From Opitutaceae bacterium (lineage in GTDB: Bacteria; Verrucomicrobiota; Verrucomicrobiia; Opitutales; Opitutaceae), in contig PLXR01000027.1 in the NCBI GenBank assembly GCA_003151495.1, positions 56,581-106,869 on the forward strand: 50,289 nucleotides of DNA, given 5' to 3'. The notes under the pieces are model-generated. The model worked only from the letters and a program-made list of their open reading frames with translations, did no database searches and was not told the DNA's origin. Every line of letters starts with the position of its first letter. Positions within the stretch are counted from its first letter, which is position 1. Of the stretch, positions 1-50,289 are shown in pieces. Position numbers and translations under genes: made by a program.

Positions 1-371
1 GCCGTCTCGGGGCTGGCCCCGGTGGTGTTTCCCTTCGCCGTGATGGAGAGCGTCGTCGACGCGGCGCCGTCCGGAATCGTCACGGAGACGGGCATGTCCC
101 CCTGGGGGAGTCGGTAGTAGTCGGTCCATTTCACCGCGCGACCCCCGAGCAAATAGTTGACGGTGAGGCTTCCTGCGGTGCCACCGGTGCGGGAGAACAC
201 GAGCAGGGCGGCAGTCGAGCCTCCGATGGAGGTGGTTGGGACGCTGGAGACCACGCCGACCGAAGGAATTGCAGCGGAAGGGCCCGCCACGGCCGAACCT
301 GGGGATGCAATGGCTGTCAGGAGGCAGATAAGGGATGCGGCAAAGGTTGTTCCTGATGGGGGTCTCTTCAT
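1..371 (-). CDS. Secreted Calx-beta-like protein, N-terminal part only
   Basis: The gene runs off the left edge, so only about the first 123 residues are visible. The ATG at 371-369 begins MKRPPSGTTFAASLIC, followed by a hydrophobic stretch and small residues ending near 'GSAVAG', a good signal peptide. The mature part contains 'VNYLLGGRAVKWTDYYRLPQ' and then 'VTIPDGAASTTLSITAKG', the pattern of a Calx-beta domain, a calcium-binding beta-sandwich found in surface adhesins and large secreted proteins. It lies 169 bases downstream of a Wza-like gene on the same strand and may be the last or a late gene of the exopolysaccharide operon, although the gap and its hairpins could give it separate control. 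No clear Shine-Dalgarno sequence precedes the ATG; a hairpin ends next to it. The function beyond a secreted or surface role is unknown because the rest lies outside the window. Confidence 0.75.
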   Translation of the reverse strand, partial: MKRPPSGTTFAASLICLLTAIASPGSAVAGPSAAIPSVGVVSSVPTTSIGGSTAALLVFSRTGGTAGSLTVNYLLGGRAVKWTDYYRLPQGDMPVSVTIPDGAASTTLSITAKGNTTGASPET

Positions 372-372
372 T

Positions 373-395
373 AGACCCGCTAGTATGCCGGGTCT
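373..395 (-). promoter_or_regulatory. Hairpin covering the ribosome-binding region of the Calx-beta gene
   Basis: AGACCCG (373-379) and CGGGTCT (389-395) form a perfect 7-bp stem with a 9-base loop. In the mRNA of the minus-strand gene the stem ends one base before the ATG at 371, so it would occupy the place where a Shine-Dalgarno sequence should be. It may restrict translation; this is inferred from position only. Confidence 0.4.
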
Positions 396-411
396 TCAGT
401 TGGCCTTGTAG

Positions 412-505
412 CCGTCTCCGTCTGATTGTGGAGTCAGATGCTGGCCATTGCCCGCGTAGGACGCCGGCTACAATCCCTGTCGGTGTTAGTCTGACACGGA
501 GACGG
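412..505. repeat. Long-range inverted repeat in the gap between the Wza-like and Calx-beta genes
   Basis: CCGTCTCCGT (412-421) is exactly complementary to ACGGAGACGG (496-505), and GTCAGA (433-438) to TCTGAC (490-495), so the region can fold into one long imperfect hairpin. TCAGA at 434-438 can alternatively pair locally with TCTGA at 421-425, so two mutually exclusive folds exist. No T-run follows, so it is not a standard terminator. Confidence 0.4.
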
Positions 506-540
506 TCCGTGACGCGGCGCGCAAAGGCGCAACCGGGGCC

Positions 541-1617
541 CTACGGCGAAAGATTCACGCCAACCGAGACCGGCCTGGACTTGCTGGATATCGCATAGGC
601 CCCCTCGTTGACACCGACCGTGCGGACGAAGGTGTCGAGGATCAGATTGACGTAGCGCAGCAGCACCCGCTCGGGCGTGTAGGGAACATAGACGATGTCG
701 CCGGGCTCGAGCCTCACGTCGGGAGCCTTGCCGCCGAGTACCTGGTTCACGGCCACGATCGCGATCTGCGGATGCGCCAACGAGCCCCGGAGGATGGCGA
801 CGTTGGGAAGGCAGGCATCGGGTACCGTGCCGCCGGCCATGGCTATCGCCTGGATCACGGTCAGCGACCCGGTCATCCTCTCGGAGCGGGGTTGGAGCAC
901 GGCGCCCAGCACGTGGACCTGCGCGCTTCGCAGCGGGGGAACATAGATGAAGTCATCGGGCTCGAGATAGACATTCTGTGAGGCGTCGCCCTCATGGAGC
1001 AGCCTCTGGAAGTCGACGGGGACAATATGGCCCTTTCGGATGAGGAAACTTCGGGACAGGTCCGCATCATCGGAGGACACGCCGCCCACCGGTGTGTTCA
1101 CCGCCACGCCGCCAGCCTCGACGACGACGTCCAGAATCGAGGTGGGGCCCCCCAGGGCGTAGACCCCCGGGCTGTTCAGGCGGCCGAGCACCCAGATCTG
1201 CCTGCTCGCGACGCTCTTCAATACAAGCGAGACAGCCGGCTTCTCGCGGACAAATTTCCTGAGCTCCTCCCCGATCCGGTCGGCGGCCTCGGGTAGCGTC
1301 AGACCCCAGACATCGACGCCCGGCAGTATGTTGTAATATACCTTTCCGTCGGGCCCGACCGTCAGGGAGGTCCTGTTGGCCGAGTCGCCTATCACCTCGA
1401 TCTCCATCGTGTCGCCTGGACCGAGATGGAAGACCGAGTCCGAGGGCCGCAGCATGGCGGGATCCAGCGGTTGCGCGGGGAACACATTCAGTTCCGCGGC
1501 GACCGGATCCGGGATTCCCTGCCTTGCGACCGGAAGCGAATTGCTCTGACAGCCTGAGAAAAGCGCCAGTCCCGACGCAATAAGGGGAAGGAGCGAGGTG
1601 CGGGGGGAGCGTGTCAT
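541..1617 (-). CDS. Wza-like outer-membrane polysaccharide export lipoprotein (SLBB domains)
   Basis: 358 residues, within the usual range for polysaccharide export proteins (about 360-380). The N-terminus has a lipoprotein signal with lipobox LFSGC at about residues 19-23, so the mature protein is probably lipid-anchored and may assemble as the outer-membrane ring through which exopolysaccharide leaves. The polysaccharide-export domain starts near residue 64 ('FHLGPGDTMEIEVIG'), followed by two SLBB-like beta-grasp segments ('IWVLGRLNSPGVYAL', 'VHVLGAVLQPRSERM'). The ATG is 2 bases past the stop of the upstream Wzc-Wza fusion, so the two are almost certainly co-translated. It is clearly paralogous to the C-terminal third of that fusion: both carry 'DLSRSFL/DFSRSFL', 'VPVDF.RL' and 'SQNV.LEP'. 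Family assignment is confident; the exported sugar is unknown. Confidence 0.9.
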   Translation of the reverse strand: MTRSPRTSLLPLIASGLALFSGCQSNSLPVARQGIPDPVAAELNVFPAQPLDPAMLRPSDSVFHLGPGDTMEIEVIGDSANRTSLTVGPDGKVYYNILPGVDVWGLTLPEAADRIGEELRKFVREKPAVSLVLKSVASRQIWVLGRLNSPGVYALGGPTSILDVVVEAGGVAVNTPVGGVSSDDADLSRSFLIRKGHIVPVDFQRLLHEGDASQNVYLEPDDFIYVPPLRSAQVHVLGAVLQPRSERMTGSLTVIQAIAMAGGTVPDACLPNVAILRGSLAHPQIAIVAVNQVLGGKAPDVRLEPGDIVYVPYTPERVLLRYVNLILDTFVRTVGVNEGAYAISSKSRPVSVGVNLSP

Positions 1618-1619
1618 GC

Positions 1620-4436
1620 CTAGGGCTTGGAGATGATGTTGGGCCCGACGTTCAGACCCGCCCAGGTAACGACGGCCGAGGCCACGAACGCCGTGGCGGC
1701 GTGGTCAAGCAGCTCCTCCGCCTTGATCCAGGGCCGGTCCGAGACATACACGAGGTCCCCGGGCTGCAGGGCCAGGTTGGGGGATCTACCGGTGAGCGCC
1801 CCGGCAATGTCGACGGTAAAGGCGACCGGGTGGTCCAGGGAGCCGCGGACCACGAGCACGTGTGCCTTCCATGCCCGCTCGGTGAACCCGCCCCGCGAGA
1901 CAATCGCCGAGAGGGCGCTCGAGTTGGAGTCAAAGGCCACCGGTCCCGGCAGCCCCACCTCGCCGAGGACGTAGATCTCGCCCGCGTTGGATGCCGGGAA
2001 ATAGAGGTAGTCGTTCGGCTCGAGCGCGACGTTCTGGGAAAGGTCGCCATGCATGAAGAGGCGCTCGAAGTCGACCGGCACGCGGTGGCCGCCCCTTGAG
2101 AGGAAGCTCCTGGAAAAGTCAGTCGTATTGACCGTGTCCCCCTCGGATATTCCGGTCGCGAAGCCGTGCGCGCGCGCGACTGCCTCGATCACCGTGATCG
2201 GGCGGTCGAGATAGAAGACGCCCTTTTGCTCCACCGTCCCCAGGACGAAGTAGCGCTTGCTGTGAAAGGCGACGGGAGTGACATATGCCTGAGGGGACCT
2301 GCGAAACCTTCCGAGGTCGGCGTTGATCCGCTCGCGGAGCTCATCCACGGTCGCGCCGGCGGCGACGATGTTCTCGGCCTCGAGGTATGATATCCTTCCA
2401 TCCGGCGCGATGGGGACGTTCTCGCGAGTGAGCTCCGGGAAGCCGTAGAGGTGGAAGCTGAGCACGTCTCCCGCCCCGAGGGTCAGGTGCTGCTGCCACT
2501 CGGCGCGCTCCACGGGACTGGCGACCGAAAAGGCGGCCGGCGCCTCGGCCGCCGCGCGGGCGACCGGAGCCGCAAGGCCCAGAGCGAGCATCAGCCCCAC
2601 GGACGCGCACCCAAGCCAACGGCTGAAGTGGCTCCTTGTCGGCGTCGCCCTCTCCCGGTTGAACACGGCGCCCACGAGGTTGCAGCTCGCATCCCGGAGC
2701 GTCTTCAGGTCGACAAGCGTCTCGGTGGAGTCCGTCTTGTTGCTGTCAACCAGCCAGATGAGGTTCGGGATCGTCTCGGCAAGAAGCACCGTCTCGGCGA
2801 CCGAGGCAGGCGGAAGCTCCACGAGGATGACGACATGGTCGATCGCGCACCACGCCTCAAAGGCGCCGCGCCACTGCTTTCGCCGCTCCAGGTTCCAGAT
2901 CCAGCCGGGAAGGGGGATGCTGACGACCGGCGGGCATTCCTCGCTGGTGAGCTGCTTCACGATGTGCGCCGGGACCGACATGTCGTCCCCATTGGGGAGG
3001 GCCGCGTGCTTGCCGTTGCCGGACGCCGGGCGCCCCTCGAGGCGCGCAAGCTCCTCCGACAGTTCCTTGGACGGCTGTGCAATGATCGTTAGCACGCGGA
3101 ATCCGCAGCTCCGGGCGGCGCGCGACAGCAGGCCGATCCAAGTCGAGCGCCCCTCACCGCTGTTCGCGGAGGTTATACCGCAGACCAAGCCGAGATTCGG
3201 TGAGGCGCCTATCTTGCCCTGGAGCGCCGTCCACGTCCGGAAAGCCCACTGTTCCTGGCTTGCGGCCGACATCTTCTTCAGGTCGCCCAGGGTCGCGAGG
3301 AGTGGGAGGCCGGTGATGCGGCGCACGTCGACCCGGGTCCTGATCCGGTTGTCGAAGATATCCCCCAGCAGTATCTGGGCGGCCGAGCCGAAGAAACCCA
3401 CGAGGGCGCCCGCACAGGCGAAGAGCGCAATCTGGAGCCGGTTCCTCTGCAATTGCGTTGGGTTTGCCGCGGCCGAAAGCAGCACCCGGAAATACCCCGG
3501 GGGATTGTCACGGAAGGGCTGGATCGCATGCTGGCGCGCGATGATCAGCGCGCGGTTGGACTCCTGGGAGCGGAGGCGCTCGCTTATGGCGACATCCTCG
3601 GGCGCCACCCTGCCATAGTACATCGGAGAGGCCGCTGGCTGGGCGGCCGGTCGCGGGCCGGACGCCGCGTGGGTGGGGGATGCCGGCGCGGAGACACGCT
3701 GCTCCTCGACAAGCGCCGCCAGGCGTGCGCGCTGCTCGCGCACCAAGGGGTGCGCGTCGGTGTAGCGCATCAGCAGGTCATCCAGCTGTTCGCGTGCAGT
3801 CTGGATCCGCTGCGAGAGTCCGCTTGCCACGACGTCCTCCACATCCGAGTCGGCCGCGAGGGCGGCCACGGCCGCCTCGCTGCTGGCTGGTATCGCCTTG
3901 CGGGTCAGGGTTATGTCGTTTTCGACCTGCACAAGCTGGTGGTTCAGGTTGTCGCCGGCCTCTATCGCCTCCTGCCGCTGGATCGCCTGGGTGTAGGCGA
4001 TCGCTGCCGCGCAATAGCGGTTCACGGTCTCGATCGTCTCCTCCTTTGAGTGCCCGGTGGCCGTTACCGTCACCACGTCGTTGTTCCGGTCCAGGGTAAT
4101 CTCAAGGTGCTCCGCAAGCTCCTTGGCGGAGAGGGGCGGTTGCAGGTGGGAGCCGACGTCCTCGAGCAGGCCGGGCGCCTGGAGCATGACGACAAGGCTT
4201 GGTGCGGCCAGGGCCCTCGGGTGGAAGGAGTCGTCGACGGACGATGGCTCATAGCGGATCAGCTGCGCGCTCGAGGTGAACGTGCGGCCCCAAATGGCGC
4301 CGGCAACAAGGGCGCCTGCGGCCGCGATGACAACGGTCCAGGCGGCCAGAGACCGCCACCGGTGCCTCAGCAGGTCCAGCACTGCCCATGCGTCAAGGGG
4401 TGCGGGCGTCGGATGTTTTCCATTAGATACGTTCAT
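1620..4436 (-). CDS. Wzc-like chain-length/ATPase-like protein fused to a Wza-like export protein
   Basis: 938 residues from the ATG at 4436. An upstream TTG at 4490 is open but adds only an unconserved Pro-rich stretch, whereas the ATG has a GGA five to six bases upstream. Domains: Wzz-type chain-length domain with transmembrane helix 1 at about 30-50 and helix 2 at about 332-355; a cytoplasmic P-loop-like domain near 360-600 whose Walker-A-like motif reads 'TSANSGEGRST' with Arg where tyrosine autokinases have Lys; a third hydrophobic segment at about 607-630 resembling a signal sequence; then a Wza-like polysaccharide-export domain ('LTLGAGDVLSFHLYGFPEL') with SLBB segments ('RYFVLGTVEQKGVFYL', 'IYVLGEVGLPGPVAF') to the end. 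The last part should be periplasmic. No Tyr-rich autophosphorylation tail is present because the Wza part replaces it. It probably controls polymer length and links inner and outer membrane steps. Kinase activity is doubtful. Confidence 0.85.
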   Translation of the reverse strand: MNVSNGKHPTPAPLDAWAVLDLLRHRWRSLAAWTVVIAAAGALVAGAIWGRTFTSSAQLIRYEPSSVDDSFHPRALAAPSLVVMLQAPGLLEDVGSHLQPPLSAKELAEHLEITLDRNNDVVTVTATGHSKEETIETVNRYCAAAIAYTQAIQRQEAIEAGDNLNHQLVQVENDITLTRKAIPASSEAAVAALAADSDVEDVVASGLSQRIQTAREQLDDLLMRYTDAHPLVREQRARLAALVEEQRVSAPASPTHAASGPRPAAQPAASPMYYGRVAPEDVAISERLRSQESNRALIIARQHAIQPFRDNPPGYFRVLLSAAANPTQLQRNRLQIALFACAGALVGFFGSAAQILLGDIFDNRIRTRVDVRRITGLPLLATLGDLKKMSAASQEQWAFRTWTALQGKIGASPNLGLVCGITSANSGEGRSTWIGLLSRAARSCGFRVLTIIAQPSKELSEELARLEGRPASGNGKHAALPNGDDMSVPAHIVKQLTSEECPPVVSIPLPGWIWNLERRKQWRGAFEAWCAIDHVVILVELPPASVAETVLLAETIPNLIWLVDSNKTDSTETLVDLKTLRDASCNLVGAVFNRERATPTRSHFSRWLGCASVGLMLALGLAAPVARAAAEAPAAFSVASPVERAEWQQHLTLGAGDVLSFHLYGFPELTRENVPIAPDGRISYLEAENIVAAGATVDELRERINADLGRFRRSPQAYVTPVAFHSKRYFVLGTVEQKGVFYLDRPITVIEAVARAHGFATGISEGDTVNTTDFSRSFLSRGGHRVPVDFERLFMHGDLSQNVALEPNDYLYFPASNAGEIYVLGEVGLPGPVAFDSNSSALSAIVSRGGFTERAWKAHVLVVRGSLDHPVAFTVDIAGALTGRSPNLALQPGDLVYVSDRPWIKAEELLDHAATAFVASAVVTWAGLNVGPNIISKP

Positions 4437-4530
4437 ATTTTCCAACGAGCGCGGATGGGGCGCTGAGGGTGGTGGCCCTGTGGACACCAAGGATGCCTGA
4501 ACTGCCCTACCTGGGCGATGGGGCGATCCC

Positions 4531-5199
4531 CTACTTTTGCCTCGATGTTGAGCCCATCACGATGGAGCCGCGCTCCACGAGTTGGTACTGGAAGGCGTAG
4601 TGGACGAGCTCCGAGTTGTTGGTGAGGGACATCTTCTCGAGCAGGCGGGACCGGTACGTGCTCACGGTCTTTACGCTCAGGGACAGGTCGTGGGCGATCC
4701 AGCTCACCGTCTTCCCGGAAGCGATAAGCCTCAGGATGAGGAATTCGCGGTCGGACAGGCTCTCGTGCGGGGCGGCCTGCACATCGTTCACGATGAGCGA
4801 CGCAAGTTTCTCGGCCAGGGCCACGCTGACGTAACGCCCGCCCGCGACAGCTTTGTTCACGGCGCCCACGAGCTCCGAGGGCGCGCTCTCCTTGGTCATG
4901 TACCCGGACGCCCCGGCCTTCAGCAGGCGCACCGCGAACTGGTCCTCGGGGTGCATGCTGAGGATGAGCACCGGGAGCTTCGGGCGGGCCCGCTTGATTT
5001 CCCTCAACACCTCAAGCCCGCTTCGCCCGGGCATCGTGAGGTCAAGGATGACGACGTCCCAGGGCTCCTTCCAGACGCACTCCAGCGCCTCCTGGGAGTT
5101 GGCGGCCTCGCCGAACACCGAGCGCTTGAACGCCTCCACGAGGATCTGCTTCAGCCCCCGGCGCACGACTGCATGGTCATCTGCTATAAGGATTCTCAT
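4531..5199 (-). CDS. NarL/FixJ-family response regulator
   Basis: 222 residues from the ATG at 5199 (MRILIADDHAVVRRGL). The receiver domain (about 1-120) has the acidic pair DD at 7-8, the phospho-acceptor Asp in 'VVILDLTMPG', Ser in 'LILSMHP' and Lys in 'GYMTKES'. A LuxR-type helix-turn-helix follows: 'LSDREFLILRLIASGKT' then 'LSLSVKTVSTYRSRLLEKM'. It should bind DNA when phosphorylated. The start overlaps the stop of the upstream REC-kinase gene by 4 bases (ATGA), so the pair is translationally coupled and that DegS-like kinase is the natural partner. The next gene downstream, 94 bases away, is the Wzc-Wza fusion, so the regulator may control exopolysaccharide export; that target is inferred from position only. 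Confidence 0.93.
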   Translation of the reverse strand: MRILIADDHAVVRRGLKQILVEAFKRSVFGEAANSQEALECVWKEPWDVVILDLTMPGRSGLEVLREIKRARPKLPVLILSMHPEDQFAVRLLKAGASGYMTKESAPSELVGAVNKAVAGGRYVSVALAEKLASLIVNDVQAAPHESLSDREFLILRLIASGKTVSWIAHDLSLSVKTVSTYRSRLLEKMSLTNNSELVHYAFQYQLVERGSIVMGSTSRQK

Positions 5200-6398
5200 G
5201 ATGGATTCTGGGTGGGGCCGTGCGCCTCGGGCATTGGGACGCGCATCGTCACGGTTGTACCCCTGGAGGGCACGCCGAAGAAGAAGACCTGGCCGCCCAC
5301 CTGGGCGACCCGCTCCCGCATCCCGATGATGCCGATCGACCGGGCGTGCACGACCTCCTTCTCCGAGATTCCCCTGCCGTTGTCGCGCACGGTCATGACG
5401 AGTTCCTGGTCGATCTGGGCCAGGATGACCTCCACCCGGGTCGCCTTCGCATGGCGGGCGATGTTCGTCAGCGTCTCCTGGAAGACCCGGAAGCACATGG
5501 TGCTGAACTCCCGGTCCCAGATCGAGTCCCTGACGTCAATCTTGACCTTGCACCGGATGCCCGTGCGCTCCTGGAAATCCGCGGTCTGCCACTCTATCGC
5601 GGCGGCCAAGCCCAGGTTGTCGAGGACACCGGGCCGCAGCTCGGTTGCGATCCTCCTGACCGTGTGGATTGTCAGGTCGACATGGGCCGACATGGCCTTG
5701 ACCTTGCGCCGCAATGCGCGTTCGCCGGTCAACTTTCCGTGGAGCCACGCAAGGTCGAGCTTCAGGCCTGTTAGGGCCTGCCCGAGCTCGTCGTGGACCT
5801 CGCGCGCAATTCGGGTCCGCTCCTCCTCCCGGACAAACCTGAGGTGGCCGGTCAATGCCCTCAACTGGTCGTACGAGCGCCGGAGTTTTTCCTGGGCCTT
5901 CTGGTTTTCCCGCCTATGGTGGGTCTCGCCCAGGGCCCTGTTTACTGCGGGCCCAAGGCGCGCGAGACGGGTCTTCAGGATGTAGTCGGTTGCACCCTGC
6001 TTCAGCATCTCAATCACAACCTCCTCGCCCAACACACCCGTGACGAAGATGAAGGGTACGCCGGGTGCGAGCTGCTTCGCGATCTCAAGGGCCGCGCTGC
6101 CGTCGAAGTCGGGAAGGTAGTAGTCCGACAGTATCAGGCCGGGAGTCTGGTGGGTCAGCTCAGCCTCGAATCCCTTGCGGGTGTCCACGGTGGCCATCGA
6201 GATGCTGAGTCCGAAGTCGAGGAGCGTCTGCTCGATCAGCTCGGCGTCAGGCTCGCTGTCCTCCACAAGGACGATGCGGAGCGCGGGCGGGGCCGACTTG
6301 GCCGCGCCATTCTGGGGCGGGCTGACCAGCCGGCCGGACAAGAGGCTTGCAGGCGCCGCGCCCCTGATCCCTCCAAAGACTCTCTTGGCGAGCTTCAT
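5196..6398 (-). CDS. REC-first hybrid histidine kinase (REC, HisKA_3, HATPase_c)
   Basis: 400 residues, no transmembrane helices, so cytoplasmic. A complete receiver domain comes first (about 40-160): acidic residues in 'LVEDSEPD', phospho-acceptor Asp in 'LILSDYYLPDFDG', Thr in 'FIFVTG', Lys in 'DYILKTRL'. A short coiled-coil-like linker leads to a DegS/NarX-type dimerisation domain with the phospho-accepting His in 'REVHDELGQALTGLKLDLAW', then an ATP-binding domain with N-box 'FRVFQETLTNIARHAKA' and G-boxes 'VRDNGRGIS' and 'GIIGMRERVAQVGG'. All key residues look intact. The N-terminal receiver suggests its activity is set by phosphate from another kinase, plausibly the HisKA protein encoded just upstream (4-base ATGA overlap); the output is probably the NarL-type regulator encoded just downstream (another 4-base overlap). 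Confidence 0.92.
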   Translation of the reverse strand: MKLAKRVFGGIRGAAPASLLSGRLVSPPQNGAAKSAPPALRIVLVEDSEPDAELIEQTLLDFGLSISMATVDTRKGFEAELTHQTPGLILSDYYLPDFDGSAALEIAKQLAPGVPFIFVTGVLGEEVVIEMLKQGATDYILKTRLARLGPAVNRALGETHHRRENQKAQEKLRRSYDQLRALTGHLRFVREEERTRIAREVHDELGQALTGLKLDLAWLHGKLTGERALRRKVKAMSAHVDLTIHTVRRIATELRPGVLDNLGLAAAIEWQTADFQERTGIRCKVKIDVRDSIWDREFSTMCFRVFQETLTNIARHAKATRVEVILAQIDQELVMTVRDNGRGISEKEVVHARSIGIIGMRERVAQVGGQVFFFGVPSRGTTVTMRVPMPEAHGPTQNPS

Positions 6399-7234
6399 AG
6401 CGGGGGCGCGGAAACGCCCATCTCCGCCCTCGAGGCGGGAAGCGCGAAGTAGAAGGTGGCCCCGCCGTCGGCCTGGGCCTCGGCCCAGACTCGGCCGCCG
6501 TGCCGCTGGAGTATCCTTTGGACATAGGCCAGCCTCGACGTGCCCATGTTGGGCGACGACGAGGGGAGCCTGCCAGGGTCCACGTCGAACAGCCTCTCGC
6601 GCTGCTTGATATCGGCGCTGGCGCCGTTGTCGCGCACGAAGAACCTCAATTCGCCTTCCGCTTCCTGCATGCCGATCTGGATTCGTGCGACCTCGCGCGA
6701 GAACGTGTGTTTGAATGCATTGGATGCGAGGCTCGCGATCGCCTCACCGAGCATGGTTGGATCTGCGCACACTGTGGGAAGGTCGCCGATGATCCAGATG
6801 ACCCGCCGGCCGCCCTTCTCCGCGTCAAGATCGTGGACGGCTTTCCGGACCAGCGGTTCGAGGTCGATGGGCGTGCAGTGCATCTCGCACCGGCTCATTC
6901 GGGAGAGCTCGAGGATCTCGTCGATCATGCCGCCTATCTGGACGGTGGCGGTGGTGATCCTGCCCAGGAAGCGCCGTCCCTTTTCGTCCAGACCGCGGGC
7001 CGATTGCTTTGCAAGGAGCTCGCCAAACCCCCCTATGATGTGAAGGGGGGAGCGCAGGTCGTGCGAGATGGAGTGGGCTAGGGTGTCTATTCCGTCCCGC
7101 GCAGCCGTGAGTTCGATCTCCTTGGCCTCGAGGAGCTGCTCAAGCTCCTTGTTCCGCCGACCGAGCGCATCGAGATCGGTCCGCGCCTCGGCCCCCTTGT
7201 TTTCTGCGTCTCTAGTCATCATGTGTTGGTGCAT
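6395..7234 (-). CDS. Soluble HisKA-type sensor histidine kinase with degenerate ATP-binding boxes
   Basis: 279 residues from the ATG at 7234; ATGs at 7222 and 7219 are equally possible and none has a clear Shine-Dalgarno. An N-terminal coiled coil (about 15-45, Glu/Leu/Lys rich) leads into a HisKA domain with H-box 'LAHSISHDLRSPLHIIGGF' and a HATPase_c domain with N-box-like 'SLASNAFKHTF'. The G1 box reads 'VRDNGASAD' where DxGxG is usual, and the G2 region 'MGTSRLAYVQRILQRHGG' lacks the GTGLGL pattern, so nucleotide binding may be weak. No transmembrane or input domain is present, so it probably senses through a partner or a cytoplasmic cue. The 3' end overlaps the REC-kinase gene by 4 bases and the 5' end overlaps the glycosyltransferase gene. 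Confidence 0.87.
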   Translation of the reverse strand: MHQHMMTRDAENKGAEARTDLDALGRRNKELEQLLEAKEIELTAARDGIDTLAHSISHDLRSPLHIIGGFGELLAKQSARGLDEKGRRFLGRITTATVQIGGMIDEILELSRMSRCEMHCTPIDLEPLVRKAVHDLDAEKGGRRVIWIIGDLPTVCADPTMLGEAIASLASNAFKHTFSREVARIQIGMQEAEGELRFFVRDNGASADIKQRERLFDVDPGRLPSSSPNMGTSRLAYVQRILQRHGGRVWAEAQADGGATFYFALPASRAEMGVSAPPL

Positions 7235-8495
7235 CCCGGCGAATACCTGGCCAGTTGATTAGATTAACCGCAGTCTCCGGCGCGGACGAGTGGGTCGACA
7301 CCTGATCCTCGGGATGGTGTGGACCCCATGGCGCGTACGCCGGCCCGGAGGGATTTCTGCGCGAGGCCGCCCTCTCATAGACGTTGAACGTGGCCGCTGC
7401 GGTCCGGTCCCAGTCGAAATCGCAGGCGCGCGCGAGGCCCGCCCGGCGCAGCTGTTCGCGCCAGCTAGGATCGGCCGCTGCGCGGGTTAGCTGCGCCTGC
7501 ATCTGCCCAGCGTCATTCGGCGCCAGGACACCGGCCGCACCCCCTACTGTCTCCTCGAGCGCGCCCGCATTGGATGACAGCACAGCGCAGCCGCAGGCCA
7601 TCGCCTCCACGGGCGGCAGTCCGAACCCTTCGTAAAAAGAGGGAAAGACAAAGACATCGGCCGCCCGGTACCAGTCGGCCAGGTCGGCGGGGGGCACGAA
7701 GCCGACGAACTCTATGTCGCGCGAGAAGGGTGAGTCCCGCGCCAGTCTTCGGATCGTGGCGGCGCCGTGCCAGTCGCCTCCTGCCAGCACCAGGCGCCAA
7801 GGCGAACCGGTTGCCGCTTTGAAGCGGTTGAAGGCGTCGATAAGCCCCGCGTGGTTCTTTGCCGGGTGCTCAAGCCGGGCCACATAGAGGAAGAAGCGGT
7901 CCGTCTGGGCCCGGGAACCGCATACGACCCCTCGGGAATGGGCTTGGGAGCCGGGCTGGAACTGGCCGTGGTCGAGCCCGTTTGGTATCACGGTCATCCG
8001 TCCCCGCGGCACATGGAAGAGCGATTCCAGGTCGAGAGCCGTCGTCTTGCTTACGGCGACGATCTCATCCTGGCGCCGAGCGAGCCGGCGGGCCACCACG
8101 CGGCCGTAGAACATGCGGAAGGGGTCGTATTTGCCCGCCAGGTGAAACGGCGCGAGATCATGTATTGTGGAGACGAGTGCGCACGGTCGCGGCCAGAGCA
8201 TCCGGCGGTAGCTGGGGACATGGAGGACATCGATGCCGGCTCGGCGCACGAGGCTGGGAAGCACCGTTTGGTGCCACAGGATGTCCCTGACGGGCGGCCG
8301 CATTCTCTCGGAGACGGACTCCAGGCGCATCGAGCCCGCGGCGAAGGCGAACAGGGGAAGGTCACTCTCGAGGACGTAGAGCGTGAATTCGTGGCGTGCC
8401 GCAGCCGGCAGAAATGCGCGCACAAGCGAAAGGACGTACTGCCCGACCCCGGAGCGGCCGCCTTGGATGACGGAAGTCGAAAGCGCGATCCTCAC
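7212..8495 (-). CDS. GT4-family glycosyltransferase
   Basis: 427 residues from a GTG at 8495. This start is chosen because it forms a 4-base GTGA overlap with the stop of the upstream WecG-like gene and because the protein then begins with the usual first strand, VRIALSTSVIQGGRSGVGQY. The longer open frame upstream only overlaps that gene. GT-B fold features: the N-terminal Gly-rich donor-side loop, 'VIPNGLD', 'FFLYVARLEHPAKNHAGLI' and the EX7E-type motif 'EGFGLPPVEAMACG'. Such enzymes transfer a sugar from a nucleotide-activated donor, here probably onto a lipid-linked exopolysaccharide repeat unit at the inner membrane. The last 45 or so residues are a Pro/His-rich tail of no known function that overlaps the kinase start. 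Donor and acceptor cannot be told from sequence. Confidence 0.9.
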   Translation of the reverse strand: MRIALSTSVIQGGRSGVGQYVLSLVRAFLPAAARHEFTLYVLESDLPLFAFAAGSMRLESVSERMRPPVRDILWHQTVLPSLVRRAGIDVLHVPSYRRMLWPRPCALVSTIHDLAPFHLAGKYDPFRMFYGRVVARRLARRQDEIVAVSKTTALDLESLFHVPRGRMTVIPNGLDHGQFQPGSQAHSRGVVCGSRAQTDRFFLYVARLEHPAKNHAGLIDAFNRFKAATGSPWRLVLAGGDWHGAATIRRLARDSPFSRDIEFVGFVPPADLADWYRAADVFVFPSFYEGFGLPPVEAMACGCAVLSSNAGALEETVGGAAGVLAPNDAGQMQAQLTRAAADPSWREQLRRAGLARACDFDWDRTAAATFNVYERAASRRNPSGPAYAPWGPHHPEDQVSTHSSAPETAVNLINWPGIRRDAPTHDD

Positions 8496-9277
8496 GGCCG
8501 GCCCTTCGGGCGTTGTATCCGGCTCGCGGACCTCTGGCGCCAGCGCTGCAGCAGCACGGCGGGGAAGAAATGGATGAAGTCGTCGGCGTAGCGCATGGCC
8601 AGGCGCCTCGGCTCCTGAAGGAGTCGAAAGAGCCACTCGGTGCCGCAACGCTGCATCCATACCGGCGCGCGGGCCATCCTGTCTGCGAGGAAGTCAACCG
8701 TGGCTCCCGCCCCAATCAGGACGGGGACCCCAAGCGCATGGCAGTTCTGCGACATCCACTTCTCCTGCTTTGGGCAGCCGAAGCAGACGAGCACGATGTC
8801 CGGGGCCACCGAGCGCACACGCCCTATGATCTCCGCGTGGTTCATCTCCTCCAACGGGCGATAGGGCGGGGAATAGAACTCGACCTTGGGGAGGGTGGGA
8901 TGCCAGGCCGCGATCCGCCGCGAGGCCTCGGACACCGCATCGGGCTCGCCTCCAAGCAGGAATACGCGCCAGCCCATTTCCTCGGCCCTCTTGAGCAGGC
9001 GGGGTATCAGGTCCGACCCCGCGACACGGCAGGGAAGCGGGCCACCCAGCCACCGTGAAGCCCAGACGATCGGCTTCCCGTCGCAAAGAACTAGGTCCGC
9101 GTCGACCAGGATACGGCGAAGCTCCGCGTCCCGCTGGACCTTGACGAGAAAGTCCACGTTTGGGGTGACGACATAGTGCGTGCCGCCGTCGGCCACCATC
9201 GACTCGATCCGCTCCACGGCTCCGGGGAGCGTGATGGGATGGAAGGGAACCCCGAGAATGGCCACGAGCTGCTCCAT
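8492..9277 (-). CDS. WecG/TagA/CpsF-family (GT26) glycosyltransferase
   Basis: 261 residues from the ATG at 9277, chosen because GAGGTG lies nine bases upstream; a GTG at 9316 would add 13 residues but has its AAGG too close. Family motifs are all present in order: 'TPNVDFLVKVQ', 'DLVLCDGKPIVWASRWLG', 'RVAGSDLIP', 'VFLLGGEPDAV', 'SPPYRPLEE', 'VCFGCPKQEKWM' and 'GVPVLIGAGATVDFLA'. Members add N-acetylmannosamine-type or related sugars to undecaprenyl-linked intermediates at the inner membrane. It heads the left-going operon; the next gene (GT4) overlaps by 4 bases. The promoter should lie in the 9278-9459 gap shared with the divergent ABC transporter, but no convincing -35/-10 pair was found there. 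Confidence 0.93.
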   Translation of the reverse strand: MEQLVAILGVPFHPITLPGAVERIESMVADGGTHYVVTPNVDFLVKVQRDAELRRILVDADLVLCDGKPIVWASRWLGGPLPCRVAGSDLIPRLLKRAEEMGWRVFLLGGEPDAVSEASRRIAAWHPTLPKVEFYSPPYRPLEEMNHAEIIGRVRSVAPDIVLVCFGCPKQEKWMSQNCHALGVPVLIGAGATVDFLADRMARAPVWMQRCGTEWLFRLLQEPRRLAMRYADDFIHFFPAVLLQRWRQRSASRIQRPKGRP

Positions 9278-9353
9278 TTCCGTCGACACCTCAGGCGCTA
9301 GAACAACATGTGGCACCTTGGTTTCGACATCGCCCCGGCCGGCACCGAAGGGG

Positions 9354-9366
9354 GGGTCTAGGACCC
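9354..9366. repeat. Short palindrome in the divergent WecG/ABC-transporter gap
   Basis: GGGTC-TAG-GACCC is a 5-bp inverted repeat with a 3-base centre, lying between the divergent starts. It directly abuts a second small repeat, CCC-AAAAT-GGG. It could be an operator, but GC-rich DNA gives such repeats by chance. Confidence 0.25.
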
Positions 9367-9459
9367 AAAATGGGCTGAGAAACCCGCCCCCCGGCTACGA
9401 GTTTGGGGTGGACACCTACTTCCCCGGGAGGCGCGACGCGTCTATTTTAAGGCGCATCC

Positions 9460-11106
9460 ATGACGCTCCTGCGCTTCATCATAAGGTATTCGCCGGCCAT
9501 GGTCATCTGGACGTCCGCCGCGGCGCTGCTCAGCGGCGCCTTCAACACCGGCCTGCTCGTCCTGATCACCTCGGCCCTGAACCACCACGGGATTCTGGGC
9601 ACGACCCTTGTCGTGGCATTCTGCGCCCTGGCCCTGGGCAGGTTCCTCACGAACGCGCTCTCGCAGGTGACGCTCGCGCATTTCTCGCAGGCCACCACGG
9701 CGCGCCTGCGGCTCGACCTCGTGAGCAAGATCCTGTCGGTGCCGCTCCGCCAGGTCGAGGAGCTCGGTGCGCCGAAGCTCATGGTCGCGTTGACCGAGGA
9801 CATCCTCGAGATCACCCAGGCGACCCTGAGCATACCGATATTTGCCGTGAACTTTGCCTACCTGCTCGGCGGCGCGGTCTACCTCGCGTGGCTCTCGGTG
9901 CCGGTGTTCCTGGGGATGTTCGTGTTTGGGATCATAGGGGCTGTGACCTACAGGATCCTGATCCGGAGCGGCTTTGGGCACCTGAGCGCCGCGCGCGACG
10001 GCCAGGACCGGCTGTTCCAGCACTTCAGGTCCCTGACGGAGGGAATCAAGGAGCTGAAGCTTCACCGCGCGCGCAGGGAGTCCTACCTCAAGGAGGACGT
10101 CGCCGGGGCCGCGGCCACGTGCCAGAGGCACAACGTCGCGGCCGAGCTCCGCTTCATCATCGCGCAGAACTGGAACCAGCTCCTCTTCCTGGGCCTGATT
10201 GGGCTGATCCTGTTTCTCCTTCCCCGCCTCGAGAGCATCAGCCAGCAGGCGATGACGGGATACATCATCACGACCGTCTTCCTTATGGGGCCCCTGGCCG
10301 GCCTGCTCGGGAGCCTCTCGGTGTTCAGCCGCGCCAACGTCTCCCTTCGGAAGGTCGAGCAGCTCGGCCTCGCCCTCTCCCAGCACCCCACCGACAACGG
10401 GCCCGTCGCCAGGGGGCAATTCGCGGCTGCGCCGTTCAAATCCCTGGAGCTCTCCCAGGTGATGCACCACTACTACCGGGAGAGGGAGGACGACACATTC
10501 ATACTCGGGCCGATAGACCTCGAACTGAGGCCCGGCGAGCTTGTGTTCCTGATCGGTGGCAATGGCAGCGGGAAGTCCACGCTCGCGAAGGTGATCACGG
10601 GCCTGTACCCGCCGGCGGCGGGGGAGATCAGGCTGAACGGGATAGCGATCGGGGACCTTAACCGCGACGACTACCGCCAGTGCTTTTCCGCCGTTTTCTC
10701 GGACTACTTCCTCTTCGACCGAATAGTCGGCCGTGGGGGCGCGGAGGCCGACCTGCGCGCCCGCGGGTACCTCGAGCGCCTTCACCTCAACCACAAGGTC
10801 TCGGTCAAGGACGGCGTCTTCTCAACGACCCAGCTCTCCCAGGGGCAGCGCAAGCGCCTGGCGCTCCTGTGCGCCTACATCGAGGACCGGCCGTTCTACC
10901 TCTTCGACGAGTGGGCCTCCGACCAGGATCCCGTATTCAAGGAGGTCTTCTACACCAAGCTCCTGCCCGAGCTGAGATCGCAGGGGAAGGCCGTGCTGGT
11001 GATCACGCACGACGACCGCTATTTCGGGTGCGCCGACCGTCTCATAAAGCTGGATTACGGCAGGATCCACGCCGAGCTCGCTGAGCGCACGGTCCCGGTC
11101 GGATAG
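9460..11106 (+). CDS. Cyclic-peptide export ABC transporter (SyrD/PvdE type)
   Basis: 548 residues, the usual length for the SyrD/PvdE family, which exports peptide siderophores or cyclic lipopeptides across the inner membrane. An N-terminal membrane domain of about six helices (1-330) is fused to a nucleotide-binding domain (about 350-548) with Walker A 'GGNGSGKST' near 366, signature 'LSQGQRKRLALL' near 458, Walker B 'FYLFDEWASDQDP' near 480 and H-loop 'ITHDD'. The signature LSQGQ and DEWASDQDP are typical of this subfamily. The ATG has AAGG seven bases upstream. No peptide synthetase or ribosomal precursor is visible nearby, so the substrate is unknown. It is divergent from the exopolysaccharide operon and 95 bases ahead of an unrelated secreted NHL protein. 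Confidence 0.92.
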   Translation: MTLLRFIIRYSPAMVIWTSAAALLSGAFNTGLLVLITSALNHHGILGTTLVVAFCALALGRFLTNALSQVTLAHFSQATTARLRLDLVSKILSVPLRQVEELGAPKLMVALTEDILEITQATLSIPIFAVNFAYLLGGAVYLAWLSVPVFLGMFVFGIIGAVTYRILIRSGFGHLSAARDGQDRLFQHFRSLTEGIKELKLHRARRESYLKEDVAGAAATCQRHNVAAELRFIIAQNWNQLLFLGLIGLILFLLPRLESISQQAMTGYIITTVFLMGPLAGLLGSLSVFSRANVSLRKVEQLGLALSQHPTDNGPVARGQFAAAPFKSLELSQVMHHYYREREDDTFILGPIDLELRPGELVFLIGGNGSGKSTLAKVITGLYPPAAGEIRLNGIAIGDLNRDDYRQCFSAVFSDYFLFDRIVGRGGAEADLRARGYLERLHLNHKVSVKDGVFSTTQLSQGQRKRLALLCAYIEDRPFYLFDEWASDQDPVFKEVFYTKLLPELRSQGKAVLVITHDDRYFGCADRLIKLDYGRIHAELAERTVPVG

Positions 11107-11201
11107 CGGGTGGGTCCGGCGCCCCCCCTTGATGGTAGTAGTGTACCCCAGCAACAGGGGCGTCCAGGACGCATCTAAGCAGGCAAACCAAGGGTAATAC
11201 C

Positions 11202-14200
11202 ATGAACACTCTCCGCTGCGAATCAACTGTCCGGAAATCGCCTGCCTGCACGCGCCTGATCGGCAGAGCCCTGGCGCCCGCCATCGCTTTCCTTGCGCTC
11301 CTCGCGACCGCCCGGGCGGATACCTTCGCCTTTGTCCCGCTGGCGGGGGGCTCCAGCGTGCTCGACCACACCGATGGGAACGGGGGGAACGCGCGCTTCT
11401 TCAACCCCACGGGGGCGGCGGTGGACGCCTCGGGAAACCTGTATGTCGCGGACGGCGGCGACCACACGATCCGCAAGGTGTCCGCGGGCGGGTCCGTGAC
11501 GACCCTCGCGGGCAGCTCAGGGCAGCCCGGCAGCACCGACGGCACGGGCTCGGGCGCGCGCTTCCTCTATCCCTTTGCGGTAGCGGTCGACTCCGGCGGC
11601 AACGTATTCGTTGCGGACAGCGGGAACCACAACATCCGCAGGATCTCGCCGGGCGGCAGCGTGAGCACGCTCGCCGGAAACGCGGGCATCCAGGGCAGCG
11701 CGGACGGCACTGGGAGCGCCGCGCTCTTCAACCAGCCCGGGGGGATTGCGGTGGATGGCGCGGGCAACGTCTACGTGAGCGACACCAATAACGGCACGAT
11801 CCGAAAGGTGACACCGGCCGGCGTCGTCACAACCCTGGCGGGGGCGGTGGGGCAGAACGGGTTCGCCGACGGCGCGGGCGGCTCGGCGAAATTCAACTTC
11901 CCGGCCGGCCTCGCGGCGGACGCGGCGGGAAACATCTATGTCGCAGACCTCGACAACAGCGTCATCCGGAAGGTGACCCAGGGGGGATCCGTCTCCACGT
12001 TGGCGGGCAACCCCGGGGTCTCGGGAAGCGTCGATGGCCAGGGCGGCGCCGCAATGTTCAACCACCCGTCGTCCGTGTCGCTCGACGGCGCGGGCAACGT
12101 CTTCGTCGCCGACACCTCAAACCAGACCGTCCGCATGATCTCGCCCGGCGGAAGCGTGACGACCGTGGCTGGGGCGCCGGGCATCGGCGGCCAGGCCGAC
12201 GGCTCCGGGGCTGCTGCGAATTTCTTCTATCCGGGCGGAATCGCGGCGACCAGCGGGGGCACCGTCTACGTCGCCGACACGGGCAACCACACGATTCGGG
12301 CGGTCTCGTCGGGGGCGGTCTCCACCCTCGCGGGGAGCTCGGGCCAGAAGGGGGATGTCGACGGGACTGGCATCCATGCCCTCTTTGCGTATCCCTACGG
12401 GGTCGCCAGCGGCGGATCCGGGCGCATCTACATCGCGGACAGCGGCAACAACACGATCCGAGTGGCCACCTCGTCCGGCGTCGTGACGACCCTTGCGGGA
12501 TCCGGGGGCCCTCCCGGGAGCGCGGACGGATCCGGCGCGGCGGCCAGCTTCTCGAGCCCGGCGGGCGTGGCGGCGGACGGCAGCGGCAACGTCTACGTGG
12601 CCGACGCCGGGAATTCCACGATCCGCAAGATATCCGCGGGCGGGGCGGTCTCGACCTTCGCAGGGGTCGCCGGGTCCGCGGGGAGCTCCGACGGCACCGG
12701 GCCGGCGGCGCGGTTCAACGCGCCCAACGGGGTCGCGGTCGACAACGTCGGCAACGTCTACGTCGCCGACACAAAGAACAACACCATCCGCAAGATCACC
12801 TCGGGCGGCACGGTGACGACGCTTGCCGGCGTCGCCGGGCAGACGGGAAGCGGCGACGGCGCGGGCGGTTCGGCCCGATTCAACGGCCCGTATGCGCTGG
12901 CGGTCGACTCGTCCGGGAATGTCTACGTGGCGGACTTCTTCAGTGCGACGATCCGGAAGATCGACGCCTCCAACACTGTGACGACGCTCGCAGGCACGGC
13001 GGGCAAGATCGGTTTCGCGGATGGGACCGGGTTTGTCGCCCGGTTCAACCAGCCCTACGCGGTGGCGGTGGACGGCTCCGGGAACATCTACGTTGCCGAC
13101 ACCTACAACCGGGCGATCCGCAAGATCAGCCCCGGCGGCTCGGTGGCGACGCTCAACGGCGCGCAGGCCCGGTTCTACTATCCCCAGGGAATCGCGGTGG
13201 ACGGCTCCGGGGCGATCTACGTGGCGGACGGCGACAACCAGGGCGTGGCCGTGGGCGGGGCCCTTGCCCCGCCGCCGGGCGGCACGCAGGTTTCCGGCAC
13301 TTCTGCCACGACGGGCCAGAATGCGAGCTTCACGGTGACCGTGCCGGGTTCGTCCATGACCTACCAGTGGCAGACGTCGGTCGACGCGGGGGCGACCTGG
13401 GCCTCGGTGAGCGACAATTCTACCTTCAGCGGCGCCACCACGACGACGCTGACGCTGACCGCGGTCTCGGCGTCCATGACCGGTGACATGTTCCGGGTTC
13501 AGCTCACCAATCCGGCGGGTTCGAACACCAGCGGCTCGGGGACCCTCACTGTGACGGCCGCAGGCGGCGGGGGCGGAGGCGGGGGAGGGATCACCGGGAG
13601 TGCGCGGATCATCAACCTTTCGATCCGATCCTATGTCGGGACCGGTGCGAGCGCCGTCACGGTCGGCTTTGTGCTCAACGGCACGGGGTCAAAGCAGCTG
13701 CTGATCCGCGCCATAGGTCCCACGCTCTCAACCTTCGGGGTGGGCGGCGTGCTGGGGGAGCCGCAGCTGACGGTCTTTGACAGCACCCAGGCGGCGGTGG
13801 CCTCGGACGTCGCATGGGGCGGCGGTGCCGCCCTTGTAAGCGATTTCCTATCGGTGGGTGCATTTGCCCTGCCCGCGGCGTCGGTGGACTCGGCCCTGTT
13901 CCTCACGCTACCGGCCGGCTCCCTGCATACGGCGCAGATAAGCGGCGTCGGCGGCGCGACCGGCGTGGCCCTTGCGGAACTCTACGATGCGGATGCGGGC
14001 GACCCCCCGGCGCGGCTCATCAACGTCTCGGCGCGCGCCCTCTCGGGAACGGGAAGCGCGGTCCTGACGGCGGGCTTCGTGATCGGCGGGAGCGGGAGCG
14101 ACACGGTGCTCATCCGTGGAATCGGGCCGAGTTTGACCCAGTTCGGGGTCGGCGGGGCCTTGTCCGCGACCCAAGTGACGCTGTTTGACTCCACGGGCAC

Positions 14201-14402
14201 AGCGATCGCCACAAACGCGGGGTGGGGCGGGGGAGGCGCGCTGGTCGCGGCCTTCTCGCAGGTCGGGGCCTTCGCATTGCTTGCCAACTCGGCGGACTCC
14301 GCCCTGCTCGTCACGCTTCCGTCGGGCCTGTACACGGTCCAGGTGGCAGGCACCAACAACTCGACCGGAATCGCGCTGGTCGAGGTCTACGAGGTGAAGT
14401 GA
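11202..14402 (+). CDS. Secreted NHL-repeat protein with Ig-like domain and duplicated C-terminal module
   Basis: 1066 residues. Signal peptide at about 1-39 ('ALAPAIAFLALLATARA'). Eleven full NHL repeats of about 55 residues and a shorter twelfth follow, each with the pattern 'DGTG..A.F..P.GVAVD..GN.YVAD..N.TIRK....G.V.TLAG'; such repeats form beta-propellers that bind proteins or sugars. An Ig-like segment ('MTYQWQTSVDAGATW') follows, then a poly-Gly linker (about residues 787-795), then two copies of a roughly 130-residue module beginning 'ARIINLSIRSYVGTG' and 'ARLINVSARALSGTG'. AAGG sits eight bases before the ATG. The next gene, also secreted, carries the same C-terminal pair. It probably acts at the cell surface; ligand unknown. 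No catalytic motif was seen. Confidence 0.88.
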   Translation: MNTLRCESTVRKSPACTRLIGRALAPAIAFLALLATARADTFAFVPLAGGSSVLDHTDGNGGNARFFNPTGAAVDASGNLYVADGGDHTIRKVSAGGSVTTLAGSSGQPGSTDGTGSGARFLYPFAVAVDSGGNVFVADSGNHNIRRISPGGSVSTLAGNAGIQGSADGTGSAALFNQPGGIAVDGAGNVYVSDTNNGTIRKVTPAGVVTTLAGAVGQNGFADGAGGSAKFNFPAGLAADAAGNIYVADLDNSVIRKVTQGGSVSTLAGNPGVSGSVDGQGGAAMFNHPSSVSLDGAGNVFVADTSNQTVRMISPGGSVTTVAGAPGIGGQADGSGAAANFFYPGGIAATSGGTVYVADTGNHTIRAVSSGAVSTLAGSSGQKGDVDGTGIHALFAYPYGVASGGSGRIYIADSGNNTIRVATSSGVVTTLAGSGGPPGSADGSGAAASFSSPAGVAADGSGNVYVADAGNSTIRKISAGGAVSTFAGVAGSAGSSDGTGPAARFNAPNGVAVDNVGNVYVADTKNNTIRKITSGGTVTTLAGVAGQTGSGDGAGGSARFNGPYALAVDSSGNVYVADFFSATIRKIDASNTVTTLAGTAGKIGFADGTGFVARFNQPYAVAVDGSGNIYVADTYNRAIRKISPGGSVATLNGAQARFYYPQGIAVDGSGAIYVADGDNQGVAVGGALAPPPGGTQVSGTSATTGQNASFTVTVPGSSMTYQWQTSVDAGATWASVSDNSTFSGATTTTLTLTAVSASMTGDMFRVQLTNPAGSNTSGSGTLTVTAAGGGGGGGGGITGSARIINLSIRSYVGTGASAVTVGFVLNGTGSKQLLIRAIGPTLSTFGVGGVLGEPQLTVFDSTQAAVASDVAWGGGAALVSDFLSVGAFALPAASVDSALFLTLPAGSLHTAQISGVGGATGVALAELYDADAGDPPARLINVSARALSGTGSAVLTAGFVIGGSGSDTVLIRGIGPSLTQFGVGGALSATQVTLFDSTGTAIATNAGWGGGGALVAAFSQVGAFALLANSADSALLVTLPSGLYTVQVAGTNNSTGIALVEVYEVK
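11361..13245 (+). repeat. Coding repeat: 11 full NHL units and one partial unit
   Basis: The repeat length is about 165 bases and the units differ from one another at many positions, so this is an old protein-repeat array rather than a DNA satellite. The twelfth unit is shorter and loses the closing 'TLAG' strand. Confidence 0.85.
13602..14399 (+). repeat. Two tandem copies of a ~130-residue C-terminal module
   Basis: Copies start at 13602 and 14010. Shared landmarks are 'GFV..G.GS..LIR.IGP.L..FGVGG', 'FDST', 'WGGG.ALV..F..VGAFAL', 'SALL.TLP.G' and a closing acidic/aromatic strand 'LAELYD' or 'LVEVYE'. The same module occurs twice at 16805-17602 in the next gene. Confidence 0.8.
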
Positions 14403-14629
14403 GTCGTCTGCGGTGCCGGGCCCCGAGGTGGCCGGAGGGGCCTGCCCGGTTGGCGACGCGCCCGGAAACCGGGTGCCGGTCCGACGTGAGGTCACGGTGG
14501 GCCGGAGAGTAGGTCAGTGCCCCATACCGGCGAGGCGGGCCGGGGTATATGTTTCTACCGCCACCGAAATACAACCTGTCTCCGCGTGCTGAGCCCGAAG
14601 TCGGACGCCGGAACCCAACATCAGATTCC

Positions 14630-17605
14630 ATGAACCGCCCGACAATCCATTCCCTCCGCCTCCTTGCGCTCGTGCTCGCCTGCATCGGCATATCGACGGC
14701 GGCCGTCGCACAGACGTTCCTTCCCGATCCGACCGCGGGGCAGCCGTATTCATTCCAGGTGGTGTCCAATCCGCCCCAGCCCGCGGGCACCAGCTACACC
14801 GCAAACGGCCTCCCGGTTGGCCTGGCCATTGACGGCTCGACGGGCGTCGTGAGCGGCACGACCACCACGGTCGGCGTGTTCAAGGGGACGCTCTACCTCA
14901 CCTCGGCGTCCGTCATCAGTCCGTACCCGTTCCAGATCACGGTCGATCCGGCGGCCGGGGCGCCCACGATCACGAGCGAGGGGGCGGGAAGGGGAACAGT
15001 GGGGACGGCCTTTCTCTACACGATCGTCGCGTCGAACAGCCCCACGAGCTACAACATAGCGGAGTTGCCCCCCGGCCTGGCCGCCTCGGGCGCCCGGATC
15101 AGCGGAACGCCGACAACGGCCGGACTCTACTTCACCTCCATCAGCGCCAACAACGGGAGCGGGCAGGGCGCGATCCTGGTCATCATGTGGACCATAAGCC
15201 CCGCGGGCCCGATTCCCGTCATCACGAGCGCGCTCCTGGTGTCGAATGCCGTCGGCGCCCCTCTGAGCTACTCTATTGCGGCGACAAACTCCCCCACGAG
15301 CTACTCGGCGGCCGGGCTGCCCGCCGGCCTGTCGCTGAATACCGCGACCGGGCTTATCAGCGGCACGCCGACCGCGCCCCAGGTCGCGCGGGTCACGATT
15401 TCCGCGGTCAACACCTACGGCCCAAGCCTCCCGCTGAACCTGATCCTGACGATCGGGGATTTCTCAGCGATCACGAGCGCGGTGTCGGCAACGGGGCAAA
15501 CAGGAACCGCATTCTCCTACACGCTCACGGCGAGCAACAGCCCGACGGGCTACGCCCTGACCGGGCTGCCCGCCGGGCTCTCGCTCAACTCGGCGACCGG
15601 AAGCATAACGGGCACTCCCACGACGGCCGGGTCCTACACGGTGACGGCGAGCGCCTCGAACACGTTGGGGACGGGCGCGCCCACCGACATCACGTTCCAG
15701 GTGACCGATCCCGCCTCGGGGGGCGGAGGCCCGATAGTCCCGATAATCCTGACCGGTCCGGCCTCGGTGTCGACCACCGTGGGATCGAACGCGCTGTTCT
15801 CGGTCGCGGCGGCGGGCTCGGGCACCCTCAGCTACCAGTGGTCCCTCAACAAGACGCCGATCTCCGGAGCGAGCTCGGCGACCCTCGTGATCGCAATCGT
15901 CAAGCCGGCGGATGCTGGGACCTACACGGTCACCGTGACCAACTCGGTGGGCACCATCATGTCCCCGCCCGCGACCCTTACGATCCTAGCGTTCGTCGTG
16001 CCGCCCTCCATCACGGGGCAACCCGACAAGACCTCGGTCACCGCGGGTTCGACCGCGGATTTCACGGTGATCGCCTCGGGCACCGCCCCGATTTCCTACC
16101 AATGGCTCGTGGGAGGCGTGCCGATCGCGGGCGCGAACTCGGTCACCCTCCACCTCTCGAACGTCCAGCCGGCGGATGCCGGCACGTATTCCGTGGTGGC
16201 GAGGAACCCCGCGGGCTCATCGGCGAGCCTTGGGGCCGTCCTCACCGTGTCAGGAGTGGCATTCGCCCCGATCTTCCAGTACGAGCCGAGCCCGACCTCG
16301 GTCACGGTCGGAGGGACAGCCAGCCTGTCCGTGGGAATAGTAGGCTCACCACCCATCACCTACCAATGGTCGAAGAACGGGGTGTCAATCCCGGGGGCAA
16401 CCTCGTCGAGCCTGACCTTCCCGGTCGCGGCGCTTTCCGACACGGGCACGTATTCGGTGGTGATATCGGATCCTGCGGGGACGGTCACGAGCACGGGCGC
16501 GGCGCTCACCGTGTCGCCGGCCGGGGGGACCCCGGTCCCCGTCACTATTGTTCTCCAGCCGGTCCCGGTCTCCCCGGCGGTCGGGGGATCCGCGACATTC
16601 ATTGTCGCTGTGACGGGTGATGCCACGATCTCCTACCAGTGGCGCAAGAACCAGGCCCCCATCGCGGGCGCGACGGGCCCTTCGTTCACCGTGGTGGACG
16701 TCCAGCCTTCCGACGCCGGAACCTATGATGTCGAGGTCGTCAACGGATTCTCGGCGGTCATCTCGTTCCCGACACCGCTTGTCGTCGACTTGGTGGCAGT
16801 GCCCGGCCGCCTGGCCAACGTGTCGGTGCGGGGCTTCAGCGGCGTCGCCGACCAGACGCTCATCATCGGATTCGTCGAGGTGGGGACGGGAACCGAGTCC
16901 ACGCTCGTCCGCGCGGTGGGCCCCTCGCTCTCAACTTTCGGCCTGAGCGGCCTCCTTGCCGACCCGCAGCTGTCCCTGTTCTCCTCGGGCGGCTCCCCCG
17001 TCATGTCCAACGACAACTGGGGAGGGGCGGCGGCCCTCTCCGCGGCGTTTTCCCAGGTCGGGGCGTTCGCTCTGCCCCCGGACTCCCTTGACGCGGCGGT
17101 CCTGACGGATCTCCAGCCGGGCCGGTTCACCGCGGAGGTGAACGGGGCAAACGGGGGTACGGGATTGGTTCTCCTTGAGGCCTATGATGTCGACACGGCC
17201 GTTTCCCCCACCTCGCGCTTTGTCAACGTGTCGGCTCGGGGGCTCGCGGGCACCGGCCCAAATATGCTGACCGTGGGGTTCGTGGTGGAGGGTTCCTCGA
17301 GCATCACGCTCCTCGTCCGCGGAGTAGGCCCCACGCTCGCTGGCTTCTCGGTGTCCGGCGCCATGGCGGATCCGGAGCTTACGGTCTTTGATTCGGGCCA
17401 GAACGTCGTGGGTTCCAATGACAACTGGGGTGGGACAGCGGTGCTCCAGGCCGCATTCGATGCGGTCTCGGCCTTCCCGCTTCCCACGACGTCGAAGGAT
17501 GCGGCAGTCCTCGTGACCCTCGCGCCCGGAGCCTACACGGCGCAGGTGAGCGGCGCGGGTGGCTCCACCGGGATTGCGATCCTCGAGCTGTACGAAATGC
17601 CCTAA
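14630..17605 (+). CDS. Secreted multi-domain Ig protein (He_PIG plus Ig-like) with the same C-terminal module
   Basis: 991 residues from the ATG at 14630 (MNRPTIHSLRLLALVL), which gives a clean signal peptide ending near 'AAVAQ'; an in-frame ATG 81 bases upstream gives a charged, non-signal N-terminus and is rejected. Four He_PIG-type domains of about 85 residues ('GLPAGLSLNTATGLISGTPT' is the cleanest) span about 29-365. Four Ig-like domains with 'YQW', '.G..S..L.....P.DAGTY.V.V.N..G' span about 370-720. Two copies of the C-terminal ~130-residue module finish the protein. There is no catalytic motif and no PEP-CTERM or sorting signal. The gene lies 227 bases downstream of the NHL protein gene and may have its own promoter. 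Likely a surface or extracellular binding or adhesion protein. Confidence 0.87.
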   Translation: MNRPTIHSLRLLALVLACIGISTAAVAQTFLPDPTAGQPYSFQVVSNPPQPAGTSYTANGLPVGLAIDGSTGVVSGTTTTVGVFKGTLYLTSASVISPYPFQITVDPAAGAPTITSEGAGRGTVGTAFLYTIVASNSPTSYNIAELPPGLAASGARISGTPTTAGLYFTSISANNGSGQGAILVIMWTISPAGPIPVITSALLVSNAVGAPLSYSIAATNSPTSYSAAGLPAGLSLNTATGLISGTPTAPQVARVTISAVNTYGPSLPLNLILTIGDFSAITSAVSATGQTGTAFSYTLTASNSPTGYALTGLPAGLSLNSATGSITGTPTTAGSYTVTASASNTLGTGAPTDITFQVTDPASGGGGPIVPIILTGPASVSTTVGSNALFSVAAAGSGTLSYQWSLNKTPISGASSATLVIAIVKPADAGTYTVTVTNSVGTIMSPPATLTILAFVVPPSITGQPDKTSVTAGSTADFTVIASGTAPISYQWLVGGVPIAGANSVTLHLSNVQPADAGTYSVVARNPAGSSASLGAVLTVSGVAFAPIFQYEPSPTSVTVGGTASLSVGIVGSPPITYQWSKNGVSIPGATSSSLTFPVAALSDTGTYSVVISDPAGTVTSTGAALTVSPAGGTPVPVTIVLQPVPVSPAVGGSATFIVAVTGDATISYQWRKNQAPIAGATGPSFTVVDVQPSDAGTYDVEVVNGFSAVISFPTPLVVDLVAVPGRLANVSVRGFSGVADQTLIIGFVEVGTGTESTLVRAVGPSLSTFGLSGLLADPQLSLFSSGGSPVMSNDNWGGAAALSAAFSQVGAFALPPDSLDAAVLTDLQPGRFTAEVNGANGGTGLVLLEAYDVDTAVSPTSRFVNVSARGLAGTGPNMLTVGFVVEGSSSITLLVRGVGPTLAGFSVSGAMADPELTVFDSGQNVVGSNDNWGGTAVLQAAFDAVSAFPLPTTSKDAAVLVTLAPGAYTAQVSGAGGSTGIAILELYEMP
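16805..17602 (+). repeat. Two more tandem copies of the ~130-residue C-terminal module
   Basis: Copies start at 16805 ('GRLANVSVRGFSGVADQTL') and 17213 ('SRFVNVSARGLAGTGPNML'). They match the two copies at 13602-14399 in the order of landmarks, including 'SNDNWGG', 'VGAF.LP..S.DAAVL' and 'PG.YTAQVSG..G.TG'. Confidence 0.8.
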
Positions 17606-17639
17606 TCTAGTTGCGCGAGGGCGCGATCGATTCCCCGGC

Positions 17640-18785
17640 TCAGCGCCCGATCAACTCCCCGAGGTGCGCAACCGAGGGGATCCGGTCACAGACTACCTTG
17701 ACCGAGACAAGAATCGGGACCGACAGCAGCGCCCCCGGGATGCCCCAGAGCCACATCCAGAATATCAGGGAGACGAAGATCACAACGGGATTGAGCGTCA
17801 GGCGCCGGCCCAGCAGGATCGGCGTGACCAGGTTCGACTCCAGGAGGTGGAGCGCCAGGTACCACAGGGGCGGCGCCAGCCCGTGCCATAACGAGTCAAA
17901 CGTGAGGAGGCCGACGGCCGCCAGGATGATGACCCCGCAGATGGGCCCGAAGTAGGGGACGAAATTCAGGAGCGCCACGAGGATCCCCCACATCTCGGCG
18001 TTCGGGATCCCCATGAAATAGAGGCCCGTGCTCACGATCGCGCCCAGGCACAGGTTGATCAGCGAAATCGAGAACAGGTAGCTGGATATGCTCAGCTGGA
18101 TCTCGCGGCTGATCTCCACCGCCCGTATCTTCCCCCTGAGGGTCGGGACGAGGTGGACGAGCTTCTGCAGAAACCGGTCCCCCGAGGCGAGGAGCAGGTA
18201 GATGAGGACGAGCACCTCGCCCACGCCCGCGAGGAAGGTGCCGGTCCAGTTCAGGATGGAGCCCGTGCCTCGCTGGTCCTTGACCTCGACCGTGGGCGCC
18301 GTCCTCTGCTCCTCCCGCTTCTCCGCCTCGGTCGCCCCGAGATCCTTCACCGCCGCGGTCGCCTGGCTGAGATGCTCCGCCTTCGGGAAGATCCTCTGGA
18401 TGCGCTGCCTGAGCTCCGTCATGTGCTGAGGAGCGTCGTTGACCCACCCCTCGGCCGGCCTCTCCAGCCGGTAGAACCCCAACCCTAAGACGGCCACGAG
18501 GAGACTGAACACGACGGCCGCTGAAAGGGAGGTCGGAAGGCGCAGCAGGGAAAGCCATCGCACCAGGGGCTGCAGGGTGGTGGCCGCCATCCACGCGAGG
18601 AGCACCGGCAGGACGACGGGGCGCGCGACGTAGAGAAAGGCGATCGCGCCGAACACCGCTATGATTACGTGCACAATGGCCACCTTTGGCCCCTCCGGGG
18701 GTCTGGCCCCGGGCGGCGGCGTCTCCCCCGGGTCCGATTTCGCGGGCAACCGGTGGGTTTCCTGCGCGTGGGGATTGACGGCCAT
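17640..18785 (-). CDS. AI-2E family membrane transporter (TqsA/YdiK-like)
   Basis: 381 residues with about eight predicted helices in the family arrangement: a helix pair near 35-75, a third helix near 85-105, a long soluble region (about 110-185), then a closely spaced C-terminal group. The family landmark 'NFVPYFGPICGVI' is present, as is 'NLVTPILLGRRLTLNPVVIF'. Members include exporters of small molecules and sodium/proton antiporters; the name does not prove AI-2 transport. The ATG lies 8 bases after the stop of the UbiB-like gene, with AGGA six bases upstream, so the two are probably co-transcribed. It converges on the Ig protein gene with a 34-base gap. Confidence 0.9.
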   Translation of the reverse strand: MAVNPHAQETHRLPAKSDPGETPPPGARPPEGPKVAIVHVIIAVFGAIAFLYVARPVVLPVLLAWMAATTLQPLVRWLSLLRLPTSLSAAVVFSLLVAVLGLGFYRLERPAEGWVNDAPQHMTELRQRIQRIFPKAEHLSQATAAVKDLGATEAEKREEQRTAPTVEVKDQRGTGSILNWTGTFLAGVGEVLVLIYLLLASGDRFLQKLVHLVPTLRGKIRAVEISREIQLSISSYLFSISLINLCLGAIVSTGLYFMGIPNAEMWGILVALLNFVPYFGPICGVIILAAVGLLTFDSLWHGLAPPLWYLALHLLESNLVTPILLGRRLTLNPVVIFVSLIFWMWLWGIPGALLSVPILVSVKVVCDRIPSVAHLGELIGR

Positions 18786-18793
18786 GCCGGGTC

Positions 18794-20464
18794 CTAGCGG
18801 GGCCGCCGCTTCCGGCTGTCGCGGTCCTCGGAGTAGATGTTGTAGAGGAGCCCGAGCGCCGCCACCGCCGCCAGGAGAAAGCAGAGCATCGCGAACCCCG
18901 GGTAGCCGAATATGCTCCAGTGGGTGGTGATGCGCATCATGAGCGCCGCGCCAATGATCACCGAGGCGAGGAGGATGCCCTTGGTGACCCGGTTGGCCAC
19001 CTTCTCGATCCCGTCGACGACCATCTTCGCGTCCGTGGCCTTCACCTTCACCTCCAGTTCCGCGTTGGAGATCGCATCCATTATCCGGTTGAGCCGGGAG
19101 GGCAGGTTCACCGTGAAGTCCTTCAGCTCGAGGAGGGAGTTTGTCACTCCGTCCATCGTGGTATCCCTGCTCACCCGGGTTGCCGTGATCTCCCCGGCGT
19201 TCCTGCGGATCGAGGCGTTGGGGTCAAAAGAGGGGTCCAGGATCCGTCCCACCTCGTCCAGCTCGAGGAGGGTCTTGCCCAGGAGCACGAGCTCGCTCGG
19301 CACGAAGAGTCCGTTTTCCCGGGCGTGCCGGCTCACGTCCAAGAGCGACCTCCCGACGTTCAGCTCCCTGAGCCCCTGGTTGAGGCTGAGCGCGACGAGC
19401 TGGCCTATCTCCTGGCGGAACTTGTGCAGGTCGAACGAGTCCGCCTTTTCGCTCATCTGCACGACCTCGTCGGCGGCCTCGTCGCCCTTGCCGTCGCTTA
19501 CCGCGACGAGGACCTTCAGGAGGTGCTTTTGCATCACCGGGGCCACGTGCCCGACCATGCCGAGGTCTAGCAGCGCGATCCGGCCATCGTCCGTGATGAA
19601 CACGTTTCCAGGGTGCGGGTCGGCGTGGAAGAGGCCGTCGACCAGGACCTGCTTGAGGTACGCACGGAAAAGCTCCTCGGCGAGCGGGGCACCCTTGATG
19701 TCGAGCTTCGCCAGGGGCCCCAGCGACGTGATCTTCTGGCCCTTGATGTAGTCCATCGTGAGCACGCTGCGCGTGCAGTAGTCGATCACGGGCTGCGGGA
19801 CCTGGATCAGCTTGAATTCCTTCAGGTTCCTGCCGACGGCGATGAGGTTCTGGGCCTCGCGCTCGTAGTTGAGCTCCTGCTGGATGGTCGTGCGGAACTC
19901 GGCGACGATGGCGGCGAACCGGTACCTGCGGCCGATCTCGGTATGGTCGTCGAGGAAGGTCGCGATCTCCGACAGGATCTCGAAGTCATCGGCGATCTGG
20001 CGCCGGATGTCGGGCCTCTGGACCTTGACCGCCACGGGGCGTCCGTCGCGAAGCGCCGCGAGGTGGACCTGCCCCAGGGACGCGGCGGCGACCGGCTCGG
20101 TGTCGAAACGGGAGAACGCCTTGGAGACCCGGACCCCCAGCTCCGCGAGCACAGTCTGCTCCACCTCGAGGTAGGGAAAAGGCTTCACCTTGTCCTGGAG
20201 CCTGGCGAGCGCATCGAGATAGGCCCTCGGAAGGAGGTCCGGCCTGCCTGCCAGCACCTGGCCCAGCTTGACGTAGGTGGGCCCCATCGCCTCCAGGTCG
20301 TCGGCGAATTGCGCCGGGGCGGCATCGCCCGCGTCGCCCTCCATGTCCTTCGGGTCGAACCCCTCGGGCAGCGCCATCTGCTTCGCGAGATCCGAGCGGC
20401 CGTATTTCCAGAGGAGCGCCGCAAGCTGCCTGTAGCGTTTGAGATGGGCGGCGGAGAAGTTCAT
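18794..20464 (-). CDS. AarF/UbiB (ABC1) atypical kinase-like protein
   Basis: 556 residues from the ATG at 20464 (MNFSAAHLKRYRQLAALLWK); a longer open frame upstream is low-complexity and unsupported. Family motifs: 'YVKLGQVLAGRPDLLP' (KxGQ motif), an Ala-rich nucleotide loop 'AAASLGQVHLA', 'VAVKVQRPDI', catalytic-loop 'HADPHPGNVFI' and 'LLDLGMVG' in place of DFG. Two hydrophobic helices near the C-terminus (about 500-550) anchor it in the membrane. UbiB-type proteins are ATPases needed for ubiquinone or related quinone-lipid metabolism, but Verrucomicrobiota usually make menaquinone, so the exact role is open. It sits downstream of the NCS2 permease gene (151-base gap) and just upstream of the AI-2E family gene. 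Confidence 0.93.
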   Translation of the reverse strand: MNFSAAHLKRYRQLAALLWKYGRSDLAKQMALPEGFDPKDMEGDAGDAAPAQFADDLEAMGPTYVKLGQVLAGRPDLLPRAYLDALARLQDKVKPFPYLEVEQTVLAELGVRVSKAFSRFDTEPVAAASLGQVHLAALRDGRPVAVKVQRPDIRRQIADDFEILSEIATFLDDHTEIGRRYRFAAIVAEFRTTIQQELNYEREAQNLIAVGRNLKEFKLIQVPQPVIDYCTRSVLTMDYIKGQKITSLGPLAKLDIKGAPLAEELFRAYLKQVLVDGLFHADPHPGNVFITDDGRIALLDLGMVGHVAPVMQKHLLKVLVAVSDGKGDEAADEVVQMSEKADSFDLHKFRQEIGQLVALSLNQGLRELNVGRSLLDVSRHARENGLFVPSELVLLGKTLLELDEVGRILDPSFDPNASIRRNAGEITATRVSRDTTMDGVTNSLLELKDFTVNLPSRLNRIMDAISNAELEVKVKATDAKMVVDGIEKVANRVTKGILLASVIIGAALMMRITTHWSIFGYPGFAMLCFLLAAVAALGLLYNIYSEDRDSRKRRPR

Positions 20465-20615
20465 GGCGGGGAGGCGTGTGTGCGGGGCATGCGGGCGCCC
20501 CGAACGGGTGGTGGGCCATAGTACAGGGGGCCCGCCCGGGAAGGTATGGGGCGTAGACAGTATAGATGCCCGCGGCCGGGGCACTTTAGCGCGGCCCCGA
20601 GGCGCCGCCCGCCCC

Positions 20616-22226
20616 TCAGGCGGCCCTCGCGTCGGCCTCGGGCGTCGTGAACCACCGGGCCAGGAGGAGCACGACCGCCATCCCCGCGTAGCCCTCCGCG
20701 TACGCCAGGGCCGGGAACAGCGCGCCCCTCGCGGCCGAGGGGTGGGTGAGCAGCTCGACCAGGGGGAGGGCGCTCACGGTGTCCGAGCCCGTGAAACGCC
20801 AGGAATGCAGGAGCCCCAGGAGGCACAGCCCGGACGCCGCGAGGGCCCAGAGCGCAGCCGTCACCAGCCGGCGCTCGATCACGAAGACCGTGACCGTCGC
20901 GAGGACGAGAGCGCAATAGAAGGTCCCCTGCTCGACGGCGAAGCCGCCCTCGATGAACGTGCCGTTGGCGTGGAACGCATCCACGAGCCCCTGCGAGAAC
21001 TCCGGGCCCTTCCCCTGGCCCGCGATCCGCATCGCGTTCTTCGTGAAGAAGGTGGCCCAGGCCATGATGACCGGCACCATGCCGAGCACGACCGCCGGCC
21101 AGTGGCGCGACGGCGTGACCTCGAAGGACTGCACGGTGATGATGAGCCCGATCCAGACCACGATCGCAAGGCCCGCGTCCGCAGGCACGGCCCACGAGAT
21201 CAGCGCCATCGAGCCGGTCAGGCACACCGCCGTGATGAACACCCCATTCAGGGTCGAGTACCCGGCGCGGGCCCCCATGCGCTTCCATGCCGGGTGGCCT
21301 ATGTAGATCGAGGTCGGGAAGGGCGAGCCGAAGCACGCCGCCGCGAACGTGCACAGCCCGTTCACCGCGAGGGACGAGCGGGACGAGTAGCTGTCGCCGG
21401 CGGCCGCCGCGGACTCGATGGATTGGAGTGACGCGAGCAGGTTGAGGAGGCCCATGGGGATGATCACGGAGAGGTACGGCCAGAACTGGCCGTTTCGGAA
21501 GCCGCCCCACAGCTCGGCCAGGACCGGCAGCGGCGGGTGCCAGCCGAGCGAGCCGGCCGGCCGGACCCCGTTCGGCGCGAGGCCCGTAAGCCACGAGAGC
21601 GCGGTTCCCGCAACGAGCACCACGAGCGCCGCGGGTATGCCCCACTTCGGCCGGACGTTCCCGAAGTAGAACAGCAGCACGAGCCCGAGCGTCACGAATC
21701 CCACCACCGGGTGGGCGAAGGTGCTGAAGAGGAAGTTGAGGGTGAGGAACGCAAGCCCGGCGCCGGAAAGCGCCGCAAGCAGCGCGGCGCGGGGCGTCAT
21801 GCGGCGTATCCCCTCCGCCACGAACGCGCCGCAGAACTCGATCAGGCCCGAGCCTATGCAGGCGACAAGCCCCGCCTCCCAGGCGAAGGCGTCCGGGTCC
21901 GCGACGCCCTGGGCCCTTGCGATCTGCTTGGCTGGAAGCATGACGAGGAAGACGTAGGCGATGAACGTCGGCGTGTTCAGGCCGAAGGGAAGGGCGCAGA
22001 CGTCAACCCTCCCCTCCCTCCTCGCGAGCCGGTGGGCCTGCCAGGCGTAGAAGAGGTTGCCCGCGAGGTACGACACCGCGATGCCGGGCAGGATCCGGCC
22101 GTAGGCCAGCGCCGGCGGCATGCCCACGATGCCGATGCACAGCGTCGGCACAAGCAGCAGCTGGACGATGTTGTCGAGCGCGATGGCGCAGAACCCGTCG
22201 ACGTCGCCGCGCGCGAGGAGCTTCAC
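20616..22226 (-). CDS. NCS2-family (xanthine/uracil type) permease
   Basis: 536 residues starting with a GTG at 22226; GGA lies about five bases upstream. No in-frame ATG between here and the upstream stop codon gives a better start. The beginning 'RGDVDGFCAIALDNIVQLL' and the internal 'ALPFGLNTPTFIAYVF', 'IPMGLLNLLASLQSIESAAA' and 'FGSPFPTSIYIGHPAWKRMG' match the NCS2 fold, in which paired discontinuous helices form the substrate site. About 13-14 helices are expected, and the protein is longer than typical members (about 430-480), with extra C-terminal helices. It lies 64 bases downstream of the nucleosidase-like gene, so the pair may salvage a purine-type base or nucleoside. The substrate cannot be read from sequence. 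Confidence 0.87.
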   Translation of the reverse strand: MKLLARGDVDGFCAIALDNIVQLLLVPTLCIGIVGMPPALAYGRILPGIAVSYLAGNLFYAWQAHRLARREGRVDVCALPFGLNTPTFIAYVFLVMLPAKQIARAQGVADPDAFAWEAGLVACIGSGLIEFCGAFVAEGIRRMTPRAALLAALSGAGLAFLTLNFLFSTFAHPVVGFVTLGLVLLFYFGNVRPKWGIPAALVVLVAGTALSWLTGLAPNGVRPAGSLGWHPPLPVLAELWGGFRNGQFWPYLSVIIPMGLLNLLASLQSIESAAAAGDSYSSRSSLAVNGLCTFAAACFGSPFPTSIYIGHPAWKRMGARAGYSTLNGVFITAVCLTGSMALISWAVPADAGLAIVVWIGLIITVQSFEVTPSRHWPAVVLGMVPVIMAWATFFTKNAMRIAGQGKGPEFSQGLVDAFHANGTFIEGGFAVEQGTFYCALVLATVTVFVIERRLVTAALWALAASGLCLLGLLHSWRFTGSDTVSALPLVELLTHPSAARGALFPALAYAEGYAGMAVVLLLARWFTTPEADARAA

Positions 22227-22290
22227 GGCGATCCGGCCGCGGGGGCTGCGTTCGCTTGGGGGGCGTGGGGGAGGATCGCGCGCATGTGGG

Positions 22291-23130
22291 CTAGCGGGCG
22301 AGCTCCCGAACCAGCGAGATCGTGAACAGCGCCGCCTGGCGCGAGGCGAACGGGGAGAGCCGGCGGTAGTCGTTGTCCGGGGAATTCTGGGTGAGGTTGC
22401 TGCCGCTGCGCACGCACAGGAACGGGGTGCGCAGGTACCAGCACGCCTGGGCGACCGAGCCGCTCTCCATCTCCATCAGGTCGGGACGGAGCTTCCTGCG
22501 GATGTCGGCGATGCGCCGGGCCGTTATTCCGAACTGGTCGCCCGAGGTGATGCGGCCCACGCGCACGCGCGGGACGTAGGCGGGCGAATGCTGGGCCGCC
22601 TCCTCCGGCGTGTGGCGGCGGATCGCCCGCCTTGCGGCCGCGAGCAGGCGCGGGTCCCCCGGGTAGACGATGGCCATGTGGTCGCCGAGGGGCCCCGCGG
22701 CCGAGAAGTACTCCATCACGTCGCTCCGCTCGAACGAGCCGAAGTCGTGGTTGCACGTCACCGCGCCGACGATCACGTCCCCGTTGCGCACCGCCGGGTT
22801 GATCCGGGAGGCGGTGCCCGTCATCAGCACCTCCCTCGGCCTGAACCTCGCGACGAGGAGGGTGGTGACCATCGTGGCGCAGGTCTTCCCGATCCCGGTG
22901 ACGGCCACGATGACCCTGCGGCCGCAAAGCCGGCCCGAGGCGTAGGGGAACCCGGCGAGGCGGCCCCTCCTCCTTCCCTCGAGGGCCCGCTCCACCAGCT
23001 CGGACTCCTGGGGGATCGCGCCCAGGATGAGCGTGCAGTCGCGCGAGGGCCGCGGCGCCCTCCGGCGGGCGACCGGGATGCCCGGGAGGATCGTGGGCGG
23101 GGGGTTCCTGAGCTCTTTGGGCTGCGGCAT
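22291..23130 (-). CDS. MTA/SAH-nucleosidase-like (PNP_UDP_1) protein with altered catalytic position
   Basis: 279 residues from an ATG at 23130 with AGG about eight bases upstream. A Pro/Arg-rich tail of about 30 residues precedes the nucleoside phosphorylase/hydrolase fold, which begins 'CTLILGAIPQESELVERAL'. The family's ribose-binding Glu region is recognisable as 'LMEMESGSVAQACW'. At the strand that normally ends in the catalytic Asp ('SD' in MTA/SAH nucleosidases) this protein reads 'VRSGSNLTQ', so Asn stands where Asp is expected. Possible roles include MTA/SAH cleavage, futalosine hydrolysis or purine nucleoside phosphorolysis; the change argues against a simple MTA nucleosidase. Its neighbour downstream is an NCS2 permease, fitting purine salvage. 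It is divergent from the mannoside genes across a 157-base gap. Confidence 0.8.
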   Translation of the reverse strand: MPQPKELRNPPPTILPGIPVARRRAPRPSRDCTLILGAIPQESELVERALEGRRRGRLAGFPYASGRLCGRRVIVAVTGIGKTCATMVTTLLVARFRPREVLMTGTASRINPAVRNGDVIVGAVTCNHDFGSFERSDVMEYFSAAGPLGDHMAIVYPGDPRLLAAARRAIRRHTPEEAAQHSPAYVPRVRVGRITSGDQFGITARRIADIRRKLRPDLMEMESGSVAQACWYLRTPFLCVRSGSNLTQNSPDNDYRRLSPFASRQAALFTISLVRELAR

Positions 23131-23287
23131 TGGGGAGCCTGTTCCCTAGCAGGCGCCGTGCCCGCCCCCGTCCGCGGGCCGCCGCGGGATTTCCGCGGGT
23201 TTGCTGCGACAAGGAGTGACAATAGCCGGCCGAGGCATCATCCCTGTCTCTCCCGGAGATCGATCCCCGCACAACCCTCGTCCGCCG

Positions 23288-24511
23288 ATGTTACCATCCG
23301 CCCCGACCGACTACCTTCGCCGAATTGAGGATGACCTGCGCCAGAACATCCTTCCCTTCTGGATCGAGCATGTCGTCAACAGGGAGGGCGGGAGTTTCTA
23401 CGGGGCGATCTCGAACGACCTCGCGGTGGACCGCGGCGCGGAGCGCGGCGCCCTCCTCACGTCGCGGATCCTCTGGACGTACTCGGCCGCCTACGCGCAC
23501 TACCGCGAGCCCGACTACCTCGCGATGGCCGACCACGCCTACGCGGACCTCACCCGGCATTTCCTGGACGGGGAGAACGGGGGCTTCTTCTGGTCGGTCG
23601 CCGCGGACGGCAGGGTCCTGCGCGACCGAAAGCAGGTCTACGGCCAGGCGTTCGCCCTCTACGCGCTCGCCGAGTACCACTTCGCCTCGGGACGGCCCGA
23701 GCCCCTCGAGCTGGCAAAGGCCACCCACCGCCTGATCGAGAGGCATTCCAGGGCCCGGCACGGCGGCTACCTCGAGGCGTTCGGGAGGGCGTGGGAGCCG
23801 ATCGCGGACATGCGCCTGAGCGAGGTGGACATGAACGAGCCCAAGTCCCAGAACACCCACCTGCACGTTATGGAGGCCTACACGCGCCTCCTCGCGCTCT
23901 GGCCCGACGCGGGCCTGCGGACGGCGCTCCGGGAGCTTGTCGAGATCATGCTCACCCGCATCGTCGACCCCGCGAGCGGCCACCTGGGGCTCTTCTTCGC
24001 CGAGGACTGGACGCCGAGGTCCGACCGGGTGTCCTACGGGCACGACATCGAGGCGGCGTGGCTCCTTGTCCGCGCGGCCGAGGTTCTCGGGGACCCGGCG
24101 CTCACCGCGCGGATCCGGGCGCTCGCCGTCCGGATCGCCGAGACGACCCTCTCGGAGGGGATCGACGCCGACGGGGGCGTCTTCAACCAGGGCGGCCCCT
24201 CGGGCCTCACCGACACCAACAAGGAGTGGTGGCCCCAGGCCGAGGCGGTCATCGGCTTCCTCGACGCCTACAGGATCTCGGGGGACGAGCGGCACCTCGC
24301 CGCGGCATTGCGGACCTGGGACTTCATCGAGTTCAGGCTCGTCGACCACCTCAGGGGCGAGTGGTTCCGGGGGGTCACGCGCGACGGGCGGGTCCTCGGG
24401 GGGGAGCTCAAGGTCAGCTTCTGGAAGTGTCCCTACCACAACGGCCGCGCGGGCCTGGAGGCGGTGAGCCGCCTCAGGGAGATCGCGGCCGCCCCCCCCT
24501 CCCAATCATGA
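23288..24511 (+). CDS. Cytoplasmic cellobiose/mannobiose 2-epimerase (AGE family)
   Basis: 407 residues from the ATG at 23288 (MLPSAPTDYLRRIEDDLRQN); a longer open frame upstream is unsupported. The length and the (alpha/alpha)6-barrel motifs match cellobiose 2-epimerases: 'NILPFWIEHVVNREGGSFYG', 'GALLTSRILWTYSAAY', 'EPKSQNTHLHVMEAYTRLL', 'YGHDIEAAWLL' with a catalytic His near 251, 'TNKEWWPQAEAVIGF' and 'WKCPYHNGRAGLEA' with the second catalytic His near 383. These enzymes turn the reducing-end sugar of a beta-1,4-disaccharide between glucose and mannose. No signal peptide, so cytoplasmic. The stop overlaps the GH130 phosphorylase start by 4 bases (ATGA). Together they fit the known route mannobiose to mannosylglucose to mannose-1-phosphate plus glucose. 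Preference for mannobiose over cellobiose is inferred from that partner. Confidence 0.92.
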   Translation: MLPSAPTDYLRRIEDDLRQNILPFWIEHVVNREGGSFYGAISNDLAVDRGAERGALLTSRILWTYSAAYAHYREPDYLAMADHAYADLTRHFLDGENGGFFWSVAADGRVLRDRKQVYGQAFALYALAEYHFASGRPEPLELAKATHRLIERHSRARHGGYLEAFGRAWEPIADMRLSEVDMNEPKSQNTHLHVMEAYTRLLALWPDAGLRTALRELVEIMLTRIVDPASGHLGLFFAEDWTPRSDRVSYGHDIEAAWLLVRAAEVLGDPALTARIRALAVRIAETTLSEGIDADGGVFNQGGPSGLTDTNKEWWPQAEAVIGFLDAYRISGDERHLAAALRTWDFIEFRLVDHLRGEWFRGVTRDGRVLGGELKVSFWKCPYHNGRAGLEAVSRLREIAAAPPSQS

Positions 24512-25776
24512 AGAAGAAAACCAAGACACCAGGGCGGCCCGAGGCCGCCGCCGCAAAGCAAACGAAGACGGACGCGATCCCCGCGCGGGCGCCCCGGGCC
24601 TGGGCGAAGCGCCTCGCGAAGCTGCGCAGGAAGCACGAGAAGTTCCTCTCCAAGAAGAACCCGGTGGACCGCAAGTGGGACAACGGCGTTTTCGAGCGCT
24701 TCGAGCACCCCGCGATCACGTACCGCCACGCCCCGATCGAGTGGCGCTACGACCTGAACCCGGCGACGAACCCCTTCCTGATGGAGCGGCTCGGCGTCAA
24801 CGCGACACTCAACCCCGGCGCGTTCCACTGGAAGGGCAAGGTCCACATGGTCGTCCGTTTCGAGGGCTATGACCGCAAGAGCCTGTTTGCGATCGCCGAG
24901 AGCCCGAACGGGGTCGACAACTGGCGCTTCTGGGACGAGCCGGTGGACCTTCCCGAGATCAAGCCCGAGACGAACGTCTACGACATGCGCATCACGTTCC
25001 ACGAGGACGGCTGGATCTACGGGGTGTTCTGCTCCGAGGCGAAGGACCCCGGTGCGAAGCCCGGGGACCTGTCGAGCGCCGTCGCGGTCGCGGGCATGGT
25101 GCGCACGCGCAACTTCCGCAAGTGGGAGAGGCTCCCGAACCTGAAGACCCCGGCCTCCCAGCAGCGCAACGTCGTGCTCCACCCGGACTTCGTGGGCGGC
25201 AAGTACGCCTTCTACACCCGCCCCATGGACGGGTTCATCGACGTGGGATCCGGGGGCGGCATCGGGTGGACGCTCTGCGACGACATCACGACCGGCGTCA
25301 CCGGGCCCGAGACGATCATCGACGGCCGCGCGTACCACACGATCAAGGAGGTGAAGAACGGCCAGGGACCGGTCCCCCTGAGGACCGACAAGGGCTGGCT
25401 CCACCTGGCCCACGGCGTCCGCGCCTGCGCCGCGGGCCTGCGCTACACGCTCTACATGTTCATGACCTCGCTCGAGGACCCGACCCGGGTCATCGCGAGG
25501 CCGGGCGGCCACTTCCTCGCCCCGTACGGGGACGAGGGTTTCGGCGACGTCTCGAACGTGACGTTCTCGAACGGGTGGGTGAGGCTCCCCGACAAGGCGA
25601 AGACCGTGCTCATCTACTATGGCGGCTCCGACACCCGGTGCTACGTGGCCCGCTCGACGCTCGACCGCCTTGTCGACTGGTGCCTCCACACCCCCGAGGA
25701 CGCGCTCACCACGCGCCGCGCCGTCGATCAGAGGCTGGCGCTCATCCGCGCCAACAAGGCCCTCCTCGGGAAGTAG
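24508..25776 (+). CDS. GH130 4-O-beta-D-mannosyl-D-glucose phosphorylase
   Basis: 422 residues from the ATG at 24508. An N-terminal Lys/Ala-rich extension of about 30 residues precedes the five-bladed propeller. Subfamily-1 landmarks: 'NVYDMRITFHEDGWIYG' with the catalytic Asp near residue 160, 'SQQRNVVLHPD', 'YAFYTRPMDGFIDVGSGGGI' and 'GQGPVPLRTDKGWLHLAHGV', the last highly typical of mannosylglucose phosphorylases. The enzyme splits beta-1,4-mannosyl-glucose with phosphate into alpha-mannose-1-phosphate and glucose, saving one ATP. It has no signal peptide and acts in the cytoplasm. It is coupled to the epimerase by a 4-base overlap, and the esterase gene starts 17 bases downstream, so the three probably form one transcript. 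Confidence in family is very high and in substrate high. Confidence 0.94.
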   Translation: MKKKTKTPGRPEAAAAKQTKTDAIPARAPRAWAKRLAKLRRKHEKFLSKKNPVDRKWDNGVFERFEHPAITYRHAPIEWRYDLNPATNPFLMERLGVNATLNPGAFHWKGKVHMVVRFEGYDRKSLFAIAESPNGVDNWRFWDEPVDLPEIKPETNVYDMRITFHEDGWIYGVFCSEAKDPGAKPGDLSSAVAVAGMVRTRNFRKWERLPNLKTPASQQRNVVLHPDFVGGKYAFYTRPMDGFIDVGSGGGIGWTLCDDITTGVTGPETIIDGRAYHTIKEVKNGQGPVPLRTDKGWLHLAHGVRACAAGLRYTLYMFMTSLEDPTRVIARPGGHFLAPYGDEGFGDVSNVTFSNGWVRLPDKAKTVLIYYGGSDTRCYVARSTLDRLVDWCLHTPEDALTTRRAVDQRLALIRANKALLGK

Positions 25777-25792
25777 CCTCCTCACCCCTGCC

Positions 25793-28141
25793 ATGAACCC
25801 CCTGCTCCGGCCGATCCACGGCGCCGCGCTCGGCGCCCTCCTCCTTTGCGCCCCGCGCCTCATCGCGGACCCGGGCGCCGCGGCCGGGCAGCCCGCCGCC
25901 GACCCGGCCGGGGCCCTTGCCCGCGCCGGGGGGCGGACCGACGAGGCCCTCAAACGCGCCGACCTCGCGGCCTACCGGGGATGGCTAAAGTACCTCCGCC
26001 TTGACGCCGAGACCGAGGCGGGCCGGAGCGGCGTGGCGGGCGAGGCGGCGGTGGCGAAGGAGCGCAGGCTAGAGGAATGGCTCGCGAGGGTCTCGGCGGA
26101 CCCGCAGGTCCTGGCGTCACTCCGCGGCGTCCAGGAATGGGCCTACGAGTCCCCGGTCGACGGCTCGGGCCAGCCCTTCAGGTTCGTGATCCCGGGCGAC
26201 TACGATCCCACCCGTCCGGCGCCGCTGACCGTCTACATGCACGGCTACAGCGGCAACCACATCGAGCACTCGACGGGCATGGTGGCCCGCAACGGCTGGT
26301 TCGAGCTCTCGGTCCTCGGGCGCTCGAGGGGCGGCGGCTACCGCGCGCTCTCGGAGGCGGACGTCCTCCAGGCGGTCGACTACATCGAGGCGCACTGGTC
26401 GATAGACCCGGACCGCGTGAGCCTGAACGGAGGGAGCATGGGCGGAGGGGGCACCTACCGCCTCGGCTCGCGCTACCCGCAGCGCTGGTCCTCGGGCCGG
26501 CCCTCGTGCGGCTACGCGAGCTACATCCCCATGGGCAACCTCGCCACGCTCCCCATCTACGCGACCCACAGCTACGACGACCCGACGGTGTCCGTGCTGC
26601 ATGAGGTGGGGCCGCTCGCCGAGCTGCGCGAGCGGGGCGGCCAGGTCATATTCGACCTGACAGACGGGTTCGGGCACGCGGTCTGGGACTACAAGCTGGG
26701 CAACGAGCGCGGCCTCGCGTGGGAGAAGCTCCAGTCGAGGCCCCCGTCCAAGTCCCTGCGCCACATCGACTACACGGCCCTGGACGGCGGTGCGGTCCGG
26801 GGATGGTGGGCCGAGGTTGCCGAGTGGGGGCCCTCGCCCGGCCCCGCCCGCTTCGTGCTTTCCGCGGGGGCCGACAACCTCCTCTATGCGGCGCTGACGA
26901 ACGTCACCCGCCTTCGCCTCATCCTCGGCGAGTCGCCCTTTGACGCGGCGCTCCCGCTCCGGGTCTCCGTCAACGGGGCGGTGCCGATCGTGCTTCTCTC
27001 GCCCCTGCCTGCGGACGCAGTCCTCGCCGAGGGCGCGAGGGGGTGGGCTATCGAGACCGGCGCCCCGCCTGCCCCCTACAGGCTCCATACCCCCGGCAGC
27101 GCGACCCTCCTTTACCAGGGGGAGCCGCTCCTGATCGTCTACGGGACCCGCGGGTCCGAGGCGGAGAGGGCCGCGATGCGCGCCGCGGCGCTCGCCGCGA
27201 GCAAGAGCCCGCTGCCCGGGTGGGCCGCCGACGGCGGCGACTCGGGCAAGGACGGCGTACCGCACAGCCAGAACCTCTACGGCCGGCTCGGCACCCGTGA
27301 GGACTCCGCGGTCACGGATGCGGACATCGCCCGGTGCCACCTCGTCCTAATCGGTTCGGCCGCGCAGAACTCGGTCGTTGCGCGGATCGCGGGCCGGCTA
27401 CCCGTGCAATTCTCCGGGGGATCGGTCACCTGCTCGGACGGGGCTGCCTTTCCGGGCCCGCACCGCGCGCTCGGCCTCGTGCACTACAACCCGCTCGCCC
27501 CGGGCCGGCTCATCTTCTGGGTGGCCTCGGACGACCCGGCGGACTACGCGGCGAACTCCCCCATACCGGCGCTCATGTCCGGCGGCACCTCCATCTCTGG
27601 CAACGCCTTCGCGGGGGACCTGGTCGTGATGGACTCGGGGTCGCCGACCCTCGTCGCCGTCCGCAGCTTTGACTCCCGCTGGAATTGGGTGCCCGGCCGC
27701 GAGTCGTCGCCCGTGGTGCCCGCCGCCCTCGCGACGGCCCGCGACCTCTCGCTGGCCGTCGGCGACGCGGTCCGAAGGTCCGCCTCGGCCGACTTCGCGA
27801 TCGTGGGAACCTATGGCGACAAGGTGAAGCCGCCGTTCGCCGCGGGCACGACCCGGGTGTGCGACCTTGCGCCGCTCTTCGCCAACGAGCCGATAGGGAT
27901 GTTCGAGGTCTCGGGCGCCGAAATGCTCGCCCTCGCACGGGACGCGGTGTCCAAGGATTCGGGCCTCATGCTCGCGGGCTACGACGCGGCCAGGATAGCG
28001 CCCGGGAAACGCTACCGGGTCGCGCTCCCCGTCGGCACCCTCTGGGCGCTGAGCGGCGTCGTCCAGCCGGCGCCCCGGGACTACCGCTTGACGGGGCTCG
28101 ACACGGGCGACGCGGTCCTCCGCCTCCTGCTTGGAAACTAG
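25793..28141 (+). CDS. Secreted alpha/beta-hydrolase esterase with 5'-nucleotidase-C-like tail
   Basis: 782 residues from the ATG at 25793. A short signal peptide (about 1-25, 'GAALGALLLCAPRLIA') precedes a helical segment, then an alpha/beta hydrolase resembling feruloyl/acetyl esterases: oxyanion region 'VYMHGYSGNH', nucleophile Ser 215 in 'NGGSMGGGG', probable acid Asp 262 or 263 in 'HSYDDPTV', and His 295 in 'DGFGHAVWD'. A middle region of unclear fold follows, then about residues 670-760 resemble the C-terminal domain of 5'-nucleotidases ('AIVGTYGDKVKPPFAAGTTR', 'LFANEPIGMFEVSGAEML'). The metallophosphatase half of that family is absent. It is probably the third gene of the epimerase-GH130 operon and may remove acetyl or other ester groups from mannan in the periplasm or outside; substrate unproven. 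Confidence 0.8.
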   Translation: MNPLLRPIHGAALGALLLCAPRLIADPGAAAGQPAADPAGALARAGGRTDEALKRADLAAYRGWLKYLRLDAETEAGRSGVAGEAAVAKERRLEEWLARVSADPQVLASLRGVQEWAYESPVDGSGQPFRFVIPGDYDPTRPAPLTVYMHGYSGNHIEHSTGMVARNGWFELSVLGRSRGGGYRALSEADVLQAVDYIEAHWSIDPDRVSLNGGSMGGGGTYRLGSRYPQRWSSGRPSCGYASYIPMGNLATLPIYATHSYDDPTVSVLHEVGPLAELRERGGQVIFDLTDGFGHAVWDYKLGNERGLAWEKLQSRPPSKSLRHIDYTALDGGAVRGWWAEVAEWGPSPGPARFVLSAGADNLLYAALTNVTRLRLILGESPFDAALPLRVSVNGAVPIVLLSPLPADAVLAEGARGWAIETGAPPAPYRLHTPGSATLLYQGEPLLIVYGTRGSEAERAAMRAAALAASKSPLPGWAADGGDSGKDGVPHSQNLYGRLGTREDSAVTDADIARCHLVLIGSAAQNSVVARIAGRLPVQFSGGSVTCSDGAAFPGPHRALGLVHYNPLAPGRLIFWVASDDPADYAANSPIPALMSGGTSISGNAFAGDLVVMDSGSPTLVAVRSFDSRWNWVPGRESSPVVPAALATARDLSLAVGDAVRRSASADFAIVGTYGDKVKPPFAAGTTRVCDLAPLFANEPIGMFEVSGAEMLALARDAVSKDSGLMLAGYDAARIAPGKRYRVALPVGTLWALSGVVQPAPRDYRLTGLDTGDAVLRLLLGN

Positions 28142-28150
28142 GCCCGCCGC

Positions 28151-31100
28151 TCAGGGCGCGGCCGGCGCGAGCGTCATCGCCCGCGCGCCGCCCGGCACCG
28201 CGTGCTCGGAAACGGCGCCCGACGGCCACCTCACCCGAATCGTCCTTGCCGGGTTCGCGTCGGGATATCCGAACGCGCACGCGGGGGCGGACTGGCTGTA
28301 GTAGCCTGATCCCACGTAGACCTCCTGCGTCTCCGTCGTGCCGTCGGCAAGCTCGACCGTGATCCGGGCACCCACGGCCGTCGGATTGCCCGCCGGCCCC
28401 CTCAGCGCGATCCGCAGGGGCTCGCGCCCGGCGACACCGCGGTTCCTGAAGAAGAGGGGCGTGTCGTTGTTGCGGGTGACGACGAAGCCGGGCCATCCGT
28501 CGTGGCCGACGTCGGCGACGGCGAGCGCCTTGGCGTCGCCCGGAACAACGAGGCCGGATTCGGCCGGCGTGACGGGCGTGAAGTGCCCCTTCCCGTCCCC
28601 GCTCAGGAGCTGGCTGAGGCCCCCGTCGAACCGCCCCACCGCGGGGATCGGGGCAAACGAGTTCTGGACGGCGTACACCCCCGTGTGCCCCGAGCCGTCG
28701 AAATCGCCGGCCACCATGCCCTGGAGCGGCGAGATCTGCGCGATGCGCGGAAGGGGCTCGAACCGGTAGCTGCCGTCGGGCTGGCTGAGGAAGACGCCGC
28801 TCCGGAGTTCCGTCGCGGCGTAGCGCCGCGCCTGGGCAAGCCTGTCCTGGCCCAGGATCTCCTGGAGCGTCGCGCGGCTGTACCCGTCGTAGGTCGGAAA
28901 GCGCTTGAGGACCGCCGGGACCGAGGCCCCGATGTCGCGGCGGGTCCGCCACGGGAAAAGCCTGTCGCCCTCGTAATAGGCCTCGATCAGCTGGGGGGGG
29001 CCTCCGCCCCCCTTGAAGTCGCCTGCGAAAAGGAGCGCCGGATGGGCGGGGTCGGCCCTGTACTGGGTGTTGAGGCCCACGTTTCCGACCACGTAGTCGA
29101 TCCTCCCGTCGCCGTTGAAGTCCGCCGCGGCGATCGAGGTCCACCAGCCGGTGCCCGCCGAGGCGAACCCCGCCTTCTCGGTCCAGTCCTCGAAGCCCTT
29201 GCCCTGCAGATTGTGGAAGCACCTCACGCCGCCCCACTCAAGGGTCACAAGGAGGTCGGGCCATCCGTCTGCGTCGACATCGGTCCAGAGGGCCGAGGTC
29301 ACCATCCCGACCGAACGGAGCCCGGGCGCCAGGGTGTCGGTCACGTCCTCGAATCTCCCCCCGCGGTTGGCGAGGAGCGCGCTCCGGGGGGATGCCGGGT
29401 AGTTGCCCGTCTGGACGCGCCCCCCGATGAAGAGCCCGAGGCGGCCCGAGCGGTCGAAGTCCGCGGCCGCGACGGCGCCCGCGTTGATCGGGAGGGCGGG
29501 AAGCGCATCATCCGGGGCGGGGTGGAAGGAGCCGTGGCCGTCGTTCAGGTAGAGTCTCGGCTGATAGTCCGGGGCACCGGCGGGGATGGAGTTGCCCCCC
29601 TTGGTGACAAGGAGGTCCGCGGCCCCCGTGCCGGCCGCGTCGAAGAGAAGGATGGGCCCGTCGTCGAGCGCGGGCGTGGCGAAGGCGGGTGACGCATCGG
29701 CGGCCGCGAAGCCGGCGGCCCTCGATCCGCGAAGCAGGCGCAGGGGGTCGAGGGTCGTCCCGCCGATCACCACGTCCTCGAGCCCCGATCCGAAGACGTC
29801 GCCCACGGCGAGCGCCGGGCCCCTGCCGTTCAGGCGGTGGGGAAGGAGCTTCTGCACGTAGAGTTCGTCGACCGCGTCCTCCCTCGACCTGAGGGAGGTC
29901 CCGGGCGCCGCGCTGGCCTCCTCGAACTGCCCCTTGGGCGCCGGGGGGACGGAGGGGACCGCGATCGCCTTCGAGGGCTCGGTCACGGTGTAGCGCCGGT
30001 CCGCGGGGAGGTTCTCAAAGACCTGGACGTGCCCGCTCGGCCAGGTGACGGTCATCCGGTTGACAGTCGCGCCCTCCCCGAGCCCGAAGTGGAGCATGGG
30101 CTCGCTGGTCGACATGTAGCCCCGGGCGAGCACGAGCTGCTGCGAGAGGACGCCCGCGGCGCCCTCGACCTTCACCACGGCGCCGACCCCGTAGCGGTTC
30201 GAGACCGTGCCGCGAAGGTAAACGTTCACCTTGTGCCCCGTGTCGCAGTCGTTTCGCAGGAGCGTCACGCCGCTGTGAAAGTTCGTGTAGACGATGTCCA
30301 GGTTTCCGTCGCCTGAGAGGTCGCCCACGGCGGCCCCGAATGCGATGCCCCTCTTGTCGACGCCCCAGGCCCCGCTCACGTCCTCGAACTCGAGGTTGCC
30401 CTTGTTGCGCAGCCCCAGGTGCCGCTCCACCCTCGGGGGGCTTGCGTACATGATCTTCACGCGCTCCACCGGGCTCTCGGCGCTCATCAGCTTGTGCTGG
30501 ACGTCGATCCCAGGGTCCCTCGGGAACCCGTTCGTGATGAACAGGTCGAGCCTGCCGTCGTTGTCGAAGTCCTCGAAGAGGGGAGACCAGGTCCAATCGG
30601 TCGCGGCCAGGCCCGAGAGGAAGGCCGCCTCGGCCAGCCGCGGGGTGCCCGTGTTCATGAGGAGTGCGTTGTGGTTGTACTTGGGCGCCGTGCCCGGCGC
30701 CTTGGGGTCCTCCTGCCGGGCGCGCGCGGTCGCCAGGTCGTGCTGGTCCTTCTCGTGGGTCAGGACGGCCATGTCGGCCGAGAGGAAGTCGATCCGGCCG
30801 TCGTTGTTCACGTCGCCCAGGTCCGCGCCCATCGACGAGAACGACGTGTGCGGAAGCGCCCTGTCGACGGCGTCGGAGAAGGTTCCGTCGCGGTTGTTGT
30901 GGTAGAGCTTGTCCGGGAACCCGTAGTCGTTGGCGACGTACAGGTCGGGCCACCCGTCGTTGTCGTAGTCCCACCAGGTCGCCGAGTGGCTCTGGGACGG
31001 CCCGCCGATCCCGGCCGGGTCCGTCACGTTCGTGAAGGTGCCGTTGCGGTTGTTGTGCAGGAGGTACCCGCGCTGGCCGTCCGGGTGCTGGGCGGCGTTC

Positions 31101-31765
31101 AGGACGTTGGTCGCGATGTACACGTCCAGGTAGCCGTCCCGGTCGTAGTCGGCGAACGCCGCCATGACGCTCGAATCCACGATGTCGAGCCCGTACGCGT
31201 GGGCCATCTCCCTGAAGGTGCCGTCCCCCTGGTTCACGTACAGGAGGTTCGGCGCCCTCGCACGGCAGACGTAGAGGTCGAGGAGCCCGTCGTTGTTCAC
31301 GTCGACGAACGCCGCTCCCTGGTTCCAGACGCCGGGCTCGGCGCCCACCCCCGCCTTCTCCGTCACGTCCTCGAACCTGTAGCCGCCCAGGTTCCTGAAG
31401 AGCCTGCAGCCCTCGGTCTTGCTGACCACGAAGATGTCGGGGCGCCCGTCGCCGTCGTAGTCGCCGATCGCGACGCCGGTGCCGATCGACGAGGTCTCGA
31501 ACTCCTGGTAGAGGTCGTTCATCATCCTCGGGTCGTTGTAGCGGTTCTCGGTGACGAGGCCCGTCTCCGAGGACGGCAGCTCGACGAACATCGTCCTCGC
31601 GCGGGGGTGGGGGTTCGCGGCGAACGGCGCCGAGGCGATGGAGCCCGCGTCGCCCTGCCCGGAGGCGGGCCGGCCCGCGGCGAGGAGGGCCGCGCATGCC
31701 CCGCAGAGGAGCGCGCGGGGCCGCAGGCCGATCCCCTTGCGACGCGCGGCGGCGACCAGTGTCAT
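28151..31765 (-). CDS. Secreted FG-GAP/ASPIC-UnbV protein 1 (two seven-bladed propellers)
   Basis: 1204 residues from the ATG at 31765; a TTG five codons upstream is less likely. Signal peptide at about 1-38 ending 'GRPASGQG'. The first half has seven DxDxDGxxD calcium-loop motifs, from 'DYDGDGRPDIF' (about 100) through 'DLSGDGNLDIV' (about 483), one per propeller blade, then an ASPIC/UnbV domain (about 511-590) with 'RGTVSNRYGVGAVVKV' and 'MTVTWPSGHVQVFENLP'. The second half repeats the plan with seven more degenerate loops ('DVFGSGLEDVV' to 'DVGHDGWPGFV') and another ASPIC/UnbV domain (about 1115-1204). The fold is related to integrin-alpha and CRTAC1. It lies 31 bases downstream of FG-GAP protein 2 on the same strand and converges on the esterase gene with a 9-base gap. 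Likely a calcium-dependent surface binding protein; ligand unknown. Confidence 0.87.
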   Translation of the reverse strand: MTLVAAARRKGIGLRPRALLCGACAALLAAGRPASGQGDAGSIASAPFAANPHPRARTMFVELPSSETGLVTENRYNDPRMMNDLYQEFETSSIGTGVAIGDYDGDGRPDIFVVSKTEGCRLFRNLGGYRFEDVTEKAGVGAEPGVWNQGAAFVDVNNDGLLDLYVCRARAPNLLYVNQGDGTFREMAHAYGLDIVDSSVMAAFADYDRDGYLDVYIATNVLNAAQHPDGQRGYLLHNNRNGTFTNVTDPAGIGGPSQSHSATWWDYDNDGWPDLYVANDYGFPDKLYHNNRDGTFSDAVDRALPHTSFSSMGADLGDVNNDGRIDFLSADMAVLTHEKDQHDLATARARQEDPKAPGTAPKYNHNALLMNTGTPRLAEAAFLSGLAATDWTWSPLFEDFDNDGRLDLFITNGFPRDPGIDVQHKLMSAESPVERVKIMYASPPRVERHLGLRNKGNLEFEDVSGAWGVDKRGIAFGAAVGDLSGDGNLDIVYTNFHSGVTLLRNDCDTGHKVNVYLRGTVSNRYGVGAVVKVEGAAGVLSQQLVLARGYMSTSEPMLHFGLGEGATVNRMTVTWPSGHVQVFENLPADRRYTVTEPSKAIAVPSVPPAPKGQFEEASAAPGTSLRSREDAVDELYVQKLLPHRLNGRGPALAVGDVFGSGLEDVVIGGTTLDPLRLLRGSRAAGFAAADASPAFATPALDDGPILLFDAAGTGAADLLVTKGGNSIPAGAPDYQPRLYLNDGHGSFHPAPDDALPALPINAGAVAAADFDRSGRLGLFIGGRVQTGNYPASPRSALLANRGGRFEDVTDTLAPGLRSVGMVTSALWTDVDADGWPDLLVTLEWGGVRCFHNLQGKGFEDWTEKAGFASAGTGWWTSIAAADFNGDGRIDYVVGNVGLNTQYRADPAHPALLFAGDFKGGGGPPQLIEAYYEGDRLFPWRTRRDIGASVPAVLKRFPTYDGYSRATLQEILGQDRLAQARRYAATELRSGVFLSQPDGSYRFEPLPRIAQISPLQGMVAGDFDGSGHTGVYAVQNSFAPIPAVGRFDGGLSQLLSGDGKGHFTPVTPAESGLVVPGDAKALAVADVGHDGWPGFVVTRNNDTPLFFRNRGVAGREPLRIALRGPAGNPTAVGARITVELADGTTETQEVYVGSGYYSQSAPACAFGYPDANPARTIRVRWPSGAVSEHAVPGGARAMTLAPAAP

Positions 31766-31796
31766 GCCGCGATGGGACAAACCCGAGCTTCTTTAG

Positions 31797-34700
31797 TCAA
31801 GGGGGGTTTTGGGACGCGCCCGCGGAAAGCGTGACCGTCGCCGCGCCGGGGGGCACGGCGTGCTCCGTCTGCGCGCCCGAGGGCCACCGCACGAGGATCC
31901 GCCGCGGCGGGGCGCCCTCGGCGTATCCAAAGAAGCATGTCGGCGTCGACTGGCTGTAGTACCCCGAGCCCGCGTACACCTCCGCGGTCTCCCTCGACCC
32001 GTCGGCCCTCTCGAGCGTCACGCGTGCGCCGACCCCCGTCGGGTTGCCGGCGGGCCCGCGCAGGACGACCGAGAGTGGCCGCCGGCCCGCAACCCCCCCG
32101 TTCCGGAAGGCGAGCGTCGTGCTGTTGTTTCGCGTGACGACGAAGCCGGGGCGGCCGTCCTGGTAGAGGTCCGCTACGGCAAGCGCCTTGGCGTCGCCCG
32201 GGACCACGAGCCCGCTCTCGGCGGGCCCCACAGCGGCGAAGTGCCCCGCGCCGTCCCCCTTCAGGAGCTGGCTGAGCCCCGAATCAAAGCGGCCCACCGT
32301 CGGGATGGGCGCGTAGCTGTTCTGCACCGCATAGATGTCGGCGTGGCCGCCCGCCAGGAAATCGCCGGCCACCAGTCCCTGGATGACCGAGATCTGCGCG
32401 ATCCGCGGGAGCGGCTCGAACCGGTAGGTGCCGTCGGGCTGGCTCAGGAAGACGCCGCTCCTGAACTCCGTCGCCGCGAAACGCCTGGCCTTGGCGAGCC
32501 GATCCTCGCCCAGGATCTCGCCGAGCGTCGCCCTGGCGTAGGAGTCGGTGTTCGGAAAACGCCTGAGGACCGACGGCACCGAGGCGCCGAGCACCTTCCT
32601 GCTCCGCCACGGATAGAGCCTGTCGCCCTCGTAGTAGGCCTCGATCAGCTGCGCGGGCCCGCCTCCGCCCCTGAAGTCCCCCGAGAAGAGGAGGGCGGGG
32701 TGGGCGGGGTCGGCGTGGTACTGGGTGTTCAGCCCAAGGTTGCCCACCACGAAGTCGGGCCGGCCGTCTTCATTGAAGTCCGCAGCCGCTATCGAGGTCC
32801 ACCAGCCCGTGCCGGCCGAGGCGAACCCCGCCTTCTCGGTCCAGTCCTCGAACCCGCGGCCCTGGCTGTTGTGGAAGAGCCGGACGCTGCCCCACTCAAG
32901 CGTGAGGAGGAGGTCGGGCCAGCCGTCGCCGTCCACGTCGCTCCAGACGGCCCCCGTCACCATGCCGACCTCGCGAAGGCCGGGAGCAACGGAGTCGGTC
33001 ACGTCCTCGAACCGGCCGCCGCGGTTGGCCAGGAGCGCGCTCCGCGGGGCCTGGGGGTAGCTTCCCGGCAGGACGCGGCCCCCGATGAAGAGCCCGAGGC
33101 GCCCCGAGTGGTCGAAGTCCGCCGCGGCGACGGCCCCGGCATTGATCGCAAGCGGGGGAAGGGCGTCGTCCGGCGCCGGGCGGAACGCGCCGTGTCCATC
33201 ATTCAGGTAGAGCCTGGGCTGGTATTCCTGGGCGCCCGCGGGGAGCGCGTTGCCTCCCCGGGTGACCAGGAGGTCGCGTCGGCCGCCCCCGGAGGCGTCA
33301 AAGAGGAGCACGGGCCCATCGTCGGCGGGCGGCTTGTCCGCCGCCGCCGGCGCCGGCGAGTCGGCGTAGCGCCCGGGGCCGCCCGAACCGAGGATCCTGA
33401 GCGGATCCAGGGTGGTCCCTCCGATCACCACGTCGTCCCGCCCGCTCCCGGTCACGTCCCCCACGGCGAGCGCGGGCCCGCGGCGGTTGAGGCGGAAGGG
33501 GATCAGCTTCTGGAGGTAGGTCTCGAAGACCTCCTCCTCGCGCGACGTGGCTGAGAGTCCGCTGGCGCCGGCCACCTCGGCAAAGAGGGTCGCCGGCGCC
33601 GGCGGCGCGGGCGGGACCGCGAACGGGCCGGGGGGTTCGGTCACCGTGTAGCGCCTGTCGACGGGCAGGTTCTCGAAGGCCTGCTCACGCCCGTCCGGCC
33701 AGGTGACCACCATCCGCCGGATCACCGTGTCGGTCCCGAGGCCGAAGTGGAGCATGGGCTCGCTGCTCGACATGTACCCCCGCGCCAGGACCAGCGGCCG
33801 CACCTGGACGCCGAGCGCGCTCTCGACCCTGACGGTGGCCCCGACGCCGAACCGGTTGGACGCCGTTCCGCGGAGGTAGACGTTCACCCGGTGCCCCGAG
33901 TCGGCGTCGTTTCTCATGACCGTGACCCCGCCCTCGTAGTCAATGTAGACGGCGTCCAGGTTGCCGTCGCCTCCCAGGTCCCCGAACGCGCACCCGAAGG
34001 AGACGCCCTTCTGGTCCAGGCCCCACTCGGCACCCACGTTCTCAAACTTGAGGTCCCCCGTGTTGCGGAACGCGAAATGGCTCTCGGCCCGCATCGGGGT
34101 GCCGCGCAGGATGCGGATCCGCTCCGCCGCGGATCCCGCCCTGCTCGCGCGCTCGATCACGTCGGAGTCGGGGCTGCGGTTGAAGCCGTTCGTGACGAAC
34201 AGGTCGAGCCGCCCGTCGTTGTCCAGGTCCTCGAACCGGGGCGACCAGGTCCAGTCGGTAGCCGAGATCCCGGCCATGATCGCCGCCTCCTCGAGCCGTC
34301 CCGTGCCCGTGTTGACGAGAAGCGCGCTCCGGTTGTACTTCGGGGTCGGGGCCGAGGTCTCGCGGTTTCCCTCGCGCTCGCCCGCCATGAACCTCTGGTC
34401 CTTCTCGTGCGAGCTTGCGGCCATGTCCGCCACGAGGAGGTCGATCCGCCCGTCGTTCCTCACGTCGCCCAGGTCCGAGCCCATGGAGAAGGAGGAGGTG
34501 TGGGGGAGGACCTGGTCGATCACGTTCGTGAACGTCCCGTCGCGGTTGTTGCGGTAGAGCCTGTCGGGGACGCCGTAGTCGTTGGCGACGTACAGGTCGG
34601 GCCAGCCGTCGTTGTCGAAGTCCCACCACGTCGCCGAGTGGCTCTGGGTCTCGCCCGAGATTCCCGCTGGCTCCGTCGCGTTCGTGAAGGTCCCGTCGCG

Positions 34701-35414
34701 GTTGTTGTGGAAGAGGTAGCCCCGCTGGCCGCTCGGATGGGCCCCGCTGTCGAGGAGGTTCACGGTGAGGTACATGTCGAGCCAGCCGTCGCGGTCGTAG
34801 TCGCAGAACGCGGCCATGACGCTCGCGTCCCTCACATCGAGCCCGTACGCGTGGGCCGCCTCCCTGAACGTCCCATCCCCCCGGTTGATGTACAGGAGGT
34901 TCGGCGCGTTGAAGCGGCAGACGTAGAGGTCGAGGAGCCCGTCGTTGTTCACGTCGACGAAGGTCGCCCCGAGGTTCCAGACGCCCGCCTCGGCGCCCAC
35001 GCCGGCCTTGGAGGTCACGTCCTCGAATCGGTACCCGCCCAGGTTCCGGAAAAGCCGGCACCCCCTGGTCTTGGTGACCACGAAGATGTCGGGTCGCCCG
35101 TCGCCGTCGTAGTCCCCGATCGCGATGCCCGTCCCTATCGATCCGTCCTCGAACTCGTGGTAGAGTTCGCCCCACATCCTCGGGTCGTCGTAGGGGTTCT
35201 CGACCTTCACCCCGGTGTCCTCGGCGGGAAGCCGCGTGAACATCGTCCTGCCCCTCGGCTCGGGCCGCCTCTCGAACGGCTGGCCCGTGATTGCCGGCCC
35301 CGCGTCCGCCCCGCGGCCGAGCGTGCACACCGACAGCGCCAGCAGAAGCCAAAGCTGGGACGGTCGTGCCGCAGCGCTCACCCCCCTCGGTTTGCGGTTC
35401 CGGTCGGCAGGCAT
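31797..35414 (-). CDS. Secreted FG-GAP/ASPIC-UnbV protein 2 (two seven-bladed propellers)
   Basis: 1205 residues from the ATG at 35414. Signal peptide at about 1-38 ('LWLLLALSVCTLGRGADA'). Same architecture as its downstream neighbour: seven calcium loops from 'DYDGDGRPDIF' (about 100) to 'DLGGDGNLDAV' (about 480), ASPIC/UnbV at about 505-590 with 'RGYMSSSEPMLHFGLG' and 'MVVTWPDGREQAFENLP', a second set of seven looser loops from 'DVTGSGRDDVV' to 'DLYQDGRPGFV', and a final ASPIC/UnbV ending with 'RILVRWPSGAQTEHAVPPG'. It is closer to FG-GAP protein 3 than to protein 1 at several landmarks ('DTVIRRM', 'NPYDD.RMWGELY'). It is transcribed divergently from a GT-C membrane protein across 143 bases and probably heads a two-gene transcript with protein 1. 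Role inferred as surface-exposed glycan or protein binding. Confidence 0.87.
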   Translation of the reverse strand: MPADRNRKPRGVSAAARPSQLWLLLALSVCTLGRGADAGPAITGQPFERRPEPRGRTMFTRLPAEDTGVKVENPYDDPRMWGELYHEFEDGSIGTGIAIGDYDGDGRPDIFVVTKTRGCRLFRNLGGYRFEDVTSKAGVGAEAGVWNLGATFVDVNNDGLLDLYVCRFNAPNLLYINRGDGTFREAAHAYGLDVRDASVMAAFCDYDRDGWLDMYLTVNLLDSGAHPSGQRGYLFHNNRDGTFTNATEPAGISGETQSHSATWWDFDNDGWPDLYVANDYGVPDRLYRNNRDGTFTNVIDQVLPHTSSFSMGSDLGDVRNDGRIDLLVADMAASSHEKDQRFMAGEREGNRETSAPTPKYNRSALLVNTGTGRLEEAAIMAGISATDWTWSPRFEDLDNDGRLDLFVTNGFNRSPDSDVIERASRAGSAAERIRILRGTPMRAESHFAFRNTGDLKFENVGAEWGLDQKGVSFGCAFGDLGGDGNLDAVYIDYEGGVTVMRNDADSGHRVNVYLRGTASNRFGVGATVRVESALGVQVRPLVLARGYMSSSEPMLHFGLGTDTVIRRMVVTWPDGREQAFENLPVDRRYTVTEPPGPFAVPPAPPAPATLFAEVAGASGLSATSREEEVFETYLQKLIPFRLNRRGPALAVGDVTGSGRDDVVIGGTTLDPLRILGSGGPGRYADSPAPAAADKPPADDGPVLLFDASGGGRRDLLVTRGGNALPAGAQEYQPRLYLNDGHGAFRPAPDDALPPLAINAGAVAAADFDHSGRLGLFIGGRVLPGSYPQAPRSALLANRGGRFEDVTDSVAPGLREVGMVTGAVWSDVDGDGWPDLLLTLEWGSVRLFHNSQGRGFEDWTEKAGFASAGTGWWTSIAAADFNEDGRPDFVVGNLGLNTQYHADPAHPALLFSGDFRGGGGPAQLIEAYYEGDRLYPWRSRKVLGASVPSVLRRFPNTDSYARATLGEILGEDRLAKARRFAATEFRSGVFLSQPDGTYRFEPLPRIAQISVIQGLVAGDFLAGGHADIYAVQNSYAPIPTVGRFDSGLSQLLKGDGAGHFAAVGPAESGLVVPGDAKALAVADLYQDGRPGFVVTRNNSTTLAFRNGGVAGRRPLSVVLRGPAGNPTGVGARVTLERADGSRETAEVYAGSGYYSQSTPTCFFGYAEGAPPRRILVRWPSGAQTEHAVPPGAATVTLSAGASQNPP

Positions 35415-35557
35415 CTTCGGTGGCAGTAGGACGAACGCCCGTCGGGGTAGTCAAGGAACGTTTGCCGCGCCTTGTTCCAGAGGACTTTACTTGCCCGGCG
35501 TCCCCCTGTCCTCTTGCATCCGCCCCTCCCATGACCGGCTGAGAAAGGACGATCCGC

Positions 35558-37975
35558 TTGAAGAGCCCCCCAAAGTTCACCCCGCGCGCCTGGATGCTCG
35601 TCCCGGTCCTTGCCCTGGGGTTCTTCTGCCTCGTCACCACCCTGCGGATGCGCCGCGTCCTGCACGTGTCGGCGATCGGCCAGCCCGCGTCCCCCGCGCC
35701 TGCGTGGCGCCCGCGCCTTATCGTCCCGGGACACCTGAACGAGTCGTACAAGTGGCTCGACCAAACCAACCAGATGTTCTTGCTCGGCGAAGGGCGGGTC
35801 CGGCATGTCGGCTACGAGAACGCCCCGGCGGGCCACGACGTGAACACCGCCTCGCCGTACCGGTGGTGGCTCGGGATCCTCGCCCTTGCAAGGAAGGCTG
35901 TGACCGGCTCCGGAATCGGGTCCTGCGTTGAGTGGGCCGCGCTGATCTCGGACCCTCTCCTCCTTGTGCTCCTGGGGACCGTGGCGGTGGTCGTCGTCGC
36001 GCGCCGGTTCGGCGGCCTGGCGGCGGCGCTCCTCTCCGCGGGCCTGGTCTCCCTGTACCCGTTTGCCTCGGAGTTCATACCCGGGGCGCCGGACGACCGC
36101 GGGCTTACCCACCTGCTTGCACTGTGGAGCCTGCTTCCGATCCTGACCGCGGTGGTCCGCGATCCGGGCTCAACGACCGCAAAGGGGGTTCGCCGCGCGT
36201 TCTTCGGGGCGGGTGTCGTAGGCGGGATTGGGCTTTGGATCAGCCCGGCGGCCCAATTGCCGATCCTCCTGGGGATCGCCGCAGGAGCGGTGATCTCGGC
36301 CTGGGCCCTCCGGCCGGGCTCGGGCCGGCCGGAGGCCATGGCCGGCGAACCCCTGCCCTGGCGCGCATGGGCTCTCGGCGGCGCCCTCACCAGCCTGGCG
36401 GCCTACCTCGTCGAGTTCTTTCCGAGTGCGATGGGCTCATTTGAGCTCCGTTCCATCCATCCGGTTTACGGTGTCGCCTGGATGGGGGGCGGAGAGCTGG
36501 TTGCCCTGGCCTGTGCCCGGATCCAGGGTCCCTGGGAGCGTCGGGGCGCAAGGGGCTGGACGCTCGCCGTTTTCGCGTTGGCCGCCGTCGTGGCGGTCCC
36601 TGCGACAATCTGGCTCTCCCAAGGCGCAGACTATCTGATGGAGGATCTCTCCATGACTCGGTTGTCCCTGCTCCAGGACAGCCCCTCGGCGGGTGGCCTG
36701 TGGTCCTGGCTCCGTCAAGATGGGTTTACCTCCACGGTCTGGATCACATTCATCCCCGTCTTGGTGGCGGCACCCGCCATCGCCGTCCTGACACTCCGTT
36801 TGTCTGCCCCTGGAAAGCGGTCGGCGATCGCCATCGCCCTCGGACCCCTGGCAGTCGCCCTGGGCTTTGCCGTCCGAGAGCTGAGCTGGTGGAATGGGGT
36901 CGACGCGGCGCTCCTGCTCCTCGCGGTCGCGGTGACGGGCGCCCTTGAGGGTTCCCCACGGCGGCGCCTGGTCAACTGGGCCTCGGCCGCTCTCGCAGCG
37001 GTGATCCTGATACCCGGCGCCGTCCGAATCTGGCCCTCAGGGGGAGTCGACGATTTCACACAGGGCGAAGTGGTGGGGCTGGTGGAGCGGGACCTGGCCT
37101 ACTGGCTCGCGCAGCACATCGGACAGGCCAACGCGATCGTCCTGGCGCCCCCCAACACGACCGCGTCCCTCTATTACTATGGGGGAATCCGCGGATTGGG
37201 CACCTTCGACTGGGAAAGCCGCGACGGGACCCGGGCCGCCGTGCGCATCGTGAGCGCCCTCACCCCAGAGGAGGCCCAGGAGCTGATCAACAAGCGCGGG
37301 ATCACACACATCGTGATCCCCGGATGGGATCCCTATCTAGATGGCTACGCCCGCATCGGCCAGGGGCAGGTGGGGGGCACCTTCCTGGAGCGGCTTCATC
37401 TCTGGATCCTCCCGGCATGGATCCGGCCCGTCCCCTATCTCGTGCCGACGATATCCGGGTTTGAAGGGCAATCGGCTGCCATATTAGAGGTTGTTGAGGA
37501 TCAAGATGATGCAACCGCCGCAAGCCGGATGGTCGAGTACCTGATCGACACGGGACAGATGGATCTGGTGCCCAACGCGGCCAAGGTGGTGCGCCGGTTC
37601 CCGGCGGACCTCGGAGCGCTTCTGGCCAAGGCTGAGATTGCGATTGCCCAGGGTAACACGGAGGAATTCTCACAGGACGTGGACACGCTAATCCGCCGTT
37701 TGGGAGGCGATGCCGACCAGACGCTAGCCTGGGACCAGCGCGTCAACCTCGCCGTGGTGCTCGCCCAGGCGCATCGCATGGACCTGGCCGCTGTGAGGCT
37801 CAAGCAGTGCCTCGACGAGGCCGACGACGAGAAACTTCGGTCGCTCAGCACGAATTCGCTCTACCGCCTCCATGTCCTGCGGAAGGCCCTGGGATTGACG
37901 ATCAAGGACCCGGGCCGCCTCGAGTTATCCCTCGAACTTCTTCCGTCCGACCTCCGTGAGCGTCTCAGGGAATAG
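35558..37975 (+). CDS. STT3-like (GT-C fold) membrane protein with TPR-like tail, copy 1
   Basis: 805 residues from a TTG at 35558, supported by AAAGGA eight bases upstream. One N-terminal helix is followed by a periplasmic loop, then about ten more helices up to about 480, a soluble alpha/beta segment ('GITHIVIPGWDPYLDGYA') and helical repeats from about 650 to the end. The loop near 86-106 ('YENAPAGHDVNTASPYRWWL') resembles the 'yP.G.pv....Pl..wl' region of STT3/PglB-type oligosaccharyltransferases, and 'IPGAPDDRGLTHLLAL' near 174-189 resembles the 'GR.DHHGLE' helix motif. The usual first Asp of the catalytic loop is not clearly present ('NESYKWL'). It is divergent from FG-GAP protein 2 and 218 bases ahead of the TonB receptor. 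It may transfer or bind a lipid-linked sugar, or be a degenerate non-enzymatic relative. Codon use is less GC-biased than in copy 2. Confidence 0.7.
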   Translation: MKSPPKFTPRAWMLVPVLALGFFCLVTTLRMRRVLHVSAIGQPASPAPAWRPRLIVPGHLNESYKWLDQTNQMFLLGEGRVRHVGYENAPAGHDVNTASPYRWWLGILALARKAVTGSGIGSCVEWAALISDPLLLVLLGTVAVVVVARRFGGLAAALLSAGLVSLYPFASEFIPGAPDDRGLTHLLALWSLLPILTAVVRDPGSTTAKGVRRAFFGAGVVGGIGLWISPAAQLPILLGIAAGAVISAWALRPGSGRPEAMAGEPLPWRAWALGGALTSLAAYLVEFFPSAMGSFELRSIHPVYGVAWMGGGELVALACARIQGPWERRGARGWTLAVFALAAVVAVPATIWLSQGADYLMEDLSMTRLSLLQDSPSAGGLWSWLRQDGFTSTVWITFIPVLVAAPAIAVLTLRLSAPGKRSAIAIALGPLAVALGFAVRELSWWNGVDAALLLLAVAVTGALEGSPRRRLVNWASAALAAVILIPGAVRIWPSGGVDDFTQGEVVGLVERDLAYWLAQHIGQANAIVLAPPNTTASLYYYGGIRGLGTFDWESRDGTRAAVRIVSALTPEEAQELINKRGITHIVIPGWDPYLDGYARIGQGQVGGTFLERLHLWILPAWIRPVPYLVPTISGFEGQSAAILEVVEDQDDATAASRMVEYLIDTGQMDLVPNAAKVVRRFPADLGALLAKAEIAIAQGNTEEFSQDVDTLIRRLGGDADQTLAWDQRVNLAVVLAQAHRMDLAAVRLKQCLDEADDEKLRSLSTNSLYRLHVLRKALGLTIKDPGRLELSLELLPSDLRERLRE

Positions 37976-37994
37976 GTTCAAAAATAATTTGGCT

Positions 37995-38023
37995 TTGGCA
38001 AGGAATCTAAATTCACGTATAAA
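37995..38023 (+). promoter_or_regulatory. Promoter P1 of the TonB receptor gene
   Basis: TTGGCA (37995-38000), 17 bases, TATAAA (38018-38023): each hexamer matches the sigma-70 consensus at five of six positions with ideal spacing, inside an AT-rich patch that stands out from the GC-rich surroundings. The start point would be near 38030. Confidence 0.6.
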
Positions 38024-38031
38024 GATTCTCA

Positions 38032-38060
38032 TTCACAGTGAGCCCTGGATGGGGTATAAA
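38032..38060 (+). promoter_or_regulatory. Promoter P2 of the TonB receptor gene
   Basis: TTCACA (38032-38037), 17 bases, TATAAA (38055-38060), again five of six matches in each hexamer. The -35 lies in the palindrome TCAC-A-GTGA (38033-38041) and the -10 is the loop of TGGGG-TATAAA-CCCCA (38050-38065). P1 and P2 are offset by exactly 37 bases, and ATTCAC recurs at 38011 and 38031. Confidence 0.55.
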
Positions 38061-38074
38061 CCCCAAGTCTACAC

Positions 38075-38109
38075 GTCGGCTTTCATTGGATTTACCCCCA
38101 ATAGCCGAC
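38075..38109 (+). promoter_or_regulatory. Leader hairpin in the TonB receptor 5' UTR
   Basis: GTCGGCT (38075-38081) pairs with AGCCGAC (38103-38109), and ATTGG (38085-38089) with CCAAT (38098-38102), separated by a one-sided TTC bulge: 12 paired bases with an 8-base loop. It begins close to the predicted P2 start point. A smaller hairpin, ACGGA/TCCGT, lies at 38141-38157. No good Shine-Dalgarno precedes the ATG at 38194. It could stabilise the mRNA or bind a regulator. Confidence 0.5.
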
Positions 38110-38193
38110 CGTTCGCCCCCCGAAACGGACCTTTCTCCTCACGGAGCGATTTTCCGTCAGTTGTCCAAACCCTAAGTCCTAAAACACCAAAAC

Positions 38194-41100
38194 ATGCCTG
38201 CTAATCGTACTCTAGCGCTGTTGCGTGCCCTCACGGTCACCTCGGCGCTTGGTTTTGCGTTAGTGCCTCGACTCGCGGTCGCCCAGACCGCCCCTGCAGC
38301 TGAAACAACGACTACAACGACGACGACCGCCACCACGGTCGCACCCGGAGCTTCCGATACGGAAGAGCCGACGGTGCTCTCGCCGTTCGTCGTTGACGCG
38401 GCTGAGGACAAGGGAAGCTACAAAGCCAACAGCACGTTGGCCGGAACCCGCGTCCGCACCGACCTCAAGGATGTCGCCTCGGCGATCACGGTCGTCACGG
38501 CGCAGTTCCTCCAGGACACTGGCGCGAAGAACGCCTCGGACCTCCTGGTCTACACGCCGAGCACGGAAGTCTCGGGCATCCGCGGTAACTTCTCCGGTGC
38601 TGCCGGTGCCGCCGTCGCCCAGGAAAACACCGTTTCGGCGACCACCCGCGTTCGCGGCCTGGATTCAGCCGACAACACACGTGACTACTTCCTGACGGAC
38701 ATTCCGTGGGACTCGTTCAACGTGGGTCGCGTCGATCTCCAGCGCGGACCGAACTCGATCCTCTTCGGCACGGGCAGCCCCGCCGGTATCATCAACGTGA
38801 GCACGAACGGCGCGTCCTTCGCGAATTCGTACAACATCACGAACCGCTTCGATGAATACGGCTCGATCCGTAACTCCGCCATGCTGAACCAGGAACTCAT
38901 CCCTGGCGTGCTGGCCATCCGCCTCGCCGCCCTGAAGGACGACGAGAAGTATGAGCAGTCCGACGCGTTCAACAACACGACCCGCTACTACGGCGCGTTC
39001 CGCTTTGATCCGAAGCTGTTCGGAAAGGACAGCCACACGAGCATCCGCGGCAACTACGAGTACGGAAAGCAGACCTCGGACAACCCGCGCTCACTTCCCC
39101 CGGAGGACCAGATCACTCCTTGGTTCGCGAGCACCATCACCTTTGGCGGGGTCACGAACCCCGGCTACCAGAAGGTCATCGTCAACCAGTACAGCCTGAC
39201 GAACTTCAATCCGGCGGGTGGCCCCCCGCTCCCGGGCGCCAACGGCAGCGCCCTTGACCAGGCCTACTTCAGCGGGCTCGGCGGCAACGCCGAGGGACGC
39301 TCCTATTGGGCCGACATCGTCAACTACTACGAGGCCACACCGGTCGGGCAGAACAACATCCCGAACGCGAATGCCCCTTCCGGCACGCCGATCAAGGTGA
39401 TCACGGCTGAAGCCAACGTGGGCTTGGTCAAGGGTCAGTACGGCCAGGGTGGCAGCAGCATCGGCGGCCTCGGAACCTTCCGCCCCGATGGCATTCCCGC
39501 GACCAGCGGCATGACCAGCTTCTTCGGGTCAAATCCCACGACACCGAGCAACGGCGTCCCCGCCAACTACCGGGTACCGACGCTTCCGATCCCCGGCGGC
39601 GTATACTACACGGACAGGGTCATCATGGACCCCACGATCTTCAACTTCTACAAGAAGCTCCTCGATGGCCCGAACAAGCACGAGTGGAAGAACTGGAGCG
39701 CATTCAACCTCGCGCTGGACCAGACGTTCTTCGACGACCGCGTGGGCTTTGAGATCGCGTACGACCAGCAGAAGTACACCGAAGGCGCCGAGCCCTGGCT
39801 CGAAGGCCAGAATTACTCGATCAACGTCGACGTTAACGCGACCTACGCCGACGGAACGATTAATCCGAACGCCGGACGTCCGGAAGTTGCCCAGGCCGCC
39901 TCAGGTGGTGAGGACAACAACTACCAGTCGACGACCTCCCGCCAGACGTGGCGCCTCACGCCCACGTTTGAACTCCGCGCTTCCGACTTCTTCGGCAACT
40001 CGACACTCACGAAGATCCTCGGCAAGAGCGTCCTAACGGGCCTCTACGAGAAGACGACGGTACGCAACGAATACTTCCAGTTCGGTGAGTTCGCGACAAC
40101 GCCGAGCTACCTGGCCACCAACAACCTTCCGACGGCCAACATCGTCAACGCGGTGGGTTCAACCGGAAGCTTCGAGTGGCGCGCCTACCTCGGGCCCGCG
40201 ATGCAGGGATACCCCTCCGCCCATGGCTTGAACTTGAACAGCATCAACTACGTCATCGCTCCCCCCAGGAACGAGACGACGCTCAACTTCAATTCCACGT
40301 GGATCAAGCCGACGGACCCGAACACGCCCGGCTACGTCGATCCGACCGCGCCCTACTCGTACACAAACAACGTGAACGGCTCGGTCGTTACCAACAGCAT
40401 CCAGTACGAGAACCCGGCCAACTACGCCGGCTGGCAGAATGAGACCGTTGGCTACGAGAGCTGGGCCAACCCGTCTGACCGCTCCGACCTGGTCACCGCG
40501 GCCAACAAGAGCCGCTACCAGGACGAGTCCCAGGGCATCACCTGGCAGGGCTACTTCCTGGGTGGCGACTTGGTCCCGTCGCTCGGCTGGCGCAAGGACA
40601 AGGTCACCGACTACCAGACGAACGCCGTCACGAACCCGAGCACCGGAATCACAAGCCTCGATTATCCCGAGAACCTTGGTTCCCGCACGGACAACCAGGG
40701 CGTCAGCAAGACCTGGGGCGGTGTCTATCACTTCCCGAAGAGCCTCATGGAGAAGCTCCCCGGCGACATTACGCTCAGCGCGTTCTTCAACAAGTCGTCG
40801 AACTTCAAGCCTGACGCGGCTCGCCTGAGCCTCGCCGGCCTCCCGATCCCGAGCGCCCTGGGTCACACCTCGGAGTACGGATTCACCACGACGGCCCTGA
40901 ACGACAAGATCTCCCTCAAGGTCGACTGGTTCAAGACGATCGTGAAGAACGCCGACTTGGCCGGCACGAATGGCAATTCGATCGCCGGTCTCGGCGCGAA
41001 CGGCTACTTCCTCGCCGACGGCGTGATCTGGGGTTACGGCTGGGCGGCCGCCCTGCAGGAAGGCCTCGCGGGCAGGACCCCCAACACGAACTACTGGGAT

Positions 41101-42060
41101 TACGGCAACGGTTCCGGCTACGCCACGGGCAGCGCCCAGTACATCGCGACCAACGCCTACTCGGCGCAGATCGTGAACGCCTGGCTCAACATCCCGCTCG
41201 CGGACGCCTACTTCGGAAGCTACGGCGTGACGCCCGCCATTCACCCGTCGCTCGCCAAGTCCAGCGGTCAGCTGGTCTCGGCCTTCCTGAACGGCTACAA
41301 CGATCTCACCGCCCCGAACGTTGGCGGCGGCTCGAACTTCGGCGACCACATCACCACGGTCGACAACGAATCCAAGGGCGTGGAAGTCGAGCTGACAACG
41401 CAGCTCACGCGCAACTGGAACGTCACGTTGAACTACTCGAAGGTGAACGCGACGCACGCCAACGTCGACCCGGCATCACAGGCCTTCATCAGCAAGATGA
41501 CCGGCTTCATGAACGGACCCGGTGGCCAGGTCCGCATGTGGTGTAACGGTTGCGGCACCCTCGGTGCCGACTGGAACTCCTCGATCGTCGCTCCTTGGAC
41601 GGTTGAGCTGAACGACCAGGGTCACGCCGCTCCTGAGGTGTCCCCTTGGAGGTTGAACGTGATCTCGACCTACACGTTCGATCGTGGCCCCGCGAAGGGT
41701 ATCTTCGTCGGTGGCGCCCTCCGCATGGAGGCTTCCCGTATCCTCGGATACAAGTACAACCCGAACTTCAACAACGTGAATTCGACCGACCCGAACTATG
41801 CTAACGTCCTCGCCGTCACCCAAGGCGGTCTCGACGTGAACCAGCCGTTCAAGGGTCCGAATGACACGCACCTTGACGCGTGGGTTGGCTACTCGAGGAA
41901 GATCTACAAGAACGTGAACTGGCGCGTGCAGCTCAACCTGCGGAGCGTTGGCGAGAAGGACCACCTGACCCCGTCTCAGTACGAGCCGGATGGCAGCCTG
42001 GCCCTCGCCCGCATCCAGCAGGGCATGGGTTGGACGCTCGAGAACTCGTTCGACTTCTAA
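38194..42060 (+). CDS. Large TonB-dependent outer-membrane receptor
   Basis: 1288 residues, in the long size class of SusC-like receptors. Signal peptide at about 1-30 ('SALGFALVPRLAVAQ'), a Thr-rich linker (about 36-48), then a TonB-box-like 'TVLSPFVVDA'. Plug domain at about 75-200 with 'TRVRTDLKDVASAITVVT', 'VRGL', 'VDLQRGPNSILFGTGSPAGI' and 'INVSTNG'. The rest is beta-barrel strands rich in aromatic and Asn residues, closing with 'GWTLENSFDF' and a C-terminal Phe as usual for Bam-inserted barrels. No carboxypeptidase-like N-terminal domain and no neighbouring SusD were seen. It probably imports an oligosaccharide or other large ligand using TonB energy; mannan fragments are a guess from the surrounding mannoside genes. 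Two strong promoters, a structured leader and a strong terminator suggest high, independent expression. Confidence 0.95.
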   Translation: MPANRTLALLRALTVTSALGFALVPRLAVAQTAPAAETTTTTTTTATTVAPGASDTEEPTVLSPFVVDAAEDKGSYKANSTLAGTRVRTDLKDVASAITVVTAQFLQDTGAKNASDLLVYTPSTEVSGIRGNFSGAAGAAVAQENTVSATTRVRGLDSADNTRDYFLTDIPWDSFNVGRVDLQRGPNSILFGTGSPAGIINVSTNGASFANSYNITNRFDEYGSIRNSAMLNQELIPGVLAIRLAALKDDEKYEQSDAFNNTTRYYGAFRFDPKLFGKDSHTSIRGNYEYGKQTSDNPRSLPPEDQITPWFASTITFGGVTNPGYQKVIVNQYSLTNFNPAGGPPLPGANGSALDQAYFSGLGGNAEGRSYWADIVNYYEATPVGQNNIPNANAPSGTPIKVITAEANVGLVKGQYGQGGSSIGGLGTFRPDGIPATSGMTSFFGSNPTTPSNGVPANYRVPTLPIPGGVYYTDRVIMDPTIFNFYKKLLDGPNKHEWKNWSAFNLALDQTFFDDRVGFEIAYDQQKYTEGAEPWLEGQNYSINVDVNATYADGTINPNAGRPEVAQAASGGEDNNYQSTTSRQTWRLTPTFELRASDFFGNSTLTKILGKSVLTGLYEKTTVRNEYFQFGEFATTPSYLATNNLPTANIVNAVGSTGSFEWRAYLGPAMQGYPSAHGLNLNSINYVIAPPRNETTLNFNSTWIKPTDPNTPGYVDPTAPYSYTNNVNGSVVTNSIQYENPANYAGWQNETVGYESWANPSDRSDLVTAANKSRYQDESQGITWQGYFLGGDLVPSLGWRKDKVTDYQTNAVTNPSTGITSLDYPENLGSRTDNQGVSKTWGGVYHFPKSLMEKLPGDITLSAFFNKSSNFKPDAARLSLAGLPIPSALGHTSEYGFTTTALNDKISLKVDWFKTIVKNADLAGTNGNSIAGLGANGYFLADGVIWGYGWAAALQEGLAGRTPNTNYWDYGNGSGYATGSAQYIATNAYSAQIVNAWLNIPLADAYFGSYGVTPAIHPSLAKSSGQLVSAFLNGYNDLTAPNVGGGSNFGDHITTVDNESKGVEVELTTQLTRNWNVTLNYSKVNATHANVDPASQAFISKMTGFMNGPGGQVRMWCNGCGTLGADWNSSIVAPWTVELNDQGHAAPEVSPWRLNVISTYTFDRGPAKGIFVGGALRMEASRILGYKYNPNFNNVNSTDPNYANVLAVTQGGLDVNQPFKGPNDTHLDAWVGYSRKIYKNVNWRVQLNLRSVGEKDHLTPSQYEPDGSLALARIQQGMGWTLENSFDF

Positions 42061-42066
42061 GGCCCC

Positions 42067-42102
42067 GGAGCATTCCGGAGGGGCAACCCTCCGGTGCGCT
42101 CC
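42067..42102 (+). repeat. Stable hairpin just after the TonB receptor stop
   Basis: CCGGAGGG (42075-42082) pairs with CCCTCCGG (42087-42094) around a GCAA loop of the stable GNRA type, and the stem continues beyond a 3/3 internal loop as GGAGC (42067-42071) and GCTCC (42098-42102). It starts 7 bases after the stop codon and has no T-run, so it may protect the mRNA 3' end. Confidence 0.6.
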
Positions 42103-42111
42103 CAAAGATTC

Positions 42112-42144
42112 AAGCCCGGTGGCGAAAGCCACCGGGCTTTTTTT
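42112..42144 (+). terminator. Rho-independent terminator of the TonB receptor gene
   Basis: AAGCCCGGTGGC (42112-42123), loop GAAA, GCCACCGGGCTT (42128-42139): a perfect 12-bp stem with a GNRA-type loop followed by a run of T residues to 42144. This is the clearest terminator in the window. Confidence 0.93.
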
Positions 42145-42462
42145 CGTCCAAAAATCCACGAGGGACGGCGCGATGCGCGGGCGCAGCGTCAACGCCAGGT
42201 GCCGATTCGGGCGGCGGCCCTCGACGGACAGAACTGATGGAGCCCCCTTTTCGCATCGGCAGCGGGCCGGACGCGGTCGGACGGGGCATCGGGATATCCC
42301 CGGCCCCCCTGTGGCACGCCTCCGCAGGGTTTCCGGGTGCCTGGGAGAAGGGGAACGGCGCTCCGCCCGCCTATATCGTCCAGGACGCCCCTCGCAACGG
42401 GGCAGCTCACCGTCGCGCACGCGGGACGCGGCTTTGTCCCCTCCGGGCCCGGGAAGGGGCCT
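42145..42462. other. Convergent intergenic stretch without a supported gene
   Basis: This 318-base GC-rich stretch separates the receptor terminator from the 3' end of FG-GAP protein 3. A plus-strand frame from the ATG at 42238 stays open to 42482 but has no ribosome-binding site, no recognisable motif and runs into the oppositely transcribed gene. No RNA gene or transposon remnant was recognised. Confidence 0.5.
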
Positions 42463-45400
42463 TCAGCTGCCGGAGGGTGTGAGGATCAGGGAGGAGGCTC
42501 CGGGAGGCACGGCCTGCGTTGTCGAGGCCCCTGTCGGCCAGCGGACGATTGCCCGTACCGGAGGGTTGCCTGGCGTGAAGCCGAAGAAGCAGGCCGCTGC
42601 GGACTGGCTGTAGTAGCCCGAGCCCGCGGTGATCTCGCCCATGCGCCGGGACCCGCCGGCAAACTCGACAGTGATGCGTGCGCCGACGCCGGTGGGGTTG
42701 CCCGCGGGTCCCTTGAGCCGAATGCAGATCGAGCGCCCTCCGGGTACGCCGCGGTTCCTGAAGGCGAGCGTCGAATTGTTGTTCCTGCTGACGACAAGGC
42801 CGGGCCAGCCGTCGCGGCCGAGGTCGAGCACCGCGAGGGCCTTGGCATCGTCCGTCACGATGATCCCGCTCTCGTCGGGGGGAACGGCCGTGAAGTGGCC
42901 GTGTCCGTCGCCCCTGAGGAGCTGGCCCAAGCCGCCGTCAAAGCGCCCGACGCTGGGAATCGGGGCGAAGGAATTCTGAACGGCGACAATGTCGGCGTTG
43001 CCGTCCCCGTCGAGGTCGAGGGCCGCCAGGCCCTGGACGGGGGCGATCTGGGCGATCCGGGGAAGGGACTCGAAACGGTAGGTGCCGTCGGGCTGGCTCA
43101 GGAACACGCCGCTCCTGAGCTCCGTGGCCGCGAACCGCTGGGCGGCCTGGAGCCTGTCGTCGCCCACGATCTGGCCGAGCGTGGCGTGGGCGTAGGCGTT
43201 GTTCTTTGGGAAGCGCCTGAGGATGGAGGGGAAGACGGCGCCGAGTTCCCTGCGCGTGCGCACGGGGTAGATGCGGTCGCCCTCATAGGCCGCCTCGATG
43301 AGCTGGGGCTCCCCGCCGTCGCCGCTGAAGTCGCCGGAGTAGAGGAGGGTGGGGCGCTCGGGGCTGGCCCGATAGGGCGTGTTGAGGCCCACGTTCCCGA
43401 CCACGAAGTCGGGCCGTCCGTCCCCGTTGAAGTCCGCGGAGGCGATCGAGGTCCACCAGCCCGTGCCCCCCGACGAGAAGCCGGCCTTGTCGGTCCAGTC
43501 CTCAAGCCTGCCCCCTGCGTTGTGGAAATACCTGACCTGGCCCCACTCGAGGGTCAGGAGCAGGTCGGGCCATCCGTCCCCGTCGACGTCGGACCAGAGA
43601 ACTCCGGTCACCATCCCGACCTCGCGCAGCCCCGGGGCGAGGGCGTCCGTCACGTCCTCGAACGTGCCGCCCCGGTTTGCGAGGAGCGCGCTCCTCGGGG
43701 CGGCGGGATACAGGCCCGTCCGCACCCTTCCGCCGATGAAGAGGCCGAGGCGGCCGCTGTGGTCAAAGTCTGCGGCGGCGGCGGCGCCCGCGTTGAGGGG
43801 CAGCGCGGGAAGCGCCCCCTCGGGTGCGGGCCTGAGGCCCCCGCGCCCGTCGTTCAGGAGGAGCCGCGGCTGGTACTCCGGGGAGCCGTCGGGAAGCGCG
43901 TTGCCCCCGCGGGTGACGAGGAGGTCCTCGCGGCCGGTTCCGGCCGCGTCAAGGAGGAGAAGGGGGCCGTCGTCCGCCTGGGACGGGTCGGGGGGCGCCG
44001 GGCTGGGAGCCGCGGCGAACGGTCCGGCTGCCGGGCGTGCCAGGACCGAGACGGGGTCCTCGGTCGTCCCGCCGATCACGACGCAGTCCTCGCCGCTCCC
44101 GGCGAGGTCCCCGACGACGACGGAGGGTCCCCGCCGGTTCAGGCGGCGCGGCAGGAGCCTCTGGACCGCGGTTTCGTCGATCGCCCCCTCGCGGGAGGAG
44201 ACCGCTAGGCCCGTTGCCTGGGAGACCTCCTCGAACTGGCGGGTGCGGGGAACGGGTGCGGCCGGGGACGGGGCGGGTCCCGGGGGCTCCGTGACGGTGA
44301 AGCGCATGTCGGCCGGCAGGTTCTCGAATGCCTGCACGCGGCCGCTCGGCCAGGTCACCGTCATGCGCCGGATCACCGTGTCGGCCCCCAGCCCGAAGTG
44401 AGCCATGGGCTCGCTGCTCGACATGTACCCCCTCCCCAGGGCGAGCGGCCGGGCCTGGACGCCGAGCGCGCTCTCCACCCTCACCATGGCGCCGATGCCG
44501 AGGCGGTTCGAGGCCGTTCCCCTGAGGTCGACGTCGACGCGGTGCCCCGAGTCGTTTCCGTTGCGCAGGACGGTGACGCCGCCGTCGTAGTTCACGTACA
44601 CGATGTCGAGGTTGCCGTCGCCGCTCAGGTCGCCGAGGGCCGACCCGAAGGCGACACCCTTCTGGTCGAGGCCCCAGGCCGGACCCACGTTCTCGAACCT
44701 CAGGTCGCCCAGGTTCCGGTAGGCGAGGTGGGCCTCGGCGAACACGGGGCTTGCGCGCATGATCCGAAGCCTCTCGGCCGGCGTGTCGGCCCCGGCCTGC
44801 CGCGCCAGGATGTCGATGTTGTGGGCCTCCCGGTACATGCCGTTGGTCACGAAGAGGTCGAGGCGGCCGTCGTTGTCCAGGTCCTCGAAGCGCGGCGACC
44901 AGGTCCAGCCGGTGGCGTCCAGCCCGGCGAGCTGGGCGGCCTCCGTGCAGCGGCCCGTCCCAGTGTTCAGGTAGAGCGCGTTGCGCTCGTACTGGGGGGC
45001 GGTCCGCGGGTTGCCGTCGTCCTCGGTCGTTCGGCTGCGGGAGTCCGCCATCCCCCGCTGGTCCTGCTCGCGCGAGGCCTCGGCCATGTCGGCGACGAAC
45101 AGGTCGATCCGCCCGTTGTTGAGCAGGTCTCCCATGTCGGATCCCATCGACGAGTATGGGGTGTGCGGCACGACGGCGTTGATCACGTCCGTGAACGTGC
45201 CGTCGCGGTTGTTGCGGTAGAGGACGTCCGGCGCCGCGAAGTCGTCGGCGACATAGAGGTCGGGCCACCCGTCGTTGTCGAAGTCCCACCACAGGGCGGA
45301 ATGGCCGTGGGCCTCGCCCCTGATCCCGGCGCGCTCCGTCACGTTCGTGAAGGTGCCGTCGCCGTTGTTGTGGAAGAGGTAGTTCCTCTGCCCGCCCGGG

Positions 45401-46077
45401 TGCTCATTGTTGTCGAGGAGGTTCGTCTGGATGAAGACGTCGAGGCGCCCGTCGCGGTCGTAGTCGCAGAAATAGGCCATCGCGCAGGCGTCGACCACGT
45501 CCAGGCCATACGCATGGGCCATCTCCCTGAAGGTCCCGTCGCCCTGGTTCACGTAGAGGAGGTTGGGGGCGTTGAAGCGGCAGACATAGAGGTCGAGGAG
45601 GCCGTCGTTGTTGATGTCGACGAAGGTCGCCCCGGTGTTCCAGATGCCCGGCGCGGCGCCGACCCCCGCCCGGGCGGTCACGTCCTCGAAACGGTAGCCC
45701 CCGAGGTTCCGGAAGAGCCTGCATCCCCTCGTCTTGGTCGCGACGAAGAGGTCGGGCCGCCCGTCCCCGTCATAGTCGCCGATGGCGACGCCGGTGCCGA
45801 TCGCGCCGTCGGCGAGCTCGGGGTAGAGCTCACCCCACATCCGGGTGTCGTCGTAGGGGTTCTCGACCCGGATCCCCGTCTCCCCGGGCGCCAGCTCGGT
45901 GAACATCGTCGCGCCGCGGGGGGGCGGGCGCGGGGCCAGGGGCCTCTGGCTGATCCCCGGGTCCGAGGCGCCCGCCAGGACCGCGACCGGCAGGAGCACG
46001 ATGCCCGCCAGCCGCCTCGCGCGGCCCTGGATTCCGCGGCTCTTGGGGATTTCCGGGGGTACCATGGGCGTGACCAT
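42463..46077 (-). CDS. Secreted FG-GAP/ASPIC-UnbV protein 3 (two seven-bladed propellers)
   Basis: 1204 residues from the ATG at 46077; an ATG at 46065 would shorten it by four, and upstream in-frame codons give no better signal. Signal peptide at about 1-35 ('RLAGIVLLPVAVLAGAS'). First propeller with seven loops from 'DYDGDGRPDLF' to 'DLSGDGNLDIV', ASPIC/UnbV with 'RGTASNRLGIGAMVRV' and 'MTVTWPSGRVQAFENLP', second propeller with seven loops from 'DLAGSGEDCVV' to 'DLGRDGWPGLV', and a closing ASPIC/UnbV ('GPAGNPTGVGARITVEFAGG', 'YYSQSAAACFFGF'). Length and order are nearly identical to proteins 1 and 2. It is divergent from GT-C copy 2 across 126 bases, repeating the arrangement of FG-GAP protein 2 with copy 1. 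Probably displayed at the surface; ligand unknown. Confidence 0.87.
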   Translation of the reverse strand: MVTPMVPPEIPKSRGIQGRARRLAGIVLLPVAVLAGASDPGISQRPLAPRPPPRGATMFTELAPGETGIRVENPYDDTRMWGELYPELADGAIGTGVAIGDYDGDGRPDLFVATKTRGCRLFRNLGGYRFEDVTARAGVGAAPGIWNTGATFVDINNDGLLDLYVCRFNAPNLLYVNQGDGTFREMAHAYGLDVVDACAMAYFCDYDRDGRLDVFIQTNLLDNNEHPGGQRNYLFHNNGDGTFTNVTERAGIRGEAHGHSALWWDFDNDGWPDLYVADDFAAPDVLYRNNRDGTFTDVINAVVPHTPYSSMGSDMGDLLNNGRIDLFVADMAEASREQDQRGMADSRSRTTEDDGNPRTAPQYERNALYLNTGTGRCTEAAQLAGLDATGWTWSPRFEDLDNDGRLDLFVTNGMYREAHNIDILARQAGADTPAERLRIMRASPVFAEAHLAYRNLGDLRFENVGPAWGLDQKGVAFGSALGDLSGDGNLDIVYVNYDGGVTVLRNGNDSGHRVDVDLRGTASNRLGIGAMVRVESALGVQARPLALGRGYMSSSEPMAHFGLGADTVIRRMTVTWPSGRVQAFENLPADMRFTVTEPPGPAPSPAAPVPRTRQFEEVSQATGLAVSSREGAIDETAVQRLLPRRLNRRGPSVVVGDLAGSGEDCVVIGGTTEDPVSVLARPAAGPFAAAPSPAPPDPSQADDGPLLLLDAAGTGREDLLVTRGGNALPDGSPEYQPRLLLNDGRGGLRPAPEGALPALPLNAGAAAAADFDHSGRLGLFIGGRVRTGLYPAAPRSALLANRGGTFEDVTDALAPGLREVGMVTGVLWSDVDGDGWPDLLLTLEWGQVRYFHNAGGRLEDWTDKAGFSSGGTGWWTSIASADFNGDGRPDFVVGNVGLNTPYRASPERPTLLYSGDFSGDGGEPQLIEAAYEGDRIYPVRTRRELGAVFPSILRRFPKNNAYAHATLGQIVGDDRLQAAQRFAATELRSGVFLSQPDGTYRFESLPRIAQIAPVQGLAALDLDGDGNADIVAVQNSFAPIPSVGRFDGGLGQLLRGDGHGHFTAVPPDESGIIVTDDAKALAVLDLGRDGWPGLVVSRNNNSTLAFRNRGVPGGRSICIRLKGPAGNPTGVGARITVEFAGGSRRMGEITAGSGYYSQSAAACFFGFTPGNPPVRAIVRWPTGASTTQAVPPGASSLILTPSGS

Positions 46078-46203
46078 GCAGGACCGCCCAAAATGACCCG
46101 TCAAGAGAGAGTTCGGGGTCCTCGGTCCGGACTCTCCTTGCGCCGGGCCCCCCATGCGGTTCAATGGGCGCCTTCCCAGCAACGGTTGCCCCGAATGACC
46201 TGA

Positions 46204-48636
46204 ATGAGCCTTTCTGCCCGGATCTTACCGCGCCTGTGGGTGATCGTCCCGGTGTGCGCGCTCGGCTTCCTGGCATGGGCCGACAGCGCACGCGTGCAGA
46301 GGATGGCGGCCGTTTCTGGCCTCCAGGGCCGGGCGAGGGCCGCGGACCAGATCGACCGGCGCTCCCCGACGGGCTACGCCGACGGCCAGCGCGAGCTGAT
46401 CGTGCCCGAGGCGAACCCCGCGAGCTTCCAATGGATCGCGCAGGCGCAGCTCATGTTCTCGCGCCGCGAGGCGCGCGTGCGCCACGTCGACTACGAGAAC
46501 GCCCCCAACGGCCACGACGTGGAGGCGGCCTCGCCCTACCGCTGGTGGCTGGGCCTGGTCGCCCTCGTTGACCACCGGCTCTCCGGCAGGCCGGTCGGGC
46601 TGTCCGTGGAACGCGCGGCGACCTACGCCGACCCGGTCCTCCACGCGATCCTCATCGCCCTCGCAGGCGCCCTCGTCGGCTGGCGGCTCGGGCCGCTTTC
46701 GGGCGCCCTCGCGTGCGCGGGCCTGGCGACCTTCTTCCCGTTCGCGGCGCGCTTCCTCCCGGGCATGCCCGACCAGCCGGGGCTTGAGGCCGCCTGCGGG
46801 TTCGGGAGCGTTCTCCTGCTTCTGGCGGGCGCGGCCGCGCCTAGGCGTGGCCGGTGGTTCGCCCTCGCGGGCGTCGTCGGCGGGCTGGGCATGTGGGTCG
46901 ACGTCCGCAGCCAGGCGCCGGTCACGGCCGGCATCGTCCTTGGAGGGTTCCTCGCGGCCTGGGCGTGCCGACCGAAAGGGGATGCCCCTGGAACCCCGGG
47001 TGAGGGCCTTCCGTGGGGGACATGGGCGCGCTGGGGAGGGGCCTCCGTGCTCGCGGTGTGCCTGGCGGAGTATTTCCCGTCGCACATGGGATCGCTTAGG
47101 ATGGAGTCGGTGCACCCGCTCTACGGGGTGGCGTGGATCGGCGCGGGCGAACTGCTCGAGATGGGGACGGCGAGGTTCCGCGGGGTGGCCCCTGCGTGGG
47201 GTCCGCGCTCCATGGCCCGTGCGGTCGCCGCGGCCCTGGCGGTTGCGGCCGTTCCGGCCGCAATCCTCGTGACGGGTGCGTGGGGACACCTTGTCCAGGA
47301 CTCCTCCTGGGCGCGCCTGAGCCTCCTGCCGAACGCAGCCGTGGCGGCGAGCACCGGGGCGTGGCTCGTGCGCGACGGATTCACGGCCGAGGCCTGGGCC
47401 ACCCTCCTGCCGCTCCTGGCGCTCCCGCTGGCGGCATGGATGGTGGTGCGCCCCTCGACCGCATCCACGACCCGCACCGCCCTCGCGGTGGCCCTCGGGC
47501 CCGCCCTCGTCACGGGCGCGGTGGCATGCGGACAGCTGGGCGCGTGGGGGATGTGCGACGCCGCGCTCCTCGCACTCGGGGTCGCGGCAACCTGCGGAGG
47601 GGCCGGCCGGTCACCCCTGCGCTGGGCATGGGCGGCCCTGACCCTCGCATGCGCGGCGGCCGGGCTCAGCCAGCTCGCGCCCGCGGGCACCGCCCCTGCC
47701 GAACCCCGCCTCACCCCCCGGGAGTCCGGGGAGCTGGTCGAGCGGCACCTTGCCCACTGGCTCGCGAGGAGGGCCGGGGAGGAGGGGATCGTGGCCTACG
47801 CCTCGCCGGACGTGACCGCCGGATTGTGCTTCTTCGGCGGGCTCCGCGGCCTCGGGACCCCGGCGCCGGACAACGGGGCCGGCTTCGGCGCCGCGCTCAA
47901 CATCGCCGCCTCGCTCACGATGGAGGAGGCGCACAACGGCCTTGTCGCGCGCGGGGTGAAGTATGTCGTGGTGCCCTCGTGGGACCGGTTCTTCGATGAT
48001 TTCGCGCGCCTCTACCTGGACAAGCGGTTCGCGACCCGGCCCAATTTCTTCGTCGGGGAGCTGCGCAGGTGGAATGTCCCGGGCTGGCTCCGGCCCGTGC
48101 CCTACCAGATGCCGGTGGGGGGCGGGTTCGAGGGACAGTCCGTCCAGGTCTTCGAGGTGGTCGACGAGCAGGCGCCCTCGGCGGCCGCCGGGCGGCTGGC
48201 GGAGTACATGGTCGAGACGGGGGACCTCGATAGGGCCGCGGCCCTGGGCGTGGCCCTCCGGAGGTACCCGGGCGACGTGGGGGCCCTTGTCGCGCGGCTC
48301 GAGGTGGAGGGCGCGCGCGGCGACGCGGCCTCCGCCGGGCGGACCCTGGACGAGCTCCTGGCGAGGATCTCGAGCGGCGGGGACAGGTACCTTCCCTGGG
48401 ACCGCAGGGTCAGCCTTGCGATCGTGCTGGCGCAGGCCGGGCGCGCTGAGCTGTCGCGCGCCCAGGCGGGCCAGTGCCTCCAGGCCGCGAGCGAGGCGAG
48501 GCTTCGGTCGCTCTCCACCGGCTCGCTCTACAACCTGCTGGTGATCGGCCGCGCATTCGGAATCGAGATCGCCGACCCCCGCCTGCGCGAGATTGCGCTC
48601 GACCTCCTGCCCGACGACCTGCGCAGCCGGCTCTGA
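46204..48636 (+). CDS. STT3-like (GT-C fold) membrane protein with TPR-like tail, copy 2
   Basis: 810 residues from the ATG at 46204 (MSLSARILPRLWVIVPVCAL). Same layout as copy 1: N-terminal helix, periplasmic loop with 'DYENAPNGHDVEAASPYRWW' near 96-115, about ten further helices with 'LPGMPDQPGLEAACGF' near 185-200 and 'HPLYGVAWIGAGELLEMG' in the middle, a soluble segment 'GVKYVVVPSWDRFFDDFARL', then helical repeats from about 655 ('RLAEYMVETGDLDRAAALGV') to 'LLPDDLRSRL'. The position of the first STT3 Asp is again not acidic ('NPASFQWI'). The strict conservation of the YENAP.GHDV..ASPYRWWLG loop between copies shows it matters. It is divergent from FG-GAP protein 3, so each GT-C copy has an FG-GAP partner. 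Enzyme activity is uncertain; a role in building or attaching a surface glycan is a hypothesis. Confidence 0.7.
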   Translation: MSLSARILPRLWVIVPVCALGFLAWADSARVQRMAAVSGLQGRARAADQIDRRSPTGYADGQRELIVPEANPASFQWIAQAQLMFSRREARVRHVDYENAPNGHDVEAASPYRWWLGLVALVDHRLSGRPVGLSVERAATYADPVLHAILIALAGALVGWRLGPLSGALACAGLATFFPFAARFLPGMPDQPGLEAACGFGSVLLLLAGAAAPRRGRWFALAGVVGGLGMWVDVRSQAPVTAGIVLGGFLAAWACRPKGDAPGTPGEGLPWGTWARWGGASVLAVCLAEYFPSHMGSLRMESVHPLYGVAWIGAGELLEMGTARFRGVAPAWGPRSMARAVAAALAVAAVPAAILVTGAWGHLVQDSSWARLSLLPNAAVAASTGAWLVRDGFTAEAWATLLPLLALPLAAWMVVRPSTASTTRTALAVALGPALVTGAVACGQLGAWGMCDAALLALGVAATCGGAGRSPLRWAWAALTLACAAAGLSQLAPAGTAPAEPRLTPRESGELVERHLAHWLARRAGEEGIVAYASPDVTAGLCFFGGLRGLGTPAPDNGAGFGAALNIAASLTMEEAHNGLVARGVKYVVVPSWDRFFDDFARLYLDKRFATRPNFFVGELRRWNVPGWLRPVPYQMPVGGGFEGQSVQVFEVVDEQAPSAAAGRLAEYMVETGDLDRAAALGVALRRYPGDVGALVARLEVEGARGDAASAGRTLDELLARISSGGDRYLPWDRRVSLAIVLAQAGRAELSRAQAGQCLQAASEARLRSLSTGSLYNLLVIGRAFGIEIADPRLREIALDLLPDDLRSRL

Positions 48637-48784
48637 GGGCGCCTTCATGGGCCGGATTCGCAGGGCTCATACCGGGCGGGCAGCGGCAGATTCCTTTTGT
48701 CCCGGCGATGATTTCCGATAGCCTTGCTGGAAGAATGCCGCAATGCAGGCATAGTAGGTGATCCCGTCCAAACCCCCGTTGACG

Positions 48785-50155
48785 ATGCCGCTCCCAAAAT
48801 CCCCCGCTGGCGCCCTGGTCCTCGCAACCTGCCTCTTCCTCCCCGCCGGGCGCGCGGCCGCGGTCCAGGGACCTCCGCGCGCGGAGCTCGAGGCCCTCGT
48901 GGCAAGCGCGGAGGGCGAGGTGAAGGGCGATATCCTGCCCTTCTGGATGAAGCACACCCGCAACCCGGAGAACGGAGGATTCGTCGGGATGATCACCGCG
49001 GACATGCAGGTGAGGAACGACGTTCCCCGCGGGGCGCTCCTGACAAGCCGCATCCTGTGGACCTACTCCACGGCCTACCGCCTCTACCACGACCCCGCGT
49101 ACCTCGAGATGGCGCGCTACGCCTACAACGACCTCGTGGACCATTTCTGGGACAAGGAAAACGGGGGGCTGTACTGGGCGATCACCCCTGACGGGAAATC
49201 CCAGGCCTCGGCCAGCCCGGACGGCAAGATCCGCCCGCCGGTCAAGCTGATCTACGGGCAGGTGTTCGGGATCTACTCGCTCTCCGAGTACTACCGGGCC
49301 ACCGGGGAGAAGGCGGCCCTCGACAAGGCGATCGCGATCTACCGCCTCGTGGAGGCCCACGCGCGGGACCGCGTGAACGGGGGCTACTTCGACGTGCTGG
49401 ACGAGCACTGGAACAGGATCACCGCGACGGGCAACATCCTCGGGGCAGCGCCGAAGTCCCAGAACTCCCACATCCACATCCTGGAGGGCTACACGAACCT
49501 CCTGCGCGCCTGGCCCGACCCGGGCCTGAGGTCCGACCAGCGTTCCCTCTTCGACATGGTGGTCACGCACATCGTCGACCCGAAGACCCACCACCTGATC
49601 CTCTTCATGAAGGACGACTGGACCCCGGTGGCCGTGGACTTCGAGGATGAGCCCGGTGGCCGCAAGTCCACGCCGGCTGACGTCTCCTACGGGCACGACA
49701 TCGAGCTGAGCTGGCTCCTGGTCGAGGCCGCCGAGGTGCTCGGCGACCCCGCCGCGGTGAGCCACGCGAAATCCGTCGCGGTCGACATCGCGCGGGTCAC
49801 GCTTGCCGAGGGGGTGGAGCCGGACGGAAGCCTCGTCAGCGACGGGGGACCGGGGGGCTACACCAACACCAGCAAGGAGTGGTGGCAGCAGGCGGAGGCC
49901 GCGATCGGGTTCATGAACGCCTACCAGATCTCGGGTGAACCGCGCTACCTCTCGGCGTCCCTCCACAGCTGGGACTACATCAAGGCCAAGTTCGTCGACC
50001 GCGAGCACGGCGACTGGTACAACCTGCTCACCCGCGAGGGCAAGCCGCTGCCGCTGCCCAAGGTGAGCCTCTGGAAATGCCCGTACCACAGCAGCCGCTC
50101 GTGCTTCGAGCTTATCGAGCGGGCGGGGGAGCTGTTGGGCCCGGCCGCGCGCTAG
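48785..50155 (+). CDS. Secreted cellobiose 2-epimerase-like protein (AGE family)
   Basis: 456 residues from the ATG at 48785; a GTG nine codons upstream is possible, and neither has a good Shine-Dalgarno. The N-terminus 'MPLPKSPAGALVLATCLFLP' followed by 'AGRAAAVQG' is a signal peptide, so the enzyme is probably periplasmic or extracellular, unlike the homologue at 23288. The barrel motifs are complete: 'GDILPFWMKHTRNPENGGF', 'GALLTSRILWTYSTAYRLY', 'PKSQNSHIHILEGYTNLL', 'YGHDIELSWLL' with His near 304, 'TSKEWWQQAEAAIGFMNAY' and 'WKCPYHSSRSC' with His near 435. It should interconvert glucose and mannose at the reducing end of beta-1,4-oligosaccharides. The stop overlaps the stop of a convergent GH5-like gene. 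Substrate inferred from that neighbour and the GH130 gene. Confidence 0.87.
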   Translation: MPLPKSPAGALVLATCLFLPAGRAAAVQGPPRAELEALVASAEGEVKGDILPFWMKHTRNPENGGFVGMITADMQVRNDVPRGALLTSRILWTYSTAYRLYHDPAYLEMARYAYNDLVDHFWDKENGGLYWAITPDGKSQASASPDGKIRPPVKLIYGQVFGIYSLSEYYRATGEKAALDKAIAIYRLVEAHARDRVNGGYFDVLDEHWNRITATGNILGAAPKSQNSHIHILEGYTNLLRAWPDPGLRSDQRSLFDMVVTHIVDPKTHHLILFMKDDWTPVAVDFEDEPGGRKSTPADVSYGHDIELSWLLVEAAEVLGDPAAVSHAKSVAVDIARVTLAEGVEPDGSLVSDGGPGGYTNTSKEWWQQAEAAIGFMNAYQISGEPRYLSASLHSWDYIKAKFVDREHGDWYNLLTREGKPLPLPKVSLWKCPYHSSRSCFELIERAGELLGPAAR

Positions 50156-50289
50156 CCCGCCAGCAGCAGCTCGAGCATCCGGCGGTCGAGCTTGTGGTCG
50201 TTGAAGGCCTCGTACTTCACGTCCGCGCGGCCGCTGTCGACGATCCCGAAGCCGCCGCGCAGGTTCCACATCGACCAGCCCCAGCCGGC
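50152..50289 (-). CDS. GH5-like glycoside hydrolase, C-terminal end only
   Basis: Only the last 45 codons lie in the window; the gene enters from the right edge in frame and stops with TAG at 50154-50152, sharing three bases with the stop codon of the epimerase on the other strand. The visible residues include 'GWGWSMWNLRGGFGIVDSGR' and end 'HKLDRRMLELLLAG'. The 'W.LRG.FG..DS.RADV.YE.....KLDR.ML.LL' pattern is typical of the C-terminus of GH5 cellulase/mannanase-type enzymes, where the Trp lies near the sugar-binding cleft. With the epimerases and GH130 nearby, a beta-mannanase or beta-glucanase is plausible, but the catalytic Glu residues are outside the window. Confidence 0.75.
   Translation of the reverse strand, partial: AGWGWSMWNLRGGFGIVDSGRADVKYEAFNDHKLDRRMLELLLAG

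Follow-up and report, generated by a model that had tools for sequence, protein, structure and literature searches.

An STT3-fold membrane protein with largely lost canonical pocket residues is co-inherited with a double-propeller FG-GAP protein in Opitutaceae

In Opitutaceae and near relatives, an FG-GAP protein and an STT3-fold membrane protein of the GT-C type form a co-inherited two-gene unit. The STT3-fold partners fall into one clade, in which pocket residues shared by its relatives and by true STT3 enzymes are largely lost and other conserved residues gained. The most likely explanation is that the STT3-fold protein was taken on, probably in a single event, as a membrane partner of the double propeller in glycan-uptake loci, either without catalytic activity or re-tooled. 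To the explanation as a whole, recruitment and docking as set out below, we assign a probability of roughly 0.55.

The window, i.e. the whole stretch of 50,289 bases that was analysed, is the final part of a 106,869-base contig, and the view ends at position 50,289. Its source belongs to the Opitutaceae, a family of mostly uncultured bacteria. The reading frames that the initial annotation had given for both FG-GAP genes, both GT-C genes and the TonB receptor were confirmed in their coordinates, and the features are as follows.

23288..24511, + strand: 2-epimerase-type protein (GlcNAc 2-epimerase family), a sugar-locus neighbour (Pfam GlcNAc_2-epim, 2.1e-47)
24508..25776, + strand: GH130 beta-mannoside phosphorylase-type protein (Pfam PF04041, 1.3e-17)
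25793..28141, + strand: alpha/beta-hydrolase, esterase-like (NCBIfam esterase/PHB depolymerase matches far under cut-off, in a scan of the longer frame 25619-28141)
28151..31765, - strand: third FG-GAP/ASPIC-UnbV protein, in tandem with the pair 1 FG-GAP gene
31795..31801, - strand: CTTGACT upstream of the third FG-GAP gene, part of the promoter-like pattern CTTGACT-N12-GTTYGTCC
31797..35414, - strand: FG-GAP/ASPIC-UnbV protein of pair 1 (Pfam, model and CRTAC1 fold match)
35415..35557: divergent intergenic region of pair 1, 143 bases
35449..35455, - strand: CTTGACT (-35-like), 35 bases ahead of the pair 1 FG-GAP start codon
35558..37975, + strand: P0003, STT3-fold GT-C-like membrane protein of pair 1 with C-terminal TPR-like helices (model)
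38194..42060, + strand: TonB-dependent receptor, loosely associated with the pair (Pfam Plug domain)
42463..46077, - strand: FG-GAP/ASPIC-UnbV protein of pair 2
46078..46203: divergent intergenic region of pair 2, 126 bases, containing a GTCAAG site
46204..48636, + strand: P0006, STT3-fold-family GT-C-like membrane protein of pair 2 (by homology to the modelled P0003)
48758..50155 (start perhaps 48785), + strand: cellobiose/GlcNAc 2-epimerase-type protein, N-terminus signal-like by eye

The paralogy of the pairs noted in the initial annotation holds, with 68% identity between the two FG-GAP proteins and 41% between the GT-C proteins. Both FG-GAP genes that it had counted are real, but a third paralogue at 28151-31765 on the minus strand, 70% identical to the pair 1 FG-GAP protein, had been missed. 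The pairs had also been called duplicated. They are indeed homologous, but the duplication is not recent: in the tree, the two GT-C proteins belong to separate subclades, each being closer to proteins of other genomes than to its counterpart in the window, and locus L023 repeats the gene order of the window (FG-GAP, FG-GAP divergent from GT-C, TonB receptor, FG-GAP divergent from GT-C, the last gene truncated by the contig end). A recent duplication of the pair is therefore ruled out. A tRNA-Val call at 31270-31347, opposite the third FG-GAP gene, was taken as false; Rfam gave nothing in the window. Homologues of the hydrolase adjoin FG-GAP genes in three other loci (L022, L023 and L025).

According to Pfam, each FG-GAP protein carries seven to eight FG-GAP_3 stretches and two ASPIC/UnbV stretches, and its approximately 1200 residues make up two CRTAC1-like halves of propeller plus ASPIC/UnbV. 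The best PDB match of the pair 1 model (residues encoded by 31818-35354) was murine CRTAC1 (9etn, E 1.2e-25), so that repeats, ASPIC/UnbV domain and fold all place the protein with the CRTAC1/ASPIC-UnbV family. FG-GAP proteins without a GT-C partner exist as well (two of seven in the source genome).

Pfam and NCBIfam scans assigned the GT-C proteins to no family, with nothing beyond chance-level matches at E<=10, and Pfam STT3 (PF02516) matched neither them nor anything else in the whole source genome. When the GT-C alignment was used as a profile against the PDB, two chance-level matches were returned. With hhalign, the family could be linked to one STT3 that serves as a bridge (E 8.8e-7, probability 91) but not to a second Pfam-STT3-positive protein, L103. 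The AlphaFold model of P0003 (pLDDT 87.2, pTM 0.85) displays the STT3/AglB fold (3wak, Z 20.9 over 585 residues) plus a TPR-like tail, and among its 22 PDB fold matches at E<=0.001 only oligosaccharyltransferase and DPY19 chains are found, including three from translocon entries. Thirteen transmembrane helices can be read from the helix list of the model, and residues 504-646 superpose on the C-terminal domain of AglB (3vu0) at 2.7 A. P0003 thus has the multiple transmembrane helices and the C-terminal periplasmic domain of STT3 (GT66) proteins, and the STT3-like label given by eye in the initial annotation proves correct as to the modelled fold, although Pfam and NCBIfam name no family. Several GT-C genes, paired and unpaired, adjoin genes for other proteins with a membrane part and TPR, which we label TMTC-like.

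The two genes are linked in many genomes. In 57 genomes, the source genome included, 33 of 52 GT-C matches have a gene for an FG-GAP protein of about 1200 aa within 1.5 kb (24 divergent, five with FG-GAP leading into GT-C, two in the opposite order, two convergent). This count uses 52 of 69 GT-C rows, 17 short or weak ones being excluded, and misses FG-GAP fragments at contig ends because the search required E<=1e-100 and at most 12 candidates per genome were scored. A wider set comprised 70 full-length GT-C copies, of which 58 have an FG-GAP gene within 1 kb: 47 are divergent (six of them also convergent), six run from FG-GAP to GT-C with 50–105 bases between the genes, three from GT-C to FG-GAP, and two are convergent only. 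The wider census omits two shorter FG-GAP proteins (L025, L028) and over-samples the FG-paired clade, since 40 loci came from two peptide patterns, of which SPYRWWL is typical of that clade. When genes were placed at random in three single-contig genomes, the observed adjacency counts were reached rarely or not at all; measured against chance, as the initial annotation had suggested, adjacency is thus far above expectation in the genomes tested.

The evolutionary distances of the partners match closely, with r 0.94 over 50 pairs, a value reached in none of 5000 within-genome partner swaps, and an identical nearest neighbour in both matrices for only 29 of the 50. For 27 triples, r is 0.94 between GT-C and FG-GAP (partial 0.935) and 0.33 between TonB receptor and FG-GAP (partial -0.19). 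The latter value was itself reached by only 3 of 3000 within-genome swaps, so the receptor is not wholly free of the pair, beside which a TonB receptor is often seen. Divided by part of the GT-C protein, r with FG-GAP is 0.92 for the membrane part, 0.83 for the C-terminal domain, 0.81 for the TPR and 0.74 for the first loop, which singles out no one domain. Linkage in many genomes, in several orientations and with matched distances, strongly supports the initial proposal that the two genes form a functional unit. It could be argued that linked genes show matched distances just by joint travel, and that the pair, with its many paralogous copies (three GT-C genes in the source genome, seven in G015), has been carried along by duplication and transfer without any functional tie. 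We consider this very improbable, since joint travel with the pair is far less marked for the nearby TonB receptor, the two genes stay adjacent although their order changes (divergent, or tandem in either direction), and loss of pocket residues accompanies pairing across genomes.

This loss was seen in a comparison of 90 GT-C copies, 60 FG-paired and 30 unpaired, where any FG-GAP match within 1.5 kb, including the two shorter proteins, counted as pairing. In a tree whose root we placed at the most distant copies, all 60 paired copies fall into a single clade of 66 (support 0.949), and the 24 copies outside, five of which sit within 1.5 kb of the end of their stretch, are all unpaired. The six clade members without an FG-GAP gene within 1.5 kb are L027, L039, L056, L082 and the second copies of L096 and L098; these second copies adjoin a paired GT-C gene, and L082 adjoins a small FG-GAP gene. 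The initial annotation had asked whether GT-C homologues usually lie in unrelated contexts: those of the FG-paired clade do not, but those outside it are found in other contexts.

All five pocket positions are canonical in one of 60 paired versus 17 of 30 unpaired copies or, counted by clade, in one of 66 inside and 17 of 24 outside. The first-loop Asp is present in all 21 readable copies outside the clade and in 8 of 66 inside, where 21 more have Glu. Among paired copies, Asp62 occurs in 3 of 60 (versus 26 of 27 readable unpaired copies, three being gapped there), Glu in 21 and either acid in 24, and eleven residue types are found at this position. His180 is kept in 2 of 60 paired versus 22 of 30 unpaired copies, His181 in 20 versus 23 and Arg443 in 19 versus 25, and Asp179 is retained in 41 paired copies. 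Of the paired copies, L047 alone (E,D,H,H,R) has an intact-looking pocket. As for the window itself, P0003 and P0006 have E and A at position 62 in place of the catalytic first-loop Asp, DDR and DQP in place of a DxD/DHH-type EL2 motif, and S and G at position 443 in place of the EL6 Arg; where AglB has its WWD-type motif, they read APPNTTASL and ASPDVTAGL. Altogether, 12 positions were lost in the clade, all periplasmic by the model topology, and 17 became newly conserved, including Pro100, Tyr101, Arg102, Trp104, Trp384, Trp445, Trp516 and Asp591.

As a fresh test, seven genomes without the FG-GAP class were inspected, and their GT-C copies retain most canonical residues. The partial copy L135 comes from a genome that has FG-GAP genes; it shows Ser443 and Ala551 and no FG-GAP match in its 7.1 kb. 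L131-L134 are the same contigs as L036, L043, L039 and L049 and were excluded as new evidence. The FG-paired proteins stay under purifying selection, with dN/dS of about 0.13-0.41 in five GT-C comparisons, dS being near saturation in several and YN00 estimates having been obtained for four of eight.

Loss of the canonical residues would not by itself prove that catalysis is lost, as an acid (E or D) at position 87 persists in all 60 paired copies and Asn88, Glu286 and His301 are mostly retained. The paired protein may be an active glycosyltransferase with a rebuilt active site (using, for example, Glu/Asp87 as acid, or another donor or acceptor) that is dedicated to the adjoining FG-GAP protein, by analogy with pilins, which may lie next to a transferase of their own. 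The 17 newly conserved positions, the one-to-one co-inheritance and a fold that is that of protein-modifying enzymes are consistent with this. Nevertheless, we think it unlikely: AglB's WWD-type stretch is replaced, the 66 FG-GAP proteins show no excess of N-X-S/T sequons or other counted motifs, and position 62 varies, yet the acidic motif just after TM1 is described as common to GT-C enzymes and essential in various members (PMC6801728). The initial idea that the GT-C protein modifies the propeller is not supported by pocket loss and sequon counts, which lower its likelihood but are compatible with a rebuilt site. Glycosylation by a normal oligosaccharyltransferase is unsupported by either. 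Among the options first offered, the GT-C protein anchoring or partnering the propeller fits best.

The spacers between divergent genes carry a further signal. GTCAAG occurs in 34 of 42, as against 19 for the most frequent 6-mer across 100 base-shuffled sets, and the promoter-like motif precedes 35 of 68 FG-GAP genes but none of 69 GT-C, 30 TonB or 25 TMTC-like genes. It is therefore not a shared operator of the pair; the GTCAAG site belongs to the FG-GAP side. Bare CTTGACT is not rare (two in the window versus 2.6 expected), so it is its position that counts. The full pattern CTTGACT-N12-GTTYGTCC, with up to two mismatches, occurs seven times in the source genome (three exact, one with one mismatch, three with two) versus once for a reversed control pattern. 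The exact sites all precede FG-GAP genes. The site with one mismatch is located at the 5' end of a small reading frame whose product by eye resembles an FG-GAP protein.

The initial annotation had also proposed that both proteins process a glycan imported by the receptor; GH130 and 2-epimerase genes do adjoin the pair in the window, but the tie between receptor and pair is loose. It is conceivable that the target of both proteins is a glycan, imported or at the surface, and not the partner protein, and that their genes lie together because one sugar signal controls them. Epimerase, GH130 and sugar-type AraC regulator matches in 13, 10 and 11 of 82 mapped stretches, and the motif common to FG-GAP genes, point in this direction. 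We hold it to be quite improbable, however, because most of these (short) stretches lack sugar enzymes while the pair persists, the motif never precedes GT-C genes, and the GT-C fold is not a glycan-degrading one.

We return to recruitment and docking as the preferred reading. An STT3-like glycosyltransferase would have been recruited once and would have ceased to act as a lipid-linked-sugar-dependent oligosaccharyltransferase. The first loop, the top of TM2 and the C-terminal domain with its TPR-like tail, which make up its periplasmic face, may have become a docking surface for the propeller. The GT-C fold presumably resides in the inner membrane; with the FG-GAP protein and the TonB receptor acting further out, contact would need a handover step. 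The GT-C protein could receive the exported propeller and fold it, hold it or pass it outwards to the outer membrane and the receptor, every copy being dedicated to its own propeller. The propeller, in turn, might bind a plant or algal glycan or bridge glycan and receptor. In its most specific form, which we advance tentatively and at slightly less than even odds, Opitutaceae would possess "pseudo-OSTs", non-catalytic partners with an oligosaccharyltransferase fold, one per CRTAC1-like double propeller, the two proteins forming a core module inserted into various TonB-dependent glycan-uptake loci.

That enzyme folds can be put to new use as binding partners is known from other cases; for an oligosaccharyltransferase fold in bacteria, we know of no such reuse. 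Our literature search, outside which most subscription journals lay, found no paper apparently about the pair. If true, the proposal would give a role to membrane proteins that Pfam does not name and a testable partner to FG-GAP/ASPIC propellers of unknown function, with sister copies with intact and lost pockets available for comparison. If the paired proteins are active instead, they would be GT-C glycosyltransferases without the usual acid of the superfamily, which would be equally surprising.

Several known systems resemble parts of this unit. The FG-GAP proteins share Pfam FG-GAP_3 and UnbV_ASPIC and the murine CRTAC1 fold with CRTAC1/ASPIC-UnbV proteins, but here two halves are joined in one bacterial protein of about 1200 residues with a co-inherited membrane partner. 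As in SusC/SusD-type PULs, a TonB-dependent receptor lies near carbohydrate-active enzyme genes (GH130, 2-epimerase), but no SusD-family Pfam match was found among the window proteins scanned, some small frames being omitted; as a guess, the double propeller might stand in SusD's place. The GT-C proteins share with STT3/AglB/PglB and DPY19 the fold over about 585 residues, the long first periplasmic loop and the C-terminal periplasmic domain. They differ from STT3/AglB/PglB in that the FG-paired clade mostly lacks the first-loop Asp, the DHH-type motif, the EL6 Arg and the WWD-type stretch, and in that P0003 has a TPR-like tail and no Pfam STT3 match. The TMTC-like neighbours likewise combine an N-terminal membrane part with TPR, but are a separate family in which Pfam matches the TPR only and the membrane part was judged by eye to be GT-C; eukaryotic TMTCs are GT-C plus TPR (PMC7801869). 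The fold list of P0003 also contains 7w72 chain U (Z 9.5), which we take to be PIG-U. PIG-U of the GPI transamidase has a GT-C fold regarded as non-catalytic. It is eukaryotic, its partner is unrelated and the fold match is weaker, but the likeness lies in a GT-C fold that possibly serves as a non-catalytic subunit.

The window is the terminal part of a 106,869-base contig from a 4.1 Mb, 80%-complete genome whose nearest named relatives are Opitutaceae assemblies. It contains the following genes:

Gene layout (positions, strand, product)
23288-24511, +, 2-epimerase
24508-25776, +, GH130
25793-28141, +, esterase-like protein
28151-31765, -, third FG-GAP/ASPIC-UnbV gene, tandem neighbour of the pair 1 FG-GAP gene, beginning 31 bases past it
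31797-35414, -, FG-GAP, pair 1
35558-37975, +, GT-C-like membrane protein, pair 1
38194-42060, +, TonB receptor
42463-46077, -, FG-GAP, pair 2
46204-48636, +, GT-C-like membrane protein, pair 2
48758-50155, +, 2-epimerase

The initial annotation had its gene coordinates right, but overlooked the third FG-GAP gene. A tRNA-Val (cac) called by ARAGORN on the strand opposite this gene (31270-31347, +) is probably false, since Rfam has no entry there. The window's FG-GAP proteins were 68% and 70% identical in the two comparisons made, and its two GT-C proteins share 41% identity. A third GT-C copy on another contig of the same genome, 46% identical to the first, has one FG-GAP gene divergent from it and a second one convergent downstream. 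For two more FG-GAP genes of this class in the genome, the surrounding 20.0 and 14.9 kb that were fetched showed no GT-C match; one of the two sits 1 kb from its contig end. At L019 (5505-14446, contig C9 of this genome), a GT-C-less FG-GAP gene of this class stands in line with genes for a TPR plus FG-GAP protein and a shorter FG-GAP/ASPIC protein. Upstream of the window locus, 11202-17605 (+) encodes adjoining large NHL-repeat and Ig-like/He_PIG proteins (1066 and 1018 aa).

Of 57 genomes (own included), 25 had GT-C matches and 18 had FG-GAP proteins of the ~1200-residue class (E<=1e-100). Among 52 GT-C rows, taken after exclusion of 17 weak or short ones, 33 had an FG-GAP gene within 1.5 kb (24 divergent, 5 with FG-GAP reading towards GT-C, 2 in the reverse order, 2 convergent); it was farther off in five and missing from the same contig in 14. 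When GT-C genes were placed randomly in single-contig genomes (5000 trials), the maxima were two divergent pairs for G015 and one for G032, against four and two observed; the single pair of G025 was attained in 28 trials. Profile mapping of 80 loci, of locus L004 and of the window yielded 70 full-length GT-C copies, a sample biased towards the tree clade that holds all paired copies by the peptide patterns used for finding loci. A divergent FG-GAP gene lay within 1 kb of 47 of them; six showed FG-GAP followed by GT-C (50-105 bases separating the matches), three the reverse order and two a convergent arrangement only (contig edge), while 12 were without FG-GAP. We put the probability that the pair is a real unit at about 95%.

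The distance matrices of the two proteins correlated with r 0.94 over 50 pairs, which none of 5000 within-genome partner swaps attained (best 0.924); the nearest neighbour was the same in both matrices for just 29 pairs. Across the 27 loci with a TonB receptor, the GT-C/FG-GAP correlation was 0.94, or 0.935 allowing for the receptor, and that of TonB with FG-GAP was 0.33, or -0.19 allowing for GT-C. The unit is the FG-GAP/GT-C pair, with the receptor more loosely tied. A weak receptor tie persists, as only 3 of 3000 within-genome swaps attained 0.33. Other products recur among the neighbours, each in 11-18 of the 82 stretches: small FG-GAP proteins, TPR proteins (c7), regulators of the AraC type that carry a sugar-binding-like domain (c8) and TMTC-like proteins, our label for membrane plus TPR proteins whose Pfam match covers the TPR part only.

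The hexamer GTCAAG was found in 34 of 42 divergent spacers, mostly similarly placed; the top 6-mer of 100 shuffled sets reached 19. Seen from the FG-GAP strand, the site is CTTGACT; frequently GTTYGTCC comes 12 bases later and an ATG ~9-16 bases beyond that, so that FG-GAP messages may be almost without leader. CTTGACT lay within 260 bases upstream of 35 of 68 FG-GAP genes, and of none of 69 GT-C, 30 TonB and 25 TMTC-like genes. The exact pattern CTTGACT-N12-GTTYGTCC has three sites in the own genome, all upstream of FG-GAP genes, the tandem one included.

Promoter-like sites of FG-GAP genes
window 31795-31801, CTTGACT of the tandem (third) gene, overlapping the end of the upstream FG-GAP gene
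window 35449-35455, CTTGACT pattern site
contig C50 of the own genome, 6457-6483, pattern site
contig C2 of the own genome, 21890-21916, pattern site

Judging by this placement and the exact sites, FG-GAP genes seem to have a promoter type particular to them; our guess is that the pattern reflects an alternative sigma factor and nearly leaderless messages. Within 46065-46077 (-), the pair 2 FG-GAP gene perhaps starts at its second ATG (46065) and not its first, because the promoter-like site is very near the first.

Pfam and NCBIfam scans assigned no family to the GT-C proteins. An AlphaFold model of the pair 1 protein with 40 sequences (pLDDT 87.2, pTM 0.85) matched 22 PDB chains at E<=0.001, all of them oligosaccharyltransferases (AglB, PglB, STT3; three of these from translocon entries) or DPY19. 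Its alignment to 3wak covers 585 residues (Z 20.9, 4.6 A). Residues 504-646 matched the C-terminal domain of AglB (131 residues, 2.7 A), and residues 649-805 matched helical repeats of the TPR type. One STT3 that Pfam does recognise, encoded in a distant genome of this phylum (L102; AglB match 1.3e-14), aligned with the GT-C family profile (E 8.8e-7, probability 91, 468 columns); a second such STT3 gave no alignment to it. The PDB matches and the L102 alignment show that the STT3 label given initially is right for the fold.

Position 62 of the pair 1 GT-C protein was equated with the first-loop Asp of AglB by its constant spacing to Trp66 and to a downstream Pro-x-Gly stretch that aligns in the L102 comparisons. 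This residue, the DHH triplet (179-181) and R443 are mostly kept in homologues without an FG-GAP neighbour and mostly not in paired copies: D62 in 3/60 paired versus 26/27 readable unpaired copies, D179 in 41/60 versus 25/30, H180 in 2/60 versus 22/30, H181 in 20/60 versus 23/30 and R443 in 19/60 versus 25/30. All five (accepting E at 62) occur in 17/30 unpaired copies and 1/60 paired ones; the latter (L047, 10007-12421; E,D,H,H,R) is possibly an intermediate. Unpaired homologues with canonical residues come from other classes of the phylum and, within the family, from L079, L081, L092 and L100. One or more TMTC-like genes adjoin such relatives at L067, L069, L072, L077, L078, L081 and L100, which may be true protein-glycosylation clusters invisible to Pfam STT3.

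In a tree of 90 GT-C copies, a single clade of 66 (support 0.949) contains every paired copy; none of the 24 copies outside it is paired. Of these, 17 have all five residues, and the others are gapped or missing one or two. Twelve positions (62, 87, 96, 97, 180, 181, 296, 298, 299, 300, 443, 551) are at least 85% conserved outside the clade and below 45% inside, and by the model's topology they belong to periplasmic loops, to the C-terminal domain or to the ends of TM4 and TM12 next to the loops. At position 87 the clade has only E or D in place of the D outside, one A excepted, and an active site rebuilt around it is the chief rival to a non-catalytic protein. Seventeen positions were gained, the majority within or beside periplasmic parts (P100, Y101, R102, W104, P168, G176, W384, W445, W516 and D591 among them) and some in TM helices (A128, L129, G239).

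For seven genomes in which the search had shown no FG-GAP gene of the class (G011, G017, G023, G033, G035, G036, G052; longest copy each), canonical residues were predicted beforehand. D62 was found in 5/5 readable copies, D87, W97, H180, E298 and N300 each in 7/7, R443 in 6/7 (Q in the other) and DHH in 6/7 (EHQ in G011); G052 also has an incomplete second copy, with Phe at 443, and just a short piece came from G227. The loss therefore accompanies the FG-GAP partner. Five GT-C comparisons gave dN/dS (NG86) of 0.13, 0.19, 0.33, 0.41 and 0.28, rough values owing to high dS; 38 of 40 translated loci had no stop across the match, and 28 columns were invariant among 40 sequences. By these sequence measures, the protein as a whole is not decaying. 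It is very probably not a standard oligosaccharyltransferase, and we lean towards the paired form being non-catalytic.

The FG-GAP model (pLDDT 82.9, pTM 0.83) best matched murine CRTAC1 (9etn; E 1.2e-25 over 606 columns; TM-score 0.72 by target length). Its two UnbV stretches, together with the layout of the repeats, show that it has two CRTAC1-like halves. Across 66 FG-GAP proteins, N-X-S/T averaged 4.7 per protein versus 5.6 in shuffles, D/E-X-N-X-S/T 0.29 versus 0.68 and D-S/T-(AILVMT) 2.4 versus 4.2. Nothing in these counts suggests a heavily glycosylated protein; single sites are possible.

We propose that an STT3-like transferase was joined, probably once, to a double-propeller gene and would then have lost most of its pocket for lipid-linked sugar and metal, retaining a remodelled periplasmic face and the TPR-like tail. 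This face may bind the propeller protein, either while it is being exported or afterwards, and could help to position it for a TonB-dependent uptake system with exchangeable receptors. If the GT-C protein is non-catalytic, such a docking or assembly role is likely. The family names of the GH130 and epimerase genes at the window locus would point to mannose-containing glycans. A literature search, with most subscription journals outside its coverage and thus weak evidence, found no description of the pairing and lost pocket; the titles it gave dealt with a methanotroph S-layer and with other subjects. Both kinds of protein are known; their pairing and the lost pocket appear to be undescribed, and there is a reasonable chance that the pair represents a new sort of module.
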